Positions 1 to 64,000 of a DNA stretch of 64,000 nt are shown here, piece after piece. Each line of letters opens with the position of its first letter. Within the stretch, counting starts at the first letter, position 1. The notes beneath the pieces were generated by a model, which saw only the letters and a program-made list of their open reading frames with translations, did not search any database and was not told the DNA's origin. The translations under genes were made by a program, and so were the position numbers. This stretch comes from Siphonodentalium dalli (Eukaryota; Mollusca; Scaphopoda; Gadilida; Siphonodentaliidae). The stretch covers positions 128,543,990 through 128,607,989 of the forward strand of contig CP136067.1 in NCBI GenBank assembly GCA_032622095.1, in the 5' to 3' direction.

Positions 1-499
1 AATGTTATGTATATATTAACCAGAATATGCAAGTGACTCAAGCCGGTTCGTGACTTTCATGAATGCAAACGTTTACAAATGCCATTAATTTGGATTATCG
101 ATATATACCCATATCATGACAATAATTTGGATAATTATCAATAATATTTTTGGCACATCATGAAGCCCTATCATAAGCCTATTTTCTGTACTTTTAGCAA
201 AGGACAGATATGAGACTCAAAGAAATGATGGAGGTCAGTGTCATTTGATATATTAATGTATGCTGGTTGTAAGTATGTATACGACACCCATGACGTGCAC
301 CACAGTGCATCATCACCTGAAATAGAATAACAGACATAAGCATACAGAAAAATCAAATTCAATCATTACCAAAACAGACACATAAACACTGTGCTAGTAT
401 AGTGACGTACCATTGACAAACAATTTAAATTTACAGATTTATTTTATTCAATCTATTAAAACTACATAGTATGACCATAAATTAATATGACCTGCAAAT
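1..499 (+). other. End of upstream VPS50 intron, no gene seen
   Basis: AT-rich intronic DNA. I see no exon matching the syndetin segment that should precede exon 1, and no clear repeat until the hAT-like element at 500. Confidence 0.6.
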
Positions 500-1812
500 C
501 AGGCCTCAGTTTGCAGGTTGAGAATAGGGAGAAGTGACTTCTCCCTCTGGCAGAAATAGGGAGAAGTGAGAGCAAAATAGGGAGAATTTGATCTGATATT
601 GATTGATTTATTTGAGTGAACTTTTTCAATATCTATTATGTATGTATTCATCATTGATTTTGATTGATGTTAATAAAAATATATTTAACACCCCACCCCA
701 CCCCATATCCAGCATTTATTCCAGGTGAGTTCAATTACATGTAGATGGGCAAATTCTTCTTTCGGGAGCTCACGTTTAGCAACATGATATGCACACTTTA
801 AATATGCAAGAATCTTAATTTTATCGCCGGTTATCTTCTGCATTGGCAATCTTACTTCTGGTCACAGCTGTAATGTGCGTTTCCGCTGAAAGGAAACAAA
901 GGACCAAATGAAATGACTGCTATAATGTCCTAATAATCCGATTACTAATTACAACTATTTAGTGTGGCGTATGTATGTACAATGGAAGTTGGCATTCGCT
1001 ATTCGGCTTGGGGCAATAACATCGCTGCCCTATAGAAACATGCTTCGATATTTTGTCACGTTTGCGTGTAATAAAAACTTTGAGTGACCACGTGTTTCGA
1101 TATTTTATTCATGTGTTAAATGTGGCCCCACCCAAACAGATAATGTTGAAATTGTCTTTTGAGTGAAATAAAATTAGTGCGACACCCAATCGACAATAAA
1201 AAACGAAAACATTTGAGTGACCACGTGGTTTGATATTTTAGAGTTGTCCTTCTTATATAACCTTCCGATATAAACAATGATTATTGAGTGACAACATGGT
1301 TCGATATTTTATAGTTGTTCTTCTTACATAGCCTTCCACTGTGTATATACTTATTTATACTTACAAAGAGCATGCCGAGCGTGGTTTGTCATGTTTTGCT
1401 GGGAACATAATGAGCGCGTGTGTAGGCAGTATCTAATTTGACGTCACGACACACAGAACAATTCCACTTAAATTTGGCGTCTTGAACATACCAGTCAAAT
1501 GCATTTTGATTTAGTTTTTTGCATTTTTTTTCGACAGTGACCCCGATGAGGGAATATCTTCACATTTGCGTTTAGCGGATGGAGAATTTGTGAGCCAAGA
1601 TGATAATGACATCTTATCTTGGGATTACCTTTGTTTCTTTAACCAATACAATTCTAGTTAAAGAATATGTTGGGCCATTTTACCTAAACATCGAGTTCAG
1701 ATACAATTGAAAATCGGAGGGCGACTTCACTTCTCCCTGGCGCGACACTAAGGCGACTTCGTGGCGTCGAGGGCGACTATTTCGTCCTACTCGCCTGGTA
1801 AGCTGAGGCCTG
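500..1812. mobile_element. Non-autonomous hAT-like element with 8-bp TSD
   Basis: Ends CAGGCCTCAG...CTGAGGCCTG, flanked by the direct repeat ctgcaaat (492-499 and 1813-1820): an 8-bp duplication and CAGG ends fit hAT. 1,313 bp, no transposase frame. Subterminal parts carry 'gggagaagtgac' and 'ggcgac' motifs on the two sides. The interior has three degenerate copies of a motif around TTGAGTGACCACGTG (from about 1079, 1213 and 1285). Confidence 0.8.
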
Positions 1813-1830
1813 CTGCAAATATATATGATT

Positions 1831-1846
1831 GGGGGGGGGGGGGGGG
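1831..1846 (+). repeat. Poly-G run (16)
   Basis: Sixteen G in a row just beyond the hAT-like element. Otherwise 1847-2403 shows nothing recognisable. Confidence 0.9.
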
Positions 1847-2403
1847 CACCACACATCCTTCTTTGCCGAGGAAGTCATTGAATATTCAGAATGCCTGTTT
1901 GCAGGGTATTCGGGCATAACTAACACAATTTTAACCTTATAATATGGGCTCCGTTCCTCATTTCAGCACACCACACGACTCGCTCAACAATACAGAAACT
2001 ACACAAAACATTAAAGGGACACCTGGGGAAACCCCCACACCCTGTATTAAAGCTTGTGGGCTCTTCCCCATACAACATTCGATTAAACTTTTGCCGCGTT
2101 CGGACATGACGATTTTCTATGTTCAGATGTCCTCAAAACAACAAATCGTGGGGTGAAGTAGAAGATCACTCGATCTTTTCGACCATCCCGAGCACTTCGC
2201 GCCCGACCACTCTCAAAGTTTGTATCAGGTCTCGGCTCACTAAGCAGCCAGCCTGCAAACAACTAAAAAATTTTGTACCTATGCAAAATGACAGGCACCA
2301 ATTGTTTTTTAACGGGTCATTAGTAATTGGTGCCAGTCATATAAATGTTCACAAAGTATATGCTACATGTATTTGTTATGGGATAACTTCAACTGGGGAA
2401 CTT

Positions 2404-2505
2404 TAATCTGATCCCAGGTCTCCCATAGCAGTTGATGCCTAAGCAAATGAGGTCCCCAGGGACCTCATTCTGCAAATGTCAGACAAACTATATCCAGACT
2501 TGAAA
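2404..2505. mobile_element. Remnant of the 'AGAGGGTGAATTTAGTGATG' foldback family
   Basis: Keeps ggtctcccatagcagttgat, caaatgaggtccccag and the end ctcattctgcaaatgtcag of the long subfamily, with the central hairpin lost. The stretch 2506-3116 up to exon 1 shows no repeat or gene. Confidence 0.7.
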
Positions 2506-3116
2506 TCCCATTTATTCATTGGTGAATGCTAATACAGACCCTGGGCTAATATTTCAAGAATCTCCGACACATCTAAACAAACTGGAAGAATTTTTATCTC
2601 CACTCCTCACCAAATAGACAATGTACATCAACAATAAAAATACAATACAAAATAATCTTCGTTTTTGAAAAAATTAAAGTGGGCTATAAGTAATGTGTGT
2701 ATTAACATGGGTGACATCTGAACATGATAAAATTAAATCTGATCATAGAATGCCAAAGTCAAATTTCTTACAAAATGCAAAATGGGGATGTGAGATTAAA
2801 AAGCATATTACCAGGCACACCATCATATCACTAATGCTGTCCTCTGTGACACAATGTGTGCGCATTAAAGATCCGTGCCATGGCGAAGATGTCACAGGTT
2901 TGGTAAAAATTCCTGGACAAATAGGGCAGATCTACTCGAACCCATCTTATAATATTCAGTAATTGAATGAAAGTGATACCAACGAGGAAGAATATTTCCC
3001 AGTGAAATTAACCCTCTGTGTGGTCTTTCCTCTACCCGTCATACTGGCATTGTGATTGTGGCTGAAACGGTAATAAACCTTAGTCATCCAAAAATAAATA
3101 TTGTATATTTTTGTAG

Positions 3117-3199
3117 GATGAAGATTATTGTGAAGCCATCAACGTTTGCCTTGAATGTCAGAAAGCTGCAGCCACATTTAAACACTTCAAATGTATAAG
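3117..3199 (+). CDS. VPS50: VPS50 window exon 1
   Basis: Residues 1-28 of the visible part: [20 protein letters not shown], then FKHFKCI. Acceptor ttttgtag, donor AAG|GTGAGA, leaving two bases of a split serine codon. It matches the human [18 protein letters not shown] segment of the N-terminal Vps54-like region. It is an internal exon: the base before it is intronic and no earlier VPS50 exon could be found in 1-3116. Confidence 0.92.
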
Positions 3200-6100
3200 G
3201 TGAGACGTCAAAAATCGAGTATATTTTTCTTATAGGAAGAATCAACGATTATAAGACAATTCCATGATTTTTCATCCTCGCAAGAAAAACAATTCTCAGT
3301 ATAGAATATTTTTGCTTGATTTGAGATATTTTTTTTACTTTAATGCTACATGATGGTTTGCGCTCCGGAATACACTTTAATTGCAATTCTGGAATCGGAA
3401 ATGGAATAACACACGACTTCCGGAAAAGGTGTATTGTGTTATCTTCACATGAAACAATTAAAAACTTATTGCACTGCTTTTTCTTTGTTTTAGTCATCAC
3501 ATAGTATTACCATAAATAATTCAGAGCTCTAGATTTCTATGGTCTACATTATTGAAATTTATGTGACCGCTGACTAAAACGTTGAACGGGCACATATGCG
3601 AAACAATATCAATTTATCAAAAAATAGAAGAAACAAAACACATATTTTCAGCACTGTATTGTCAAATTTGATCTGTAATTTACCTCGTAGGTATGTTTTG
3701 AGATACTTCTTACCAAATTGTAAGTTTGGGGTTCAAATGAGCCATGTCCGTTTAAATATGAAAATATTTTTTTTTGCTTGTAAGAAAATTCTATGTAAAA
3801 AATATTTTACTTCGGTTAAGGACAATTATTCTTGAAATAAGATATATACATGTACTCTTGTGTCAAGTTATTTTTTATAATTTATATTATTTTTGATTAT
3901 CACAAAACTATTCTGGATACTGGTTGATATATGAAATATATTTTCCCGTTTTAATTTTTTCGCTATCAAATAAATTTAAGAATATTATATCTTCATGCCC
4001 CCAAGAAAATTATTCTAAGAACAGCTATGTTTCTTGTAAGCTAGTTTGTATAACCAGGAAATGTATTTTTGGAGAAATTATATTTGATATTTCTTCTCTG
4101 ATTTTGCAGTGAACTCAGCTCGAAATTACAGGATACACTGGAAATGATTGAGGAACAACTCGACGTCGCCCTCTCTAAGACGTGTACTCACTTCGATGTG
4201 AGTTACTATGAGAGAGTACAGACAGCCTACAAACTGCTTGGTAAAACGCAGGTAATGATTAAAGATCTCACACTAGTTCTATCCATTCACTATTTGCTTG
4301 GATTATATTAAAGGTGGATTATCTCTTTGTAAACATGTATATTATAGTTACCGGGGTATAAAATATTAGATATGAATCGAAGACCCCTGTCCGGAAATGC
4401 TTCTATGGATTAATATTGATTACATTTCGTATATTTTCTGGTCTAAAAATGTGTGGTTGCTTAGCTAATGAAAATAATGGTTAATGTTAACATATACTAT
4501 AATTTTTATTGTGTAATTTTGTCACAAATAAACAATAATTAGACTCATTATCACGTATAACTATGTAATAAAACAATACAAACAATTTGACATTCGGACC
4601 ATAGCTATGGAAAAACCCTAATGATCTCTACCGCTATATGGTATCGCCTGAATAGTCTGTTCTAAAAATAGAACTTTATCATCTCATTTTATAATAAAAT
4701 ATTCGGAATAAAATCAATATTAATTGATAGAAGCGTTTCCGGACATGGATAATTAATTCATATTTATTATTTTATACCCACGAAACTATTTCAAAATTGT
4801 TATATGAAGAGATAATCCATCTTTAATCCATCATTGTCACTTTATTTTTGTCTTTTAGACTGCGATGGACCAGTTACACATGCATTTTACTAGTGCCATT
4901 CATAACACGGCATTCACAATTGTCCTTGGTTATGTTGAGCTGTGTGCAGGAACTGGTCTAACTAACTTACAGAAGAGTCATTACCCAGAACTTTGTAAGG
5001 TCAGTACTATTTAATATTTCATAAGGTCCATCATGGGAGCTGCACTGCTGCATTAAAAATCCTATTTTTACTGAATAGGATTTTTAATGCAGCAGTGCAG
5101 CTCCCATGATGGATAATTCACGTGCATTGTCTTATATGGCAGCCTCGCATATGTACAGTAATGCCCTAAATAATCCACTCCTTAACCAGATCAGAATTAT
5201 GGGTAACTTTTCAGGATTTAGTCGGAAATATGGCTTGTTGCCATTCATCGGAAAGCTCTCAAGTGCTGAGAGCTTTCCGATGAATGGCAACAAGCCATAT
5301 TTCCCACTAAATCCTGAAAAGTTACCCATAATTCTGCTCTGGTTAAGGAGTCGATTATTTAGGGCATTACTGTATATAGGCCAATGTATTCTCTTATATA
5401 TGTGAGGCTCCATATGGGAGAATCGCATATATAAGAGAATGCATTGCACAGGGTTTTCGCAAAATTTCAAGAAGCTCCAGTCATGAAAGGGTTCACCCTT
5501 TCTTTACTATAGACTCATTGACAAGCAGTTATCACTCAGGAAATGTTCAGATAAAAAGTTCAATGAAAGACCATAGGGCATTTGTTGAATTTTATCTCAA
5601 CATTTCCCACCAATGAATAGGAATCATTCTGCACTTTCTATTATTTGTCGTCTGCTTATTTTTCCTGAACATCACTCCAGATAAATAATATAATTTAGTG
5701 ATGCTATCCCGCATAGTGGGCTAACATCACCAAATTCACCCTCTGGGGACCTCATTCTGCTTAGGCCTCAACCGCTATAGGAGACATAGACTCAGATAGA
5801 AGTTCCAAAATAGTGATTATTGTGATTTACACCCATTGGGAACCTCAATTATGCAATGTGTTGTCTGCCAATTTGGGGATATAGAGAAACTAAATTAAAA
5901 AAGAAATTGAATCTATGTGCAGAAGTTTCTACAGAATTTGATAATGAAGAAACTTTCCAGAGAAGATGAGGCCTAAGCAGAATGAGGTCCCTAGAGGGTG
6001 AATTTAGTGATGCTAACCCACTATGCGTGATAGAGTCACTAAATTCACCCTCTGGGGGACCTCATTCTGCAAATGACAGGCACACTAAATTCAGACTTGG

Positions 6101-9100
6101 ACCCCTGAAATCTATACTCGTGCTGTACCATTGATTCATGGTTTTGTTTTCTTCTTTGTGCCTGCTGATATCCTTGTTTAATTTCAATTTCCAGCAAATA
6201 ACTAGTGAAACATTCACGGCATGTCTAATCAATCTCTGCAAGGCATTATGGGAAGTGATGATGAACTACCACAAGACAATGAAATGGCACGACAGTCGAG
6301 AGGAACAAGAATACTTCACACCTCAAGGTAAATTAAATGTCATATAGCCTCATATTAACCCTTTACCCAACAGAAGGGCCCTGTGCCAATGCATTCTCTT
6401 ATATATGCGAGTCGACCATAGGTCGCCTCGCATATATAAGAGAATGCATTGGCTTAACACATTAAAAATTATAAAATTGTTAAAGAATGTAAGAAAAAAT
6501 GGTAAAAAGTGTTAAAAAAAGATTTTTTTTAGGCCAATGCATTCTCTTATATATGCGAGGCGACCTATGGTCGACTCGCATATATAAGAGAATGCATTGG
6601 CACAGGGCATAACTGTAACTATCACAATGTGGTCAAGGAGCCGGTTCCAATGATATCCATATTTGTATGGTTCTATTGAGACAGACTGTTGAAGCTTTAT
6701 TTGGCCGGTTTTGGCCGGTTTGTTGGGTAAAGGGTTAAAGATGGTCTATCTCTTTGTAAACATGTGTTATATATAGTTACCGGGGTATAAAATATTAGAA
6801 ATATTAGATGACCCCTGTCCGGAAATGCTTCTATCGATTGTTATTGATTATATTTTGAATATGTTCTGGTCTAAAAATGTGTGGTTGTTTAGCTAACGAA
6901 CAATAGTGGTTACTGTTAACAGGACCAGAAATTTTAATGTGTTATTTTGTCACAAATAAATGTTCATTAGACTCATTATCGCTTATAAATATGGAATAAA
7001 ACAATACAAACAAGCTGGAACATTAGACATTCGGAACGTCATTATGAACAGTCTAATGATTTCTATCGCTATATGGTATCGCCTGAAGGGTGTGTTCCAA
7101 AAATAGAACAATAAAGTGTCCCATTTAATCATCTCATTTCATATTAAAATATTTGAAATAAAATCAATATTAATTGATAGAAGCATTTCCAGACAGGGGT
7201 CATCAATTCATATTTATTATTTTATACCCACGAAACTATTTCAAATTTCTTATATGAAGAGATAATCCATCTTTAACTTTTAGTTGAACATCCTATCAGA
7301 TGAACCAATAGACATCCAAGTCTGGATCTGGTGTGTCTGACATTTGCAGAACGAGGTCCCTAGAGGGTGAATTTAATTATGCCACCCTGCACAGCGGGCT
7401 AACATTACCAAATTCACCCTCTGGTGAACTTCAATCTGACCATAGGTCTCCCATAACAGTTGAGGCCTCAGCAGAATGAGGTTCCCAGAGTGTGTATTTG
7501 GTGATGCTAGTCCACTGTACAGGATAGCGTCACTAAATTCCCCCTCTGGGGACCTCATTCTGCAAATGTTCCAAGGCTTGTGGGAATCAAGTAACTACTA
7601 ATTGGCAACTATACAGTTATTAAAGGGTTAAAATGACCAATATTATCCAAGTTTTAACCCATCTGTTGTCACATTCCTGAGTTAAAAACTTAAATTATAC
7701 AATCACAGATATATATTATACTTTGAAATGCTTTACTGAAGTACTGGAAATTTATCATGTCAAATTCCACGTGTTTTACAGATTCTCCAGTATGAAGCAA
7801 TAAAGATAAATTATTTCCTGATATGGTAAACAAAAATGAATAAAATTATTGTATTCCACCGAGTTGTTTTTGACAAATACTCAATGCTAAGTATATTATC
7901 TAACTTAAAACCCACCCCGTCGAACTATTATTGGAGCCGACTATCCTATTGGTCTGGCCTGTTGCGCTGTCTTGATCACCTGGTTATACACCGCAGTTCA
8001 GCAAGGACAGCTATTATAATATGCATTGTATTTGTACTTTCTGTTCTCTTTGTCTGAAATTTACTTAATCATAGCCCCAAAAATAGATATGTGAAATATT
8101 TTGATCAGTACTCCTTATCAGACCTTTATTGTTATACTTGTTGAAGGATATTTAATAAGTTATCTAAAGTCACTTGTTAAGGGTGCATTTACACTGATAT
8201 AGAACTGTATACAGATCTGTATGAAGTCACGTGTCGCGCATTACTGTGATCACCATATGATTACTAATAGTGAATGCGCGCTGATCAGTACTCTGGTAAT
8301 TGACAATTCACTACGAGTCGTTTCAGTTTAGGCCAGACATAAAAATGAATCAACTATCAGCAGACAACAGCGATTTGGTATGTGCCGCATGTATTTAAAG
8401 TGTATTCTTATACCACTTCATAATGGTTCGAAGAAAGAATGCAAATCGCATAGGAATACACAATAAACAACCGTGTGCACAAATAGAGAGGCTAGAGAGC
8501 ACCCATATAGCTTTAGAGGCGATTCCACCAATTGATATTTAGGATTTCAGGTGATCATCTATATATATATAGGTCTCCTGTTTGACACCATCTGGGCGGT
8601 GGCCATTTTGGATCTGTATGGAATGGGTATCCACCCTACAACACCCTTTATTTGACCAAATGTAGTAAAAATTCCAACTGATGACAATTCAAATGACAAT
8701 GTTGGCCAAATGTAGGACAATATTGTTTTCTTAAATTAACTAGCATTTTTGACTGGCCACGAGGAGGGACCAGGACACAATCTTTTCAAGTGTTGGAAAT
8801 TTCCAACCTGACACCCGCCCCCATGATAAGGTTGGAAAACTTCCAGCTGATGGCCATTCCAGCCCAAAAGTTTGATAAAAATTAGGAAATTATGCAAATA
8901 TTGGTCCGAAAACAATACCCCCCCCCCCCCCAATAAAATGTTTGAAAATCAAACTACAAGATCATTTTCAACCTATTGTTGGTTTGGAAATTTCAACTAT
9001 TAAATGTTGTGTCAGGTATAAATTTCCAACTGTTGAAAACTTTGACCAAAGTTTCCACATCCCTGTCCGTGTTCAATATTCGAAATACACGGGTTGAAAT

Positions 9101-12100
9101 GACAACGAACACTAAAACACATTCGCCAAGCCCGAGTAACAATTAATAAAAACAGATTTGCCTGTCGCAATGCTTCGGCGATGACCGTGACGTATAGCGG
9201 ACTAATACCGTTTTCTTTCTGTGTGCATTTCTATATCAACCCGTTTACACTAGTCTGCGTGTAGATCTGTGTACAGTACTATAGCAATGTAAATGCACCC
9301 TAAGAATCTGAATTGTTTCATGATTTTTCTTCATTTTGTTTCTAATTTCAGACAGTTCAAGTCAGGTGGAGGCTACTTTTAACCGACGTTATGTGCGACA
9401 GAAGTTAGAATATGGATTGGGTCGGATATGGCACGACGTACAACAGAAAGTAAAAGTGTTCATTCTCAGCACGGATCTAACGGATTATAAACTGGAAGAA
9501 TTCATCAAAGTTCTTGATATAATACAGAGGTAAGGCCAAACAAATTCAAATTCCTGTTTCTAAGGTTTTAGGTAGCAATACACAATTTCTAGCAATTTTT
9601 TCCACCCTGGGAGGAGGTACTTTACTTCAAATCTATGCTGAGCCATGATCTTTGGCATAGGTTCCTTCAAACATATTTTATTTTAGACAGAAATGGTAGG
9701 TTTAAACAAATGTCTGTATCTAAGCTACTTCGTACAATATGTCACTGAGTTATGCCCCTTGGTTTGCACATACAAAACTCTCAATTTTACCCATTTTTAT
9801 ACGCCTGTTTGAGAAAATGGCCATGTCCATCCATCTGTCTAGCTATCTGTCCATCCCTTAGCAGTTTTGGTTTCTGGATGATGACTTTAGTTTGGGTTAT
9901 TTTATCAGAACTAAATTTGGATGTGAGTTTCCAGACCAAATTTGAATTTTGAATTTGGGTTTTTTCCGATTAAATTGTACTGACTTACGGCTCTTTTCGA
10001 CTTAGAATTTTCAATATTTGAGGTTTCCGGATGATAACTTTAGTTTTTATTATATCGGAACCAAAAACAAGTTAATATTTTAACTTGTCTTGTGATATTT
10101 ACCATATTTACTACTTTACAGAATGATAGAGATTGGAGAAGAGTTCTGCGGCAGTAAATCTGAGGCTCTACAAGATTCTATCAAACAGCAAAGTCTTAAT
10201 TATTTCAAGCATCATCACAGGTAGGATATCATAGAATAGTCACCAAGCATCATCACAGGTAGGATATCATAGAATAGTCACCAAGCATCATCACAGGTAG
10301 GATATCATAGAATAGTCACCAAGCATCATAACAGGTAGGATATCATAGAATAGTCACCAAGCATCATCACAGGTAGGATATCATAGAATAGTCACCAAGC
10401 ATCATCACAGGTAGGATATCATAGAATAGTCACCAAGCATCATCACAGGTAGGATATCATAGAATAGTCACCAAGCATCATCACATGTAGGATATCATAG
10501 AATAGTCACCAAGCATCATCACAGGTAGGATATCATAGAATAGTCACCAAGCATCATCACAGGTAGGATATCATAGAATAGTCACCAAGCATCATCACAT
10601 GTAGGATATCATAGAATAGTCAGCAAGCATCATCACAGGTAGGATATCATAGAATAGTCACCAAGCATCATCACAGGTAGGATATCATAGAATAGTCACC
10701 AAGCATCATCACAGGTAGGATATCATAGAATAGTCACCAAGCATCATCACAGGTAGGATATCATAGAATAGTCACCAAGCATCATCACAGGTAGGATATC
10801 ATAGAATAGTCACCAAGCATCATCACAGGTAGGATATCATAGAATAGTCACCAAGCATCATCACAGGTAGGATATCATAGAATAGTCACCAAGCATCATC
10901 ACAGGTAGGATATCATAGAATAGTCACCAAGCATCATCACAGGTAGGATATCATAGAATAGTCAGCAAGCATCATCACAGGTAGGATATCATAGAATAGT
11001 CACCAAGCATCATCACAGGTAGGATATCATAGAATAGTCACCAAGCATCATCACAGGTAGGATATCATAGAATAGTCACCAAGCATCATCACAGGTAGGA
11101 TATCATAGAATAGCCACCAAGCATCATCACATGTAGGATATCATAGAATAGTCACCAAGCATCATCACATGTAGGATATCATAGAATAGTCAGCAAGCAT
11201 CATCACAGGTAGGATATCATAGAATAGTCACCAAGCATCATCACAGGTAGGATATCATAGAATAGTCACCAAGCATCATCACAGGTAGGATATCATAGAA
11301 TAGTCACCAAGCATCATCACAGGTAGGATATCATAGAATAGTCACCAAGCATCATCACAGGTAGGATATCATAGAATAGTCACCAAGCATCATCACAGGT
11401 AGGATATCATAGAATAGCCACCAAGCATCATCACATGTAGGATATCATAGAATAGTCACCAAGCATCATCACAGGTAGGATATCATAGAATAGTCACCAA
11501 GCATCATCACAGGTAGGATATCATAGAATAGTCACCAAGCATCATCACAGGTAGGATATCATAGAATAGCCACCAAGCATCATCACATGTAGGATATCAT
11601 AGAATAGTCACCAAGCATCATCACATGTAGGATATCATAGAATAGTCAGCAAGCATCATCACAGGTAGGATATCATAGAATAGTCACCAAGCATCATCAC
11701 AGGTAGGATATCATAGAATAGTCACCAAGCATCATCACAGGTAGGATATCATAGAATAGTCACCAAGCATCATCACAGGTAGGATATCATAGAATAGTCA
11801 CCAAGCATCATCACAGGTAGGATATCATAGAATAGTCACCAAGCATCATCACAGGTAGGATATCATAGAATAGTCACCAAGCATCATCACAGGTAGGATA
11901 TCATAGAATAGTCAGCAAGCATCATCACAGGTAGGATATCATAGAATAGTCACCAAGCATCATCACAGGTAGGATATCATAGAATAGTCACCAAGCATCA
12001 TCACAGGTAGGATATCATAGAATAGTCACCAAGCATCATCACAGGTAGGATATCATAGAATAGCCACCAAGCATCATCACATGTAGGATATCATAGAATA

Positions 12101-15100
12101 GTCACCAAGCATCATCACAGGTAGGATATCATAGAATAGTCACCAAGCATCATCACAGGTAGGATATCATAGAATAGTCACCAAGCATCATCACAGGTAG
12201 GATATCATAGAATAGTCACCAAGCATCATCACATGTAGGATATCATAGAATAGTCACCAAGCATCATCACAGGTAGGATATCATAGAATAGTCACCAAGC
12301 ATCATCACAGGTAGGATATCATAGAATAGTCACCAAGCATCATCACATGTAGGATATCATAGAATAGTCACCAAGCATCATCACAGGTAGGATATCATAG
12401 AATAGTCACCAAGCATCACCACAGGTAGGATATCATAGAATAGTCACCAAGCATCATCACAGGTAGGATATCATAGAATAGTCACCAAGCATCATCACAG
12501 GTAGGATATCATAGAATAGCCACCAAGCATCATCACATGTAGGATATCATAGAATAGTCACCAAGCATCATCACAGGTAGGATATCATAGAATAGTCACC
12601 AAGCATCATCACAGGTAGGATATCATAGAATAGTCACCAAGCATCATCACAGGTAGGATATCATAGAATAGTCACCAAGCATCATCACATGTAGGATATC
12701 ATAGAATAGTCACCAAGCATCATCACAGGTAGGATATCATAGAATAGTCACCAAGCATCATCACAGGTAGGATATCATAGAATAGTCACCAAGCATCATC
12801 ACAGGTAGGATATCATAGAATAGTCACCAAGCATCATCACAGGTAGGATATCATAGAATAGCCACCAAGCATCATCACATGTAGGATATCATAGAATAGT
12901 CACCAAGCATCATCACATGTAGGATATCATAGAATAGTCACCAAGCATCATCACAGGTAGGATATCATAGAATAGTCACCAAGCATCATCACAGGTAGGA
13001 TATCATAGAATAGTCACCAAGCATCATCACAGGTAGGATATCATAGAATAGCCACCAAGCATCATCACATGTAGGATATCATAGAATAGTCACCAAGCAT
13101 CATCACAGGTAGGATATCATAGAATAGTCACCAAGCATCATCACAGGTAGGATATCATAGAATAGTCACCAAGCATCATCACAGGTAGGATATCATAGAA
13201 TAGTCACCAAGCATCATCACAGGTAGGATATCATAGAATAGTCACCAAGCATCATCACATGTAGGATATCATAGAATAGTCACCAAGCATCATCACATGT
13301 AGGATATCATAGAATAGTCACCAAGCATCATCACAGGTAGGATATCATAGAATAGTCACCAAGCATCATCACAGGTAGGATATCATAGAATAGTCACCAA
13401 GCATCATCACAGGTAGGATATCATAGAATAGTCACCAAGCATCATCACAGGTAGGATATCATAGAATAGTCACCAAGCATCATCACAGGTAGGATATCAT
13501 AGAATAGTCACCAAGCATCATCACAGGTAGGATATCATAGAATAGTCACCACATTTAAAACATAAATTTAAAAGCAAAAAATTAATATGCCATTGTGTAT
13601 CTGCTGAACATTTCAATAATCAAACCTATAAATAGTGTGCCTGTCATTTGCAGAATGAGGTCCCCAGAGGGTGAATTTAGTGATGCTACCCCGCATAGCG
13701 GGCTAGCATCACCAAATTCACCCTCTGGGTATCTATTCTGCTTACACCTCAGCTGAATGAGGTTCCCAGAGGATGAATTTGGTGATGCTAGCCCGCTATG
13801 CGGGGTAGCGTCACTAAATTCACCCTCTGGGAACCTCATTCTGCAAATGACAGACACACTATTTCAAGGCTTGTCAATAATATTATCATTGGGGTTGATA
13901 GTGTCCTCCAGTAGTTAAATTACTAAGATACACAGGGAAGCAGGTTTCCTCCCTGCTAAGCAAGCCTGGATATAGTGTGCCTGTCATTTGCAGAATGAGG
14001 TCCCCAGAGGGTGAATTTAGTGACACTATCCCTCATTATGCATATTATCTTCTGCAAATTAGAGGATATAGAAACTGAACAGAAGGGAAAAAACAATGTT
14101 AATTTAAGACCATAGATGCTTCCCAGAGGATGAGGCCTAAGAAGAATTAGGTCCCCAGAGGATGAATTTGGTCATTAAATTCGCCATCTAGGGACCTAAT
14201 TCTGCAAATGACAGACACACTATTTAAGGGCTTGCTGATAAACATAGAATGGCGTTTTACGCAAAGAAGGTTAACTGGAATAAGTTATCTGAACAAGTTT
14301 CTTACCATGGGACGATGATCTCTGCATATAATGGTATGATTTCCCAGTGAAATTATCCCTCCTCATTGTATTTCTCTCGCCAAATAAAAGTGTGCATTGT
14401 GATATGGCAATATTTCTGCTGAAATTGGTTTTGAAATCAAAAGAAGAATTCTCATTGCTATGGTATTTGCCACAAGAAAATGACAACCTTTTTAATGCCT
14501 TATTTGGCAAATAGAAATTTGTGAAAAAATCATTCAAAATATCAAGAAGAAATTCTGTTTACAATTTTTAGGTTGAAAATGGATGAGTTAAAGACCTTTC
14601 TGGAGAACGAGTGTTGGGAGCTGTGTCCCGTCAAAGCTAACTTCAACATCCTACAGCTCATGGTCAGTACCCAACCTGGTAAAGACCGTGTGGTGAATGT
14701 CATGTCTGGAAATAACTCCCAAGTCTTCAAATAGTGTGTCTGTCATTTGCAGAATGTGATCCCCAGAGGGTGAATTTAGTGATGCTTTCCTGCGTGGTGG
14801 GCTAGCATCTCCAAATTCACCCTCTGGGAACCTCATTCTGCCGAGGCATTAACTGCTTTGGGAGACCTAGGATCAGATTGAAGTTTTAAGGCTGCCGCAC
14901 ACGATGCGATATATGCTGCACGATATTTGTCACAGGCCCTTACAGGTCAAATCGCAGCGTATGCGTTGGAAAATTGTACAACATTTTGTCGCACGATTGG
15001 CCCCGCAAGGAATCAAATAATTTTGATTTTCTACGATCGAGTCATACGATTTATTCGAAGTATCAGATTCAACTAATCTGATCACGCGGCGATCACATGT

Positions 15101-18100
15101 TTTCTTTCACAACAACATGACGTCCATACAGTGTCCTTCAAAGTCAGAGTAGCGGGATATTTTTGGACGGCGGAATACATTCATGCCTCTAGAATACAAC
15201 TACAATTGAAACAGGTGCATGGACTGGACGACAGCAAATTGGTGTCAAAATAATATCTTATTGTGAATTTGTGTGGGGAATTAAATCAGGTATAGTATAG
15301 GGCCTACTAGTCTATAGAACTACAAACACTTGTAATATTAATATTTATTGGAAATTAGTATTTTATATCTGTGATAAATACAAATATAGACCTATACATA
15401 TAATCTATATACCACGTTAATAATACAGTAACCCACTGCATTCACAAGAAAGTAAACAACCAGATTGTACGATCCGATCGTATCATGTGCGGTGGTCTAC
15501 TGTAAGTGATAAAACAGAAGTCGCACGACTAAAATCGTACCGTGTGCGCAAACAGATCTTACGTCGCAAGCGTCTGCGACAAATATCGTGCAACAAATAT
15601 CGCATCGTGTGCGGCGGGCTTTAGCCAGTTGCTGTTGGTGATATTCACCCATTAGTCACCTTGATTATGAATTTTATCTTCTGCAAATTTAGGGTATATA
15701 GAAACTGAACAGAAGGGGAAATAGCAACAAAAAAGTATGTTAATTTGAGGCTATAGATACTTCCCAGAAGATGAGGCCTAAGCAGAATGAGGTCGCCAGA
15801 GGGTGAATTTAGTGATGCTAGCCAGCTGTGGAAAAGGTATGGAAAATGATTTTTAAAATAGGAGTGGGAACCCTGTTAAGTGGCAATGATGGAATAAATG
15901 ATCAATCAAATAAGGACCAATATTGAAAATATTAGTTTGCTTTTCTGTATAGTAAGACAGGTATTAAATGAATTTTACAATAAATTGTGACAGCTTTTTA
16001 TTACAGGAATTCCGCTTTATGAGGCACTGGTCATCAACATCAGAAAAACTACCATCAGGAGAAAGCATAGAAACGATAACAGATAACACATCTGATATCG
16101 TAAATTATTTCGAGACATTTATTGATGAAGGAAACCCGTTTGACATCAAAGTGGACGACGAGGAAGCAGAGGACGTATTTGGTGACGGGGTGAGTATCAA
16201 TTTACATATGAGATGTTTTTTTTTAATTTTGATAACATTTAACCCTTTCATGATTGGAGCTGAGCTGGTGTAGTATTAAAGATCCTGTGCCAATGCATTC
16301 TCTTAGATATGCAAGTCTCACATCAGGAGCGTCACATGTATAAGAGAATGCACTGACTTACAAGGTCAGTGTAAATATTGTTAGGCCTCCTATTGGAGAC
16401 TCGCATATATAAGGGAATACATTGGCACAGGGTTTTCACAAAATATCAGGAAGCTCCAGTCATGGAAGGGTTAACCCTTTCTATACTAAATGGGTTCCCC
16501 CAGTTAGTTAAAAAGTATACATCAGAGTGGTCTATTATTGATTTGCAGAGATTTACTTGTAATAGAATTAGACAACAAATTTATAACTAAAAGTACAGAA
16601 GGAGTCCTATTTATGGAGGGAAATCTTCAGATAATAAGTTCAACCTATGGTCATTTGTTGAACTTATTACTTGAACATTTCCTATGTGATAACTACTCAT
16701 CAATGATGCTTTAGTATTGAAAGGGTTAAACTTTTTATCTGAACATTTCCTATGGGATAACTACTCATCAATGATGCTTTAGTATTGAAAGGGTTAAACT
16801 TATTATCTGAACATTTCCTGTGTGATAACTACTCATCAATGATGCTTTAGTATTGAAAGGGTTAAACTTATTATCTGAACATTTCCTATGGGATAACTAC
16901 TCATCAATGATGCTTTAGTATTGAAAGGGTTAAACTTATTATCTGAACATTTCCTATGGAATAACTACTCATCAATGATGCTTTAGTATTGAAAGGGTTA
17001 AACTTATTATCTGAACATTTCCTATGGGATAACTACTCATCAATGATGCTTTAGTATAGACAGGGTTAAACTTATTATCTGAACAATTCATATGGGATAA
17101 CTACTCATCAATGATGCTTTAGTATAGACAGTGTTAAACTTATTATCTGAACATTTCCTATGGGATAACTACTCATCAATGATGCTTTAGTATAGACAGG
17201 GTTAAACTTATTATCTGAACATTTCATATGGGATAACTACTCATCAATGATGCTTTAGTATAGACAGGGTTAAACTTATTATCTGAACATTTCATATGGG
17301 ATAACTACTCATCAATGATGCTTTAGTATAGACAGGGTTAAACTTATTATCTGAACATTTCCTATGGGATAACTACTCATCAATGATGCTTTAGTATAGA
17401 CAGGGTTAAACTTATTATCTGAACATTTCCTCGTGTGTAACTACTCATCAATGATGCTTTAGTATAGACAGGGTTAAACTTTTTATCTGAACATTTCATA
17501 TGGGATAACTACTCATCAATGATGCTTTAGTATAGACAGGGTTAAACTTATTATCTGAACATTTCCTCGTGTGTAACTACTCATCAATGATGCTTTAGTA
17601 TAGACAGGGTTAAACTTATTATCTGAACATTTCCTCGTGTGTAACTACTCATCAATGATGCTTTAGTATAGACAGGGTTAAACTTATTATTTGAACATTT
17701 CCTATGGGATAACTACTCATCAATGATGCTTTAGTATAGACAGGGTTAAACTTATTATCTGAACATTTCCTCGTGTGTAACTACTCATCAATGATGCTTT
17801 AGTATAGACAGGGTTAAACTTATTATTTGAACATTTCATATGGGATAACTACTCATCAATGATGCTTTAGTATAGACAGGGTTAAACTTATGATCTGAAC
17901 ATTTCCTCGTGTGTAACTACTCATCAATGATGCTTTAGTATAGACAGGGTTAAACTTATTATCTGAACATTTCATATGGGATAACTACTCATCAATGATG
18001 CTTTAGTATAGACAGTGTTAAACTTATTTTCTGAACATTTCCTATGGGATAACTACTCATCAATGATGCTTTAGTATAGACAGGGTTAAACTTATTATCT

Positions 18101-21100
18101 GAACATTTCATATGGGATAACTACTCATCAATGATGCTTTAGTATAGACAGGGTTAAACTTATTATCTGAACATTTCATATGGGATAACTACTCATCAAT
18201 GATGCTTTAGTATAGACAGGGTTAAACTTATTATCTGAACATTTCCTATGGGATAACTACTCATCAATGATGCTTTAGTATAGACAGGGTTAAACTTATT
18301 ATCTGAACATTTCCTCGTGTGTAACTACTCATCAATGATGGTTTAGTATAGACAGGGTTAAACTTTTTATCTGAACATTTCATATGGGATAACTACTCAT
18401 CAATGATGCTTTAGTATAGACAGGGTTAAACTTATGATCTGAACATTTCCTCGTGTGTAACTACTCATCAATGATGCTTTAGTATAGACAGGGTTAAACT
18501 TATTATCTGAACATTTCATATGGGATAACTACTCATCAATGATGCTTTAGTATAGACAGTGTTAAACTTATTATCTGAACATTTCCTATGGGATAACTAC
18601 TCATCAATGATGCTTTAGTATAGACAGGGTTCAACTTATTATCTGAACATTTCATATGGGATAACTACTCATCAATGATGCTTTAGTATAGACAGGGTTA
18701 AACTTATTATCTGAACATTTCATATGGGATAACTACTCATCAATGATGCTTTAGTATAGACAGGGTTAAACTTATTATCTGAACATTTCCTATGGGATAA
18801 CTACTCATCAATGATGCTTTAGTATAGACAGGGTTAAACTTATTATCTGAACATTTCCTCGTGTGTAACTACTCATCAATGATGCTTTAGTATAGACAGG
18901 GTTAAACTTTTTATCTGAACATTTCATATGGGATAACTACTCATCAATGATGCTTTAGTATAGACAGGGTTAAACTTATTATCTGAACATTTCCTCGTGT
19001 GTAACTACTCATCAATGATGCTTTAGTATAGACAGGGTTAAACTTTTTATCTGAACATTTCATATGGGATAACTACTCATCAATGATGCTTTAGTATAGA
19101 CAGGGTTAAACTTATTATCTGAACATTTCCTATGGAATAACTACTCATCAATGATGCTTTAGTATAGACAGTGTTAAACTTATTATCTGAACATTTCCTA
19201 TGGGGTCACTACTCATCAATGATGCTTTAGTATTGAAAGGGTTAAACTTATTATCTGAATATTTCATATGGGATAACTACTCGTCAATGATGCTTTAGTA
19301 TTGAAAGGGATAAACTTATTATCTGAACATTTCCTATGGAATAACTACTCATCAATGATGCTTTAGTATAGACAGTGTTAAACTTATGATCTGAACATTT
19401 CCTATGGGGTCACTACTCATCAATGATGCTTTAGAATAGAAAGGGTTAAACTTATTATCTGAACATTTCCTGTGTGATAACTACTCATCAATGATGCTTT
19501 AGTATAGGAAAGGTTAAACTTATTATCTGAACATTTCCTATGGGATAACTACTCATCAATGATGCTTTAGTATAGAAAGGGTTAAACTTAGTATCTGAAC
19601 ATTTCATATGGGATAACTTCTCATCAATGATGCTTTAGTATAGAAAGGGTTAAACTTTTTATCTGAACATTTCATATGGGATAACTACTCATCAATGATG
19701 CTTTAGTATAGACAGGGTTAAACTTTTTATCTGAACATTTCATATGGGATAACTACTCATCAATGATGCTTTAGTATATAAAGGTTAAACTTATTATCTG
19801 AACATTTCCTGTGTGATAACTACTCATCAATGATGCTTTAGTATAGAAAGGGTTAAACTTATTATCTGAACATTTCCTGTGTGATAACTACTCATCAATG
19901 ATGCTTCAGTATAGGAAAGGTTAAACTTATTATCTGAACATTTCCTATGGGATAACTACTCATCAATGATGCTTTAGTATTGAAAGGGTTAAACTTATTA
20001 TCTGAACATTTCATATGGGATAACTACTCATCAATGATGCTTTAGTATAGAAAGGGTTAAACTTATTATCTGAACATTTCCTGTGGGATAACTACTCATC
20101 AATGATGCTTTAGTATAGGAAAGGTTAAACTTATTATCTGAACATTTCCTATGGGATAACTACTCATCAATGATGCTTTAGTATAGAAAGGGTTAAACTT
20201 ATTATCTGAACATTTCATATGGGATAACTACTCATCAATGATGCTTTAGTATAGAAAGGGTTAAACTTATTATCTGAACATTTCATATGGGATAACTACT
20301 CATCAACTATGCTTTAGTATAGAAAGGGTTAAACTTATTATTTGAACATTTCATATGGGATAACTACTCATCAACGATGCTTTAGTATAGAAAGCGTTAA
20401 ACTTATTATCTGAACATTAAAGGTTTTATAGGGTATCATGCTCAATGTTAATTGTTTGCCAGGGTTTCCAATATTTAATAAATGAGTTTTTCAGTGAGAA
20501 TATAAAATCATTTCATAAATCAATTTCAGAGAATGGTATGATATTTTGTCCCCTAAAAGCCTGTAGTTCTCTATCACGCAATTGATTCCTTGCTGACTAT
20601 CAACACATTTTCCATGGCCCCGAGATGCCACTTACGCTGTTGAGGAAACTGTTAAAATTTGCAATTTATTTTTAATGTCCGACTTCAGTAAATTCATTAA
20701 AACATTATTATGCCATGAAATAATCCTGAACAACTTTCAACAGCTTACAGTTTCCTAAAATTGTAAAAATCAAGAATGTTATGAGTTGTTTTCCCACAAA
20801 CATGTACCACTGCATACATACAAACAAACTTTTGGGGTAAATTTGCAAATTAAATTACTGTATACACCCATCAGTAAGCCCATCCCTGAGGATAAGCCCA
20901 TCTATATTTTTGCTCTAAAAAAAATAATGGGGTGGTCCCTGAAGATAAGCCCACCCCCATTTTTAGAACTTAGAGGGCGAGTAGACATTGATGTCAGGTT
21001 AACATACCATTACTCCAGCTAATTTCCATTACAAACTCATTTAACCCTTTACCCAACAGAAGGGCCCTGTGCCAATGCATTCTCTTATATATGCGAGTCG

Positions 21101-24100
21101 ACCATAGGTCGCCTCGCATATATAAGAGAATGCATTGGCTTAACACATTAAAAATTATAAAATTGTTAAAATGGTAAAAAGTGTTAAAAAAAGATTTTAT
21201 TTAGGCCAATGCATTCTCTTATATATGCGAGGCGACCTATGGTCGACTCGCATATATAAGAGAATGCATTGGCACAGGGCATAACTGTAACTATCACAAT
21301 GTGGTCAAGGAGCCGGTTCCAATGATATCCATATTTGTATGGTTCTATTGAGACAGACCGAAGATATTTTAGGCTGTTGAAGCTTTAATTGGCCGGTTTT
21401 GGCCGGTTTGTTGGGTAAAGGGATAATACTGCGTGCCCCATTCTGTTTCACAAAATGATGTTTAACAATATATAAGATGATCTTTGTGTCTTTGTGTCTT
21501 TTAAATATCTATCGGACATAATAAAACACAAAACAAAGTATTTTTATTAAATAAAATAATATACATCATGATTCATATAAAACACGACATTAGATTAGCA
21601 CAACGAATACAAACTTAGATTTATCATATGGGGGTCCTCAAAGGTAAGCCCAGTCCTAAGTTTTTGTGTCAAAACATTCATTGCGCACCAGGCTCACTGA
21701 TGGGTGTATACAGTAAGGTGCATGAATGTGTTGATTATGCAACACACCTCTTTGTGTTACCTATTTTGAATAACTCTCTATGTATAATATAATTTAAAGT
21801 GATGTGAAACACTCCGGTTCAGTGATCAAATATAAATGGTAAAATTGAGAATAATCTTTTTACAAAAAGTAGATCCAAATTGACAACACACACCGTCATT
21901 CTTATATATGTACTAAATGCAATTACTCTCGATGGCGAAATCGTTTTCGTTAGTTTATCGCCGATAGATGCGTCCCGAATCGAGTAGTAAATATTTATAA
22001 TTGAGCGTAGTTCTGACGATGTTTTCTATGGAGTGGTACTGTCGATTTGCTTCAAATTTTCGGCTATGTTAGTAGAAGGTTACATTCCTCCAGTTGTCAT
22101 AGCGCCTGAATAGTAACTTATCAGTTTCACCCACCCGAACAAGTACATAATATGTCTTTAAGTTCGAACAAAAAGTTATAAAATCATCTGTGATGCTGTT
22201 GTACCAAGATATAGTTTTCAGACATGATATAGAAGTAAAATACTTATAAACTTTAACTAAAGGGCTCGGACGAAAAGAACTCGGACAGCGATTCAGACAT
22301 TCCAGATGAACTGAAACATGATTACATCGATGAGATTACGGGTGAAACCAAAAATTACAGGTGAGTGCAAAGATGATTACATGTACATCAAAGAGATTAT
22401 TGGTGAAAAGAATATTACAAGTTAGCTTAAACACTAAAACATCACTGAATTTCAGGTTAACTCTTTTGATGCCATACATCACCACATACAAACCCCAAAT
22501 CTCCCCCCCCCCCCCCCTGAACTTACACCAAATATAAATACTTGCACATTACTCTGGCTCTGATTGTACCAACTGACTTCTAGTCTTGACCCCGTATCAT
22601 CACAATATTGTCCACTTGCATCCGATTTATATCAAGACAATAAATTGACAACCAAAGTGTGCCTGTCTTCACAGAGTTACGTATCTTACGTATCTTTGCA
22701 AATAAGCGCGATGGGCATTGTATGGATAATTAACATAAATGTGTGTTTTTTTGTGTCAAAAGTGTGGTACATACAGTGATGCCCTAAATAATCGACTCCT
22801 TAACCACAGCAAAATTATGGGTAATTTTTCAGGATTTAGTCGGAAATATGGCTTGTTGCCATTCATCGGAAAGCTCTCACTGAGAGCTTTCCAATGAATG
22901 GCAACAAGCCATATATCCGACTAAATCCTGAAAAATTACCCATAATTCTGCTGTGGTTATGGAGTCGATTATTTAGGGCATTACTGTAACAGAAGAAATA
23001 TTCTGTGTTCTGAGCCTTGATGTATTTTGCGACAGCAGATTTCATGATAGTCCAAGTCTTCTCGTACTAAAGCCGGCTAAGATATTGGGATGGAGGTGCC
23101 GGTCTTTAGTCCGAATTCGTCCCGTATAGTCTCTTATGACACGACTTAAGCGTTATTGACCCGCTCAAATAAAACCACAATTTATATGAAATAAAATATC
23201 ACAATTGCGACAATAAACGGATATTTTCAACAGAAGACATGCTATTTGATCTGAAACCCACATCAGTTGTGAATTGAAAGCGGTAATTTAATGCGAAAAG
23301 AGACATTTATCGCAATGTTTACAATTTTTTTAAAGTATCCGAACTCAGTTGACCTCGCGAACTGTGTTCGGCATTTTCCGTTGAAAATATTCCGTAGATT
23401 TTGGACAAACAACGCAAATTACGATGAATTCTCCATTGTAATCGTAATTATGTGTGTCAATAAATAAAAAATAAATAGATTAATTAAACATTGGAGATAT
23501 AAATGTAATACATTGAATAAATTACGGGAATTATAACCCTCTCAAAGTTTAAAACAGTGTAAACACAACGAGCATTAGAATAAATAATATGCCTTATATG
23601 GTGCTACCTTTCATCCACATTTGGTGGACTTCCGCGAAATTAAGATATATACTAAGCGAACAGGGCAATATATTGCTCTTGTTATGCACACAAAAAATCA
23701 AACAAAATTTGTATACATTTTGAACCTTAAGTTTGAAAAGTCCCACTGAAACGGAAGAACTATATTTCGAAACTGTGTGATTCGGTTCTCCGATTATTTT
23801 ATCAACACACAAATCAAAATGCACATCACACGCATGGCAAGTCAGACATAAGAGTTCTAATTTGCTCCAATTTTGACAAGTTGCTTGCGAAAATTGTCAA
23901 CAAAACTACCGTTCTGATCCTCCATTATGTCATTAAGTTTTTAGTGCGGGAATTGTTCTCAAAGCACATAGGAAACTGGACTTTGGGGCGATCGGTTTTC
24001 GCCATATAGAAACGGAAACTAGAATACCCAGCGGACAATGCCGGAATTCTTCGGAACCTGACTTCGGCTTTCAGTTAAGTAAACAAAATATAAAAACAGC

Positions 24101-27100
24101 GATGTTGGTGACAATCAACCGGAATATTCTATGCGTAATGTAACATGAAAGTTAGATTATTATACACCATTATGACCATAAGATGTCTCTCTTTCCGATG
24201 TATATAGCATCATGTATTGATTTATTAGGTAAATCGAGTAAAATACAACACAGATTCCCGCCACAGATCGTGGGCGTAAGTCGTGTCATAAGAGACTATA
24301 CGGGACGAACTCGGACTAAAGACCGGCACCTCCATCCCAATATCTTAGCCGGCTTTAGTACGAGAAGACTTGGACTAATTTCATGATAATCATGGTTATA
24401 AGTCCATTGTATCTATCTGACAATAAAATCTTACCTGTGTTCTCTTATTTCAGGCAAATTCGTCGAATGCATTCCAGAAGGCGGAGTTCATCGAAGCAGG
24501 CGCCCATTGTTACAAACACGACTCTCAATGTACTCCGAGTTATAGGTGGGTGGCAATTTATTTATATCCATTATAAAGTTAACACTTTGATTTCTGAATA
24601 GAATCTCACATTTAACTTCTGATGTATACACAGGAAAGGTCCACTCTTCACTTGTAGGAGTGTTCAAATAAAATATGGCTTTTTTTTTGTAAAATACCAA
24701 AGCACCATTTTTCAGAAAAGCAAAGATCCCCAAAAAAAGTAACTGTTTTGGAGGAAATATAGCCAAGCAGCGTCCTTTTATTCCAAATAAGGTTTTTAGC
24801 TCACCTGAGATGAAGTCTCCGGTGGAGCTATAGTCATCACTCCACGTCCGTCCATCCGTCCGTCTGTCGAGCCGTCCATCCGTCCATCAACAATTCTTGA
24901 AACATCTTCTTCGGAACCATAAGACCGAATGGGTTCATATTTGGTGTGGATGTTCCCTAGGTGATTCACATTCAGATTTGTTCAAATGAGGTCACTGGGT
25001 CAAATAGTTACGAAAGCAGGGCCATAACTCTATTTCTCCATAGTAATTCTTAGAATGACTTCTTCTCAAGAACCATTGGGCCGATTTAGCTTATATTTGG
25101 TATGGAGGGTCCTTGTGTGACTGGGGTTCAGATTTGTTCAAATGGGGTCACTGGGTCAAATAGGGGCAGAGCCAGGGACACAACTAAAAAAAAAAGATTG
25201 AAGTCCTTGTTCAATTAAAAAAAAGTTATCTTCTCTAGAACCATTTGGCATATTTAGCATACATTTTGGTATAGAGAGTCCACGGGTGACTGGGATTCAG
25301 ATTTGTTGAAATGGGTTCACCAGGTCAAATAAGGGTGCGACCAGGGACATAACTCTTCCCCGATAGTAAATCTTAAAATGGCTCCTCCTCAAGAGCCATC
25401 AGTCCTATTTAGCTTATATGTATTAACTGGTATGGAGGGTCCTTGTGTTACTTGGGAATGGGTTACAGTTTTGTTAAAATGGGTTCGACCAATCAAAAAT
25501 GTCATTTGGTGTATATGGCCTATGGAGAGTTGGGATCAAAATTTGTTTGAATGGGGTCCACCATTAAAAAAGGGGGGCATGTCAGGTTGTAACTTTGCCA
25601 CAGTTAGGAAAGCTTGAGGTATCAGTTGTAAAATTCCAACATATGCAAAGGAATTTTACGAACTTGGGAGTATGTTTGCTTCAGTTGGGAGGGAGCAGAC
25701 TATGGACTATGTGGGGTTGGGGGATCTGGACCATATTTTAAGGTGGACACCCCACTGCTCAACTGAGACCCTCTAGGCAACGTCCATCTTTAGGACTACT
25801 TGTTTTTAAGTGAATTTGACAAGTACTAACTCTTATGGTCTTCCGATTCCCAGTCTTTGCAGTCTGGTGAGCGTCTCCACAGTCATTGACTGTCTTGTTT
25901 TTAAAGGTACTCAATCCGATTCGAAGGTCCCCATATCACGAGATTCCAACAACAACAACAACATTTTTTGAAATGCCGCTTAAGTTATCAGAATCGATTT
26001 ATTGCCCCAAAATGATGCTAACCAGTCGACTATAGTATAAAATTGCCCAAAACTATCAACATTTTGTTCAACGAAATTTGGCCGGATTGCACAATATCTA
26101 ACACACAAAGCCACTTGATTTATAGTTATCCGTTTTCATCCGCAATTTTGATCCGAGATCGTCGGCTTGATGAATATTTGCCTGGCCACCAAAAATTACA
26201 TATCTCAGGAAATAATTGATATTGATATCTGATCAATCAGTTCCGAAGCCAATGAAATAGTAATTTGGGAGCATTAAGTCGGATTATGCATCTTTAATCT
26301 AACAAATTTTGTTATAAATTATCCTATTTCAAGTAAGACAATTTATTTACTATTTAATTTTCTTGTTTCTAAAAAGCCAATATTTCAAAGAGGCCACCTT
26401 TTTTGGATGGTTTTTATGCCAATTTAATTTATCTTGTACAGGTAAATACATGCAGATGATCAGTGTGTTGAAGCCAATAGCGTTTGATGTCATCACCTGC
26501 ATATCTCAACTGTTTGATTACTACCTCTATACAGTAAGTAAAAATTATACCTGTATATCTCATTAAAAGGGGACCCAAGACACTCACAGTGGGTAAATGT
26601 GGAAAAAATATATAAATCTGTAAAAACATCCCCACTATTAGAGGGAACCACAGCATTTACAGTGGGTAAATGTGGAAAAATAAGTCTGTAAAAACATCAC
26701 CACGAAGATGAACATGGAAAATGGTGTTTTGGGACCACGGCCCTTGGAAACAGAAAATTGATTTTGATTAGCCTAAATGGAATTTTATAACATCAGTATT
26801 TGCTAAACAAAATGTGACATAAACCAGACTTATATATAGCAAACAATATTATTTTATTCTTGAAAAATAATTTATTTTCACCTGTGCATATATACTTGTC
26901 GATTAAACAGACATGTATCATTCAAGCTTCCAAATTTTGTCTACGTTATTTGGAAGGAGGTATAATATAGGTTGACAAATACACAAAATATTCATAATAC
27001 CAGCTTCATATGCTCTGAAAAATACTTTCCATGGTCACAGCCATTTTCCAGCTGTTTTTCATTAACAGAAGTGAAACAAACGCTCTTTATTTCTTCCATA

Positions 27101-27541
27101 TCAGGAATAGACTAACTCGGAACGCTCTTTTCTGTTCCATGCCATGAATATGGCTGTTTGTTGGGACCCAAACACTGTGTTCAAAGTTGTCTTTTTTATG
27201 ACTTTAATGCATCTTTCCTGGGACATATAATGCCCGTAGAAAGTAATTCAATTATTTATCGACCTATTTCGATAACGGGAAAAATTCCAAAGCGAATATT
27301 GTTAGGTGTATTTTGGAACACAAACCGCCATGTGGCTTTAAAATGTTTTTGACATCAAAAGTTAATCATATTGTTTACTCCAATTATGCCTAGAAACAGG
27401 GAATATCATTTTGAAGGAATACAATACCTTGTTTGAAGGCTTCAGTTAATATTTGTCACTCACTCAGCTCTTGTTGATCCTAATGTTTTTTTTTTTCAGG
27501 TACATGTATTCTTCTCAGACAATGTGAGTATTGATTTTTAT

Positions 27542-27581
<40 letters not shown>

Positions 27582-30500
27582 CAACAAAGTTAATTCATCC
27601 GTCCGTGGACACAAATTTGTCTGGAATTTTTCTCAGTCGTTTTTTAAACATTTTCCGGAGGCATCACCAAATTCACACCCCGGAAACCTCATTCTGCTTT
27701 GTCCTCAACTGCTATGGGAGACCTAGGATCAGATTGAAGTTCCCCCAGTTAAAGTTGGTGATGTTGACCCATTCGTCCCCCTGATTATATAATTTATTTT
27801 CTGCAAATTAGGGGATAATACCGATATAGAAACTGAATAAAAGGGAAAAAGTAACTAAAACAATGTTAATTCGAGACTAGAGACTTCCCAGAAGATAAGG
27901 CATAAGCAGAGTGAGGTTCCCGAGGGTGAATTTGGTGATACAAAATCACTAAATTCACCCTCTGGGGACCTCATTCTGCTAATGTCAGACATAATTTGGA
28001 ATGTGAGGTTATCAGCTCCAAATACAGGTCAAGTTCGAATATGGGTTCGGTCAGCCCATTTTGTCGGAGTTGTGGTCCTTGTCGACTTAGAATTTGCTGA
28101 TTATTTTGGTTTCTGGTTGATAAATTTATTTTTTATTTCGATTTAGAATTCGCAGTTTTCTGGTTGTCCAGATGGTAACATGAGCAATATTCAACTGAAG
28201 TTCTTGATATTTGGTACGTGGTTCAAAATTCAGAAGACAAAGGTCAAGTTTGAATTTGGTCATGGTCCGATGATTTTTGACAGAGTTAAAAAAAAGCTCT
28301 TCTCAATAAAGAGCCACCTTTTTGGGGGACACGTGGTCGGTGACCTATTAATGTAATATTTAAACAAGGTTTGCACATCAAAGACAGCTCTGGTCAAGTT
28401 GTTTTTGCCCATAAGAGTAAATCTGTTTGACTTAAAATCACTAAAAAATTGACAAAATAAAGAACCATAACTCAGAACTAATGGCCATAACTCAGGTAAA
28501 AAAATCAATACCTAATATGAATGGAATCGGTTGACATTTGTTCAAGTTTTTGCACTAACGGTCATAATCTTGCTAAAAATAGACAAACTGTGGGTAAAAT
28601 AAATCAGAAAAACCTGGTTTTTGAATTCGATTGTGATAATGTTGTGAAATGTCCACATGTCAAATATGAATGTAATCGGTTCAAGGTTTTGCACTATCGG
28701 TCATAAAATTGCTAAAATATAAACGAACTAAGGGGACGTAACTCAGGTAAAAAGGATCGGACAAATCTGATTTTCGAACTCATTCGAGATATTGTCGTAA
28801 AAGATCCAGATACCAATTATGAATTAAATTGGTTGACTTTTGTTCAAATTATCACGCTGACAGACCAAAATTTCCTAAAATTGCTCAAAAAATAGACGAA
28901 CTAAGGGCTGTTACTCAGGTGAAAATAATCAGACAAACATGGTTTTCAAACTCGATCGAGATTTTGTTATTGGAGATCCATATACCAAACATGAATGAAA
29001 TTGGTTGTCGTTCAAGTTATATTGCTCATGGACATCAAATGTCTATAAAGAGAAACAAGTGGCATAACTCTTTTTACAAAGTCAGGGCGGAACCGATTTT
29101 CCGTGTACAGCTGTCACACATGACAATTAACTCATTTTTGAAACTTTTGCTTAGTTCTAAATCTGCATCTATATATATATTAAATGGAAAGGAAACCGTC
29201 GCAAATCAGGCCGTTAATATATTTAGTATATCAACCATGGTGCGATAAAATGCCTCTTATTTCTCATTTATGCTCAAACACAACGATATCACTTTGCGTA
29301 ATTCAAAACTCCCGCTTATTACAACACATCTATATTTATAAGATCATGATGTCACAGCCTCACTTACATCTTTACTCAGCGTCCTTAGTATATATATTTA
29401 TAAAGGCCATCACACTAAATCATTTTGGCATGTTTGTTTGTTATTTTGTACAAAATCCAAGCAATCACAGCATATTTAAGACTACATACATATAGTACAT
29501 GTATATCCAAAAATTATTTATGTTATAATTTTGAACAATTAATTTACAGCCAGTTAATGGTCGCATAACATTTGAATGTGACAATCTCCGCCAAACTCAC
29601 ATGACTTCGATGTGTGCAAATATGACAACCAAACAACATTTTCACGAATTAAACTATAATTTATTCACAACAGATAATCATTGATTCACTCTGCTGTTTA
29701 ATTTATTTTCATATATAAAAACAAACTATCTCATGCGATATATCTCCGTCAAATATATCTTGGACACTGAATGAACTAATGGTTATATATTTCTTGCTTG
29801 CAAGATCATAGAAGTCGTTTTAAAAATCGGTACGGAGTACCTACAGTACGCGCACTGTCAAACCTAAACAACTTTACCTCTGGACCAATCGTGTGAGTCC
29901 TTTCGCTATAGAAGCGAATGACAAGTAAGATTTCGATCCTTTTAATTTCTTCCTCCTGTGTGTTTGATGCGTTTGACCGAGTGCGCGGGGCGGGAATGTT
30001 GATCCCAACTGGGAGGGCCCTCTGTGTTCAGTGTCCAAGATATTTATTATAGGAGATACATATTTTGGGTAAACAAATATTATATCTCCGTCAAATATAT
30101 CTTGGACACTGAATGAACTAATGGTTATAATTAGAATTCTTGAAGAGGAGGAGGCCACGAGGCAGATAATCCGACTATGTCCATGAAACCCGCCTGCTGA
30201 AGCAGAAAAGACCTGCATCCTGTACCAAAAAGATTTCTTGGTAGACATGTGCCAAGCCAAAAAAATAGATCATTGTGTCCCATATGCAGTAGCTCAGATA
30301 AACCCAAAACAACTGAGCCTCCTAAAAGGAAACAACATGTACCTCATGTGCCCTAATGATCACAGGGTGAAGGTGTCCAGGACAAACATTGGTCTTAAGC
30401 CAGGAAGATAAGCATATTTATTATAGGAGATACATATTTTGGGTAAAAATATATTATAGTTCAGTATTTAACAACAAGTGAGGCAGTGACATCACAAACT

Positions 30501-33500
30501 ATAAAGGGAGATAATATTTCTTCCAAAATTGAAAATTGTGGCATCAAATTGCTTTCGCTGGTTAGTTTGAGATGCCATATCTCCTATATTTTGTGGAGAT
30601 TTGTGCTGAAACTTTAAACACGATCAGAGAACGGCTTGCTGTATGTGCATGCCTTTTGTTATGCCAGAGTTTCCTTTCCCTTTAAAACTTATTTAACTTA
30701 ATTTTAATTCATAAGATTTTGCTAACTTTGAATATGGATTTTAGAAACCAATTAAACAATACATGTTTATTAATTTCAGGTCAATGGTAGAATCAACAGT
30801 CGTCTCCAGATGACACTGCAACGAATACAAGAAAATATGATACTAGAGCACAACGGACCGGGACCGAGTGGGGTAGAAGTAAGTGAACATATCTATGAAT
30901 TTACTTAAGATATATCTGTGTAAATCCCAGTAAAACATATTTAAAAAAAAAACTCTCAGGGAGAGCTTTCCGATGAATGGCAACAAGCCATATTTCCGAC
31001 TAAATCCTGAAAAGTTACCCATAATTCTGCTGTAGTTAAAGAGTCGATTACTTAGGGCATTACTGTATATAGATTGGTGCAAGATTTGAACATTGGTTTA
31101 ACGATAATGACACCAAGCCTGTTTATAGTGTGTCTGTCAATTGCAGAATGAGGACCCCAGAGGGTGAATTTAGTGATGCTATCCCACATAGCAGGCTAGC
31201 ATCACTAAATACACCCTCTGGGGACCTCATTCTTTGTTTGTAACATATTTATTGTGTCTCCCAATATATACAATATTGACAATTAAATGATGATGAGGAT
31301 GTAATGTATGGTGAAGGAGTAACCACTGGGGATTGGACCACAAGTTATGCAACTTAGATTATAAAGCTCCTCTCCACAGAGGGTGAATTTAGTGATGGTT
31401 TCCCACACAGCGGGCTAGCATCACCAAATTCACCCTCTGGGTACCTCATTCTGCATGGCCTCATCTGCTATGAGAGACATAGACTCAGATTGAAGTTTCC
31501 AAATGGTGAAACCTCCATCTCGGCAAAGTTTCTTTATTATTATTCTATAGAAACTTAGATTCTATTTCTTTTTTAGTTTAGTTTCTCTATATCCCCAAAT
31601 TGTCAGACGACACATTGCATGATCGAGGTTCCCAATGGGTGTACATAACAATATTCACCATTTGGGAACTTCAATCTGAGTCTATGTCTCCCATAGCAGT
31701 TGAGGCCATGCAGAATGAGGTCCCAAGAAGGTGAATTTGGTGATGCTAGCCTGCAATGCGGGATACCGTCACTAAATTCACCCTCTGGGGACCTCAATCT
31801 GCTAATGATAGGCACACTAAAATCAGGCTTGTTTAACTAGACACCAAGTCAGTTAGGTAACCTGGTAGACCAGCACTGCTTTGTAGCTCAATTTTTGACT
31901 GCACCAATCTATATGAATTATTTCATGTTCTATCAGAAAATGAACAACAATATGCTATCTTGACTTCACCCTCTGGGACCTCATTCTGCTTAGGCTTCAT
32001 CTTCTGGGAAGTATCTATAGTCTCAAATTAACTTTAACATATGAGATTTCCAGAGGGTGAATTTGGTGATGCTAGCCTGCTGTTTGGGATAGCATTACTA
32101 AATTCACCCTCAGTGGAACTCATTCTACAAATGACACACTATTTGACATTACGTTATTTCAAAATATTATTCCATTTCACGTTGTCATTTTATGACTTGA
32201 ATTCCAGTTATATCTAGGGGTGGCAGGAAGATGGCCCATTTGGCCATGCCGCTCCTGTACAATATACCTATGCTCACTTTTGAATGTTGTATTGTTACCA
32301 TATGTCTATAAATAGTGTACAAATAAATACTACTACACTACTAAAATAAGATATGTCCAAGCCTTGAAATAGTGTGCCTGTCATTTGCAGAATGAGGTCC
32401 CTAGAGGGTGAATTTAGTGATGCTACCCCGCATAGCTGGCTAGCATCACCAAATTCACCCTCTGGAGACCTCATTCTGCTTACACCTCAGCAGAATGAGG
32501 TTCCCAGAGGGTGAATTTGGTGATGCTAGCCTGCTATGCGGGATAGCATCACTAAATTCACCCTCTGGGGACCTCATTCTGCAAATGACAGACACACTAT
32601 TTCAAGGCTTGGATATGTCATGGCATGCTTTTTGTGTTTTTCAGGAGCGAATACCCCGCCCACACATATCACATATGGTTGACATGTCTGACCCAAATAA
32701 GCTTTATGGGCTTGCCGAGCGAATTGTAGCTGCGGAATCATTGTAAGTACCTTGTAAAATCATAAGCCCTTGGCAGGGGACCTTATTCTGCTTAGGCCTC
32801 ATCTTCTGTGGAAAGTTTCTTTATTATAAAATTTCTATAGAAACTTCTTCACATAGATTCTATTTTTTTTAGGCTAGTTTCTCAATATCCCCAAATTGGC
32901 AGATGACACATTGCATAATCGAGGTTCCCAATGGGTGTACATCACAATATTCGCCATTTGGGAACTTCAATCTGAGTCTGTGTCTCCCATGACAACTCTG
33001 TTCATTATGCCTTAGTTTGTCCTAAGCCATCCATCAGTGGTGAAGCTGCTTCAATTGCTATTTAACCCTTTCATGAGGTTCGTGACAGGAGCTGTGCTGG
33101 TGTAGCATTAAAGATCATATGCCAGTGCAATCTCTTATATATGAGTCTACCATAGTGAGCCTCACATATATAAGGGAATGCACTGGCTTACACGGTCAAG
33201 GTAAATATCTTTAGGTCAATATATTCTCTTATATATATGAGGCTCGCTATAGGAGACTAGCATATATAAGAGAATGCATTGGCACAGGGTTTTCGCAAAA
33301 TTTCAGGAAGCTCCAGTCATGGAACGCTTAACCCTTTCAGTGCCAAGTCCGATTTTTGTATCAACCCATATTTCCTTGATCACTTTTCAAATTTATTGAT
33401 TATAATAATGTGATACATTGATGGAAAGTACTCTTAGAGCTCTTTCCATCAATGTATCACATTATTATAATCAATAAATTTGAAAAATGATCAAGGAAAT

Positions 33501-36500
33501 ATGGGTTGATAAAAAAATCGGACTTGGCACTGAAAGGGTTAAGCATGTATTGGTGTGAAGTGAAACTCTAATTGAGCCAATTAGAACATTGTCACTATTT
33601 ATTATGAGAACAAAGTTAACCCTTTTGGAGCCCCAGACAGAGAACAATCCACTGATGACTGTTGTCTACTTGGTTCTCTGTGGGGCTCCATACAGGAGTG
33701 TTATTTATTATTTTGAACGTTCCAGGGTGTTCCTGGCAGGGCAATTAGAGTGTATCCAGCCACATTTAGAGAATTTAATTCCGTCGAACAGAAAAGCATT
33801 TCTCCAGCAGTTCTATTTTCAGGTGAGTTATTGTATATCTTCTTGTAAAGGCTCACCCCCATTCATACCCCATTCGGACTGTTGAGTTATTGTATCTCCT
33901 TGTAAAAGGCTCACCCCCATTCATACCCCATTCATACTGGTGAGTTATTGTATCTCCTTGTAAAAGGCTCACCCCATTCATACCCCATTCATATTGGTGA
34001 GTTATTGTATTTCCTTGTAAAAGGCTCACCCATTCATACCCCAGTCATACTGGTGAGTTATTGTATCTCCTTGTAAAAGGCTCACCCCATTCATACTGGT
34101 GAGTTATTGTATCTCCTTGTAAAAGGCTCACCCCATTCATACCCCATTCATATTGGTGAGTTATTGTATTTCCTTGTAAAAGGCTCACACCCATTCATAC
34201 CCCAGTCATACTGGTGAGTTATTGTATCTTCTTGTAAAAGGCTCACACCATTCATACCGGATTCTTCCATTAAGTTCTGAGTATACATTGAATGGTCTAT
34301 TAATTTTTAGGTGTATACATTTCAGAAATGGATGTTGACTTGGATGCATTCCATGTAGTATGGATGCAAGTTGGCCTGACATCTTGTGTGGGACACGAAA
34401 GCATAATGCCCTCAAAAATTCATTGCCATTTGTTTATCTGCGAAAATTTGACCCGAATTAAACTCTTCACTTCTAATGACTTTATGACTTTGAGTGCTGC
34501 GCCGATGACGTTATGGCTATTTTCCAGTGGAAAAATATAATAGGAATATAACGAAACCCATAAAACTGATTCAGTTGAAAGGCTATTATCATTCACAATC
34601 GTGGAACGTCATACACACACTATGGGGACGGATAGCACATATCATGACATTTTACGTCCGTACTCAATGTTGACGTATAGCAGCCAAGTGGTAAAAGAGT
34701 CAATATTTACATTTATGCAGAGGTCAGACATTTTTTGAAAGATCGGCGTGACTAATTTTCAGTTAAATGCTACATTCTTTCAGTATGCAGTATTCCTGGA
34801 TACTAACTTATCAGCTTGATTCACTGAACTAATCAGATCAGGCACAACCTGTATTTAACTATTATAGTCATATATATAACTGTTATAATTGAATATGATC
34901 GTACCAAGAACACCATTTGCCTGTTTTTGTGGAAAGTATGGGATTATGCATCGCAATGCGCAGCACTCGTAACAACATTACAGCAAATGAAAATTCTCCC
35001 GATAAAATTATTTTTACAACCTTTTGCACATACATGTATAGATAAGACAGGAAACGATAAATTTTACAGTGACTCATGGTTTTTGTAAATGTACTGATGG
35101 TAGATTTGCCATACTTGATGCTGAGCTCTTGTCAGCTTTGGTGAAGACTGGGGATCTTTAACTTTCTGGTCTAAATTCAACTCTGCGCTGTCATTTTCAT
35201 GATGACTGATTCACTGTGATATGGTGATTAACCATTTCATGACGGGAGCTGTGCTGGTGCAGCATTAAGGACCCTGTGCCAGTGCGTTCACTTAATTATG
35301 TGAGTCCCCCATAGGGAGCCTTGCATATGTAAGAGATGCACAAGCTTACAAGGTCACGGTAAATATTGTTATGCCAATGTATTTTCCTATATGCAAGATT
35401 CTTTATGGGAGACTCGCATATATAAGAGAATGCACTGGGTTTCGGCAAAATTTATGGAAGATCCAGTCATGAAAGAGTTAACACTGTTATGGTGACAATA
35501 CAGCACCATCGTTCACTTGTAGTGAATTAGTGTTTAGTTTCGACAGTGGTTGTGAAAACAAGGGTATTAATGCATTGTTTGGAATAGAAAGTCACCATTG
35601 TTTGGAATAGAAAGGTTCCGGTTTATAGAGGTAATTTTCATTAAGAATGAACTTGAGTGAATTTGGGACCGGAAAATTTGTTTTATATGGAGAGGGATTC
35701 GGTTTATAGACTATAGAGGGTCCATTTTTTTTTTTAAAGAGGTTTTACTGTACAACATTTTTATCCTAATCTCTCTTCAGACTGTAAAAATGGCAGCGGA
35801 GTTACGAACTCCTGTGTACAAGATTGTTTCCACAAATTGTATCAACTACGATTCAGTTCTACAGTATATCACACCGGTCAAGTGGGATATAAAAGAAATC
35901 ATGTCTCAACACAACCAATACGTCGATGTTCTGTTAAAGGTGGGTATACAATCTTGTCTCAACATAGCCAATATGATGATATTCTCTTAAAGGTAAATTG
36001 ATGAGTATAAGATACCGCTCACTACTGGCATTACCTACATAAAGCCAGCAGGACTCAAAATATGGTGCTGGACATTTGCAGAATGAGGTCCCCAGAGGGT
36101 GAATTTAGTGATGGGGTAGCATCACTAAATTCACCCTCTGGGACCTCATTCTGCTTAGGCCTCATCTTCTCTGGAAAGTATCTTTATTATCAAATTAACA
36201 AGTTATTTAGTTTCTTTAGAAACTTCCTCAGAAAGTTTATTTTTTTCTTCTTTTTTTTTTAGTTTCTCTATATCCCCAAATTGGCATAATCGAGGTGCGC
36301 AATGGCTGCACTTCACCATCTGGGATACCTGTGTCTAGGTCTCCCATAGCAAATGAGGCCATGCAGAATGAGGTCCCCAGAGGGTGAATTTAGTAATGCT
36401 AGCCCCCTGCGTGGGGTATTATCACTAAATTCACCCTCTGGGGACCTCATTATGCAAATGTCCAGTACCATATTTTGAGGCCTGAGTCTGCTATATAAAT

Positions 36501-39500
36501 GTTGAGTTTAACCCTTTACCCAACAAAACGGCCAAAACCGGCCAAATAAAGCTTCAACAGCCTTAAATATCTTCGGTCTGTCTCAATAGAACCATACAAA
36601 TATGGATATCATTGGAACCGGCTCCTTGACCACATTGTGATAGTTACAGTTATGCCCTGTGCCAATGCATTCTCTTATATATGCGAGTCGACCATAGGTC
36701 GCCTCGCATATATAAGAGAATGCATTGGCCTAAAAAAAATCTTTTTTTACCATTTTTTCTTACATTCTTTAACAATTTTATAATTTTTAATGTGTTAAGC
36801 CAATGCATTCTCTTATATATGCGAGGCGACCTATGGTCGACTCGCATATATAAGAGAATGCATTGTGACTCGCATATATAAGAGAATGCATTGGCACAGG
36901 GTAAAAAAATCCCGACTTACGACTTGGCATTGGCACAGGGCCCTTCTGTTGGGTAAAGGGTTAAAGATGTATAATCTGAATTAACGCTCCCCTCAATTAC
37001 TATTTATTTGGATTCTGGGGTAAAAAATATTTGATTCGAGTCGAGGAACCCACCTATCAAAGCTCAGAGTTATTAGATATCGATTTTTGAAATCTATTAT
37101 TTTTCACCATCGAGTCTTATTAGTGGCCCAGTAAAAGTCGACGAGCCGATGGTCTCAGACTAAATTGGGGATGAAGATGGATAACTAAAATCAAGAGGCT
37201 TTGTGTTGATAATAAGGCCAAATTTCGCCCAACAACATGTTGATAAATAACACGTTTCGGGCAATTTTATATTATATTTGACAGTGGTTAGCATTATTTT
37301 TGGGCAATTAATCGATTCTGTTTACTCAAGTGGCATTTCTAAAAATGTTGTTGTTTTTGGAATCTGCTTATATGGGGACCATCGAATCAGATTGAGTACC
37401 TTTAGATTTTGCGAAAACCTTTTGCCAATGCATTTTCTTATATATGCGAGTCACAAAGGGAGCCTTGCATATATAAGAGATTACATTGGCCTAACAATAT
37501 TTACCTTGACCGTATAAGCCAGTGAATTCTCTTATATATGCGAAGCTCCCTTCTAGCAGGACAAACAGATGAAATTGTACAGAGTATGTTTTATTTTATT
37601 CTAAATTGCGTTGTTATTAGTGACTAATATTTGGCATTTTGTATTTATTTGATCTGTTCTATGCTCTGTTACCCTCATCGCTGCTAAATGACGATATGAC
37701 ATTGTGAGTTGGGCTGTTGATGTTATTGCCATTTTCCAGTGGGAAAATATAATGGGAATATCACAAGAACCATAAAACTGACTCGGTTGAAATGCTATTA
37801 TTGTTCAGAATCATGGAACATCATACACTGTTTGAAACTTTGAGATACAGTTATTCCGATGCACCAATCTCTGAGTTCCAGTTATGAATAATGGCCTACT
37901 GCTAGGGTGCTGAAGGAGGTCCATAGGTACTACTGACCATATAGTGCACAACATGTTCGTAATAGTTACGGACACCATAGCAGCGAAGAGGTTAATAGCA
38001 TATGTCATATTATGAAGGTCAATAAGTACATAATATCACTTTAATATTCAAAAGCAAGTGAACAAAATCATAAATGTTCTCCACTGGTAATAATGATGGC
38101 TTCTTAATTCAAGCCTGTGTTTAGTGTGTCTGTCATTTGCAGAGGTTGAATTTAGTGATGCAATCCCGCATAGCGGGCTAGCATCACTAAATTACCCTCT
38201 GGGGACCTCATTCTGCTTAGGCCTCATCTTCTCTGGAAAATTCTTTATTATTAAATTTCTATAGAAACTTAGATTCTATTTCTTTTCTAGTTTAGTTTCT
38301 CTATATAATTTCCTCAAATTGGCAGATGACACATTGCATAATCGAGGTTCCCAATGGTGTACAGCACAATATTCACCATTTGGGAACTTCAATCTGATCC
38401 TAGATCTCCCATAGCAGAATGAGGTCCCCAGACCACATAGTGGGCTAGCATCACTAAATTCACCCTCTGGGGCCCAGAGGGTGAATTTAGTGATGCTAGC
38501 CCACTATGTGGGTTGGTGTCACTAAATTCACCCTCTGGGGACCTCATTCTGCAAATGACAGGCACAATAAACTCAAGCCTGTTTTCATTTCCAGGATTTT
38601 GAAACATTCAACAGTAAGCTTAATGAAATAAGTCGCAGAGTGCCAATTCCGAAAGTCGCTGAGGATGTCCTCTGGCTACATTGTATAAAACAGGCGAATC
38701 GGACTATAGTAGAAGGGTAGGTCTTATTTCCACTCCCACATTATGTGTAGAGGTTATTTACTTGGTTAGTTTGATATCGGCTGAGATATCAGCCCCAGGT
38801 GTAATTTCATTTCTGCCTAAGACACTTTGTCAAAGGCTGATATGAAGTTACCTCGGGCTGATTTCTTGCCAGTTTCTTGTCAATTCAGAAATTCTCATTG
38901 CATCAGACCATCACTGTGATAAAGCTATTTCATAATGATAAGTTAAATTTCAGCCGTCAAAATTAGCCCCTGCAATCAGCACTGTCGTGGTAATTGCTGT
39001 GGTGATCATCTCTTGCCACGGCATTTTATTGCCATGGCAGTTACGCTGCCCTGAACAGGTATATTTATAAGAAGTACACAATAATCATGTAGATAACAGG
39101 ACGTGGTAATTGCCGTAGCAGTTACGCGACTCTGAAATGATCAATACATTAGTGAATAACATTGCAGTAATGCAGGTAAAGTCATACAGTAATGCCCTAA
39201 GTAATCGACCCCCTTAACCACAGCAGAATTATGGGTAACTTTTCAGGATTTGGTCGGAAATATGGCTTGTTGCCATTCATCGGAAAGCTCTCGGGGAGAG
39301 CTTTCCGATGAATGGCAACAAGCAATATTTCCGACTAAATCCTGAAAAGTTGCCCATAATTCTGCCGTGGTTAAGGGGTCGATTACTTAGGGCATTACTG
39401 TATATATAATTATATACACCCTATATATGGTCGGAAACTAAAGTAGATAGGCCTCGCTATATAATATATGTAAGTGAGCATTTTCCAAATTCAAAACACA

Positions 39501-42500
39501 AAATTAATGAATGATTTTTTGATAATTAAATTAAATTCTCTATTATTTTATATAAATTATTTATATAGATCACAAATAGCATGATGCTTTAATTATTAAA
39601 ATTCATAAAACCATCAAATTTGATGAAATCGTATGTTGAGATGCATTCACATTCCATAAATAGATGTATGTACCCTTTTTGTGAGAGCAGTCCCTTCAGC
39701 TGAATTTAGTGACGATAACCCGCTATGTGAGGTAGCATCACTAAATTCACCTCATTCTGCAAATGACCAGCACCATATATTGAGGCCTGTGTGATATGTT
39801 TGCAGGTATTCATCAGCAAGGAAGTGCAGCAGTGAAGGCAGAGCTTTAATGCAACTCGATTTCCAACAGTTCCTGTCTAAGCTCGAAAAGATTGTTGACA
39901 TAAGGTAGGTATTATTTATAAATTTAATCACAAGGTAGGTATTATTTATAAATTTAATCACAAGGTAGGTATTATTTATAAATTTAATCACAAGGTAGGT
40001 ATTATTTATAAATTTAATCATAAGCTGTCAATTCATGTAATACTATAAAATTAACCAGAAAGTTTGAAAATAAATCTACTATATAACGAGCGTATCTTCA
40101 AAGTTTTCAGTTATAAGTGCATAAACTTAAAGGGGTACTGTACACTAAATCCAGGCATGCATGGGACCATCTCCAATTATACTAATAATCAAGCCTTGAA
40201 ATAGTGTGCTTGTCATTTGCAGAATGAGGTCCCCAGAGGGTGAATTTAGTGATGCTACCCCGCATAGTGGGCTAGCATCACCAAATTCACCCTCTGGGGA
40301 CCTCATTCTGCTAACACCTCAGCAGAATGAGGTTCCCAGAGGGTGAATTTGGTGACGCTAGCCCACTATGCGGGGTAGCATCACTAAATTCACCCTCTGG
40401 GGACCTCATTCTGCAAATGACAGGCACACTATTTCAAGGCTTGACCATGTCCAATTATACTAATAATAAACAATATATGCAACAAATGAATGAATTTGAG
40501 CCATGGATTAGTGCAAAATACAAAATTGTGCTCTATGAACGATGCAAACAACATGGTAATTAAAATGAATATGAGTTAATGACATAGAAAACACGCGTGT
40601 ATTTTGCACTCAACCATAGCTCATATTCATTCATTTGTTGCATATATTCTGTTGACTATAAAAGGAGATGGTCCCATAAATGGCCGGATTTAGTGTACAG
40701 TCCCCCTTTAATAAAAACAAGAATGTTTTCTTAAATTACTTTTGATCATCGCTGAGGCCTTTTTTATTCAACCCTAAGTGAATTTCTGTTATAATATGAA
40801 TGTGAGCTCTAATATGTTTACACCAATTATATAATCAGGTATCTGTTCATGATTATATATTTACATACACCTAATGTCGCTTCCGATTTCCCCATAGCGT
40901 TACGGTAGACACGCCCTCTGATCAGTGTTCGCGCTGTCGGTAGCCAAATTAGCCAATGGCTAATCTTTTTCGAATTTGGCTAATACAAATTTCATTTGGC
41001 TAAAATTTTGGCTAAACTTTTGTTGACCCCCAAATGGAGACTGGAAGCATGAATTTTTGGCAAGTGGGTTTTCAATTCTGTGATGTGAACGATCTCGTCC
41101 GAAAACATCATATAAGTAAATGGGAATATATCGCCGACTGTACAAAGGGAAACCCGATCGCGGACAGTACAAAGGGAAACCCGTCACTCTGCACGAAACA
41201 GCAAAAGGTCATATCATTATTTTACATTTAATCCGCTAATCCCCCATTGTCTGTCTGGTCACTCACGGGGATCCTGCACAATGCATGTTTATGATGACAT
41301 TGTATTTATGACGGTCAAGGTTTATGAGCACCAAGTTTAAGACAATAGCTTAATCAGCCAAATGTGAATCACGACAGATATTTTGTGGCTATTTGTCGTC
41401 AATACCGATACATTCAAAATAATATGCATGCTTTTATGACAGATTGTAATTTGATAATGGCCTAACAATATTAAGTTATTAGTTTCCAGTTGTCACTTAG
41501 ATATTTTCGCAAGGATAATTAATATTTAATGATTTAAAAAAAGATATTGATATAAAACAAAAAAATAATGACATTAAGAAGGACAATCCCGAATTGCCTG
41601 CCCCCTAGGGTCCTGCGAATTGGAGATTTTGATCGAATCGAATATCGAATCGAATTCTGGAAATCGAATCGAATCGAATATCGAATCGAATATCGAATCG
41701 AATCATATCTGTGTGTTGCATTCTCAATTTGTGAAACGTTCTATCAACTACATGCACGAAGTTTCATCATAACTTATGTTGCGATGAACCGTCGTTTGCA
41801 ATACTATTAATTTCAAAAGATAATTGTCGAGAAAAAAAGGCAGATTTAAAAAAAACGTCCATGCGGCCGTCACGACGATTAATATATAACCACTAAACGG
41901 ATTATCAGAACTAAAATCACGCGAAATTTGTAAAGTTTGCATGTACATGCAAAATTTCAAATCGACATTCGGAATCACCCGTTGTTATAAACTTGAAGAT
42001 GCAACAACAGTCGCAGGGTAGCCTGATTATGTAGTGCTGGATGCTTCTTGGACAGATGATTCCATAGATGGGTCATTGTCCCAGATGCCTGCGATTTATA
42101 CACCAGGTTGCATTCATCTCACGTGTAAGTCCCTGCACTACCTGCAGCTTTATCATGTTTAAAATAAACATGAATAACGACGACATTTTGTCAAGTGTCA
42201 ATGAACGCTCCGATGCCAGGAACACGTGTTGTTTAAATTCTCAGCTATACTACATGATGCAGAATCTGAGACGGATAGACGGCAGATAATGCTAGCGGTT
42301 GCTCAGTCTCATAGCTATTATTATTCACGCGCATTGTCGGTCCATCAGTGATCTCCGAGCTTTTGGCTACCATGTTCAAAGCTAGAATTCAGGCGTATTT
42401 AGTAGTCCTATAGTGGCTAATTGCTGGTTATATTTATATTTAATATATATAATCGCGATGTACAATAAGAATTATAAGGTGCATATATACATAATTTTCT

Positions 42501-45500
42501 GTAATTAAATGGCACAAAAACAGCTAAGATCGATGTGTGCACTTGTCCGTAAACAGTCTACTTTTCCATCAGTGTATATTCGAAATTTCGAGTTGGCAAT
42601 TTCGACTCGAATTCGAATCGAATTTGACTTTCGAATCGAATCTCGAATCGAATATCGAATATTCGCAGGACCCTACTGCCCCCCCCCCCCCCCCCCCCCC
42701 CCACTCTTTCACATAAAGATTAATAATTTTTAATAAATGATATATATAATAATATTTCTAGTTCATCACAATTAGTTAAATTATTGTGTATTTACCTGTG
42801 CCTCTTAGATTTGACGATTTAGTCATTAATTGTGAACCGACCAGAAAACGATGATTTAATTTGGCCATAGTTTTTTTTTAATTTGGCCAAAATAAATTTG
42901 GCTGAAGTTTTTTTCATTTGGCTAATAAAATTGTCATTTGGCTAAACTTTTGGCTAAAGATTTTTTCGGTCCAGCGCGAACACTGCCTCTGATTCAATGT
43001 GTTCATAAACCTATGAATGTAACGTGACGTCACTTTCAATGTCGTTCATAGGTTTATGAACACATTGATCCCGGAAATCACCGGGGATTGTAAGACACGA
43101 ACGACTGCTTGACTATTCAGCACGTCCCTATTTGGCAAGCAATTTGTTTTGGTCTATAATCAGTGTTGTAATCTGCACCTAAAACTTATCTCCTCTGATT
43201 ACACAACCCACACCCTCACAAATATATCATTATGGTAGAGCGGCGTGTTGTCAATTTCTTATCACCCACAACCGAAACTTAATTGTTAGTTTCAGATATT
43301 ATCATTCTTGAAATCAACACGTCTCTATTCATTACAAGCTAAACAAGACATTTTGTCATACGTGTATAATTTACTGTGAAATTGAGTTTTTCCGCTCTCC
43401 GTCAACGGATTCTCACAATGTTTGGTTTTCTAAAAAGCGAGGATTTGAACTTTCCTAGTTGATAATGAATTTAAGTAAATAAATATAAATAATAAACGGC
43501 GGATTCAACGTGGTCATGGGTTTTGACTGCGATATAAATTCAGCAAACTCCGTGTTCATGCAGTTTGCTGAATTTTTCTCGCGGTCAAAATCCTATGACC
43601 ACATTGAAACTGCCGTTCATTTCTTATATAATCAGGTATCTGTTCATGATTATATAATCAGATATCTGTTCACGATTATATAATCAGGTATCTGTTCACG
43701 ATTATATAATCAGGCATCTGTTCATGATTATATAATCAGGTATCTGTTCACGATTATATAATCAGGTATCTGTTCACGATTATATAATCAGGTATCTATT
43801 CATGATTACATAATCAGGTATCTATTCATGATTATATAATCAGGTATCTATTCATGATTATATAATCCGGTATCTTTTCACTTTATATCCAGATTATATT
43901 ATAGGTCCAAATTACAGGTAAAACTTCTATCTTTTACAGGCCCATTCCAGATAGGGAACATGTAGAAGCCTATTATATGCCAGAGAATAACTTAAAATTA
44001 TATCTTATAGGTCCAAATTACAGGTAAAACTAATATCTTTTACAGACCCATTCCAGATAGGGAACATGTAGAAGCGTACATTAAAGCCTATTATATGCCA
44101 GAGAATCAACTGGAGAGCTGGATTCAAGATCACAAGGTATGGTTATAGCATATTTCAGAGACAATAAAAAGTGCAAGCCTTGAAATAGTGTGTCTGTCAT
44201 TTGCAGAATGATGTTCCCAGAGGGTGAATTTAGTGATGCTATCATCACCAAATTCACCCTCTGGGAACCTCATTCTGGTGAGGTGTAAGCAGAATGAGGT
44301 CACCAGAGGGTGAATTTGGTGATGCTAGCCCACTATGCGGGGTAGCATCACTAAATTCACCCTCTGGGGACCTCATTCTGCAAATGACAGGCACACTATT
44401 CCACACCCATTGAGTTAAGGCACATGTATTCAACGGAATCCCAGCCAATGAATACATATTAGTGTATACCTAGTGGAATAAAAGCCGGAACTATTATCGT
44501 TGACGTATCCAAGAAAGATGACTTACATTACGTAAATGATCCGGGTGATGCCCCGATTTGGGTGATGCCCCGATCATTACTGGTTATTCATCAGACTTAA
44601 ATCACAATAAATGTAGCTATAGTACCAATGAAGGTGAAAGAAATGGATTGAACTTGTCTGACTCAACGGTGTATAATAAATACAGAACACAACTTGCATC
44701 ATAATCTCAAATCTTATATCAACCTCAGAGCAGACAGCGCATAATTATATTTCACGAGAGCATAGTGCTCGCGAAATATATCCTTGTGCCGTCCACAACT
44801 AATTCGATAAAAGTCTGTTTTTTTCTGTTTTGTTTTTAAATAAGGATTAATGAAATTTGAAATGTAATTCTACATTGAAACAATAATTGCAGATGTTTTT
44901 TAGTTTTTATATTTGTTGATTATTTTGATCATGTAACTAAACTAAAATGTAAACACTGCACTTTTATATTATCCATAGGGATGATAGTACAAAGTGGAAC
45001 AGTTGGTATATTGCATATATGTGACCCGCCATATCAAATCCAGTTGTAAGTCGGGATTTTTTTTACCCTGTGCCAATGCATTCTCTTATATATGCGGGTC
45101 GACCATAGGTCGCCTCGCATATATAAGAGAATGCATTGGCCTAACAATTTTTTACAATTATAATAATTTTTTCTTGTATTCTTTAACAATTTTATAATTT
45201 CACTCATACAGAGCCCCAGACAAACATGAGCAGACGGCGCTCTTCTATATGCTTCTATATATGTGTGGGGCTCCCTGCAGGGTAATTGATGTTTTTTATT
45301 TTATGTCCTAAAAATTGTAAGAAACATTTATTTAAAAAAAATGATAAAAAATTGTTAGGCCAATGCATTCTCTTATATATGCGAGGCGACCTATGGTCGA
45401 CTCGCATATATAAGAGAATGCATTGGCACAGGGTAAAAAAATCCCGACTTACGACTGAAATCTTTTTTTCCTCTCTCTCTGACACAGGAGTACACTATAA

Positions 45501-45601
45501 AACAGCTCGTTTCACTCATCAACCAAGTCGACAGACTAAACAAGAAATCACGAAACCGACTGCAGGGATTGGTCGAGGATCCAGAGAAGAACAAACGGTG
45601 A
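3117..45601 (+). CDS. VPS50: VPS50 / syndetin, C-terminal three quarters (20 exons)
   Basis: Syndetin is the subunit that, with VPS51, VPS52 and VPS53, forms the EARP complex, which tethers vesicles and recycles cargo from endosomes; in animals it also acts in dense-core vesicle biology (family knowledge). The 20 exons translate to 744 residues and a stop that follow remembered human syndetin nearly colinearly, including [40 protein letters not shown] and [12 protein letters not shown]. Exons: 3117-3199, 4110-4251, 4859-4999, 6195-6327, 9352-9529, 10122-10220, 14572-14662, 16007-16189, 22263-22360, 24454-24545, 26442-26533, 27500-27523, 30780-30878, 32645-32742, 33726-33822, 35781-35939, 38595-38716, 39806-39904, 44046-44136, 45488-45601. 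All borders are AG/GT and the sum, 2,235 nt, is divisible by three. Human syndetin is about 964 residues, so roughly 220 N-terminal residues are encoded upstream of the window. No frame-breaking change is seen; the gene looks functional. Confidence 0.96.
3200..4109 (+). other. VPS50 intron, nothing recognised
   Basis: 910 bp of AT-rich intron between exons 1 and 2; no repeat family from elsewhere in the window was noticed. Confidence 0.5.
4110..4251 (+). CDS. VPS50: VPS50 window exon 2
   Basis: Residues 28-75. Acceptor attttgcag, donor CAG|GTAATG, phase 0 exit. Contains [18 protein letters not shown], a predicted helical stretch, and ends YKLLGKTQ; nearly identical to human through this block, among the best conserved parts of the protein. 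Confidence 0.96.
4308..4826. mobile_element. TTAA-flanked MITE, family e copy 1
   Basis: TTAA at both ends, then AGGTGGATTATCTCTTT / AAGAGATAATCCATCT. Shares ccggggtataaaatattaga and ccctgtccggaaatgcttct with the copy at 6735-7276. About 519 bp, fills most of intron 2; no coding. Confidence 0.8.
4859..4999 (+). CDS. VPS50: VPS50 window exon 3
   Basis: Residues 76-122, exactly 47 codons. Acceptor tcttttag, donor AAG|GTCAGT. Contains [19 protein letters not shown] and LGYVELCAG, matching the human [22 protein letters not shown] region. A perfect long hairpin starts about 30 bases into the following intron. Confidence 0.96.
5033..5112. repeat. Perfect hairpin 30 bp after the exon 3 donor
   Basis: CATCATGGGAGCTGCACTGC and its exact complement enclose a seven-base loop (tttactg); stem about 36 bp. 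The arms resemble the outer end of MITE family c, whose other half appears at 5381-5490 beyond an inserted family d element. Reads as a rearranged, foldback version of that end. Confidence 0.85.
5156..5372. mobile_element. TA-flanked palindromic MITE, family d copy 1
   Basis: Near-perfect foldback. Ends CAGTAATGCCCTAAATAATC and complement, centre gaaagctctc/gagagctttc, with TA on both sides: Tc1/mariner-like. Inserted within a family c relic. Confidence 0.85.
5373..5600. mobile_element. Half of a family c MITE joined to a family m hairpin
   Basis: 5381-5490 carries ccaatgtattctcttatata, its inverted partner and ttttcgcaaaatttcaagaa; from 5496 comes ccctttctttactatagact and aggaaatgttcagataaaaa, the hairpin type that gave rise to the 68-bp satellite. 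Confidence 0.65.
5690..6100. mobile_element. Foldback hAT-like MITE, long subfamily (family a)
   Basis: Two AGAGGGTGAATTTAGTGATG hairpins separated by the long subfamily core (ggagacatagactcag, ggatatagagaaacta, gaagatgaggcctaagcaga). Ends 94 bp before exon 4. Confidence 0.8.
6195..6327 (+). CDS. VPS50: VPS50 window exon 4
   Basis: Residues 123-167. Acceptor caatttccag, donor CAAG|GTAAAT, phase 1 exit. Contains [20 protein letters not shown] followed by a charged, variable linker ([14 protein letters not shown]). Human has a longer acidic linker here, so the family tolerates length change at this point. A TTAA-type MITE begins 28 bases after the donor. Confidence 0.95.
6355..6738. mobile_element. 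piggyBac-type MITE with TTAA TSD, family b copy 1
   Basis: TTAA then CCCTTTACCCAACAGAAG; ends TTGTTGGGTAAAGGG TTAA. Holds two internal hairpins built on CCAATGCATTCTCTTATATA. TTAA flanks and CCC(T) ends fit piggyBac. Directly abuts family e copy 2, sharing one TTAA. Confidence 0.85.
6735..7276. mobile_element. TTAA-flanked MITE, family e copy 2
   Basis: Ends TTAAAGATGGTCTATCTCTT and AAGAGATAATCCATCTTTAA; about 80% like 4308-4826 by eye. No open frame of note. Confidence 0.8.
7317..7580. mobile_element. Family a foldback, degenerate
   Basis: Two gtgaatttggtgatgcta hairpins between caagtctggatctggtgtgt and ccaaggcttg. More diverged than the copies at 32358 or 56044. The following 7581-8177 shows no feature. 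Confidence 0.75.
8181..9300. mobile_element. Non-autonomous PIF/Harbinger-like element
   Basis: Ends GGGTGCATTTACA and TGTAAATGCACCC with TAA directly repeated at 8178-8180 and 9301-9303; three-base TWA duplications with GGG ends are typical of Harbinger. 1,120 bp, no transposase. Interior 8560-9080 has repeated atttccaacy motifs that may be a second, nested element, and a C14 run at 8918-8931. Ends 51 bp before exon 5. Confidence 0.75.
9352..9529 (+). CDS. VPS50: VPS50 window exon 5
   Basis: Residues 167-226. Acceptor tctaatttcag, donor GAG|GTAAGG, phase 2 exit. Contains [20 protein letters not shown] and [11 protein letters not shown], matching human [20 protein letters not shown] and FIFVLDIISR. 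The largest of the visible exons after exon 8. Confidence 0.96.
9580..10090 (+). repeat. Diverged relative of the ~160-bp repeat elements
   Basis: Two rough units sharing ggatgatgactttagttt / ggatgataactttagttt and 'cagaaccaaa'-like text, the style of the elements at 27995 and 46090. Boundaries not seen. Confidence 0.4.
10122..10220 (+). CDS. VPS50: VPS50 window exon 6 (its end seeds an 88-copy array)
   Basis: Residues 226-259: [20 protein letters not shown], then [12 protein letters not shown]. Acceptor ctttacag, donor CAG|GTAGGA. The last 15 exon bases and the donor are the first unit of the 38-bp tandem array that fills most of the next intron, so 87 further donor-like copies lie downstream. 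Read-through past the true donor gives AGG TAG, an immediate stop. Confidence 0.96.
10206..13550 (+). repeat. 38-bp minisatellite, 88 copies, seeded by the exon 6 splice donor
   Basis: Unit: caagcatcatcacag|gtaggatatcatagaatagtcac. The first unit is the actual exon 6 end and donor (gt at 10221); the last donor-like gt is at 13527, exactly 87 x 38 bases later, so the array has no net indel. Variants: cat|gtagga instead of cag|gtagga, gtcagc for gtcacc, and agccacc for agtcacc, which recur in blocks. Unit length is not divisible by three and each unit has tag in the exon frame. Confidence 0.97.
13631..13873. mobile_element. Family a foldback, short subfamily
   Basis: Double palindrome: aatagtgtgcctgtcatttg ... 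caaatgacagacacactatt with two inner AGAGGGTGAATTT hairpins around 'cttacacctcagc'. Right end ttcaaggcttg; left end lacks CAAGCCTTG. Sits just after the array. Confidence 0.85.
13961..14234. mobile_element. Family a foldback, long subfamily, internally shortened
   Basis: Starts caagcctggatatagtgtgc, ends ctatttaagggcttg. Core retains 'ttagaggatatagaaactga' and 'gatgaggcctaagaagaatt'. Confidence 0.8.
14572..14662 (+). CDS. VPS50: VPS50 window exon 7
   Basis: Residues 259-289. Acceptor aatttttag, donor ATG|GTCAGT (a weaker match at -1/-2), phase 0 exit. Reads [20 protein letters not shown] then [10 protein letters not shown], matching human [20 protein letters not shown]. Intron before it is 4,351 bp, mostly tandem array. 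Confidence 0.95.
14720..15832. mobile_element. Family a foldback split by a Harbinger-like insertion
   Basis: Left part 14720-14888 (caagtcttcaaatagtgtgt ...), right part 15621-15832 (ttttatcttctgcaaattta ... gaggtcgccagagggtgaat). The right terminus is lost after agtgatgctagcc. Confidence 0.75.
14889..15620. mobile_element. Non-autonomous Harbinger-like element nested in family a
   Basis: Ends aggctgccgcacacgatgcg and cgcatcgtgtgcggcgggct, TTA at 14886-14888 and 15621-15623. Subterminal repeats of gcacgatatttgtc / gacaaatatcgtgc. 732 bp, no transposase. Confidence 0.75.
16007..16189 (+). CDS. VPS50: VPS50 window exon 8
   Basis: Residues 290-350, 61 codons, the longest exon seen. Acceptor ttattacag, donor GGG|GTGAGT. 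Starts [10 protein letters not shown], runs through a Ser/Thr-rich linker, then [20 protein letters not shown]. Corresponds to the variable middle region of human syndetin (HEFKFMEQSRSPSVSPSK, GGNPFEIQ). Acidic end suggests a disordered hinge. Intron after it is the largest, 6,073 bp. Confidence 0.95.
16239..16474. mobile_element. TTAA-flanked MITE, family c
   Basis: TTAACCCTTTCATGATTGGA ... CATGGAAGGGTTAA, with two cattctcttagatatgc / catatataagggaat hairpins and the ttttcacaaaatatcaggaa right end. Starts about 50 bp after the exon 8 donor. Confidence 0.8.
16471..16729. mobile_element. TTAA-flanked MITE, family m; parent of the 68-bp satellite
   Basis: TTAACCCTTTCTATACTAAA at the left and TTTAGTATTGAAAGGGTTAA at the right. 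Central hairpin: cagataataagttcaaccta against gttgaacttattacttgaac. Its last 68 bp equal one unit of the array that follows. Confidence 0.8.
16662..20420 (+). repeat. 68-bp tandem array, about 55 copies, from a MITE end
   Basis: Unit: acttattatctgaacatttc, then cyatgggataactactcatc, aatgatgctttagtatagac, agggttaa. First unit is the right end of the MITE at 16471-16729. Subtypes: catatggga, cctatggga, cctgtgtga and cctcgtgtg at one site, and tagaca versus tagaaa versus ttgaaa at another; the outer parts carry the ancestral 'gaaagg' form, the middle carries 'gacagg'. Lies inside intron 8. Confidence 0.95.
20421..20857 (+). other. Intron 8, nothing recognised
   Basis: AT-rich, no repeat or gene noticed. 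Confidence 0.5.
20858..21713. mobile_element. TA-flanked MITE carrying a nested family b element
   Basis: Ends CTGTATACACCCATCAGT and ACTGATGGGTGTATACAG, TA on both sides. Subterminal gataagccca repeats. Family b copy 2 sits inside (21041-21426). 21714-22262, to exon 9, shows nothing. Confidence 0.75.
21041..21426. mobile_element. piggyBac-type MITE, family b copy 2
   Basis: TTAACCCTTTACCCAACAGA at the left; right TTGTTGGGTAAAGGGATAA, where the flanking TTAA has become ATAA. Same internal double hairpin as 6355-6738. Confidence 0.85.
22263..22360 (+). CDS. VPS50: VPS50 window exon 9
   Basis: Residues 351-383. Acceptor ctaactaaag (weak pyrimidine tract), donor CAG|GTGAGT, phase 2 exit. Reads [20 protein letters not shown], an acidic Ser/Asp tract seen in human as [20 protein letters not shown]. 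The stretch could be a casein-kinase-type phosphosite cluster (inference). A diverged copy of its last ~50 bases follows in the intron. Confidence 0.94.
22375..22433 (+). repeat. Diverged duplicate of the exon 9 end
   Basis: gattacatgtacatcaaaga gattattggtgaaaagaata copies gattacatcgatgagattac gggtgaaaccaaaaattaca of exon 9 (22320-22360) with small indels; its donor has decayed from ag|gtgagt to ag|ttagct. Older than the other donor duplications. Confidence 0.75.
22503..22517 (+). repeat. Poly-C run (15)
   Basis: Fifteen C in intron 9; the surrounding 22434-22773 has no other feature. Confidence 0.9.
22774..22986. mobile_element. TA-flanked palindromic MITE, family d copy 2
   Basis: CAGTGATGCCCTAAATAATC to its complement; centre ggaaagctctcactgagagc. 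TA at both flanks. Confidence 0.85.
23048..24377. mobile_element. Mutator-like element, non-autonomous, 9-bp TSD
   Basis: Inverted ends of about 100 bp beginning TAGTCCAAGTCTTCTCGTAC, and the direct repeat atttcatga at 23039-23047 and 24378-24386. Long TIRs plus a 9-bp duplication are the MULE signature. 1,330 bp; no transposase frame and no recognisable captured gene. Arms are nearly identical, so it is young. Confidence 0.85.
24454..24545 (+). CDS. VPS50: VPS50 window exon 10
   Basis: Residues 383-414. Acceptor cttatttcag, donor ATAG|GTGGGT, phase 1 exit. Basic start [16 protein letters not shown], then [16 protein letters not shown], matching human APILTNTTLNVIRLVG. The basic tract following the acidic exon 9 is a charge switch within the central linker. 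Confidence 0.95.
24789..25806 (+). mobile_element. Element with ~160-170-bp internal repeats, 'TTTTTAGCTCACCTGAG' type
   Basis: Opens with the short hairpin TAGCTCACC ... GGTGGAGCTA and a gtccgtccatccgtccgtct run, then four to five degenerate units with ggtatggagggtccttgtgt and cagatttgttcaaatggggt. Ends near gactacttgtttttaag. A repeat style common in bivalve genomes (recollection). Confidence 0.65.
25901..26296. mobile_element. TTAA-flanked element, family f (reverse copy)
   Basis: TTAAAGGTACTCAATCCGAT at the left, CGGATTATGCATCTTTAA at the right. Same family as 36961-37407, 57011-57078, 60182-60318 and 62927-63318. Ends are not inverted copies of each other beyond TTAAAG. Confidence 0.65.
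26442..26533 (+). CDS. VPS50: VPS50 window exon 11
   Basis: Residues 414-444. Acceptor atcttgtacag, donor ACA|GTAAGT, phase 0 exit. Reads [20 protein letters not shown] then [10 protein letters not shown], very close to human [21 protein letters not shown]. Confidence 0.96.
26573..26700 (+). repeat. 67-bp direct repeat, two copies
   Basis: cacagtgggtaaatgtggaa and aaatctgtaaaaacatc occur twice, just after exon 11. Rest of intron 11 (26701-27499) is unremarkable. Confidence 0.7.
27500..27523 (+). CDS. VPS50: VPS50 window exon 12, 24-nt microexon
   Basis: Eight codons, VHVFFSDN, aligned to human AIYTFFGRND. Acceptor is a run of T then cag, donor AAT|GTGAGT. Phase 0 on both sides, so skipping it keeps the frame. 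A 38-base C run begins 20 bases after the donor. Called from homology and from the phase bridge between exons 11 and 13. Confidence 0.88.
27543..27580 (+). repeat. Poly-C run (38) beside microexon 12
   Basis: Thirty-eight C on the sense strand, starting 20 bases after the microexon donor. In pre-mRNA this would be a PCBP/hnRNP-E type binding tract (family knowledge); as DNA it could form an i-motif. Confidence 0.95.
27658..27993. mobile_element. Family a foldback, long subfamily, degenerate
   Basis: ctatgggagacctaggatca, aattaggggataataccg and cctctggggacctcattctg mark the core and right hairpin; left terminus lost. Confidence 0.7.
27995..29110 (+). repeat. Array of ~160-bp degenerate units
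   Basis: At least five units, recognisable by 'cggtcataatcttgctaaaa', 'atcagacaaacatggttttc' and 'ccataactcaggtaaa'. Same consensus as the unit at 63538-64000 (gttcgaaaaccaggtttgtc). 29111-29740 shows no feature. Confidence 0.65.
29741..30060. mobile_element. Small TIR element, tatctccgtcaaatatatct type
   Basis: Left tatctccgtcaaatatatct tggacactga, right ttcagtgtccaagatattta ttataggaga. About 320 bp. Left arm is repeated directly at 30083, opening a second copy. Confidence 0.6.
30083..30434. mobile_element. Second tatctccgtcaaatatatct element with a coding-like insert
   Basis: Left arm as at 29741; right side atttattataggagatacat at 30415-30434. In between, 30187-30411 (+) is an open stretch reading [20 protein letters not shown] and [20 protein letters not shown] with a normal amino-acid mix and a terminal stop. 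Function not recognised; a fragment of some mobile-element or host gene carried inside. 30435-30779 has nothing. Confidence 0.5.
30780..30878 (+). CDS. VPS50: VPS50 window exon 13
   Basis: Residues 453-485, 33 codons. Acceptor taatttcag, donor GAA|GTAAGT. Reads [20 protein letters not shown], then [13 protein letters not shown]. Matches human SSRLRTTLNRIQESLIDLE; the Gly/Pro end is a variable loop. Confidence 0.95.
30951..31065. mobile_element. Family d MITE, right half only
   Basis: ctctcagggagagctttccg through gggcattactg, then TA. Left arm missing. Confidence 0.8.
31114..31831. mobile_element. Family a foldback, long composite
   Basis: caagcctgtttatagtgtgt ... cactaaaatcaggcttg. Contains three inner hairpins and ~130 bp of unrelated DNA (31241-31370), so probably one copy interrupted or two fused. 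Confidence 0.75.
31965..32138. mobile_element. Family a remnant
   Basis: ttcaccctctgggacctcat, aggcttcatcttctgggaag and one full hairpin; both termini degraded. Confidence 0.7.
32358..32611. mobile_element. Family a foldback, intact short copy with 8-bp TSD
   Basis: CAAGCCTTGAAATAGTGTGC to its complement, flanked by gatatgtc at 32350-32357 and 32612-32619. The 8-bp duplication places this palindromic family with hAT-type transposition. 254 bp. Lies 33 bp upstream of exon 14. Confidence 0.88.
32645..32742 (+). CDS. VPS50: VPS50 window exon 14
   Basis: Residues 486-518. Acceptor gtttttcag, donor ATT|GTAAGT, phase 2 exit. Reads [20 protein letters not shown], then [12 protein letters not shown]. 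Start of the C-terminal syndetin domain (human [22 protein letters not shown]). A fresh foldback element ends about 30 bases upstream of the acceptor. Confidence 0.96.
32768..32995. mobile_element. Family a remnant, long subfamily core
   Basis: gaccttattctgcttaggcc, ccccaaattggcagatgaca and gaggttcccaatgggtgtac, ending with the gggaacttcaatctgagtct arm. No terminal hairpins. Confidence 0.7.
33062..33331. mobile_element. TTAA-flanked MITE, family c
   Basis: TTAACCCTTTCATGAGGTTC ... CATGGAACGCTTAA; two ctcttatatat/atatataagag hairpins. Shares its right TTAA with the next element. Confidence 0.8.
33328..33542. mobile_element. TTAA-flanked palindrome, family k
   Basis: TTAACCCTTTCAGTGCCAAG to CTTGGCACTGAAAGGGTTAA; nearly every base pairs across the whole 215 bp, loop near actcttagagct. 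Fits a piggyBac-type foldback MITE. Confidence 0.88.
33620..33715. repeat. Hairpin of the 'gagccccac' family
   Basis: ggagccccagacagagaac pairs with ggttctctgtggggctcc. Relatives at 45206-45290 and 50166-50235. It abuts the branch-point region of exon 15. Confidence 0.65.
33726..33822 (+). CDS. VPS50: VPS50 window exon 15
   Basis: Residues 518-550. Acceptor cgttccag, donor CAG|GTGAGT. Reads [20 protein letters not shown], then [12 protein letters not shown], matching human FLAEQFEFLQPHLDAVMP. Its donor is the first unit of a ~57-bp tandem array. Unlike exons 6, 9 and 18, read-through past this donor stays open for about 20 codons. Confidence 0.96.
33822..34262 (+). repeat. ~57-bp tandem array seeded by the exon 15 donor
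   Basis: Unit ggtgagttattgtatctcct tgtaaaaggctcaccccatt cataccccattcatact. About eight copies; GTGAGT donor-like sites recur near 33823, 33940, 33997, 34053, 34099, 34156 and 34214 (second copy reads gttgagt). One unit is 46 bp. The unit also has ggtgag ... ctcacc as a small hairpin. Confidence 0.92.
34478..34700 (+). repeat. Dispersed repeat q, copy 1
   Basis: ggctattttccagtggaaaa, cataaaactgattcagttga and aatcgtggaacgtcataca are shared with 37690-37990. 34701-35227 shows no clear feature. Confidence 0.6.
35228..35481. mobile_element. TTAA-flanked MITE, family c
   Basis: TTAACCATTTCATGACGGGA ... CATGAAAGAGTTAA, with worn hairpins. Confidence 0.78.
35781..35939 (+). CDS. VPS50: VPS50 window exon 16
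   Basis: Residues 551-603, 53 codons. Acceptor tctcttcag, donor AAG|GTGGGT. Contains [16 protein letters not shown] and [20 protein letters not shown]; the latter is almost invariant in animals. The final ~45 bases and donor are duplicated 53 bp downstream. Confidence 0.97.
35953..35998 (+). repeat. 53-bp tandem duplicate of the exon 16 end and donor
   Basis: cttgtctcaacatagccaat atgatgatattctcttaaag|gtaaat copies catgtctcaacacaaccaat acgtcgatgttctgttaaag|gtgggt. The copied donor (gt at 35993) is arguably stronger than the used one at 35940. Using it would add 53 nt and reach an in-frame stop (tct taa). Confidence 0.88.
36049..36484. mobile_element. Family a-like foldback, 'tatggtgctggacattt' ends
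   Basis: Termini caggactcaaaatatggtgc and its near complement gtaccatattttgaggcctg. A distinct end type with the same inner hairpins; the relic at 39690-39788 shares it. Confidence 0.8.
36508..36964. mobile_element. piggyBac-type MITE, family b copy 3 (reverse)
   Basis: TTAACCCTTTACCCAACAAA ... CTTCTGTTGGGTAAAGGGTTAA, reversed relative to copy 1. It carries an extra 36845-36925 segment with tcccgacttacgactt, the end of the element type at 45051-45462. Abuts family f at 36961, sharing TTAA. Confidence 0.82.
36961..37407. mobile_element. TTAA-bounded element, family f copy 2
   Basis: TTAAAGATGTATAATCTGAA ... gggaccatcgaatcagattg agtaccttta. Contains gggcaattaatcgattctg as at 63280. Confidence 0.7.
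37407..37553. mobile_element. Family c remnant (reverse)
   Basis: gcgaaaaccttttgccaatg, then two ctcttatatatgcga hairpin arms; ends are lost. Confidence 0.65.
37690..37990 (+). repeat. Dispersed repeat q, copy 2
   Basis: gccattttccagtgggaaaa, cataaaactgactcggttga and aatcatggaacatcataca as in 34478-34700. Confidence 0.6.
38110..38582. mobile_element. Family a foldback ending at the exon 17 acceptor
   Basis: caagcctgtgtttagtgtgt ... gcacaataaactcaagcctg, with the long core (ctgcttaggcctcatcttct, ccctcaaattggcag-like text). Its last base is about 12 bp before exon 17. Confidence 0.8.
38595..38716 (+). CDS. VPS50: VPS50 window exon 17
   Basis: Residues 604-644. Acceptor catttccag, donor AGG|GTAGGT, phase 2 exit. 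Reads [20 protein letters not shown], then [21 protein letters not shown] foldback MITE abuts the polypyrimidine tract, so part of the acceptor region may be transposon-derived. Confidence 0.96.
38717..39184 (+). other. Intron 17, first part
   Basis: Apart from two short 'cgtggtaattgc...gcagttacgc' stretches near 38990 and 39105 nothing recognisable. Confidence 0.45.
39187..39400. mobile_element. TA-flanked palindromic MITE, family d copy 4
   Basis: CAGTAATGCCCTAAGTAATC to its complement, 214 bp, almost perfect stem with gctctcggggagagc at the turn; TA on both sides. The youngest-looking copy. Confidence 0.9.
39690..39788. mobile_element. Family a-like relic 17 bp before exon 18
   Basis: gctgaatttagtgacgataa, ggtagcatcactaaattcac and gaccagcaccatatattgag gcctg. 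Same end type as 36049-36484. Confidence 0.7.
39806..39904 (+). CDS. VPS50: VPS50 window exon 18
   Basis: Residues 644-677. Acceptor atgtttgcag, donor AAG|GTAGGT. Reads [20 protein letters not shown], then [12 protein letters not shown], near-identical to human [20 protein letters not shown]. Donor and 26 following bases are repeated four times (30-bp period). A MITE remnant ends 17 bases before the exon. Confidence 0.96.
39902..40021 (+). repeat. 30-bp array, four copies, seeded by the exon 18 donor
   Basis: Unit aag|gtaggtattatttataa atttaatcac. Donor-like gt at 39905 (used), 39935, 39965 and 39995. Copies identical except the first and last edges, so recent. Skipping to any later donor meets AGG TAG. 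Confidence 0.95.
40127..40711. mobile_element. TTAA-flanked MITE hosting a family a insertion
   Basis: TTAAAGGGGTACTGTACACT ... AGTGTACAGTCCCCCTTTAA, followed inwards by aaatccaggc / gccggattt and gggaccatctcc / ggagatggtccc. Family a element 40190-40443 lies within. Confidence 0.78.
40190..40443. mobile_element. Family a foldback, intact short copy
   Basis: CAAGCCTTGAAATAGTGTGC to its complement, 254 bp. Flanks are a 24-bp direct repeat (accatctccaattatacta ataat / accatgtccaattatacta ataat) rather than a simple 8-bp duplication. Confidence 0.88.
41606..42675. mobile_element. hAT-like element nested in the previous one
   Basis: TAGGGTCCTGCGAAT ... ATTCGCAGGACCCTA, flanked by ctgccccc at 41598-41605 and 42676-42683. 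Both ends carry tandem 'tcgaatcgaa' and 'tcgaatatcgaa' subterminal motifs, the usual arrangement of transposase-binding repeats. 1,070 bp, interior non-coding. Confidence 0.9.
42679..42702 (+). repeat. Poly-C run (24)
   Basis: Starts within the right-hand target duplication of the nested hAT-like element; the left copy has only five C, so the run probably existed, or grew, on one side. Confidence 0.9.
42996..43068. repeat. Short foldback
   Basis: caatgtgttcataaacctat gaa pairs with ttcataggtttatgaacaca ttg around a 20-bp centre containing gtgacgtcac. Confidence 0.75.
43494..43622. repeat. Foldback of about 130 bp
   Basis: aacggcggattcaacgtggt catgggttttgac pairs with gtcaaaatcctatgaccaca ttgaaactgccgtt, and inside it attcagcaaact with agtttgctgaat. 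Confidence 0.75.
43624..43882 (+). repeat. 26-bp tandem array, about ten copies
   Basis: Unit tatataatcaggtatctgtt catgat. A single stray copy lies at 40827-40858, on the other side of the hAT-like element. Confidence 0.9.
43901..43992 (+). repeat. Upstream duplicate of the exon 19 acceptor and exon start
   Basis: ataggtccaaattacaggta ... cttttacag|gcccattcca matches 44007-44100 with a 106-bp period. The exon-like part (43940-43989) lacks 12 bp (the codons around AYIK) and breaks off after ccagagaat. The acceptor is intact, so it is a decoy 3' splice site. Confidence 0.88.
44046..44136 (+). CDS. VPS50: VPS50 window exon 19
   Basis: Residues 677-707. Acceptor tcttttacag, donor AAG|GTATGG. 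Reads [20 protein letters not shown], then [10 protein letters not shown]; human has [20 protein letters not shown]. A damaged near-copy of the acceptor and first half of this exon lies 106 bp upstream; this copy is chosen because it alone keeps AYIK and runs to a good donor. Confidence 0.96.
44174..44401. mobile_element. Family a foldback, short subfamily
   Basis: CAAGCCTTGAAATAGTGTGT at the left, gacaggcacactatt at the right; the last ~9 bp are missing. 44402-45040 shows no feature. Confidence 0.82.
45051..45462. mobile_element. Foldback element with aaatc TSD, built around family b hairpins
   Basis: cagttgtaagtcgggatttt ... atcccgacttacgactg, flanked by aaatc on each side. Inside it are the two CCAATGCATTCTCTTATATA hairpins of family b and a 'gagccccag' hairpin (45206-45290). 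Ends 25 bp before exon 20. Confidence 0.7.
45488..45601 (+). CDS. VPS50: VPS50 window exon 20, terminal, with stop
   Basis: Residues 708-744 and TGA. Acceptor ctgacacag. Reads [20 protein letters not shown], then [17 protein letters not shown]. Human ends [20 protein letters not shown] R, so length and basic tail agree. The acceptor tract (ttcctctctctctgacacag) lies just after a foldback insertion ending at 45462. Confidence 0.95.
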   Translation, partial: EYTIKQLVSLINQVDRLNKKSRNRLQGLVEDPEKNKR

Positions 45602-45818
45602 CGATCGTTATTAAATTATGTTTTGAAACCATTCCACCAGCATATGATGTGCTTAGCTTGAGGTGCTACAGTTTATATATAGATTGTGTCAAATGTGCTG
45701 TGATAATCAATTTCTTTCACTTAGTTTTATCTGTACCCATACCATAGTATGGTACACATAGTGTCGACATCAGGATTGACCACTTGTCGTTGGTCCGTCT
45801 GTCTGTGTCCATATAAAG

Positions 45819-45824
45819 AATAAA
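45819..45824 (+). terminator. Candidate VPS50 poly(A) signal
   Basis: First AATAAA after the VPS50 stop, 218 bases downstream; a second one follows at 45853-45858. The 3' UTR from 45602 shows no repeat before this point. Cleavage site not determinable by eye. Confidence 0.5.
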
Positions 45825-46089
45825 TGGGGTGTTATAGGCTCTATTCTTTATAAATAAATCTATACCAGGGGTAAACTCACCTAAATTCACCCCCGGATGC
45901 TCATCTATTTACAGCACTAGATCAATGAGTCGATGCGACCATTCTCTTTCGTTGCTCACGGTCGACTGCCGACATATCCTTCACCGGGAATCGTGGGATT
46001 AGTAATCATCTCAAATCTGCGCTCGGCGAGTGTGACCGATAATTCCCGGTTAATAATACAAGGCTGGACACATATTTAACCGATTTCCA

Positions 46090-46380
46090 CAACACATACA
46101 CACTTTACGCATGGTGCGATAAATCAAACATTTTTTATCCGAACGGAACCAAATTGTGTATGTGTGTTTCTCACCCCAAAATACAGATAGAGTTTGAATA
46201 TGGGATTGATCAGAGTTTTTTAACGGAGTTATGGCCCTTTTTTCAACTTAGAATTCATGCATGCTGCAATAACTCAAAAACATTTTATCTGATCAGAACC
46301 AAATTTGGTATGCGAATTTCTCAGCCCAAAATACAGATCGAGTTATGGCCCTTTTTTCGAAAAGTGATATCTTTTTAATT
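46090..46380 (+). repeat. Two ~150-bp degenerate units
   Basis: gaaccaaatttggtatgcga and 'cccaaaatacagatagagtt' twice; same consensus group as 27995-29110. 45825-46089 shows nothing beyond UTR-like DNA. Confidence 0.6.
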
Positions 46381-46718
46381 TTTTTAATCTTTGAAGATTA
46401 ACATGTGAATGTCATGGATTTTAGCGTCCAAGCTGAAAATAACTAATCACTATCGCCAACCTATGGGTTAAACATCTGATCGGCCTCATTAAAGATGCTA
46501 TATCTCTTCCCATTCTATTTTTATGCTACCACTGATTAAAATAATTGAATCGGCACTAACGAAACACTCTCAAATTTACTGAAAAATGTAAGAAGCAAAA
46601 CATGTTTTTTCAGTGCTATATCGACTAGTTTGTTTCAGAAATCGTCTGCATAGGTATGTTTTGCGATACATCTCACCAAATTAAGTGTTATTTTAGGATT
46701 CGAACAAGCCATGTCCGT

Positions 46719-47121
46719 TTAACCCTTTACCCAACAGAACGGCCCTGAGCCAATGCATTCTCTTATATATAAGAGAATGCATTGGCTTAACACATATTAA
46801 AAATGATAAAATTGTCAAAGAATGTAGAAAAATATTATAAAAATTGTTAAAAACTGTAAGAATTTTTTTTTAAATTGTTAAAGAATGTAAGAAAAAATGG
46901 TCAATGCATTCTCTTATATATGCGAGGCGACCTATGGTCGACTCGCATATATAAGAGAATGCATTGGCACAGGGCATAACTGTAACCATCACAATGTGGT
47001 CAATGAACCGGTTCCAATGATATCCATATTTGTATGGTGTTATTGAGACAGACCGAAGATATTTTAGGCTGTTGAAGCTTTATTTGGGCGTTTTTGGCCG
47101 TTTTGTTGGGTAAAGGGTTAA
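46719..47121. mobile_element. piggyBac-type MITE, family b copy 4
   Basis: TTAACCCTTTACCCAACAGA ... TTTTGTTGGGTAAAGGGTTAA. Left hairpin shortened, centre rearranged with a duplicated 'aaattgttaaagaatgtaag'. Confidence 0.84.
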
Positions 47122-47192
47122 AAGACAATAGTATTCTTTGTGTGGCAGGAAAAAAAATCACCCTGTAATATAATGAAATGTCTTTTTTTCTA

Positions 47193-47444
47193 TTAAAACC
47201 CTTTCATGACAGGAGCTGCGCTGTTGCAGCATTATAGATCCTGTGCCAGTGCATTCTCTTATATATGTGAGTCTCCCATAGGGAGCCTCGCATATATAAG
47301 AAAAGGCACTGGCCTACAATGTCAAGGTAAATATTGTCAGGCCAATGTATTCCCTTATATATACGAGTCTCCCTATTTATAAGAGAATGCATTGGCACAG
47401 GGTTTTCGCAAAATTTCAGGAAGATCCAGTCATGGAAGGATTAA
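47193..47444. mobile_element. TTAA-flanked MITE, family c
   Basis: ttaaaaccctttcatgacag ... catggaaggattaa; two hairpins. Confidence 0.78.
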
Positions 47445-47785
47445 AAGATCAATCATAAAATAAAAGCCTTTTTGACAGCTCATATTTGATAAGAGAATTT
47501 TGATTTGTCATGCTATCAGAAAATATATGTTAACAATATATTAAATTATCGTATCATCACTTTACCTTTTTCTATCATGATAAATGATATATAATTTTGA
47601 AGACAGATTAATCGCAGATATGTCAGATGATTAATCACATTCAGGAGTATACGTGAATGCCCGGACTCCACGTGTAAATATTGTACGTCTTTTCGATGAA
47701 AGTCTGTTATAGAAGAGTAACGGGATGGGACTCGGTCCAAAATAGCATCAACCCAACCGATATCCCAATCTGTTGTGGACCAATA

Positions 47786-48209
47786 AAGGTGCCATTACAC
47801 GACTAAGCTTGCTTAATTCAGCAAGCTCAAGAGGTGAGCTGCATTGTGTAATACCATGCCATTTCATACAGCTCAGCACTTTTTATTACCCATTGAGCAA
47901 GCTCTATGGAAAGGAACCCGGCCGTTTTTGCATTCAGCACGGATCACCCATTAATGTCAAGTAGCAGTTAATTAACAGAATTCCTCCTGATATCTGATAA
48001 AAGACACATGTGTAGTCCACAATATTGGGGTCTAGTTAGTAAATATAACCACAGACCAGTTAATTATGATGGACAGTCTGTGAAAGATTTCCTGATAAAA
48101 CAGTGCTTTTAAAAGCTTGCTGGATGGTGTAATGTGAACATCCAGCATAACCCCCTGTGGTTACCATTTGGAGCTGAATTAATCAAGCTTAATCGTATAA
48201 TGGCACCTT
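47786..48209. mobile_element. TIR element, AAGGTGCCATTACAC ends
   Basis: aaggtgccattacacgacta agcttgcttaattcagc and its inverted counterpart; TA at each flank. Inner agcttgctggatggtgtaat hints at an internal duplicate of the end. No coding. Confidence 0.65.
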
Positions 48210-48313
48210 TAGATAGGAATGACAAGCTAATGAGTATGCTCAGTGTGGGTTTGCTCAAGTTACACATTCACTGTTTATCACTACCACTAATCTCACCATT
48301 CCCATCTGTGTAT

Positions 48314-48500
48314 TAACCCTCTCTATAATAAATACTCATTGTCCAGACAAGTAGATTCCTTAGGAAATGTTCAGATAATAAGTTCAACAAATGGCCATAG
48401 ACCATTTTCTAAACTTATTATATGAACATTTACCACCAACTAATAGGAATCCTTATGCACATATATTATCTGTTGGCTACTTATTTTTCCATGACATCCA
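48314..48500. mobile_element. Family m hairpin MITE
   Basis: ttaaccctctctataataaa, then aggaaatgttcagataataa gttcaac paired with aacttattatatgaacattt. Relative of the 68-bp satellite parent at 16471. Confidence 0.7.
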
Positions 48501-48797
48501 TCAATATGAATAATGGACTTTTTCAATGTATACATTATACCTGAATGGGGGAGTCCATTTATTTAATAATTAAGACTCTAGTTTCCCCGATGGTTTAGTT
48601 GAGTGTTTCCTTCTCATGTTACTATTAAAACCTAGTAATCTCATGTCTAGTGCAATGTTATTGTATAGAATTCAGTTATATATAATATATAAGTTACAGT
48701 TATTATTTAATATGAATAATGTTTAATAAGTGCTCTGTTAATAATGCATCCAGGGTTTCAGACCTCCAATTACAACAACAACATAACAAAATCTAAT

Positions 48798-49046
48798 TTA
48801 ATCCTTTCATGACGGGAGCTGCGCTGGTGCCAGTGCATTCTCTTGTATATGCGATTTCCCCGTAGGGAGCCTTCCATATATAAGAGAATGCACTGGGGCT
48901 TACAAGGTCAAGATAAATATTGTTAGGCCAATGTATTCTCTTATATATGCGAGGCTCCCTATGGGAGACTCGCATATATATAAAAAGATGTATTGGCACA
49001 GGGTTTTCTAAAGAAAATCAGGAAGCTGCAGCCATGAAAGGGTTAA
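48798..49046. mobile_element. TTAA-flanked MITE, family c
   Basis: TTAATCCTTTCATGACGGGA ... CATGAAAGGGTTAA. Followed by a second 'tccagtcatggaagggtta' end at 49061-49079. Confidence 0.8.
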
Positions 49047-49147
49047 TAAGGGAGGTAACTCCAGTCATGGAAGGGTTAGCATTGTTTTCGGCTTTGTTCT
49101 GTTGAAAAAAAATTTAAAAGCCAAATATGACAAACATGTTACATGTA

Positions 49148-49327
49148 CAGTAATGCCCTAAATAATCGACTCCTTAACCACTACAGAATTATGGGTAATT
49201 TTTCAGGATTTAGTCGGAAATATGGCTTGTTGCCATTCATTGGAAAGCTCTCAGTGAGATCTTTCCGTTGAATAGCAACAAGGCATATTTCTTACTAAAT
49301 CCTGAAAAATTATTTAGGGCATTACTG
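49148..49327. mobile_element. TA-flanked palindromic MITE, family d copy 5
   Basis: CAGTAATGCCCTAAATAATC ... ATTTAGGGCATTACTG, right arm shortened; TA both sides. Confidence 0.82.
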
Positions 49328-50159
49328 TAGTTTATACAATAAAATCTAGACAAAAAGTAAAATATAGGTTTCGTAAAAAAAAATTGGTCTGAAACCCTGA
49401 TAAATCTTTAGTATGTCATGCCAGGCATGTCAATACCATGCTTTTCAGCAGCTTCTTGGAAAGCCGACGAAAATCCTATATCGGAGATACTTCTCTGGAA
49501 CTCTCTATTAAAATTAGGTTCTGTATTGAAGGGATTCCCTCCATTTCATTTGAGAGTGATGCAGACCACATGCGTTTTCATTGGTTTATGGCATAACAGA
49601 TCACTTCAAAGATCTGAGGTCATTGACATGTTGACAATTTTCCCATCCATTGTCAGACTCAACTATTTTTGGAAAACTGAGTACAGGCGATATATCCTTA
49701 ATTAATTTTACTCATCGCAATATAGGAGACATCATCTTCAAGTTTTTATCAGTCAACAATATTCATCACTGATTATTCTTTCGCATCTTGAAACTACGGC
49801 AGGAATGCACTCCATATTTGGAAACGGTTTATTACGTCATGTTAGGAATGCCACGTCATCATAGAAATGAAATACAATGGACACTTCTAGAGATGTATTT
49901 CCCTTAGGATATGTCGGCTTTTCAAAGAGACGGGCTTTTCAGTAATCAGAGGTCATTTCAGTGATAAAATGTCTCTCCACTGAAGTTTGACATTGTCGTG
50001 TCATATGCAGTGGATTGGCTTTGTAGCACAGGGCTAATCAAGGGTTAACAATACTTTATTACATGCATAGGCCTACCAGCCACTTGACTTGCATCCAACC
50101 ACATCTGACAAGTATCTAGAGTCAAACAAACAGAGCTGTTATATAGCCAGTGTTTGTAC
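49328..50159. other. No assignable feature
   Basis: Open stretches on both strands around 49418-49705 but no splice sites, homology or repeat structure I can defend. Confidence 0.4.
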
Positions 50160-50165
50160 CTTAAG

Positions 50166-50235
50166 AGAGCCCCACTAAGAGATAACCATCGACTGAAGAG
50201 TGTCGTCTGCTCATCTCAGTGTGGGGCTCTCTATA
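50166..50235. repeat. Hairpin of the 'gagccccac' family
   Basis: agagagccccactaagaga pairs with ctcagtgtggggctctct. The adjacent tatatgggagtgttatgtt is shared with 33700-33715. Confidence 0.65.
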
Positions 50236-50303
50236 TGGGAGTGTTATGTTTTAAAGCGACACATATTGTTTGACGATTCTTTTATGTAGCCTCTAAAACT
50301 ATA

Positions 50304-53300
50304 TATCTCCGTCAAAGGTATCTTGCCCACTGAACTATATGGTATATTATCCCAAGTAGGAGGGGTTAACTCTCCGAGTTGGAAAAACGGTACGAAATTC
50401 TATGGTACATATCCTGTCATGTTCAGGACACGTGTAATCACGTGATTTCTGACACGTAGTGAAGTATTCGCCATATTTTTTTCCCTCCTCACCATGGACG
50501 GGCGCAAAAAGAATCTCTTCCAAGAATACGAAGCTAAGTTGCAGTTTGTATAGCAAAAACAGTTTTGTTTTTGTTTTATACAAACAACATTATTTCTTTG
50601 CTTATAGTTGAAAATTATGTACAATTCACATAAAGATTACGCGGTTTGTTCCGAATATAAGATCGGAATCAGATGACTCGTTTCGTTTTAACGGACTTTG
50701 TCTTCCATAATTTTAATCGGTCAATGAATTAATATCCGTTGTTTTTGCCGACAATATCAGAGTTTCTGGCCTATTAACAACAGAACATTCGAGGCACCAT
50801 TGGATATGACTAAAGACGCTGATCGTTTTCTTTATAACAAATCTATGGCATACAGGTGACGTATAATTTAAGTTATCACGTGCGTTGACGGTGGTTAAAG
50901 CTATCACGAAATTAGGTGACTTACTTTCAAGTTCTTTTTTTCGTTTTACGGCTTTATTTAGACGTTGACAATCATCGTCTGGTGTAAAACTGAAGACAAA
51001 AGCGCTGTTTTAACGCTTGTGAAATACGCTGATAGGATTGTAAAATCCTGAATGTCAATTTGAACCTTTTTAACCCGGGATGATTAACAATGGAGCTGTT
51101 ACTGCCTTGGTTGGCACAGGCATGGTAACATAACACAACAGGTGTATTTGTGACTGCTAATCGACTGCTAATCGAGGTAAGAACAGGTTCATGAATCGCC
51201 TTCCCCGTAGCTCCCCTTGACGTCGCTTCCCTCGTTTCGAGGTCCCAAGAATAGAGAATGAAAGTCGATATATAGGGTTCCTCTAATTGGCGTAATTAGC
51301 ACTCGGAACGATAGTCACACCACACAGGACGCTGGTTGGGGCTACCCATCGAACCCGTAGCTCACACGAGTTGCTTCCCCTAGGACACGGACAAACTCGC
51401 GGGGAAGGATCCAGAGAATTTTTGTTTGGGGACACCTGTTCTGTATTTGAGTATGTGCCCATATAAATTTGGATGTTAAAATATTCAGTACTGGATACTT
51501 GATTGTGCAAATAAAGGTTCCATATTATAGACTATATATCATCTGCGGGCTGATGATTTGCATTACTAGTACATTTTGTTGAATTATAGAAAAAATCCTT
51601 GAAAATATGGAAGATCCAACTTGAATAAATACTATCTACATGGAATTTGGGGACATTTGGGTCTCTATAGTTTGGGCACCCAAACCTGTAACAGGTATCA
51701 AAACATCCCTGGATCCTTCTCTGACTTGCCGATATATCGTGTTCCTCTAACTGGCGTAATTAGCACTCGGGGCGATAGTCACACCAAACAGGGCGCGGGT
51801 TGGGGCTACCCATTGAACCCATTAGTCACATTGGTGCGCTCCCTGGACTATCGAACGGGACGTCAATCTGCTTCCTCGGGTCGACCGTTGGCGGTTGACG
51901 TGCCCCGGACGGCTGTGACCACTGAGCTCTACTAACACTCGACACACGCCGTCCATCGCTACAAGTCATCATCTCGGGGTCAGCATGGCTGGGGGATACA
52001 CCCTCAGTGGTCCCTGACCATGCTCTCTGGTGCCTTATGATAATAGTGTGTGGGAATTTGGGCTAAAATTACTAGTAGAATGGCCATTTTACTTTGTATC
52101 AATTCAAATTAGACATTTTCTCTAAAAATTATTACGTTTATGCTATTATTTGGCACCTGAAAGTTTATCCTCCATGCCTTCTGCCCCAGCTGGGCTTGGA
52201 ATGGGATCACAGTTTACAGGCTTGTTTCCTGCTTATTATATTCACCACTTCCGGGGGCTTGGCAGACAGGTTACTGGCCGCATTCTGGCCAACAGCTGCC
52301 GGTAACTTCGGGTTTGATTTTAAATGAAAACAAAAGATCTTATTCCCTGACGCCATTATAGCAGGAAGCTTGCTTGGGAACTGGTACCTACTAACCTCCC
52401 ATCGCCAGTTCGGTCGGCTGGATATCGGGATCGGTCGAGCTGCTGCTCCATCCCCGAGATGTACAGGCTCTGGACATTCCTCCGGGGTCCCCAATGACCA
52501 GACCTCACATGCAATTAGAATGAAGCTTGTCGTGGTGTATTGTGCTGTTAACACCCCATCGACGGATGGAGATCGGGATCAGATCGAGCAGTCGCTCCAG
52601 CACGAGGTGAAAGGGCTTTCGGGTCACCTTTACATGCGCTTACGAGGGAGCTCAGTTAGTTGTTCAGTGTTCTCTGATGTAGCCAAGCGCAGAAGGAAAA
52701 ATTAATGTCGAATTTTGATTAGCAAATAACCTCAGATTGACATGATTTGATAGCATTGTTCTACAATCAGTTACAATTTAACAGAACATCAGAGTGCTTT
52801 CCCTTGTTTCGAGGGTTCCAAGGAAGAGATAGAAACCTTTACGACCAGAACACTGTCACTTGTCGATGTATAGTGTTCCCTTCATTGGCGTAATTAGCGC
52901 TCAGGACGATAGTCCCACCAAACAGGTCGCGGGTTGGGCTACCCATCGAACCCATTGGCCGCATTTGGTGGGCTTCCTGGACTATCGACAGGGATTCCAA
53001 GTCGGATACTCGGGACGATGGTTGGCGTAACCCAGGGACAGTCAAATGAGGAAATAGGATCCAGGTTGCATGGCGTTTGTTCGCATTTGGGTAGCAACTT
53101 GCCCATGTGATGCCGGTCAATTTGTACCCTGCACAAACGTCGTCAGAGCTGGTTGGTTATGCCATCGGACTGCACACTTGGCGACCTGGGATCGTACATG
53201 CTTTATCTCCGACCTCGCTGTGTTTCAGTAATAGATACGAATGACATTGGGTGCATTGGAAGTGTGGATTAACTGAGTCGGTTTAATTCTTTGTTTCTGT

Positions 53301-55177
53301 TTGCTCATCCTACCGGAGTGTTTCATCTCACTTTAATAAGGAAACCACCTACAGGTATGGTTGCCAAATAACCAGATATAGGGTTTATCCTCTCAATATG
53401 GTTGTATATTTTAGGTGGGTGCATTTGCTTATCTTTTGTCTGCGGGTTGCTTTCAGTTCTAACGCAACATGGATTTCACTTTTGTTGTCCAGTAATACAT
53501 AGATGAGTCCATTATCCATTGTTCGACATATGCTCAATTTCACAACGCTGTTGACATGAGGTCTAGTTCAGCCACCCGCTTGGGCTTAATGGGCAAAATG
53601 GCGTATTAGCGTGGAAAAGAAGAACGAAATGGCTTCTGTGATATCGGCCTTTGGTTCTAATACATCATTCTTCTTATGGGCTCGGTTGTCGGTACATAAT
53701 GGTTTTGTTTTCCCTGATAGTGCTTGATTCGCCTAGTGGTCTCATTTCATATACTAAGCCAGGTCTTTCGCTGACCTCAGGGATGGCCAATGTAGGCTAA
53801 TGTTGCATCTAAGGGGCAGCATATGACTCGTGATGGGCACACTTCATACCGCCGGAAGAAGATTCTTGCCAGATGCTTCCCCTCGTGCGAGATTAACTAG
53901 CATTGGGTGTCGGATGCCAGATCATATGATCCGCCCTCTCGATTCGCACTTCGGGCGATGGTTGTCTCCGGAACAGGGTCCCATTGGAGGGGCACCCCAT
54001 CCATCCCAGAAGGGATACCTTGCGCCATCGACTCGTCGGGGACCAGTCAGCATAGCTAGAACAGTTGGGGCCCGGTGGCCCTTGGTCTGCTTTTCATTGC
54101 CTACCTGCCTTCGGTTTCCGCTGGTTTTGGGCTTGTGCCACAATCCTGATGCATTTTGTTTTTTGTGGATTTCCATCTTATTGACATTGGAATTTCGGTT
54201 CCTGGCTGCCTTTCGGTCATGGATTCAGTAGCCTGTGATTGGTCAGTTGGGTTTTAACTGTGTTGGTGGGCATTTCCACATTTGGGAACGTCATCAGGGG
54301 TCAAATGCCATGGCTTCTTGCATCTTCGTCAGGGATATCTCGAACTCCAGGCTTCAAACTAAGTTTTGTGCTGTGAAACTCCAATTCTGAGCGCTGTTCT
54401 TCATACTTTGCCTGTGCCTGGCAACGTATGTCCGTGTAATACCCATTCGCTTCCCGGTCAGACTGTTGGTCAATGATACCTCCTCCTTATCGACAATGGC
54501 ATGTCGCCAATTAGATGGTGTCGGGGCCCTTTTTTGGGAGCTTGCAGCTGTTTTTTCATCGGGCTCTCATCGTGTATTGGGACACGGCCCAACCCACTCA
54601 AGATTTGGTTCGGGGGTTGGTTCTATTGTTTTTAAGGGGGGTCTTCTTTATAACTTGCGGCTTTTGCTGCCTGGGTTAGCCTGTTAGGTGCGTTATTAGT
54701 ATTCAGCCATCCCGGGGCTTATAATACCCGGCTGGGGATTTCTTGTCAACAGGGGGGTGGGTGTTACCCGTACCTTTCCCGGCACGTACTCGGCTGATAC
54801 ATTATTAGCCCTAAGTTCCGATGCGAATGTCGTCTCTGTCTCCATGTCTTCTGAAGCTATTTACTTTACTTGCAGGGGTCTTAAACTCTTAAGTGGCCAA
54901 TTTTTGTTCGTTTGAGCTTACTGACAGGTATTATTTTTAGGATGTAATATTACATTGGCGTATGGTCCTATTGGGCATGCGTATATATATATATATGTAG
55001 ATACATATATATCTATATGTCTGTGCATGTATATGTATATATTGTAGGTTATCAGGTCAATCCAGTTCTTTGATTCAGATGCATAGCGGTGTTTTTGTTT
55101 CCTCGTGGCCTCCACCTGTTAGAAAATTCTATGCTTTACCATATAGTTCAGTGGGCAAGATACCTTTGACGGAGATA
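50304..55177. mobile_element. 4.9-kb element with 41-bp perfect inverted ends, class unknown
   Basis: tatctccgtcaaaggtatct tgcccactga actatatggta at 50304-50344 is exactly inverted at 55137-55177. Interior is richer in G+C than the surroundings. It holds three degenerate copies of a block around 'cgtaattagcactcggaacg atagtcacacc' and 'ggttggggctacccatcgaa' (near 51290, 51755 and 52888). No open frame in it resembles a transposase, polymerase or other known protein to me. Related ends occur at 29741 and 30083. Confidence 0.65.
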
Positions 55178-55473
55178 CAATATTTTCCTAAATAAGTAAA
55201 ATATATATCTCCTAGAAGTATCTTGCCCACTGAATGCTGAGCTCCCTCCCAGGGTTTCGCACCCACCCCGCTCACGAGGAATGTCCTACTGGGGATAAAA
55301 AATATGGCGAATACTTCACTACGTGTCAGAAATCACTTGAGTGTACCATAGAATTTCGTACTGTTTTTTCAACTTGGAGAGTTAACCCATCCTACTTGGG
55401 ATAATATACCATATAGTTCAGTGGGCAAGATACTTCTAGGAGATATATATTTTACTTATTTAGGAAAATATTG
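55178..55473. mobile_element. 296-bp foldback attached to the 4.9-kb element
   Basis: caatattttcctaaataagt ... to tgcccactgaa (55178-55234) is perfectly inverted at 55417-55473 (57 bp). Its inside (about 55296-55416) is an inverted copy of 50342-50490, including 'agttaacccatcctacttgg' and 'gaatacttcactacgtgtca'. Likely a deletion derivative of the same family. Confidence 0.75.
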
Positions 55474-56035
55474 TTTTCTGTAGATTGAAAAAACCCTCAA
55501 TTTGAAAATGCATACTTGTCCAAGATAGGTCACTTATGTACTAAAAAAATTGCCTACTATGTGATAGATATATGTTCTGCCTCCAGTAAGAAACGTCTTT
55601 GATTGGTCAAAGAGCTTCGCAATACATCATATTTGTACATCTAGAGCTGTAAACATAAGGGAATCCATGACTATCATCTCTGTGGCATAATTTGTTGATG
55701 ATGTCATTTACGTTGAACAGCGTTATGGTAGAGACCAATAAACAATTTTGATATTTCGTGCTTATCATTCTTTGGAAAACATTACCTAAACACCCCTCTG
55801 ATGAATAATAGACCATTCCAATGTATACTTTTATAATTGAATGGGAGAATCCATTTAGTATAGAAAATTTTAAAGGCCTAAAATTAGTAGGATCTCAAAC
55901 CAATGTGTGGCTTTATATTTGTAAAATTGACTAATGTAAACATGTTAGGAGAATTATGACTATTAAATATATATTAATGTTATTATTAGAATGTCTTTAT
56001 TTGTCATAATCATGTGTTTACTTTGAAGTAAGGTA
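55474..56035. other. No assignable feature
   Basis: AT-rich; no repeat family or gene recognised. Confidence 0.4.
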
Positions 56036-56043
56036 AGAGTACA

Positions 56044-56287
56044 CAAGCTTTGAAATAGGGTGTCTGTCATTTGCAGAATGAGGTCCCCAGAGGGTGAATT
56101 TAGTGATGCTACCCAGCATAATCACCAAATTCACCCTCTGGGGACCTCATTCTGCTTACACCTCAGCAGAATGAGGTTCCCAGAGGGTGAATTTGGTTAT
56201 ACTAGCCCTCTATGCGGGGTAGTATCACTAAATTCACCCTCTGGGGACCTCATTCTGCAAATGACAGACACCCTATTTCAAGGCTTG
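56044..56287. mobile_element. Family a foldback, intact short copy with 8-bp TSD
   Basis: CAAGCTTTGAAATAGGGTGT ... ACACCCTATTTCAAGGCTTG, agagtaca at 56036-56043 and 56288-56295. Compensating change (gtg to ggg on the left, cac to ccc on the right) keeps the stem. Confidence 0.88.
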
Positions 56288-56509
56288 AGAGTACAGTGGT
56301 GCAAGTTGTTAAACAGTAGGGGTGGATGGTCACAAATGTTTGAAAAACATATGCGGGTCACACATCTGAGAGTGCTCGACGACTGAAATCAGAGATCAAC
56401 TGTATCATGTCAAGCCTATGATCTATCTGACATCTCTTAGCTTTGATATGATATGATAAATCTCACAGCTAATGCCTGTCATTTCCTGGTTTTCCTGCTG
56501 CCAGTTTTA

Positions 56510-56753
56510 TCCCTTTCATGTGCAGCATTAAAGACCCTGTGCCAGTGCATTCTCTTATATATGCGAGTCTCCCATAGGGAGCCTTGCATATATAAGAGAA
56601 TGCACTGGCTTACCAGGTCAAGGTAAATAATGATAGGCCAATGCATTCTCTTATATGTGTGAGTCTCCCCATGGGAGACTCGCATATATAAGAGAATTCA
56701 TTGGCTCAGGGTTTTCGCAAAATTTCAGGAAGCTCCAGTCATAAAAGGGTTAA
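56510..56753. mobile_element. Family c MITE, left end lost
   Basis: ccctttcatgtgcagcatta ... cataaaagggttaa; hairpins ctcttatatatgcgag / tgcatatataagagaatg intact. 56754-57010 has nothing further. Confidence 0.78.
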
Positions 56754-57010
56754 TCCTTTCCTGGTTTGTGACATGCCAGTTTACTCTTTTTCCTCAATTC
56801 CTTGTCAGGTCATTGAACCCTTCTGAAACAAAAAAGTAATTTGCTCAAGTAGTAGCCAGATTTAAGTCGAAGAACTTCTATCCGTGTAATTCTATTACTA
56901 TAACAATACTACTGGCGCGAAGCATCTAGTGATTCCTCCAAATGAGTACTTGAAGTTGGCTGCAAACATATGGGATGCCAATTTCACATTTAATAGCTAA
57001 TTACGCTTAA

Positions 57011-57078
57011 TTAAAGATGCATAATCCGATTAAGCGCCCCTCAATTAATTTTTATTTGGATTCGGGGTAAAAAAAAAA
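57011..57078. mobile_element. Family f fragment
   Basis: ttaaagatgcataatccgat taagcgcccctcaattaat, cut off by the repeat array that follows. Confidence 0.6.
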
Positions 57079-57580
57079 TCAAAGATATTTGGTGTATGAC
57101 TTTACCTGACCATTACCTAGAATGAGTTCGCAAGCCAGGTCCGGCCGGATATTTTTACTGGAGTTATTGAACTTTGTTTATTATTTTTGTCGAAATTACC
57201 AAATAGCAAATAGACGACGTCACAGGGCTCATTTCCACAAATGTCAACGGATTTCAAAGATTTTTGGTATATGAGTTCACATGACCAGTATCTAGAACGA
57301 GTTCGCAAACCAGGTCCGGCCGGATATTTTCAGCAGAGTTATTGGACTTTGTTTATTATTTTGTGTGCAAATGGACGATGTCACAGGGCTCATTTCCACA
57401 AATGTCAACGGATTTCAAAGATTTTTGGTATATGAGTTCACATGACCAGTATCTAGAACGAGTTCGCAAACCAGGTCCGGCTGGATATTTTCAGCAGAGT
57501 TATTGGACTTTATTTGTTATTTTTAGTGCAAATGGACAACGTCACATGGCTAATTCCCACAAATGTCAGTCCTAAAATGA
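57079..57580 (+). repeat. ~161-bp tandem units, three copies
   Basis: gagttcgcaaaccaggtccg gccggatatttt recurs at 57124, 57299 and 57460. The unit also has gtatatgagttcacatgacc. Same consensus skeleton as 63538-64000. Confidence 0.8.
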
Positions 57581-57757
57581 GTTCTTTTTTTTTTATTTAA
57601 TTTCACATAGGGCCCAAAATAATTGTTTCATACAGTGCCTTGGATGTTGGACGGCATAAAATAAATGTTTTACTTTGTGTTCTCTAAAGTGGATATCACT
57701 CAATCAAGCATTGCCACACCCACACCACACCCAATATTTTCAGAAAAATTCACTCAC

Positions 57758-57966
57758 TTTTTTGTATGACATGTGTTGTCATTTCTGTTGAAGTTGGGCA
57801 GATATTTCCATGGGCATTACTCGGAATTGTTGGTCTGCTCCGACACACGATGGGTGTAATCGTAGGCATGCCGTTATCCTTCATCGAAGCTGACGTTATC
57901 ATGGCTCCATTCAGATCCAGTCGTAACACGCCATTCTTCGCCAGCGTAGCATGTGGGGAAGGCTTC
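57758..57966 (-). CDS. Possible further exon of the minus-strand gene (exon c)
   Basis: Open frame of about 69 codons ending at AAAAAA|GTGAGT. Includes LAKNGVLRLDLNGAMITSAS and MKDNGMPTITPIVCRSRPTI. The acceptor is unclear (aaag or gaag, both with a poor pyrimidine tract), so the start is approximate and linkage to exon b is inferred only from strand and order. The plus strand is also open here, which lowers confidence. Confidence 0.33.
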
Positions 57967-58482
57967 CTTTGTAAATTAACTGCAGAATACTGGGATATTA
58001 ACATTGAAATAACCATAAATGATTTGTGACATTTAGCTAAATAATATCAATTTTGATAGCTTGTCTCAAGGAAATTGGAACTTTATACCAAAATTAGCAG
58101 TCTAAAATTTCAAATTGCCTTTCTCTGAGGTAAACATGTGCTCAGATATAAAATTTCATATTGACCTGTATGGACAGAACAAAAATTTCTACTGAGGAAT
58201 TTTTTGCCAATGCTACCAGTAAATCTTCAATTATTATGAGCTAATGCTGGTAAAATGAAATATTATATTTTCAAGCCATGCACAGAGATCAAGGCAAACT
58301 ATGGGTACTTATTATTACAATGAAACATTTCAAGGAGGAACGAAAATAAGAGAAATTTGTTTGTATAATTGCCATTAACTGAAATTTAATTTAAAAGTTT
58401 AGATTTTCACATGAAAAATTATGAAAATTGCTTATATTGTAACTACTTTCCAAAGCGGCTATGGGGTCAAAAAAAAAAATTC
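57967..58482. other. No assignable feature
   Basis: AT-rich; no repeat or exon seen. Confidence 0.4.
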
Positions 58483-59331
58483 TTAACCCTTTCAAGGCTT
58501 CCATGGCTGGAGCTTCCTGAAGTTTTGCGAAAACACTGTGTCAATGCATTCTTTTATATATGCGAGTCTCCCATAGGGATACATTGATCTAACAATATTT
58601 ACTTTGACCACCTCGTAAGCCAGTGCATTCTCTTACAGGGTCCGCGCTGGACCAAAATGTACTTTTGCCAAATAATTTGCCAAATGAAAATATTTTTTGC
58701 CAAATTATTTTAGCATTTGTCAAATGATATCCCTGATAGTATCATTTTCTACAACCTTAAGTCTTATGTTTGGACACTCGCGGTTTAAACGACTTTTGAT
58801 ATCGATAGAAAAACAGTAGTTAATAATTAATTATACTGGCATCTCTATTGTGGTTATCATACAACAATAATCCACTCAGTGGGCAATACAATGGTAGAAG
58901 GGTTGCTCCATCAGAAGGGCACATCACAGGATGATTAACTATGTAAACACCACCACACTAAATACTAATGTAGTTATCCCTCCAACCATCAGCACTAATG
59001 CAATGAGATTAACTGCATCTTAATAGAGGTGTTAACTTTTCCCAAACCTCATAAAACAGGACTAATATAATTATTTTGTAAGAGTTTCATGAAATGAATG
59101 GTATTGATTGACCGATATTTTTCAACTTTCTTGAGGAATTAAAAAGTGACTTGCCAAAACTTTTGCCAAATGAAAATATTTTTTGCCAAATGTGAATTAT
59201 TTTTGCCAATGGCAAATTTGGCAAGTGGCAGCGCGAACCCTGTTCTCTTATATATGTGAGGCTCACATTTATATGAGAATGCACTGGCACAGTATCTTTA
59301 ATGCTGCATCAGCACTGCTCCTGTCATGAAA
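58483..59331. mobile_element. Family c MITE (reverse) split by a hAT-like insertion
   Basis: Left ttaaccctttcaaggcttcc to the ttctctta at 58628; right from 59243 (ttctcttatatatgtgaggc) to tcctgtcatgaaac. The right TTAA is gone. Confidence 0.8.
58636..59242. mobile_element. hAT-like MITE inserted in family c, 8-bp TSD
   Basis: CAGGGTCCGCGCTGG ... CAGCGCGAACCCTG, ttctctta at 58628-58635 and 59243-59250. 607 bp. Ends and 'ttgccaaatg' subterminal repeats echo the 40923-42985 element (CAGTGTTCGCGCTG, 'tggctaa'). Confidence 0.9.
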
Positions 59332-59365
59332 CAAACGGATATAAATTGTGGCTTTGACATACAAC

Positions 59366-59687
59366 CTGTATGTTCTTGACGCTATCAATGATGGTGTTTC
59401 TGTGCCTCGACACCTGTTGCGGATGATGGTCATAGTGGTTCCTCGACTCCTGTTGCGGATGATAGTCATAGTGGTTCCTCGACTCCACTACTCGTCGTAT
59501 GGGGCTCTTCCTTCTCAACGCCTGAACTCGATGGATCGGTCTGGCTGCAGGGTTTGTGTGTGCTCGGTGCGCCCCGGGACAACTCCGGTAGCACCGGAGC
59601 GAGGAAATGGTGAGCACCGGGAATTGGATACGATAGTCATGCAGATTCGGTCGCAGCATCTCTTGTCGTCTGTATGTGTACTCCTCT
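59366..59687 (-). CDS. Putative exon of an unrecognised minus-strand gene (exon b)
   Basis: Acceptor ttttctgctccaagccag; the first base A completes the AG left by the upstream exon (AGA, Arg), giving HTERY-R-EEYTYRRQEMLRPN. About 107 codons follow, Arg/His/Tyr-rich, with an internal duplication (ESRNHYDYHPQQ then ESRNHYDHHPQQ). Possible donors are CAG|GTTGTA or, three bases on, GTT|GTATGT, both phase 0. The duplication is 30 bp in the DNA. No family recognised; a low-complexity non-coding stretch cannot be excluded. Confidence 0.45.
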
Positions 59688-59898
59688 CTGGCTTGGAGCA
59701 GAAAATAGATGATTAAATCTCTTGCATTTAGATGTGTATATTTTCACCAAAAGGTGACAACGATACCCTAACTACAACATAGTACCGACCCCCTCCCACC
59801 GCTGGTATGAACACAATCATCAAGTGGGTAAAGCGATCAGATATTTTCAGGTGTTTATTTTCTATTTGTTGCACAGTCATTGGTCAATATAAATTAAT

Positions 59899-59958
59899 AT
59901 AAGCAGATGTATATGTACTAAGGGATATTATATTTCATTAGTACATATATACAACTGC
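59899..59958. repeat. Short hairpin
   Basis: aagcagatgtatatgtacta a pairs with ttagtacatatatacaactg ctt. Otherwise 59703-60181 has nothing to report. Confidence 0.65.
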
Positions 59959-60181
59959 TTATATTTATTTATTTATAATCGACAACGACAGTTGGTTGCC
60001 ATTTAAGTTATTCTACATATTCGGACAAATCTAGCTACCCTCATATTCACTCGCAAGTTGACCAGAAATTAAAGTTCGATGGGAATAAACTGATTGGGAT
60101 CCGTAACGACTTGCCAAAAAAACCAAAGAGTAAGTATGATTTCCCTGGATGTGCTCGGGAATGCAGCTTGTAAAAGAGTTA

Positions 60182-60318
60182 TTAAAGACGCATAATCCGA
60201 TTTAACGCTCCCAAATTACTATTTCTTTGGATTTGGGGATAAAAAATATTTGATTCGAGTCGAGGAACCCATCCATCAAAGCTCAGTGATCAGATATCCA
60301 TTTTTGGAATGTTTTTAT
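60182..60318. mobile_element. Family f fragment
   Basis: ttaaagacgcataatccgat ttaacgctcc, then gattcgagtcgaggaaccca; cut off by the next element. Confidence 0.65.
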
Positions 60319-61797
60319 TAGCTCAACTTACTTTTGTAAGTTTGAGCTATTGCCATGGTTTGGCGTCCGTCGTCCGTGTGTCCGTCAACAATTTCCTTTG
60401 GCGCGGGCTACAGGTTGTACCTTTGGTCTGATCTTCATGAAATTTGTCATGAATGTTGACATTGACATGTAGATGGGAACGAGTCATTTTGGGGTCATTC
60501 GGCCAAAAAACATGGCCGCTGGCAGCCATCTTGGATTTCAAGATTCAATCCATTGGCGTGGCCTACAGGTCGTACTGTTCATCTGATCATCATGAAATTT
60601 GCCATTGATGTTAATAATGACATGTAGATGGGAACGAGTGATTTTGGGGTCGTTCGGCCAAAAAACATGGCTGCCAGCAGCCATTTTGGATTTTACTCTT
60701 TGTATGACTAAATCCTTTGGCGCGGGCTACAGGTCGTTGTTTTGGTCGGAAGTTTATGAAATTTGTCATGGATGTTAACACTGTCATGTAGATGGGAACG
60801 AGTGATTTTGGTGTCGTTCGGCCAAAAAACATGGCCGCCAGCAGCCATCTTGGATTTTACTCTTTGCATGACTAAATCCTTTGGCGCGGGCTACAGGTTG
60901 TACCTTTGGTCTAATCTTTATGAAATTTGTCATGAATGTTGACATTGACATGTAGATGGGAACGAATCATTGTGGGGGTCATTCAGCCAAAAAACATGGC
61001 CGCTGGCGGCCATCTTAGATTTCAAAATTCAATCCATTGGCACGGCCTACAGGTCGTACTGTTCGTCTGATCATCATGAAATTTGTCATGGATGTTAACA
61101 ATGACATGTAGATGGGAACGAGTGATTTTGGTATCGTTCGGCCAAAAAACATGGCCGCCAGCAGCCATCTTGGATTTTACTCTTTGCATGACTAAATCCT
61201 TTGGCGCGGGCTACAGGTTGTAGCTTTAATCGGAACATCATGAAATTTGTCATGGATGTTATCAATGACATGTAGATGGGAACGAGTGATTTTGGGGTCG
61301 TTCGGCCGAAAAACATGGCCGCCAGCAGCCATCTTGGATTTTACTATTTGCATGACTAAATCCTTTGGTGCGGGCTACAGGTCGTACATTTGGTCTGATC
61401 TTTATGAAATTTGTCATGAATGTTGACATTGACATGTAGATGGGAACGAATCATTGTGGGGTCATTCGGCCAAAAAACATGGCTGCCAGCGGCCATCTTG
61501 GATTTCAAAATTCCTACAGGTCGTACTGTTCGTCTGATCATCATGAAATTTGTAGGTCATAGCTTTGGTCAGATCTTCATAAAATTTGTCATGGATGTTA
61601 ACAATTATACGTAGACAATTATACGACTTCTTTTGGGGTCAATTGACCAAAAAAAAAGGCCACCAGCAGCCATATTGTATTTTACTCTTTGCATCACTAA
61701 ATCCTTTGGAGCAGGTTAGACATTTCTATTAGCACCTTTCCTATTCCTCCATTTACTGTCAACCATTAAATTATTCCCCTACCTAAGTTGAGCTACA
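60319..61797 (+). mobile_element. Element with 7-8 internal ~160-bp repeats, AGCTCAACTT ends
   Basis: Opens tagctcaacttacttttgta agtttgagct (a hairpin) and closes acctaagttgagcta. Units contain ggcgcgggctacaggt, atgtagatgggaacgag and ggccaaaaaacatggc; alternate units differ (gcgcgggc versus gcgtggcc), suggesting a two-unit higher-order period. Confidence 0.82.
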
Positions 61798-62527
61798 GTG
61801 TCATTGACACTTTCATTTCCCAAAGTATGTAGTTATTTGACCCTAATTTTGTTTGTGCATACTTTCTGTGTTAACTTGCCTATTTTCAAGCAACTTTTTT
61901 GTTGTCAAATCATGTAAATGTACAGAAAATTTCTATTTATGCAACGATGTTGGAAATTCATTATAAAACTGGTTTTCATTTTGTGTGATAGTCATATTTT
62001 ACAGAATTAAAGTCCAAAACAAGGTATGTTCTCTGGTGTATAATAGCACAAGAATAAGCGCTGTTAATCTAAACTATTTCTTATTTAGATATAGAGTTAT
62101 TCCTCTTACATTGAAAATAAACTATAGTTTGAATTATCTTGCATTCTGGCAGCTCTAACAGGGGGGTGGGTTGGGGGATGTTTTTATGATTTCAGCTATT
62201 TTCTATTACTATATGGACACAGTCGTCTGGTAAATAAAGCATCCATATAATTAGAGATGTAAAATTTAACTGGATGCTAGCTGGGCTTGGTGAATTGGAA
62301 AATATTTGCTATAAATTGTTGTTTTTTTTTCTCACTTAGTTTTGAAATATCAATATAAAATTCTAAAATAAATACCCCAACTTTCAAATGGAACAACTTC
62401 CAAGCATGCCTGATAAATATGTATTGTTTTCAATACCGCACACCCAGATATATTTGCAATTTTGCTGTGTAAATTTTCATGGAAATGCCCATTCAAAATT
62501 GGTCACGTGACCTCCTCCCAACCTCAC
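61798..62527. other. No assignable feature
   Basis: AT-rich DNA between the repeat element and the putative minus-strand exon a. Confidence 0.4.
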
Positions 62528-62889
62528 CTATATCGTTCGGTGTGGTCCCTTGGGTGAAGATTGTGCAGAAACTTGTATTTAATCTGGTTCAGTCCATTCG
62601 AGCATGATGAGACGCTTGTGACCCCCGACCCTTCCGATTTTGTGTCGCGCGCCACGACCTCGGGTCGTCCCCGGCCATGGCCCTTGTACGAGGTGACGCT
62701 GTTAGATCTTGGTTGGTGATGACCTTTGTCTTCCTTTGGCTTCACCTCGGAGTCCGAGCTCTCTGATACAGTGGATGCCGATTGGCTCCGTCCCCGAAGG
62801 GTGGCATCCGAAAGGTCACGAATTCTCATTAGGTACCCGCTGTAGTTAGGGCCATGCACCTTGTCGCACACTTTCCAGCCACATATTTG
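62528..62889 (-). CDS. Putative exon of an unrecognised minus-strand gene (exon a)
   Basis: Open frame bounded by a good acceptor (ttttaccttatgcag) and donor (TATAG|GTGAGG). It encodes about 120 residues beginning QICGWKVCDKVHGPNYSGYL and is rich in Ser, Gly and charged residues (SESSDSEVKPKEDKGHH), ending NLHPRDHTERY. Base composition is clearly richer in G+C than the flanks, as for the VPS50 exons. I do not recognise the family. The two cysteines in CGWKVC could be half of a metal site, but no partner pair follows. The split codon at its end joins in phase to the exon at 59366-59687. Confidence 0.55.
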
Positions 62890-62926
62890 CTGCATAAGGT
62901 AAAATTGTCAATTTATATATAGCGGC

Positions 62927-63318
62927 TTAAATTTAGATGCATAATCCGAATTGACGCTCGCAAATTACTATTTCCTTGGCTTCGGGGTTAAAAATATTTG
63001 ATTCGAGTCAAGGAACCCACACATCAAAGCTCATCATAGCATCAGATATCAATTTTTTAAATCTATAATTTTTCATCACGGACAATTTTAAGTGGCCCAG
63101 TAACAGTCCGACCAGAAGACGGTCTCGACCAAATTGCGGATGAAGATGGATAACTCTAAAATCAAGTGGCTTTTTTTGTGTCAGATATTTGACAAATCGG
63201 CAAAATTTCTTTGAAGAAAATAATAAATAACAGGTTTTTGGCAATTGTATACTATAGTTGACTGTGGTTAGCATTATTTTTGGGCAATTAATCGATTCTG
63301 ATAACTGAAGCGACATTT
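62927..63318. mobile_element. Family f copy, cut at its right end
   Basis: aaatttagatgcataatccg aattgacgct ... gggcaattaatcgattctga, matching 36961-37330; cut at 63319. Confidence 0.7.
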
Positions 63319-64000
63319 TTAGTCGAGTTTTTCAAAAACTCGACTTATGGTTTGGCGAGGGACGGTTGGCGGGCGGACCTAAAGAATGCCTTATAACTTT
63401 GACATTTGTGAACGGATTCAAAAAAAAATTGGTATGGCAGTTGCTCCCAATGACTATTTACTGCCTGTAGAAAATGGGTAATGTCCGAACTTTTTTACAA
63501 GAGTTATCCATCTTAGATGGTTTTTAGTTAAGTTTTTCACCGATAGCACGATAACTCCCGCAAATATTAACCAATTTCAACAATATTTGGTATATGAGAC
63601 TCTAGCAACAATATCTCGGACGAGTTCGAAAACCAGGTTTGTCCGAATTTTTTTTCCGTAGTTATGGGTCTTAGTTTGTCTATTTTTAGCAATTTTATCA
63701 CCGCTAGCGCGATAACTCGATGAAATATTAACCGATTTCAACAATATTTGGTATATGAGTCTCCAGCAACAATATCTTGGACAAGTTCGAAAACCAGGTT
63801 TGTTCAAATTTTTTTCCCGGAGTTATGGGTCTTCGTTTGTCTATTTTTAGCAATTTTATCACCGATAGCGCGATAACTCGATGAAATATTAACCGATTTC
63901 AACAATATTTGGTATATGAGTCTCCTGCAACAATATCTCGGACGAGTTCGAAAACCAGGTTTGTCCGAATTTTTTTCGCAGAGTTGTGGGTCTTAGTTTG
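63319..64000 (+). mobile_element. Element with 161-bp internal repeats, AGTCGAGTTTTT end
   Basis: Opens with the perfect hairpin agtcgagttttt-c-aaaaactcgact, then a gggcggacc stretch, then units starting caccgatagc at 63538, 63699 and 63860: exactly 161 bp apart. Runs out of the window. Confidence 0.85.

Follow-up and report, generated by a model that had tools for sequence, protein, structure and literature searches.

Tandem copies of splice borders in the syndetin gene

The plus strand of the window (the whole stretch of DNA analysed, 64,000 nt) carries the final 20 exons of an animal syndetin gene (VPS50/CCDC132) at positions 3117-45601, with the 5' part of the gene lying outside the window. 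The spliced ORF is an open frame of 744 aa, and its translation matched the Pfam families Syndetin_C (E = 4.9e-91) and Vps54_N (E = 1.9e-51); no solved structure for syndetin was found at E values up to 1. Ten other ORFs of the window, of which seven are downstream of syndetin, two are intronic and one overlaps the last exon in another frame, were given to Pfam as controls; none had a match at E = 0.1, and hence there is no control gene among them. The DNA gave no tRNA and no Rfam match at the gathering score, and a 24-base dispersed repeat taken from it had no exact counterpart in viral or prokaryote contigs. The gene model, with its 20 exons and open frame, has 19 donors within the window, as had been correctly counted in a first-pass annotation of this DNA.

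Copies of donors were detected as the best local alignment between the segment from -40 to +20 around each donor and the next 200 nt. The donors of exons 6, 9, 15, 16 and 18 scored 35, 22, 18, 21 and 24, respectively, and the remaining 14 donors scored 7-13. In dinucleotide shuffles of window positions 1-45601 minus the two large arrays, a score of at least 18 was reached at 8 of about 76,000 positions (about 1e-4), with a maximum of 20; likewise, 120 ungapped tandem diagonals of score 16 were present in the real window versus none in two whole-window shuffles. These are exactly the five donors that the first-pass annotation had listed as duplicated, and the copy numbers given there were borne out by TRF for exons 6, 15 and 18 and by the finding of two copies each at exons 9 and 16. 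Its periods were also confirmed except for that of exon 9, where about 55 bp had been proposed and the offset is 60-63 bp (about 61 bp). The mirror image of the donor test, applied to the 20 acceptors (exons 1-20), identified one further duplication that had been missed, at exon 19 (score 45, offset 106 bp; other acceptors 7-13). Thus, tandem copies are found at six splice borders of syndetin, comprising five of the 19 donors and one acceptor.

All of these features lie on the plus strand. The last 15 nt of exon 6 (10122-10220) are the exonic portion of a 38-bp unit, and the array built from it occupies positions 10206-13551 (TRF, 88.1 copies, 98% matches). Five of the 38 positions of the unit are variable, most commonly position -1; the GT is kept in all 88 units and AGGT in 71, the other 17 having a G>T change at -1 that would weaken the predicted pairing with U1 from -10.7 to -4.1 kcal/mol. 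In all seven of its occurrences, variant unit 5 has variant unit 2 directly after it, where 1.1 such cases would be expected (0 of 2000 permutations), which indicates the copying of whole blocks of units, in the manner of unequal exchange. Growth of the exon-6 array by block copying is in this way shown indirectly. A search of the same array for a periodic higher-order unit gave a best lag of 25 units, which was not significant (permutation p = 0.07).

At exon 9 (22316-22425), there are two copies, the original at 22316-22365 and a decayed copy with indels at 22379-22425 from which the donor GT is gone. The exon-15 array (33822-34258; TRF, 7.8 copies of about 57 bp, 88% matches) consists of units that differ in length; GGTGAGT is kept in seven of eight copies and lost from copy 2, and CAG precedes the GT in the first copy only, with CTG or TTG in the others. 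Exon 16 is followed by a single additional copy (35897-35994, with the two copies at 35897-35941 and 35950-35994 and an offset of 53 bp), the second donor of which is AAG/GTAAAT, where the slash marks the exon-intron border. The exon-18 array (39899-40024; TRF, 4.1 copies of 30 bp, 98% matches) has AAG/GTAGGT in all four units. The acceptor duplication at exon 19 (43895-44106) takes in the polypyrimidine tract, the AG and the beginning of the exon; in the upstream pseudo-copy, 12 nt of the exon start are missing.

The units are unrelated in sequence and range from 30 to about 61 bp at the donors, which agrees with the initial view that the duplications were independent events; that they differ in age, as was also proposed, is borne out by a range from 98% matches down to the decayed copy at exon 9. 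Six borders of one conserved gene therefore present one type of event at various ages, the number of donor copies ranging from 2 to 88. The introns that hold donor copies are 1.96-4.35 kb long. Intron length as a driver was rejected after the array-bearing introns, with their arrays subtracted, had been compared with the rest (p = 0.22).

One way to account for the persistence of the arrays would be selection for redundant donors, in which additional copies would bring in more U1 and improve the splicing of the exon. The retention of GT throughout the exon-6 array, of GGTGAGT in most exon-15 copies and of the full donor in every exon-18 unit would fit such selection; however, young arrays appear intact without it, the 17 exon-6 units changed at -1 would pair poorly with U1, and the donor has been lost from exon-15 copy 2 and from the exon-9 copy. 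We consider this explanation highly improbable. The exon-6 array was also inspected for selection either to keep or to kill extra donors, and gave no clear signal of it.

Donor copies against random placement

Tandem repeats of syndetin are also found off the splice sites, such as the array of 55 copies of a 68-bp unit in intron 8. The gene has 38 tandem rows, one of which (a 26-bp array plus the acceptor duplication) was split, giving 39 loci. The fact that 33 of these touch no splice junction favours a simple alternative, namely that the donor arrays are minisatellites of the usual intronic type in a genome rich in repeats, and that the gene was noticed as an extreme one. Random placement of all 39 loci, with unit lengths taken from the table of tandem loci, gave 1.57 expected donor hits versus five seen, and the probability of at least five (0.019) is not exceptional if the gene is the most striking among thousands. 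When 21 loci had been dropped by hand as dispersed repeats or simple sequence, 18 remained, for which 0.59 hits were expected (P = 1.7e-4); the 17 loci left without the intron-8 array, placed in unmasked sequence only, gave 0.98 (P = 0.002). For the clearest loci, with a score of at least 21 and a period up to 110, the expectation was 0.25 for ten loci (five hits in 0 of 200,000 trials, p < 5e-6) and 0.40 for nine loci in unmasked sequence (P = 3e-5). Values of 3e-5 or less for the nine or ten clearest non-dispersed loci speak against chance and ascertainment, although these smaller counts rest on hand sorting, and this alternative appears quite improbable.

An excess at donors is thus present within the gene on each count, its strength depending on the hand sorting of loci in a gene that was picked post hoc. 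Counted by position, a downstream copy was found at 259 of the 6144 unmasked positions tested that lie in neither the donor arrays nor the intron-8 array, versus 5 of 19 donors. When the two large arrays are included, 20.6% of unmasked positions have a copy at score 18, a figure dominated by two loci; since about a fifth of positions then have a copy, 5 of 19 donors is unremarkable on that count. Donors and acceptors (exons 2-20) differ by 5 of 19 versus 1 of 19 (Fisher p = 0.09). The earlier idea of a regional preference for donors is accordingly upheld in part: the excess within the gene is suggestive, and its weight is reduced by the post hoc choice of gene and by the p value of the comparison with acceptors.

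Detection may also be biased towards splice borders, as a pair in which one copy is exonic and conserved would decay at about half speed. This bias is relevant to exons 9 and 16 and hardly to exons 15 and 18. Part of the donor excess may stem from such slower decay together with the way in which the gene was chosen.

Place of the border in the unit and pairing with U1

The border lies inside the repeat unit at all five donors and at the exon-19 acceptor, with exon 15 being borderline (1 nt). Its place within the unit is variable, the exonic portion being 15 of 38 nt at exon 6, 45 of 61 at exon 9, 1 of 57 at exon 15, 43 of 53 at exon 16 and 6 of 30 at exon 18. It had been suggested that AG/GT junctions are preferred start points of tandem duplication, and in the strict sense this does not hold, given a border that moves between 1 and 45 exonic nt. 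All five duplicated donors are AG/GT, as are 12 of the 19 donors overall, and a downstream copy was found for 5 of 12 AG/GT donors versus 6 of 59 non-donor AGGT sites (Fisher p = 0.016), from which it appears that being an actual donor counts for more than carrying the motif. The six non-donor sites with a copy cluster in about three loci, and the strict start-point model was rejected on this ground as well as on the variable place of the border; a hotspot at AGGT as such is not demonstrated. On the minus strand, none of 37 AGGT sites and none of 33 donor-like sites has a copy. For donor-like sites that are not donors, the proportion is 5 of 38 versus 5 of 19 donors (Fisher p = 0.19).

Predicted pairing with U1 was computed as the ViennaRNA duplex of each donor with the 5' end of U1. 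The five duplicated donors have a mean of -12.0 kcal/mol versus -8.3 kcal/mol for the others, with exact subset p values of 0.0008 among the 19 donors and 0.0025 among the 12 AG/GT donors, in a test on five duplicated donors that was devised post hoc, after the data had been seen. Donor 6 (-10.7 kcal/mol) is the weakest of the five, and donors 8 (-12.3) and 10 (-10.9) equal or exceed some duplicated donors in strength and have no copy. Strong pairing with U1 may allow a donor to tolerate identical competitors. It also counts against selection for redundancy, as donors that are already strong are those least in need of extra copies. Among the listed titles and opening abstracts of open-licence papers, retrieved with queries in which U1 strength was not itself a term, none was found to link repeats at splice borders to U1 strength. 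A link of this kind predicts that duplicated donors are strong donors, which is testable in any annotated genome with repeats at splice borders.

Better pairing of the duplicated donors would also be expected if strong 5' splice sites promoted tandem duplication by mutation, for instance through R-loops, U1-linked pausing or conflict between transcription and replication. The excess of hits at donors (five versus 0.25-1.6 expected), the single acceptor affected, the higher frequency of copies at AG/GT donors than at other AGGT sites and the lack of copies at both classes of minus-strand site all fit such a mutational hotspot. However, the breakpoint is not fixed relative to the donor, donors 8 and 10 are strong and uncopied, donors differ significantly neither from donor-like non-donor sites (p = 0.19) nor from acceptors (p = 0.09), and all of this concerns a single gene chosen post hoc. 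A mutational origin of this kind is rather unlikely. The more general proposition that 5' splice sites with strong U1 pairing are true hotspots of tandem duplication in this lineage, with downstream copying becoming likelier as the donor becomes stronger, is unlikely too; if true, it would connect splicing during transcription with instability of the local DNA, and the evolution of splice sites would be fed by it.

Probable tolerance of the copies and parallels in other genes

The reading that we prefer, with a probability of roughly 0.7, is that the copies are splice-border minisatellites that arose by neutral duplication and array growth and are tolerated since the original outermost splice site works. 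Local tandem duplication, by slippage or end-joining, would copy a short segment that happens to hold an exon-intron border, and some of the duplicated pairs would then expand to arrays through copying of blocks of units. If splicing continues to use the outermost original site (first donor or last acceptor), the copies would leave with the intron and the mRNA would be unchanged, and the copies may persist for this reason, being nearly neutral as they are spliced away. Donors with strong U1 pairing might be recognised immediately on transcription and thereby tolerate identical competitors downstream, as is suggested by the correlation within this gene.

Use of the outermost sites is consistent with the reading frame. 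The first donors yield the intact syndetin frame. Without splicing there, exons 6, 9 and 18 would each run into a stop at the very next codon, whereas exon 16 would stay open for 16 codons (to a point just upstream of the second donor) and exon 15 for 20 (to just inside copy 2, the one whose donor was lost). At exon 19, the frame continues from the last acceptor, and the upstream one would add 106 nt, which is not a multiple of three. It had been proposed that these duplications survive because the first donor keeps splicing correct; this is plausible, as stops are met immediately or no later than the beginning of copy 2, an argument from the frame. Some points count against the preferred reading. 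In in-vitro work with duplicated donors, the downstream, intron-proximal site was often favoured, which speaks against use of the first donor; and tolerance alone predicts no excess at donors, yet an excess is seen. The syndetin gene provides a good natural test of how the cell chooses among identical donors.

Repeats of this type are known from amphioxus, for which the primary papers are reportedly those of Canestro 2002 and Zhuo 2007. Repeats that span an exon-intron border were described in amphioxus Adh3 and named mirages, and similar structures occur at other amphioxus loci; they affect 5' as well as 3' borders and may explain intron gain (PMC3087553). Their units measure 10-72 bp in Adh3, a range suggesting that two or more arrays may be known there also, and 150-160 bp in the globins BflGb6 and BflGb9; AG/GT is kept in many but not all units (PMC3087553). 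The repeats of syndetin similarly contain the border, affect both types of border (5 of 19 donors and 1 of 20 acceptors) and keep AG/GT in many units (71 of 88 at exon 6 and four of four at exon 18), and they extend to six borders of one gene with one array of 88 copies. The case is a dense new example of the mirage repeats already described. For amphioxus, data on Adh3 and RT-PCR of the globins suggested that regular splicing is undisturbed by mirages (PMC3087553); for syndetin, regular splicing is predicted from the frame, in the one haplotype analysed.

A human counterpart is found in intron 7 of factor VII (F7), where the first of several highly homologous 37-bp repeats has the authentic donor, and this most upstream donor is the only one reported to be used (PMC6627357). 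At each duplicated donor of syndetin, the most upstream copy is predicted from the frame to be the one used. The F7 account describes one such donor, whereas syndetin has five, and their units are unrelated to one another.

Intron gain by tandem duplication of DNA containing AGGT has been proposed since Rogers 1989, with ATP2A1 and potato RdRp as cases (PMC4974935), and is also discussed elsewhere (PMC2891723). The syndetin events share the tandem duplication of AG/GT DNA, and that at exon 19 resembles potato RdRp, in which the duplication covers the end of an intron together with the following exon (PMC4974935). It had initially been suggested that the gene may display the raw material for new introns; unlike in gains of this type, the syndetin copies lie downstream of in-frame donors within existing introns, and no new intron is seen between them. 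The arrays illustrate the amplification of proto-splice sites, one proposed source of new introns. In genes of human segmental duplications, variable internal tandem repeats, some of them at exon-intron boundaries, can alter splicing (PMC2812944); those repeats change the introns and exons of recent paralogues, whereas the first donors of syndetin give an intact frame.

Exon 12 and the donor of exon 11

Exon 12 of syndetin is, according to the gene model, a microexon of 24 nt (27500-27523) that encodes VHVFFSDN. A 73-bp tandem duplication (26581-26703) begins 48 nt downstream of the exon 11 donor, and the splice site of this donor is close to the duplication but not within it.

Tandem arrays in introns 8 and 18

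Intron 8 of syndetin contains a tandem array of 55 copies of a 68-bp unit (16657-20418), which in a self-comparison has sequence in common with other parts of the window. Another array, with 9.9 copies of a 26-bp unit, is located in intron 18 (43624-43880); CAGGTATCT occurs seven times in it, even though the gene model places no exon in this region. One lone copy was identified at approximately 40833, on the other side of a 2063-bp element (40923-42985) from this array.

The intron 18 element and a dispersed repeat

The 2063-bp element, which we take to be hAT-like, has perfect 14-bp terminal inverted repeats (CAGTGTTCGCGCTG), is flanked by 8-bp repeats (CCTCTGAT, at 40915 and 42986) and includes an ATCGA-rich stretch. 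A palindromic repeat, CCCCAGAGGGTGAATTTAGTGATG, presumably MITE-like, is dispersed in the 64-kb window, with 37 matches at two or fewer mismatches (for instance at 32399-32570).
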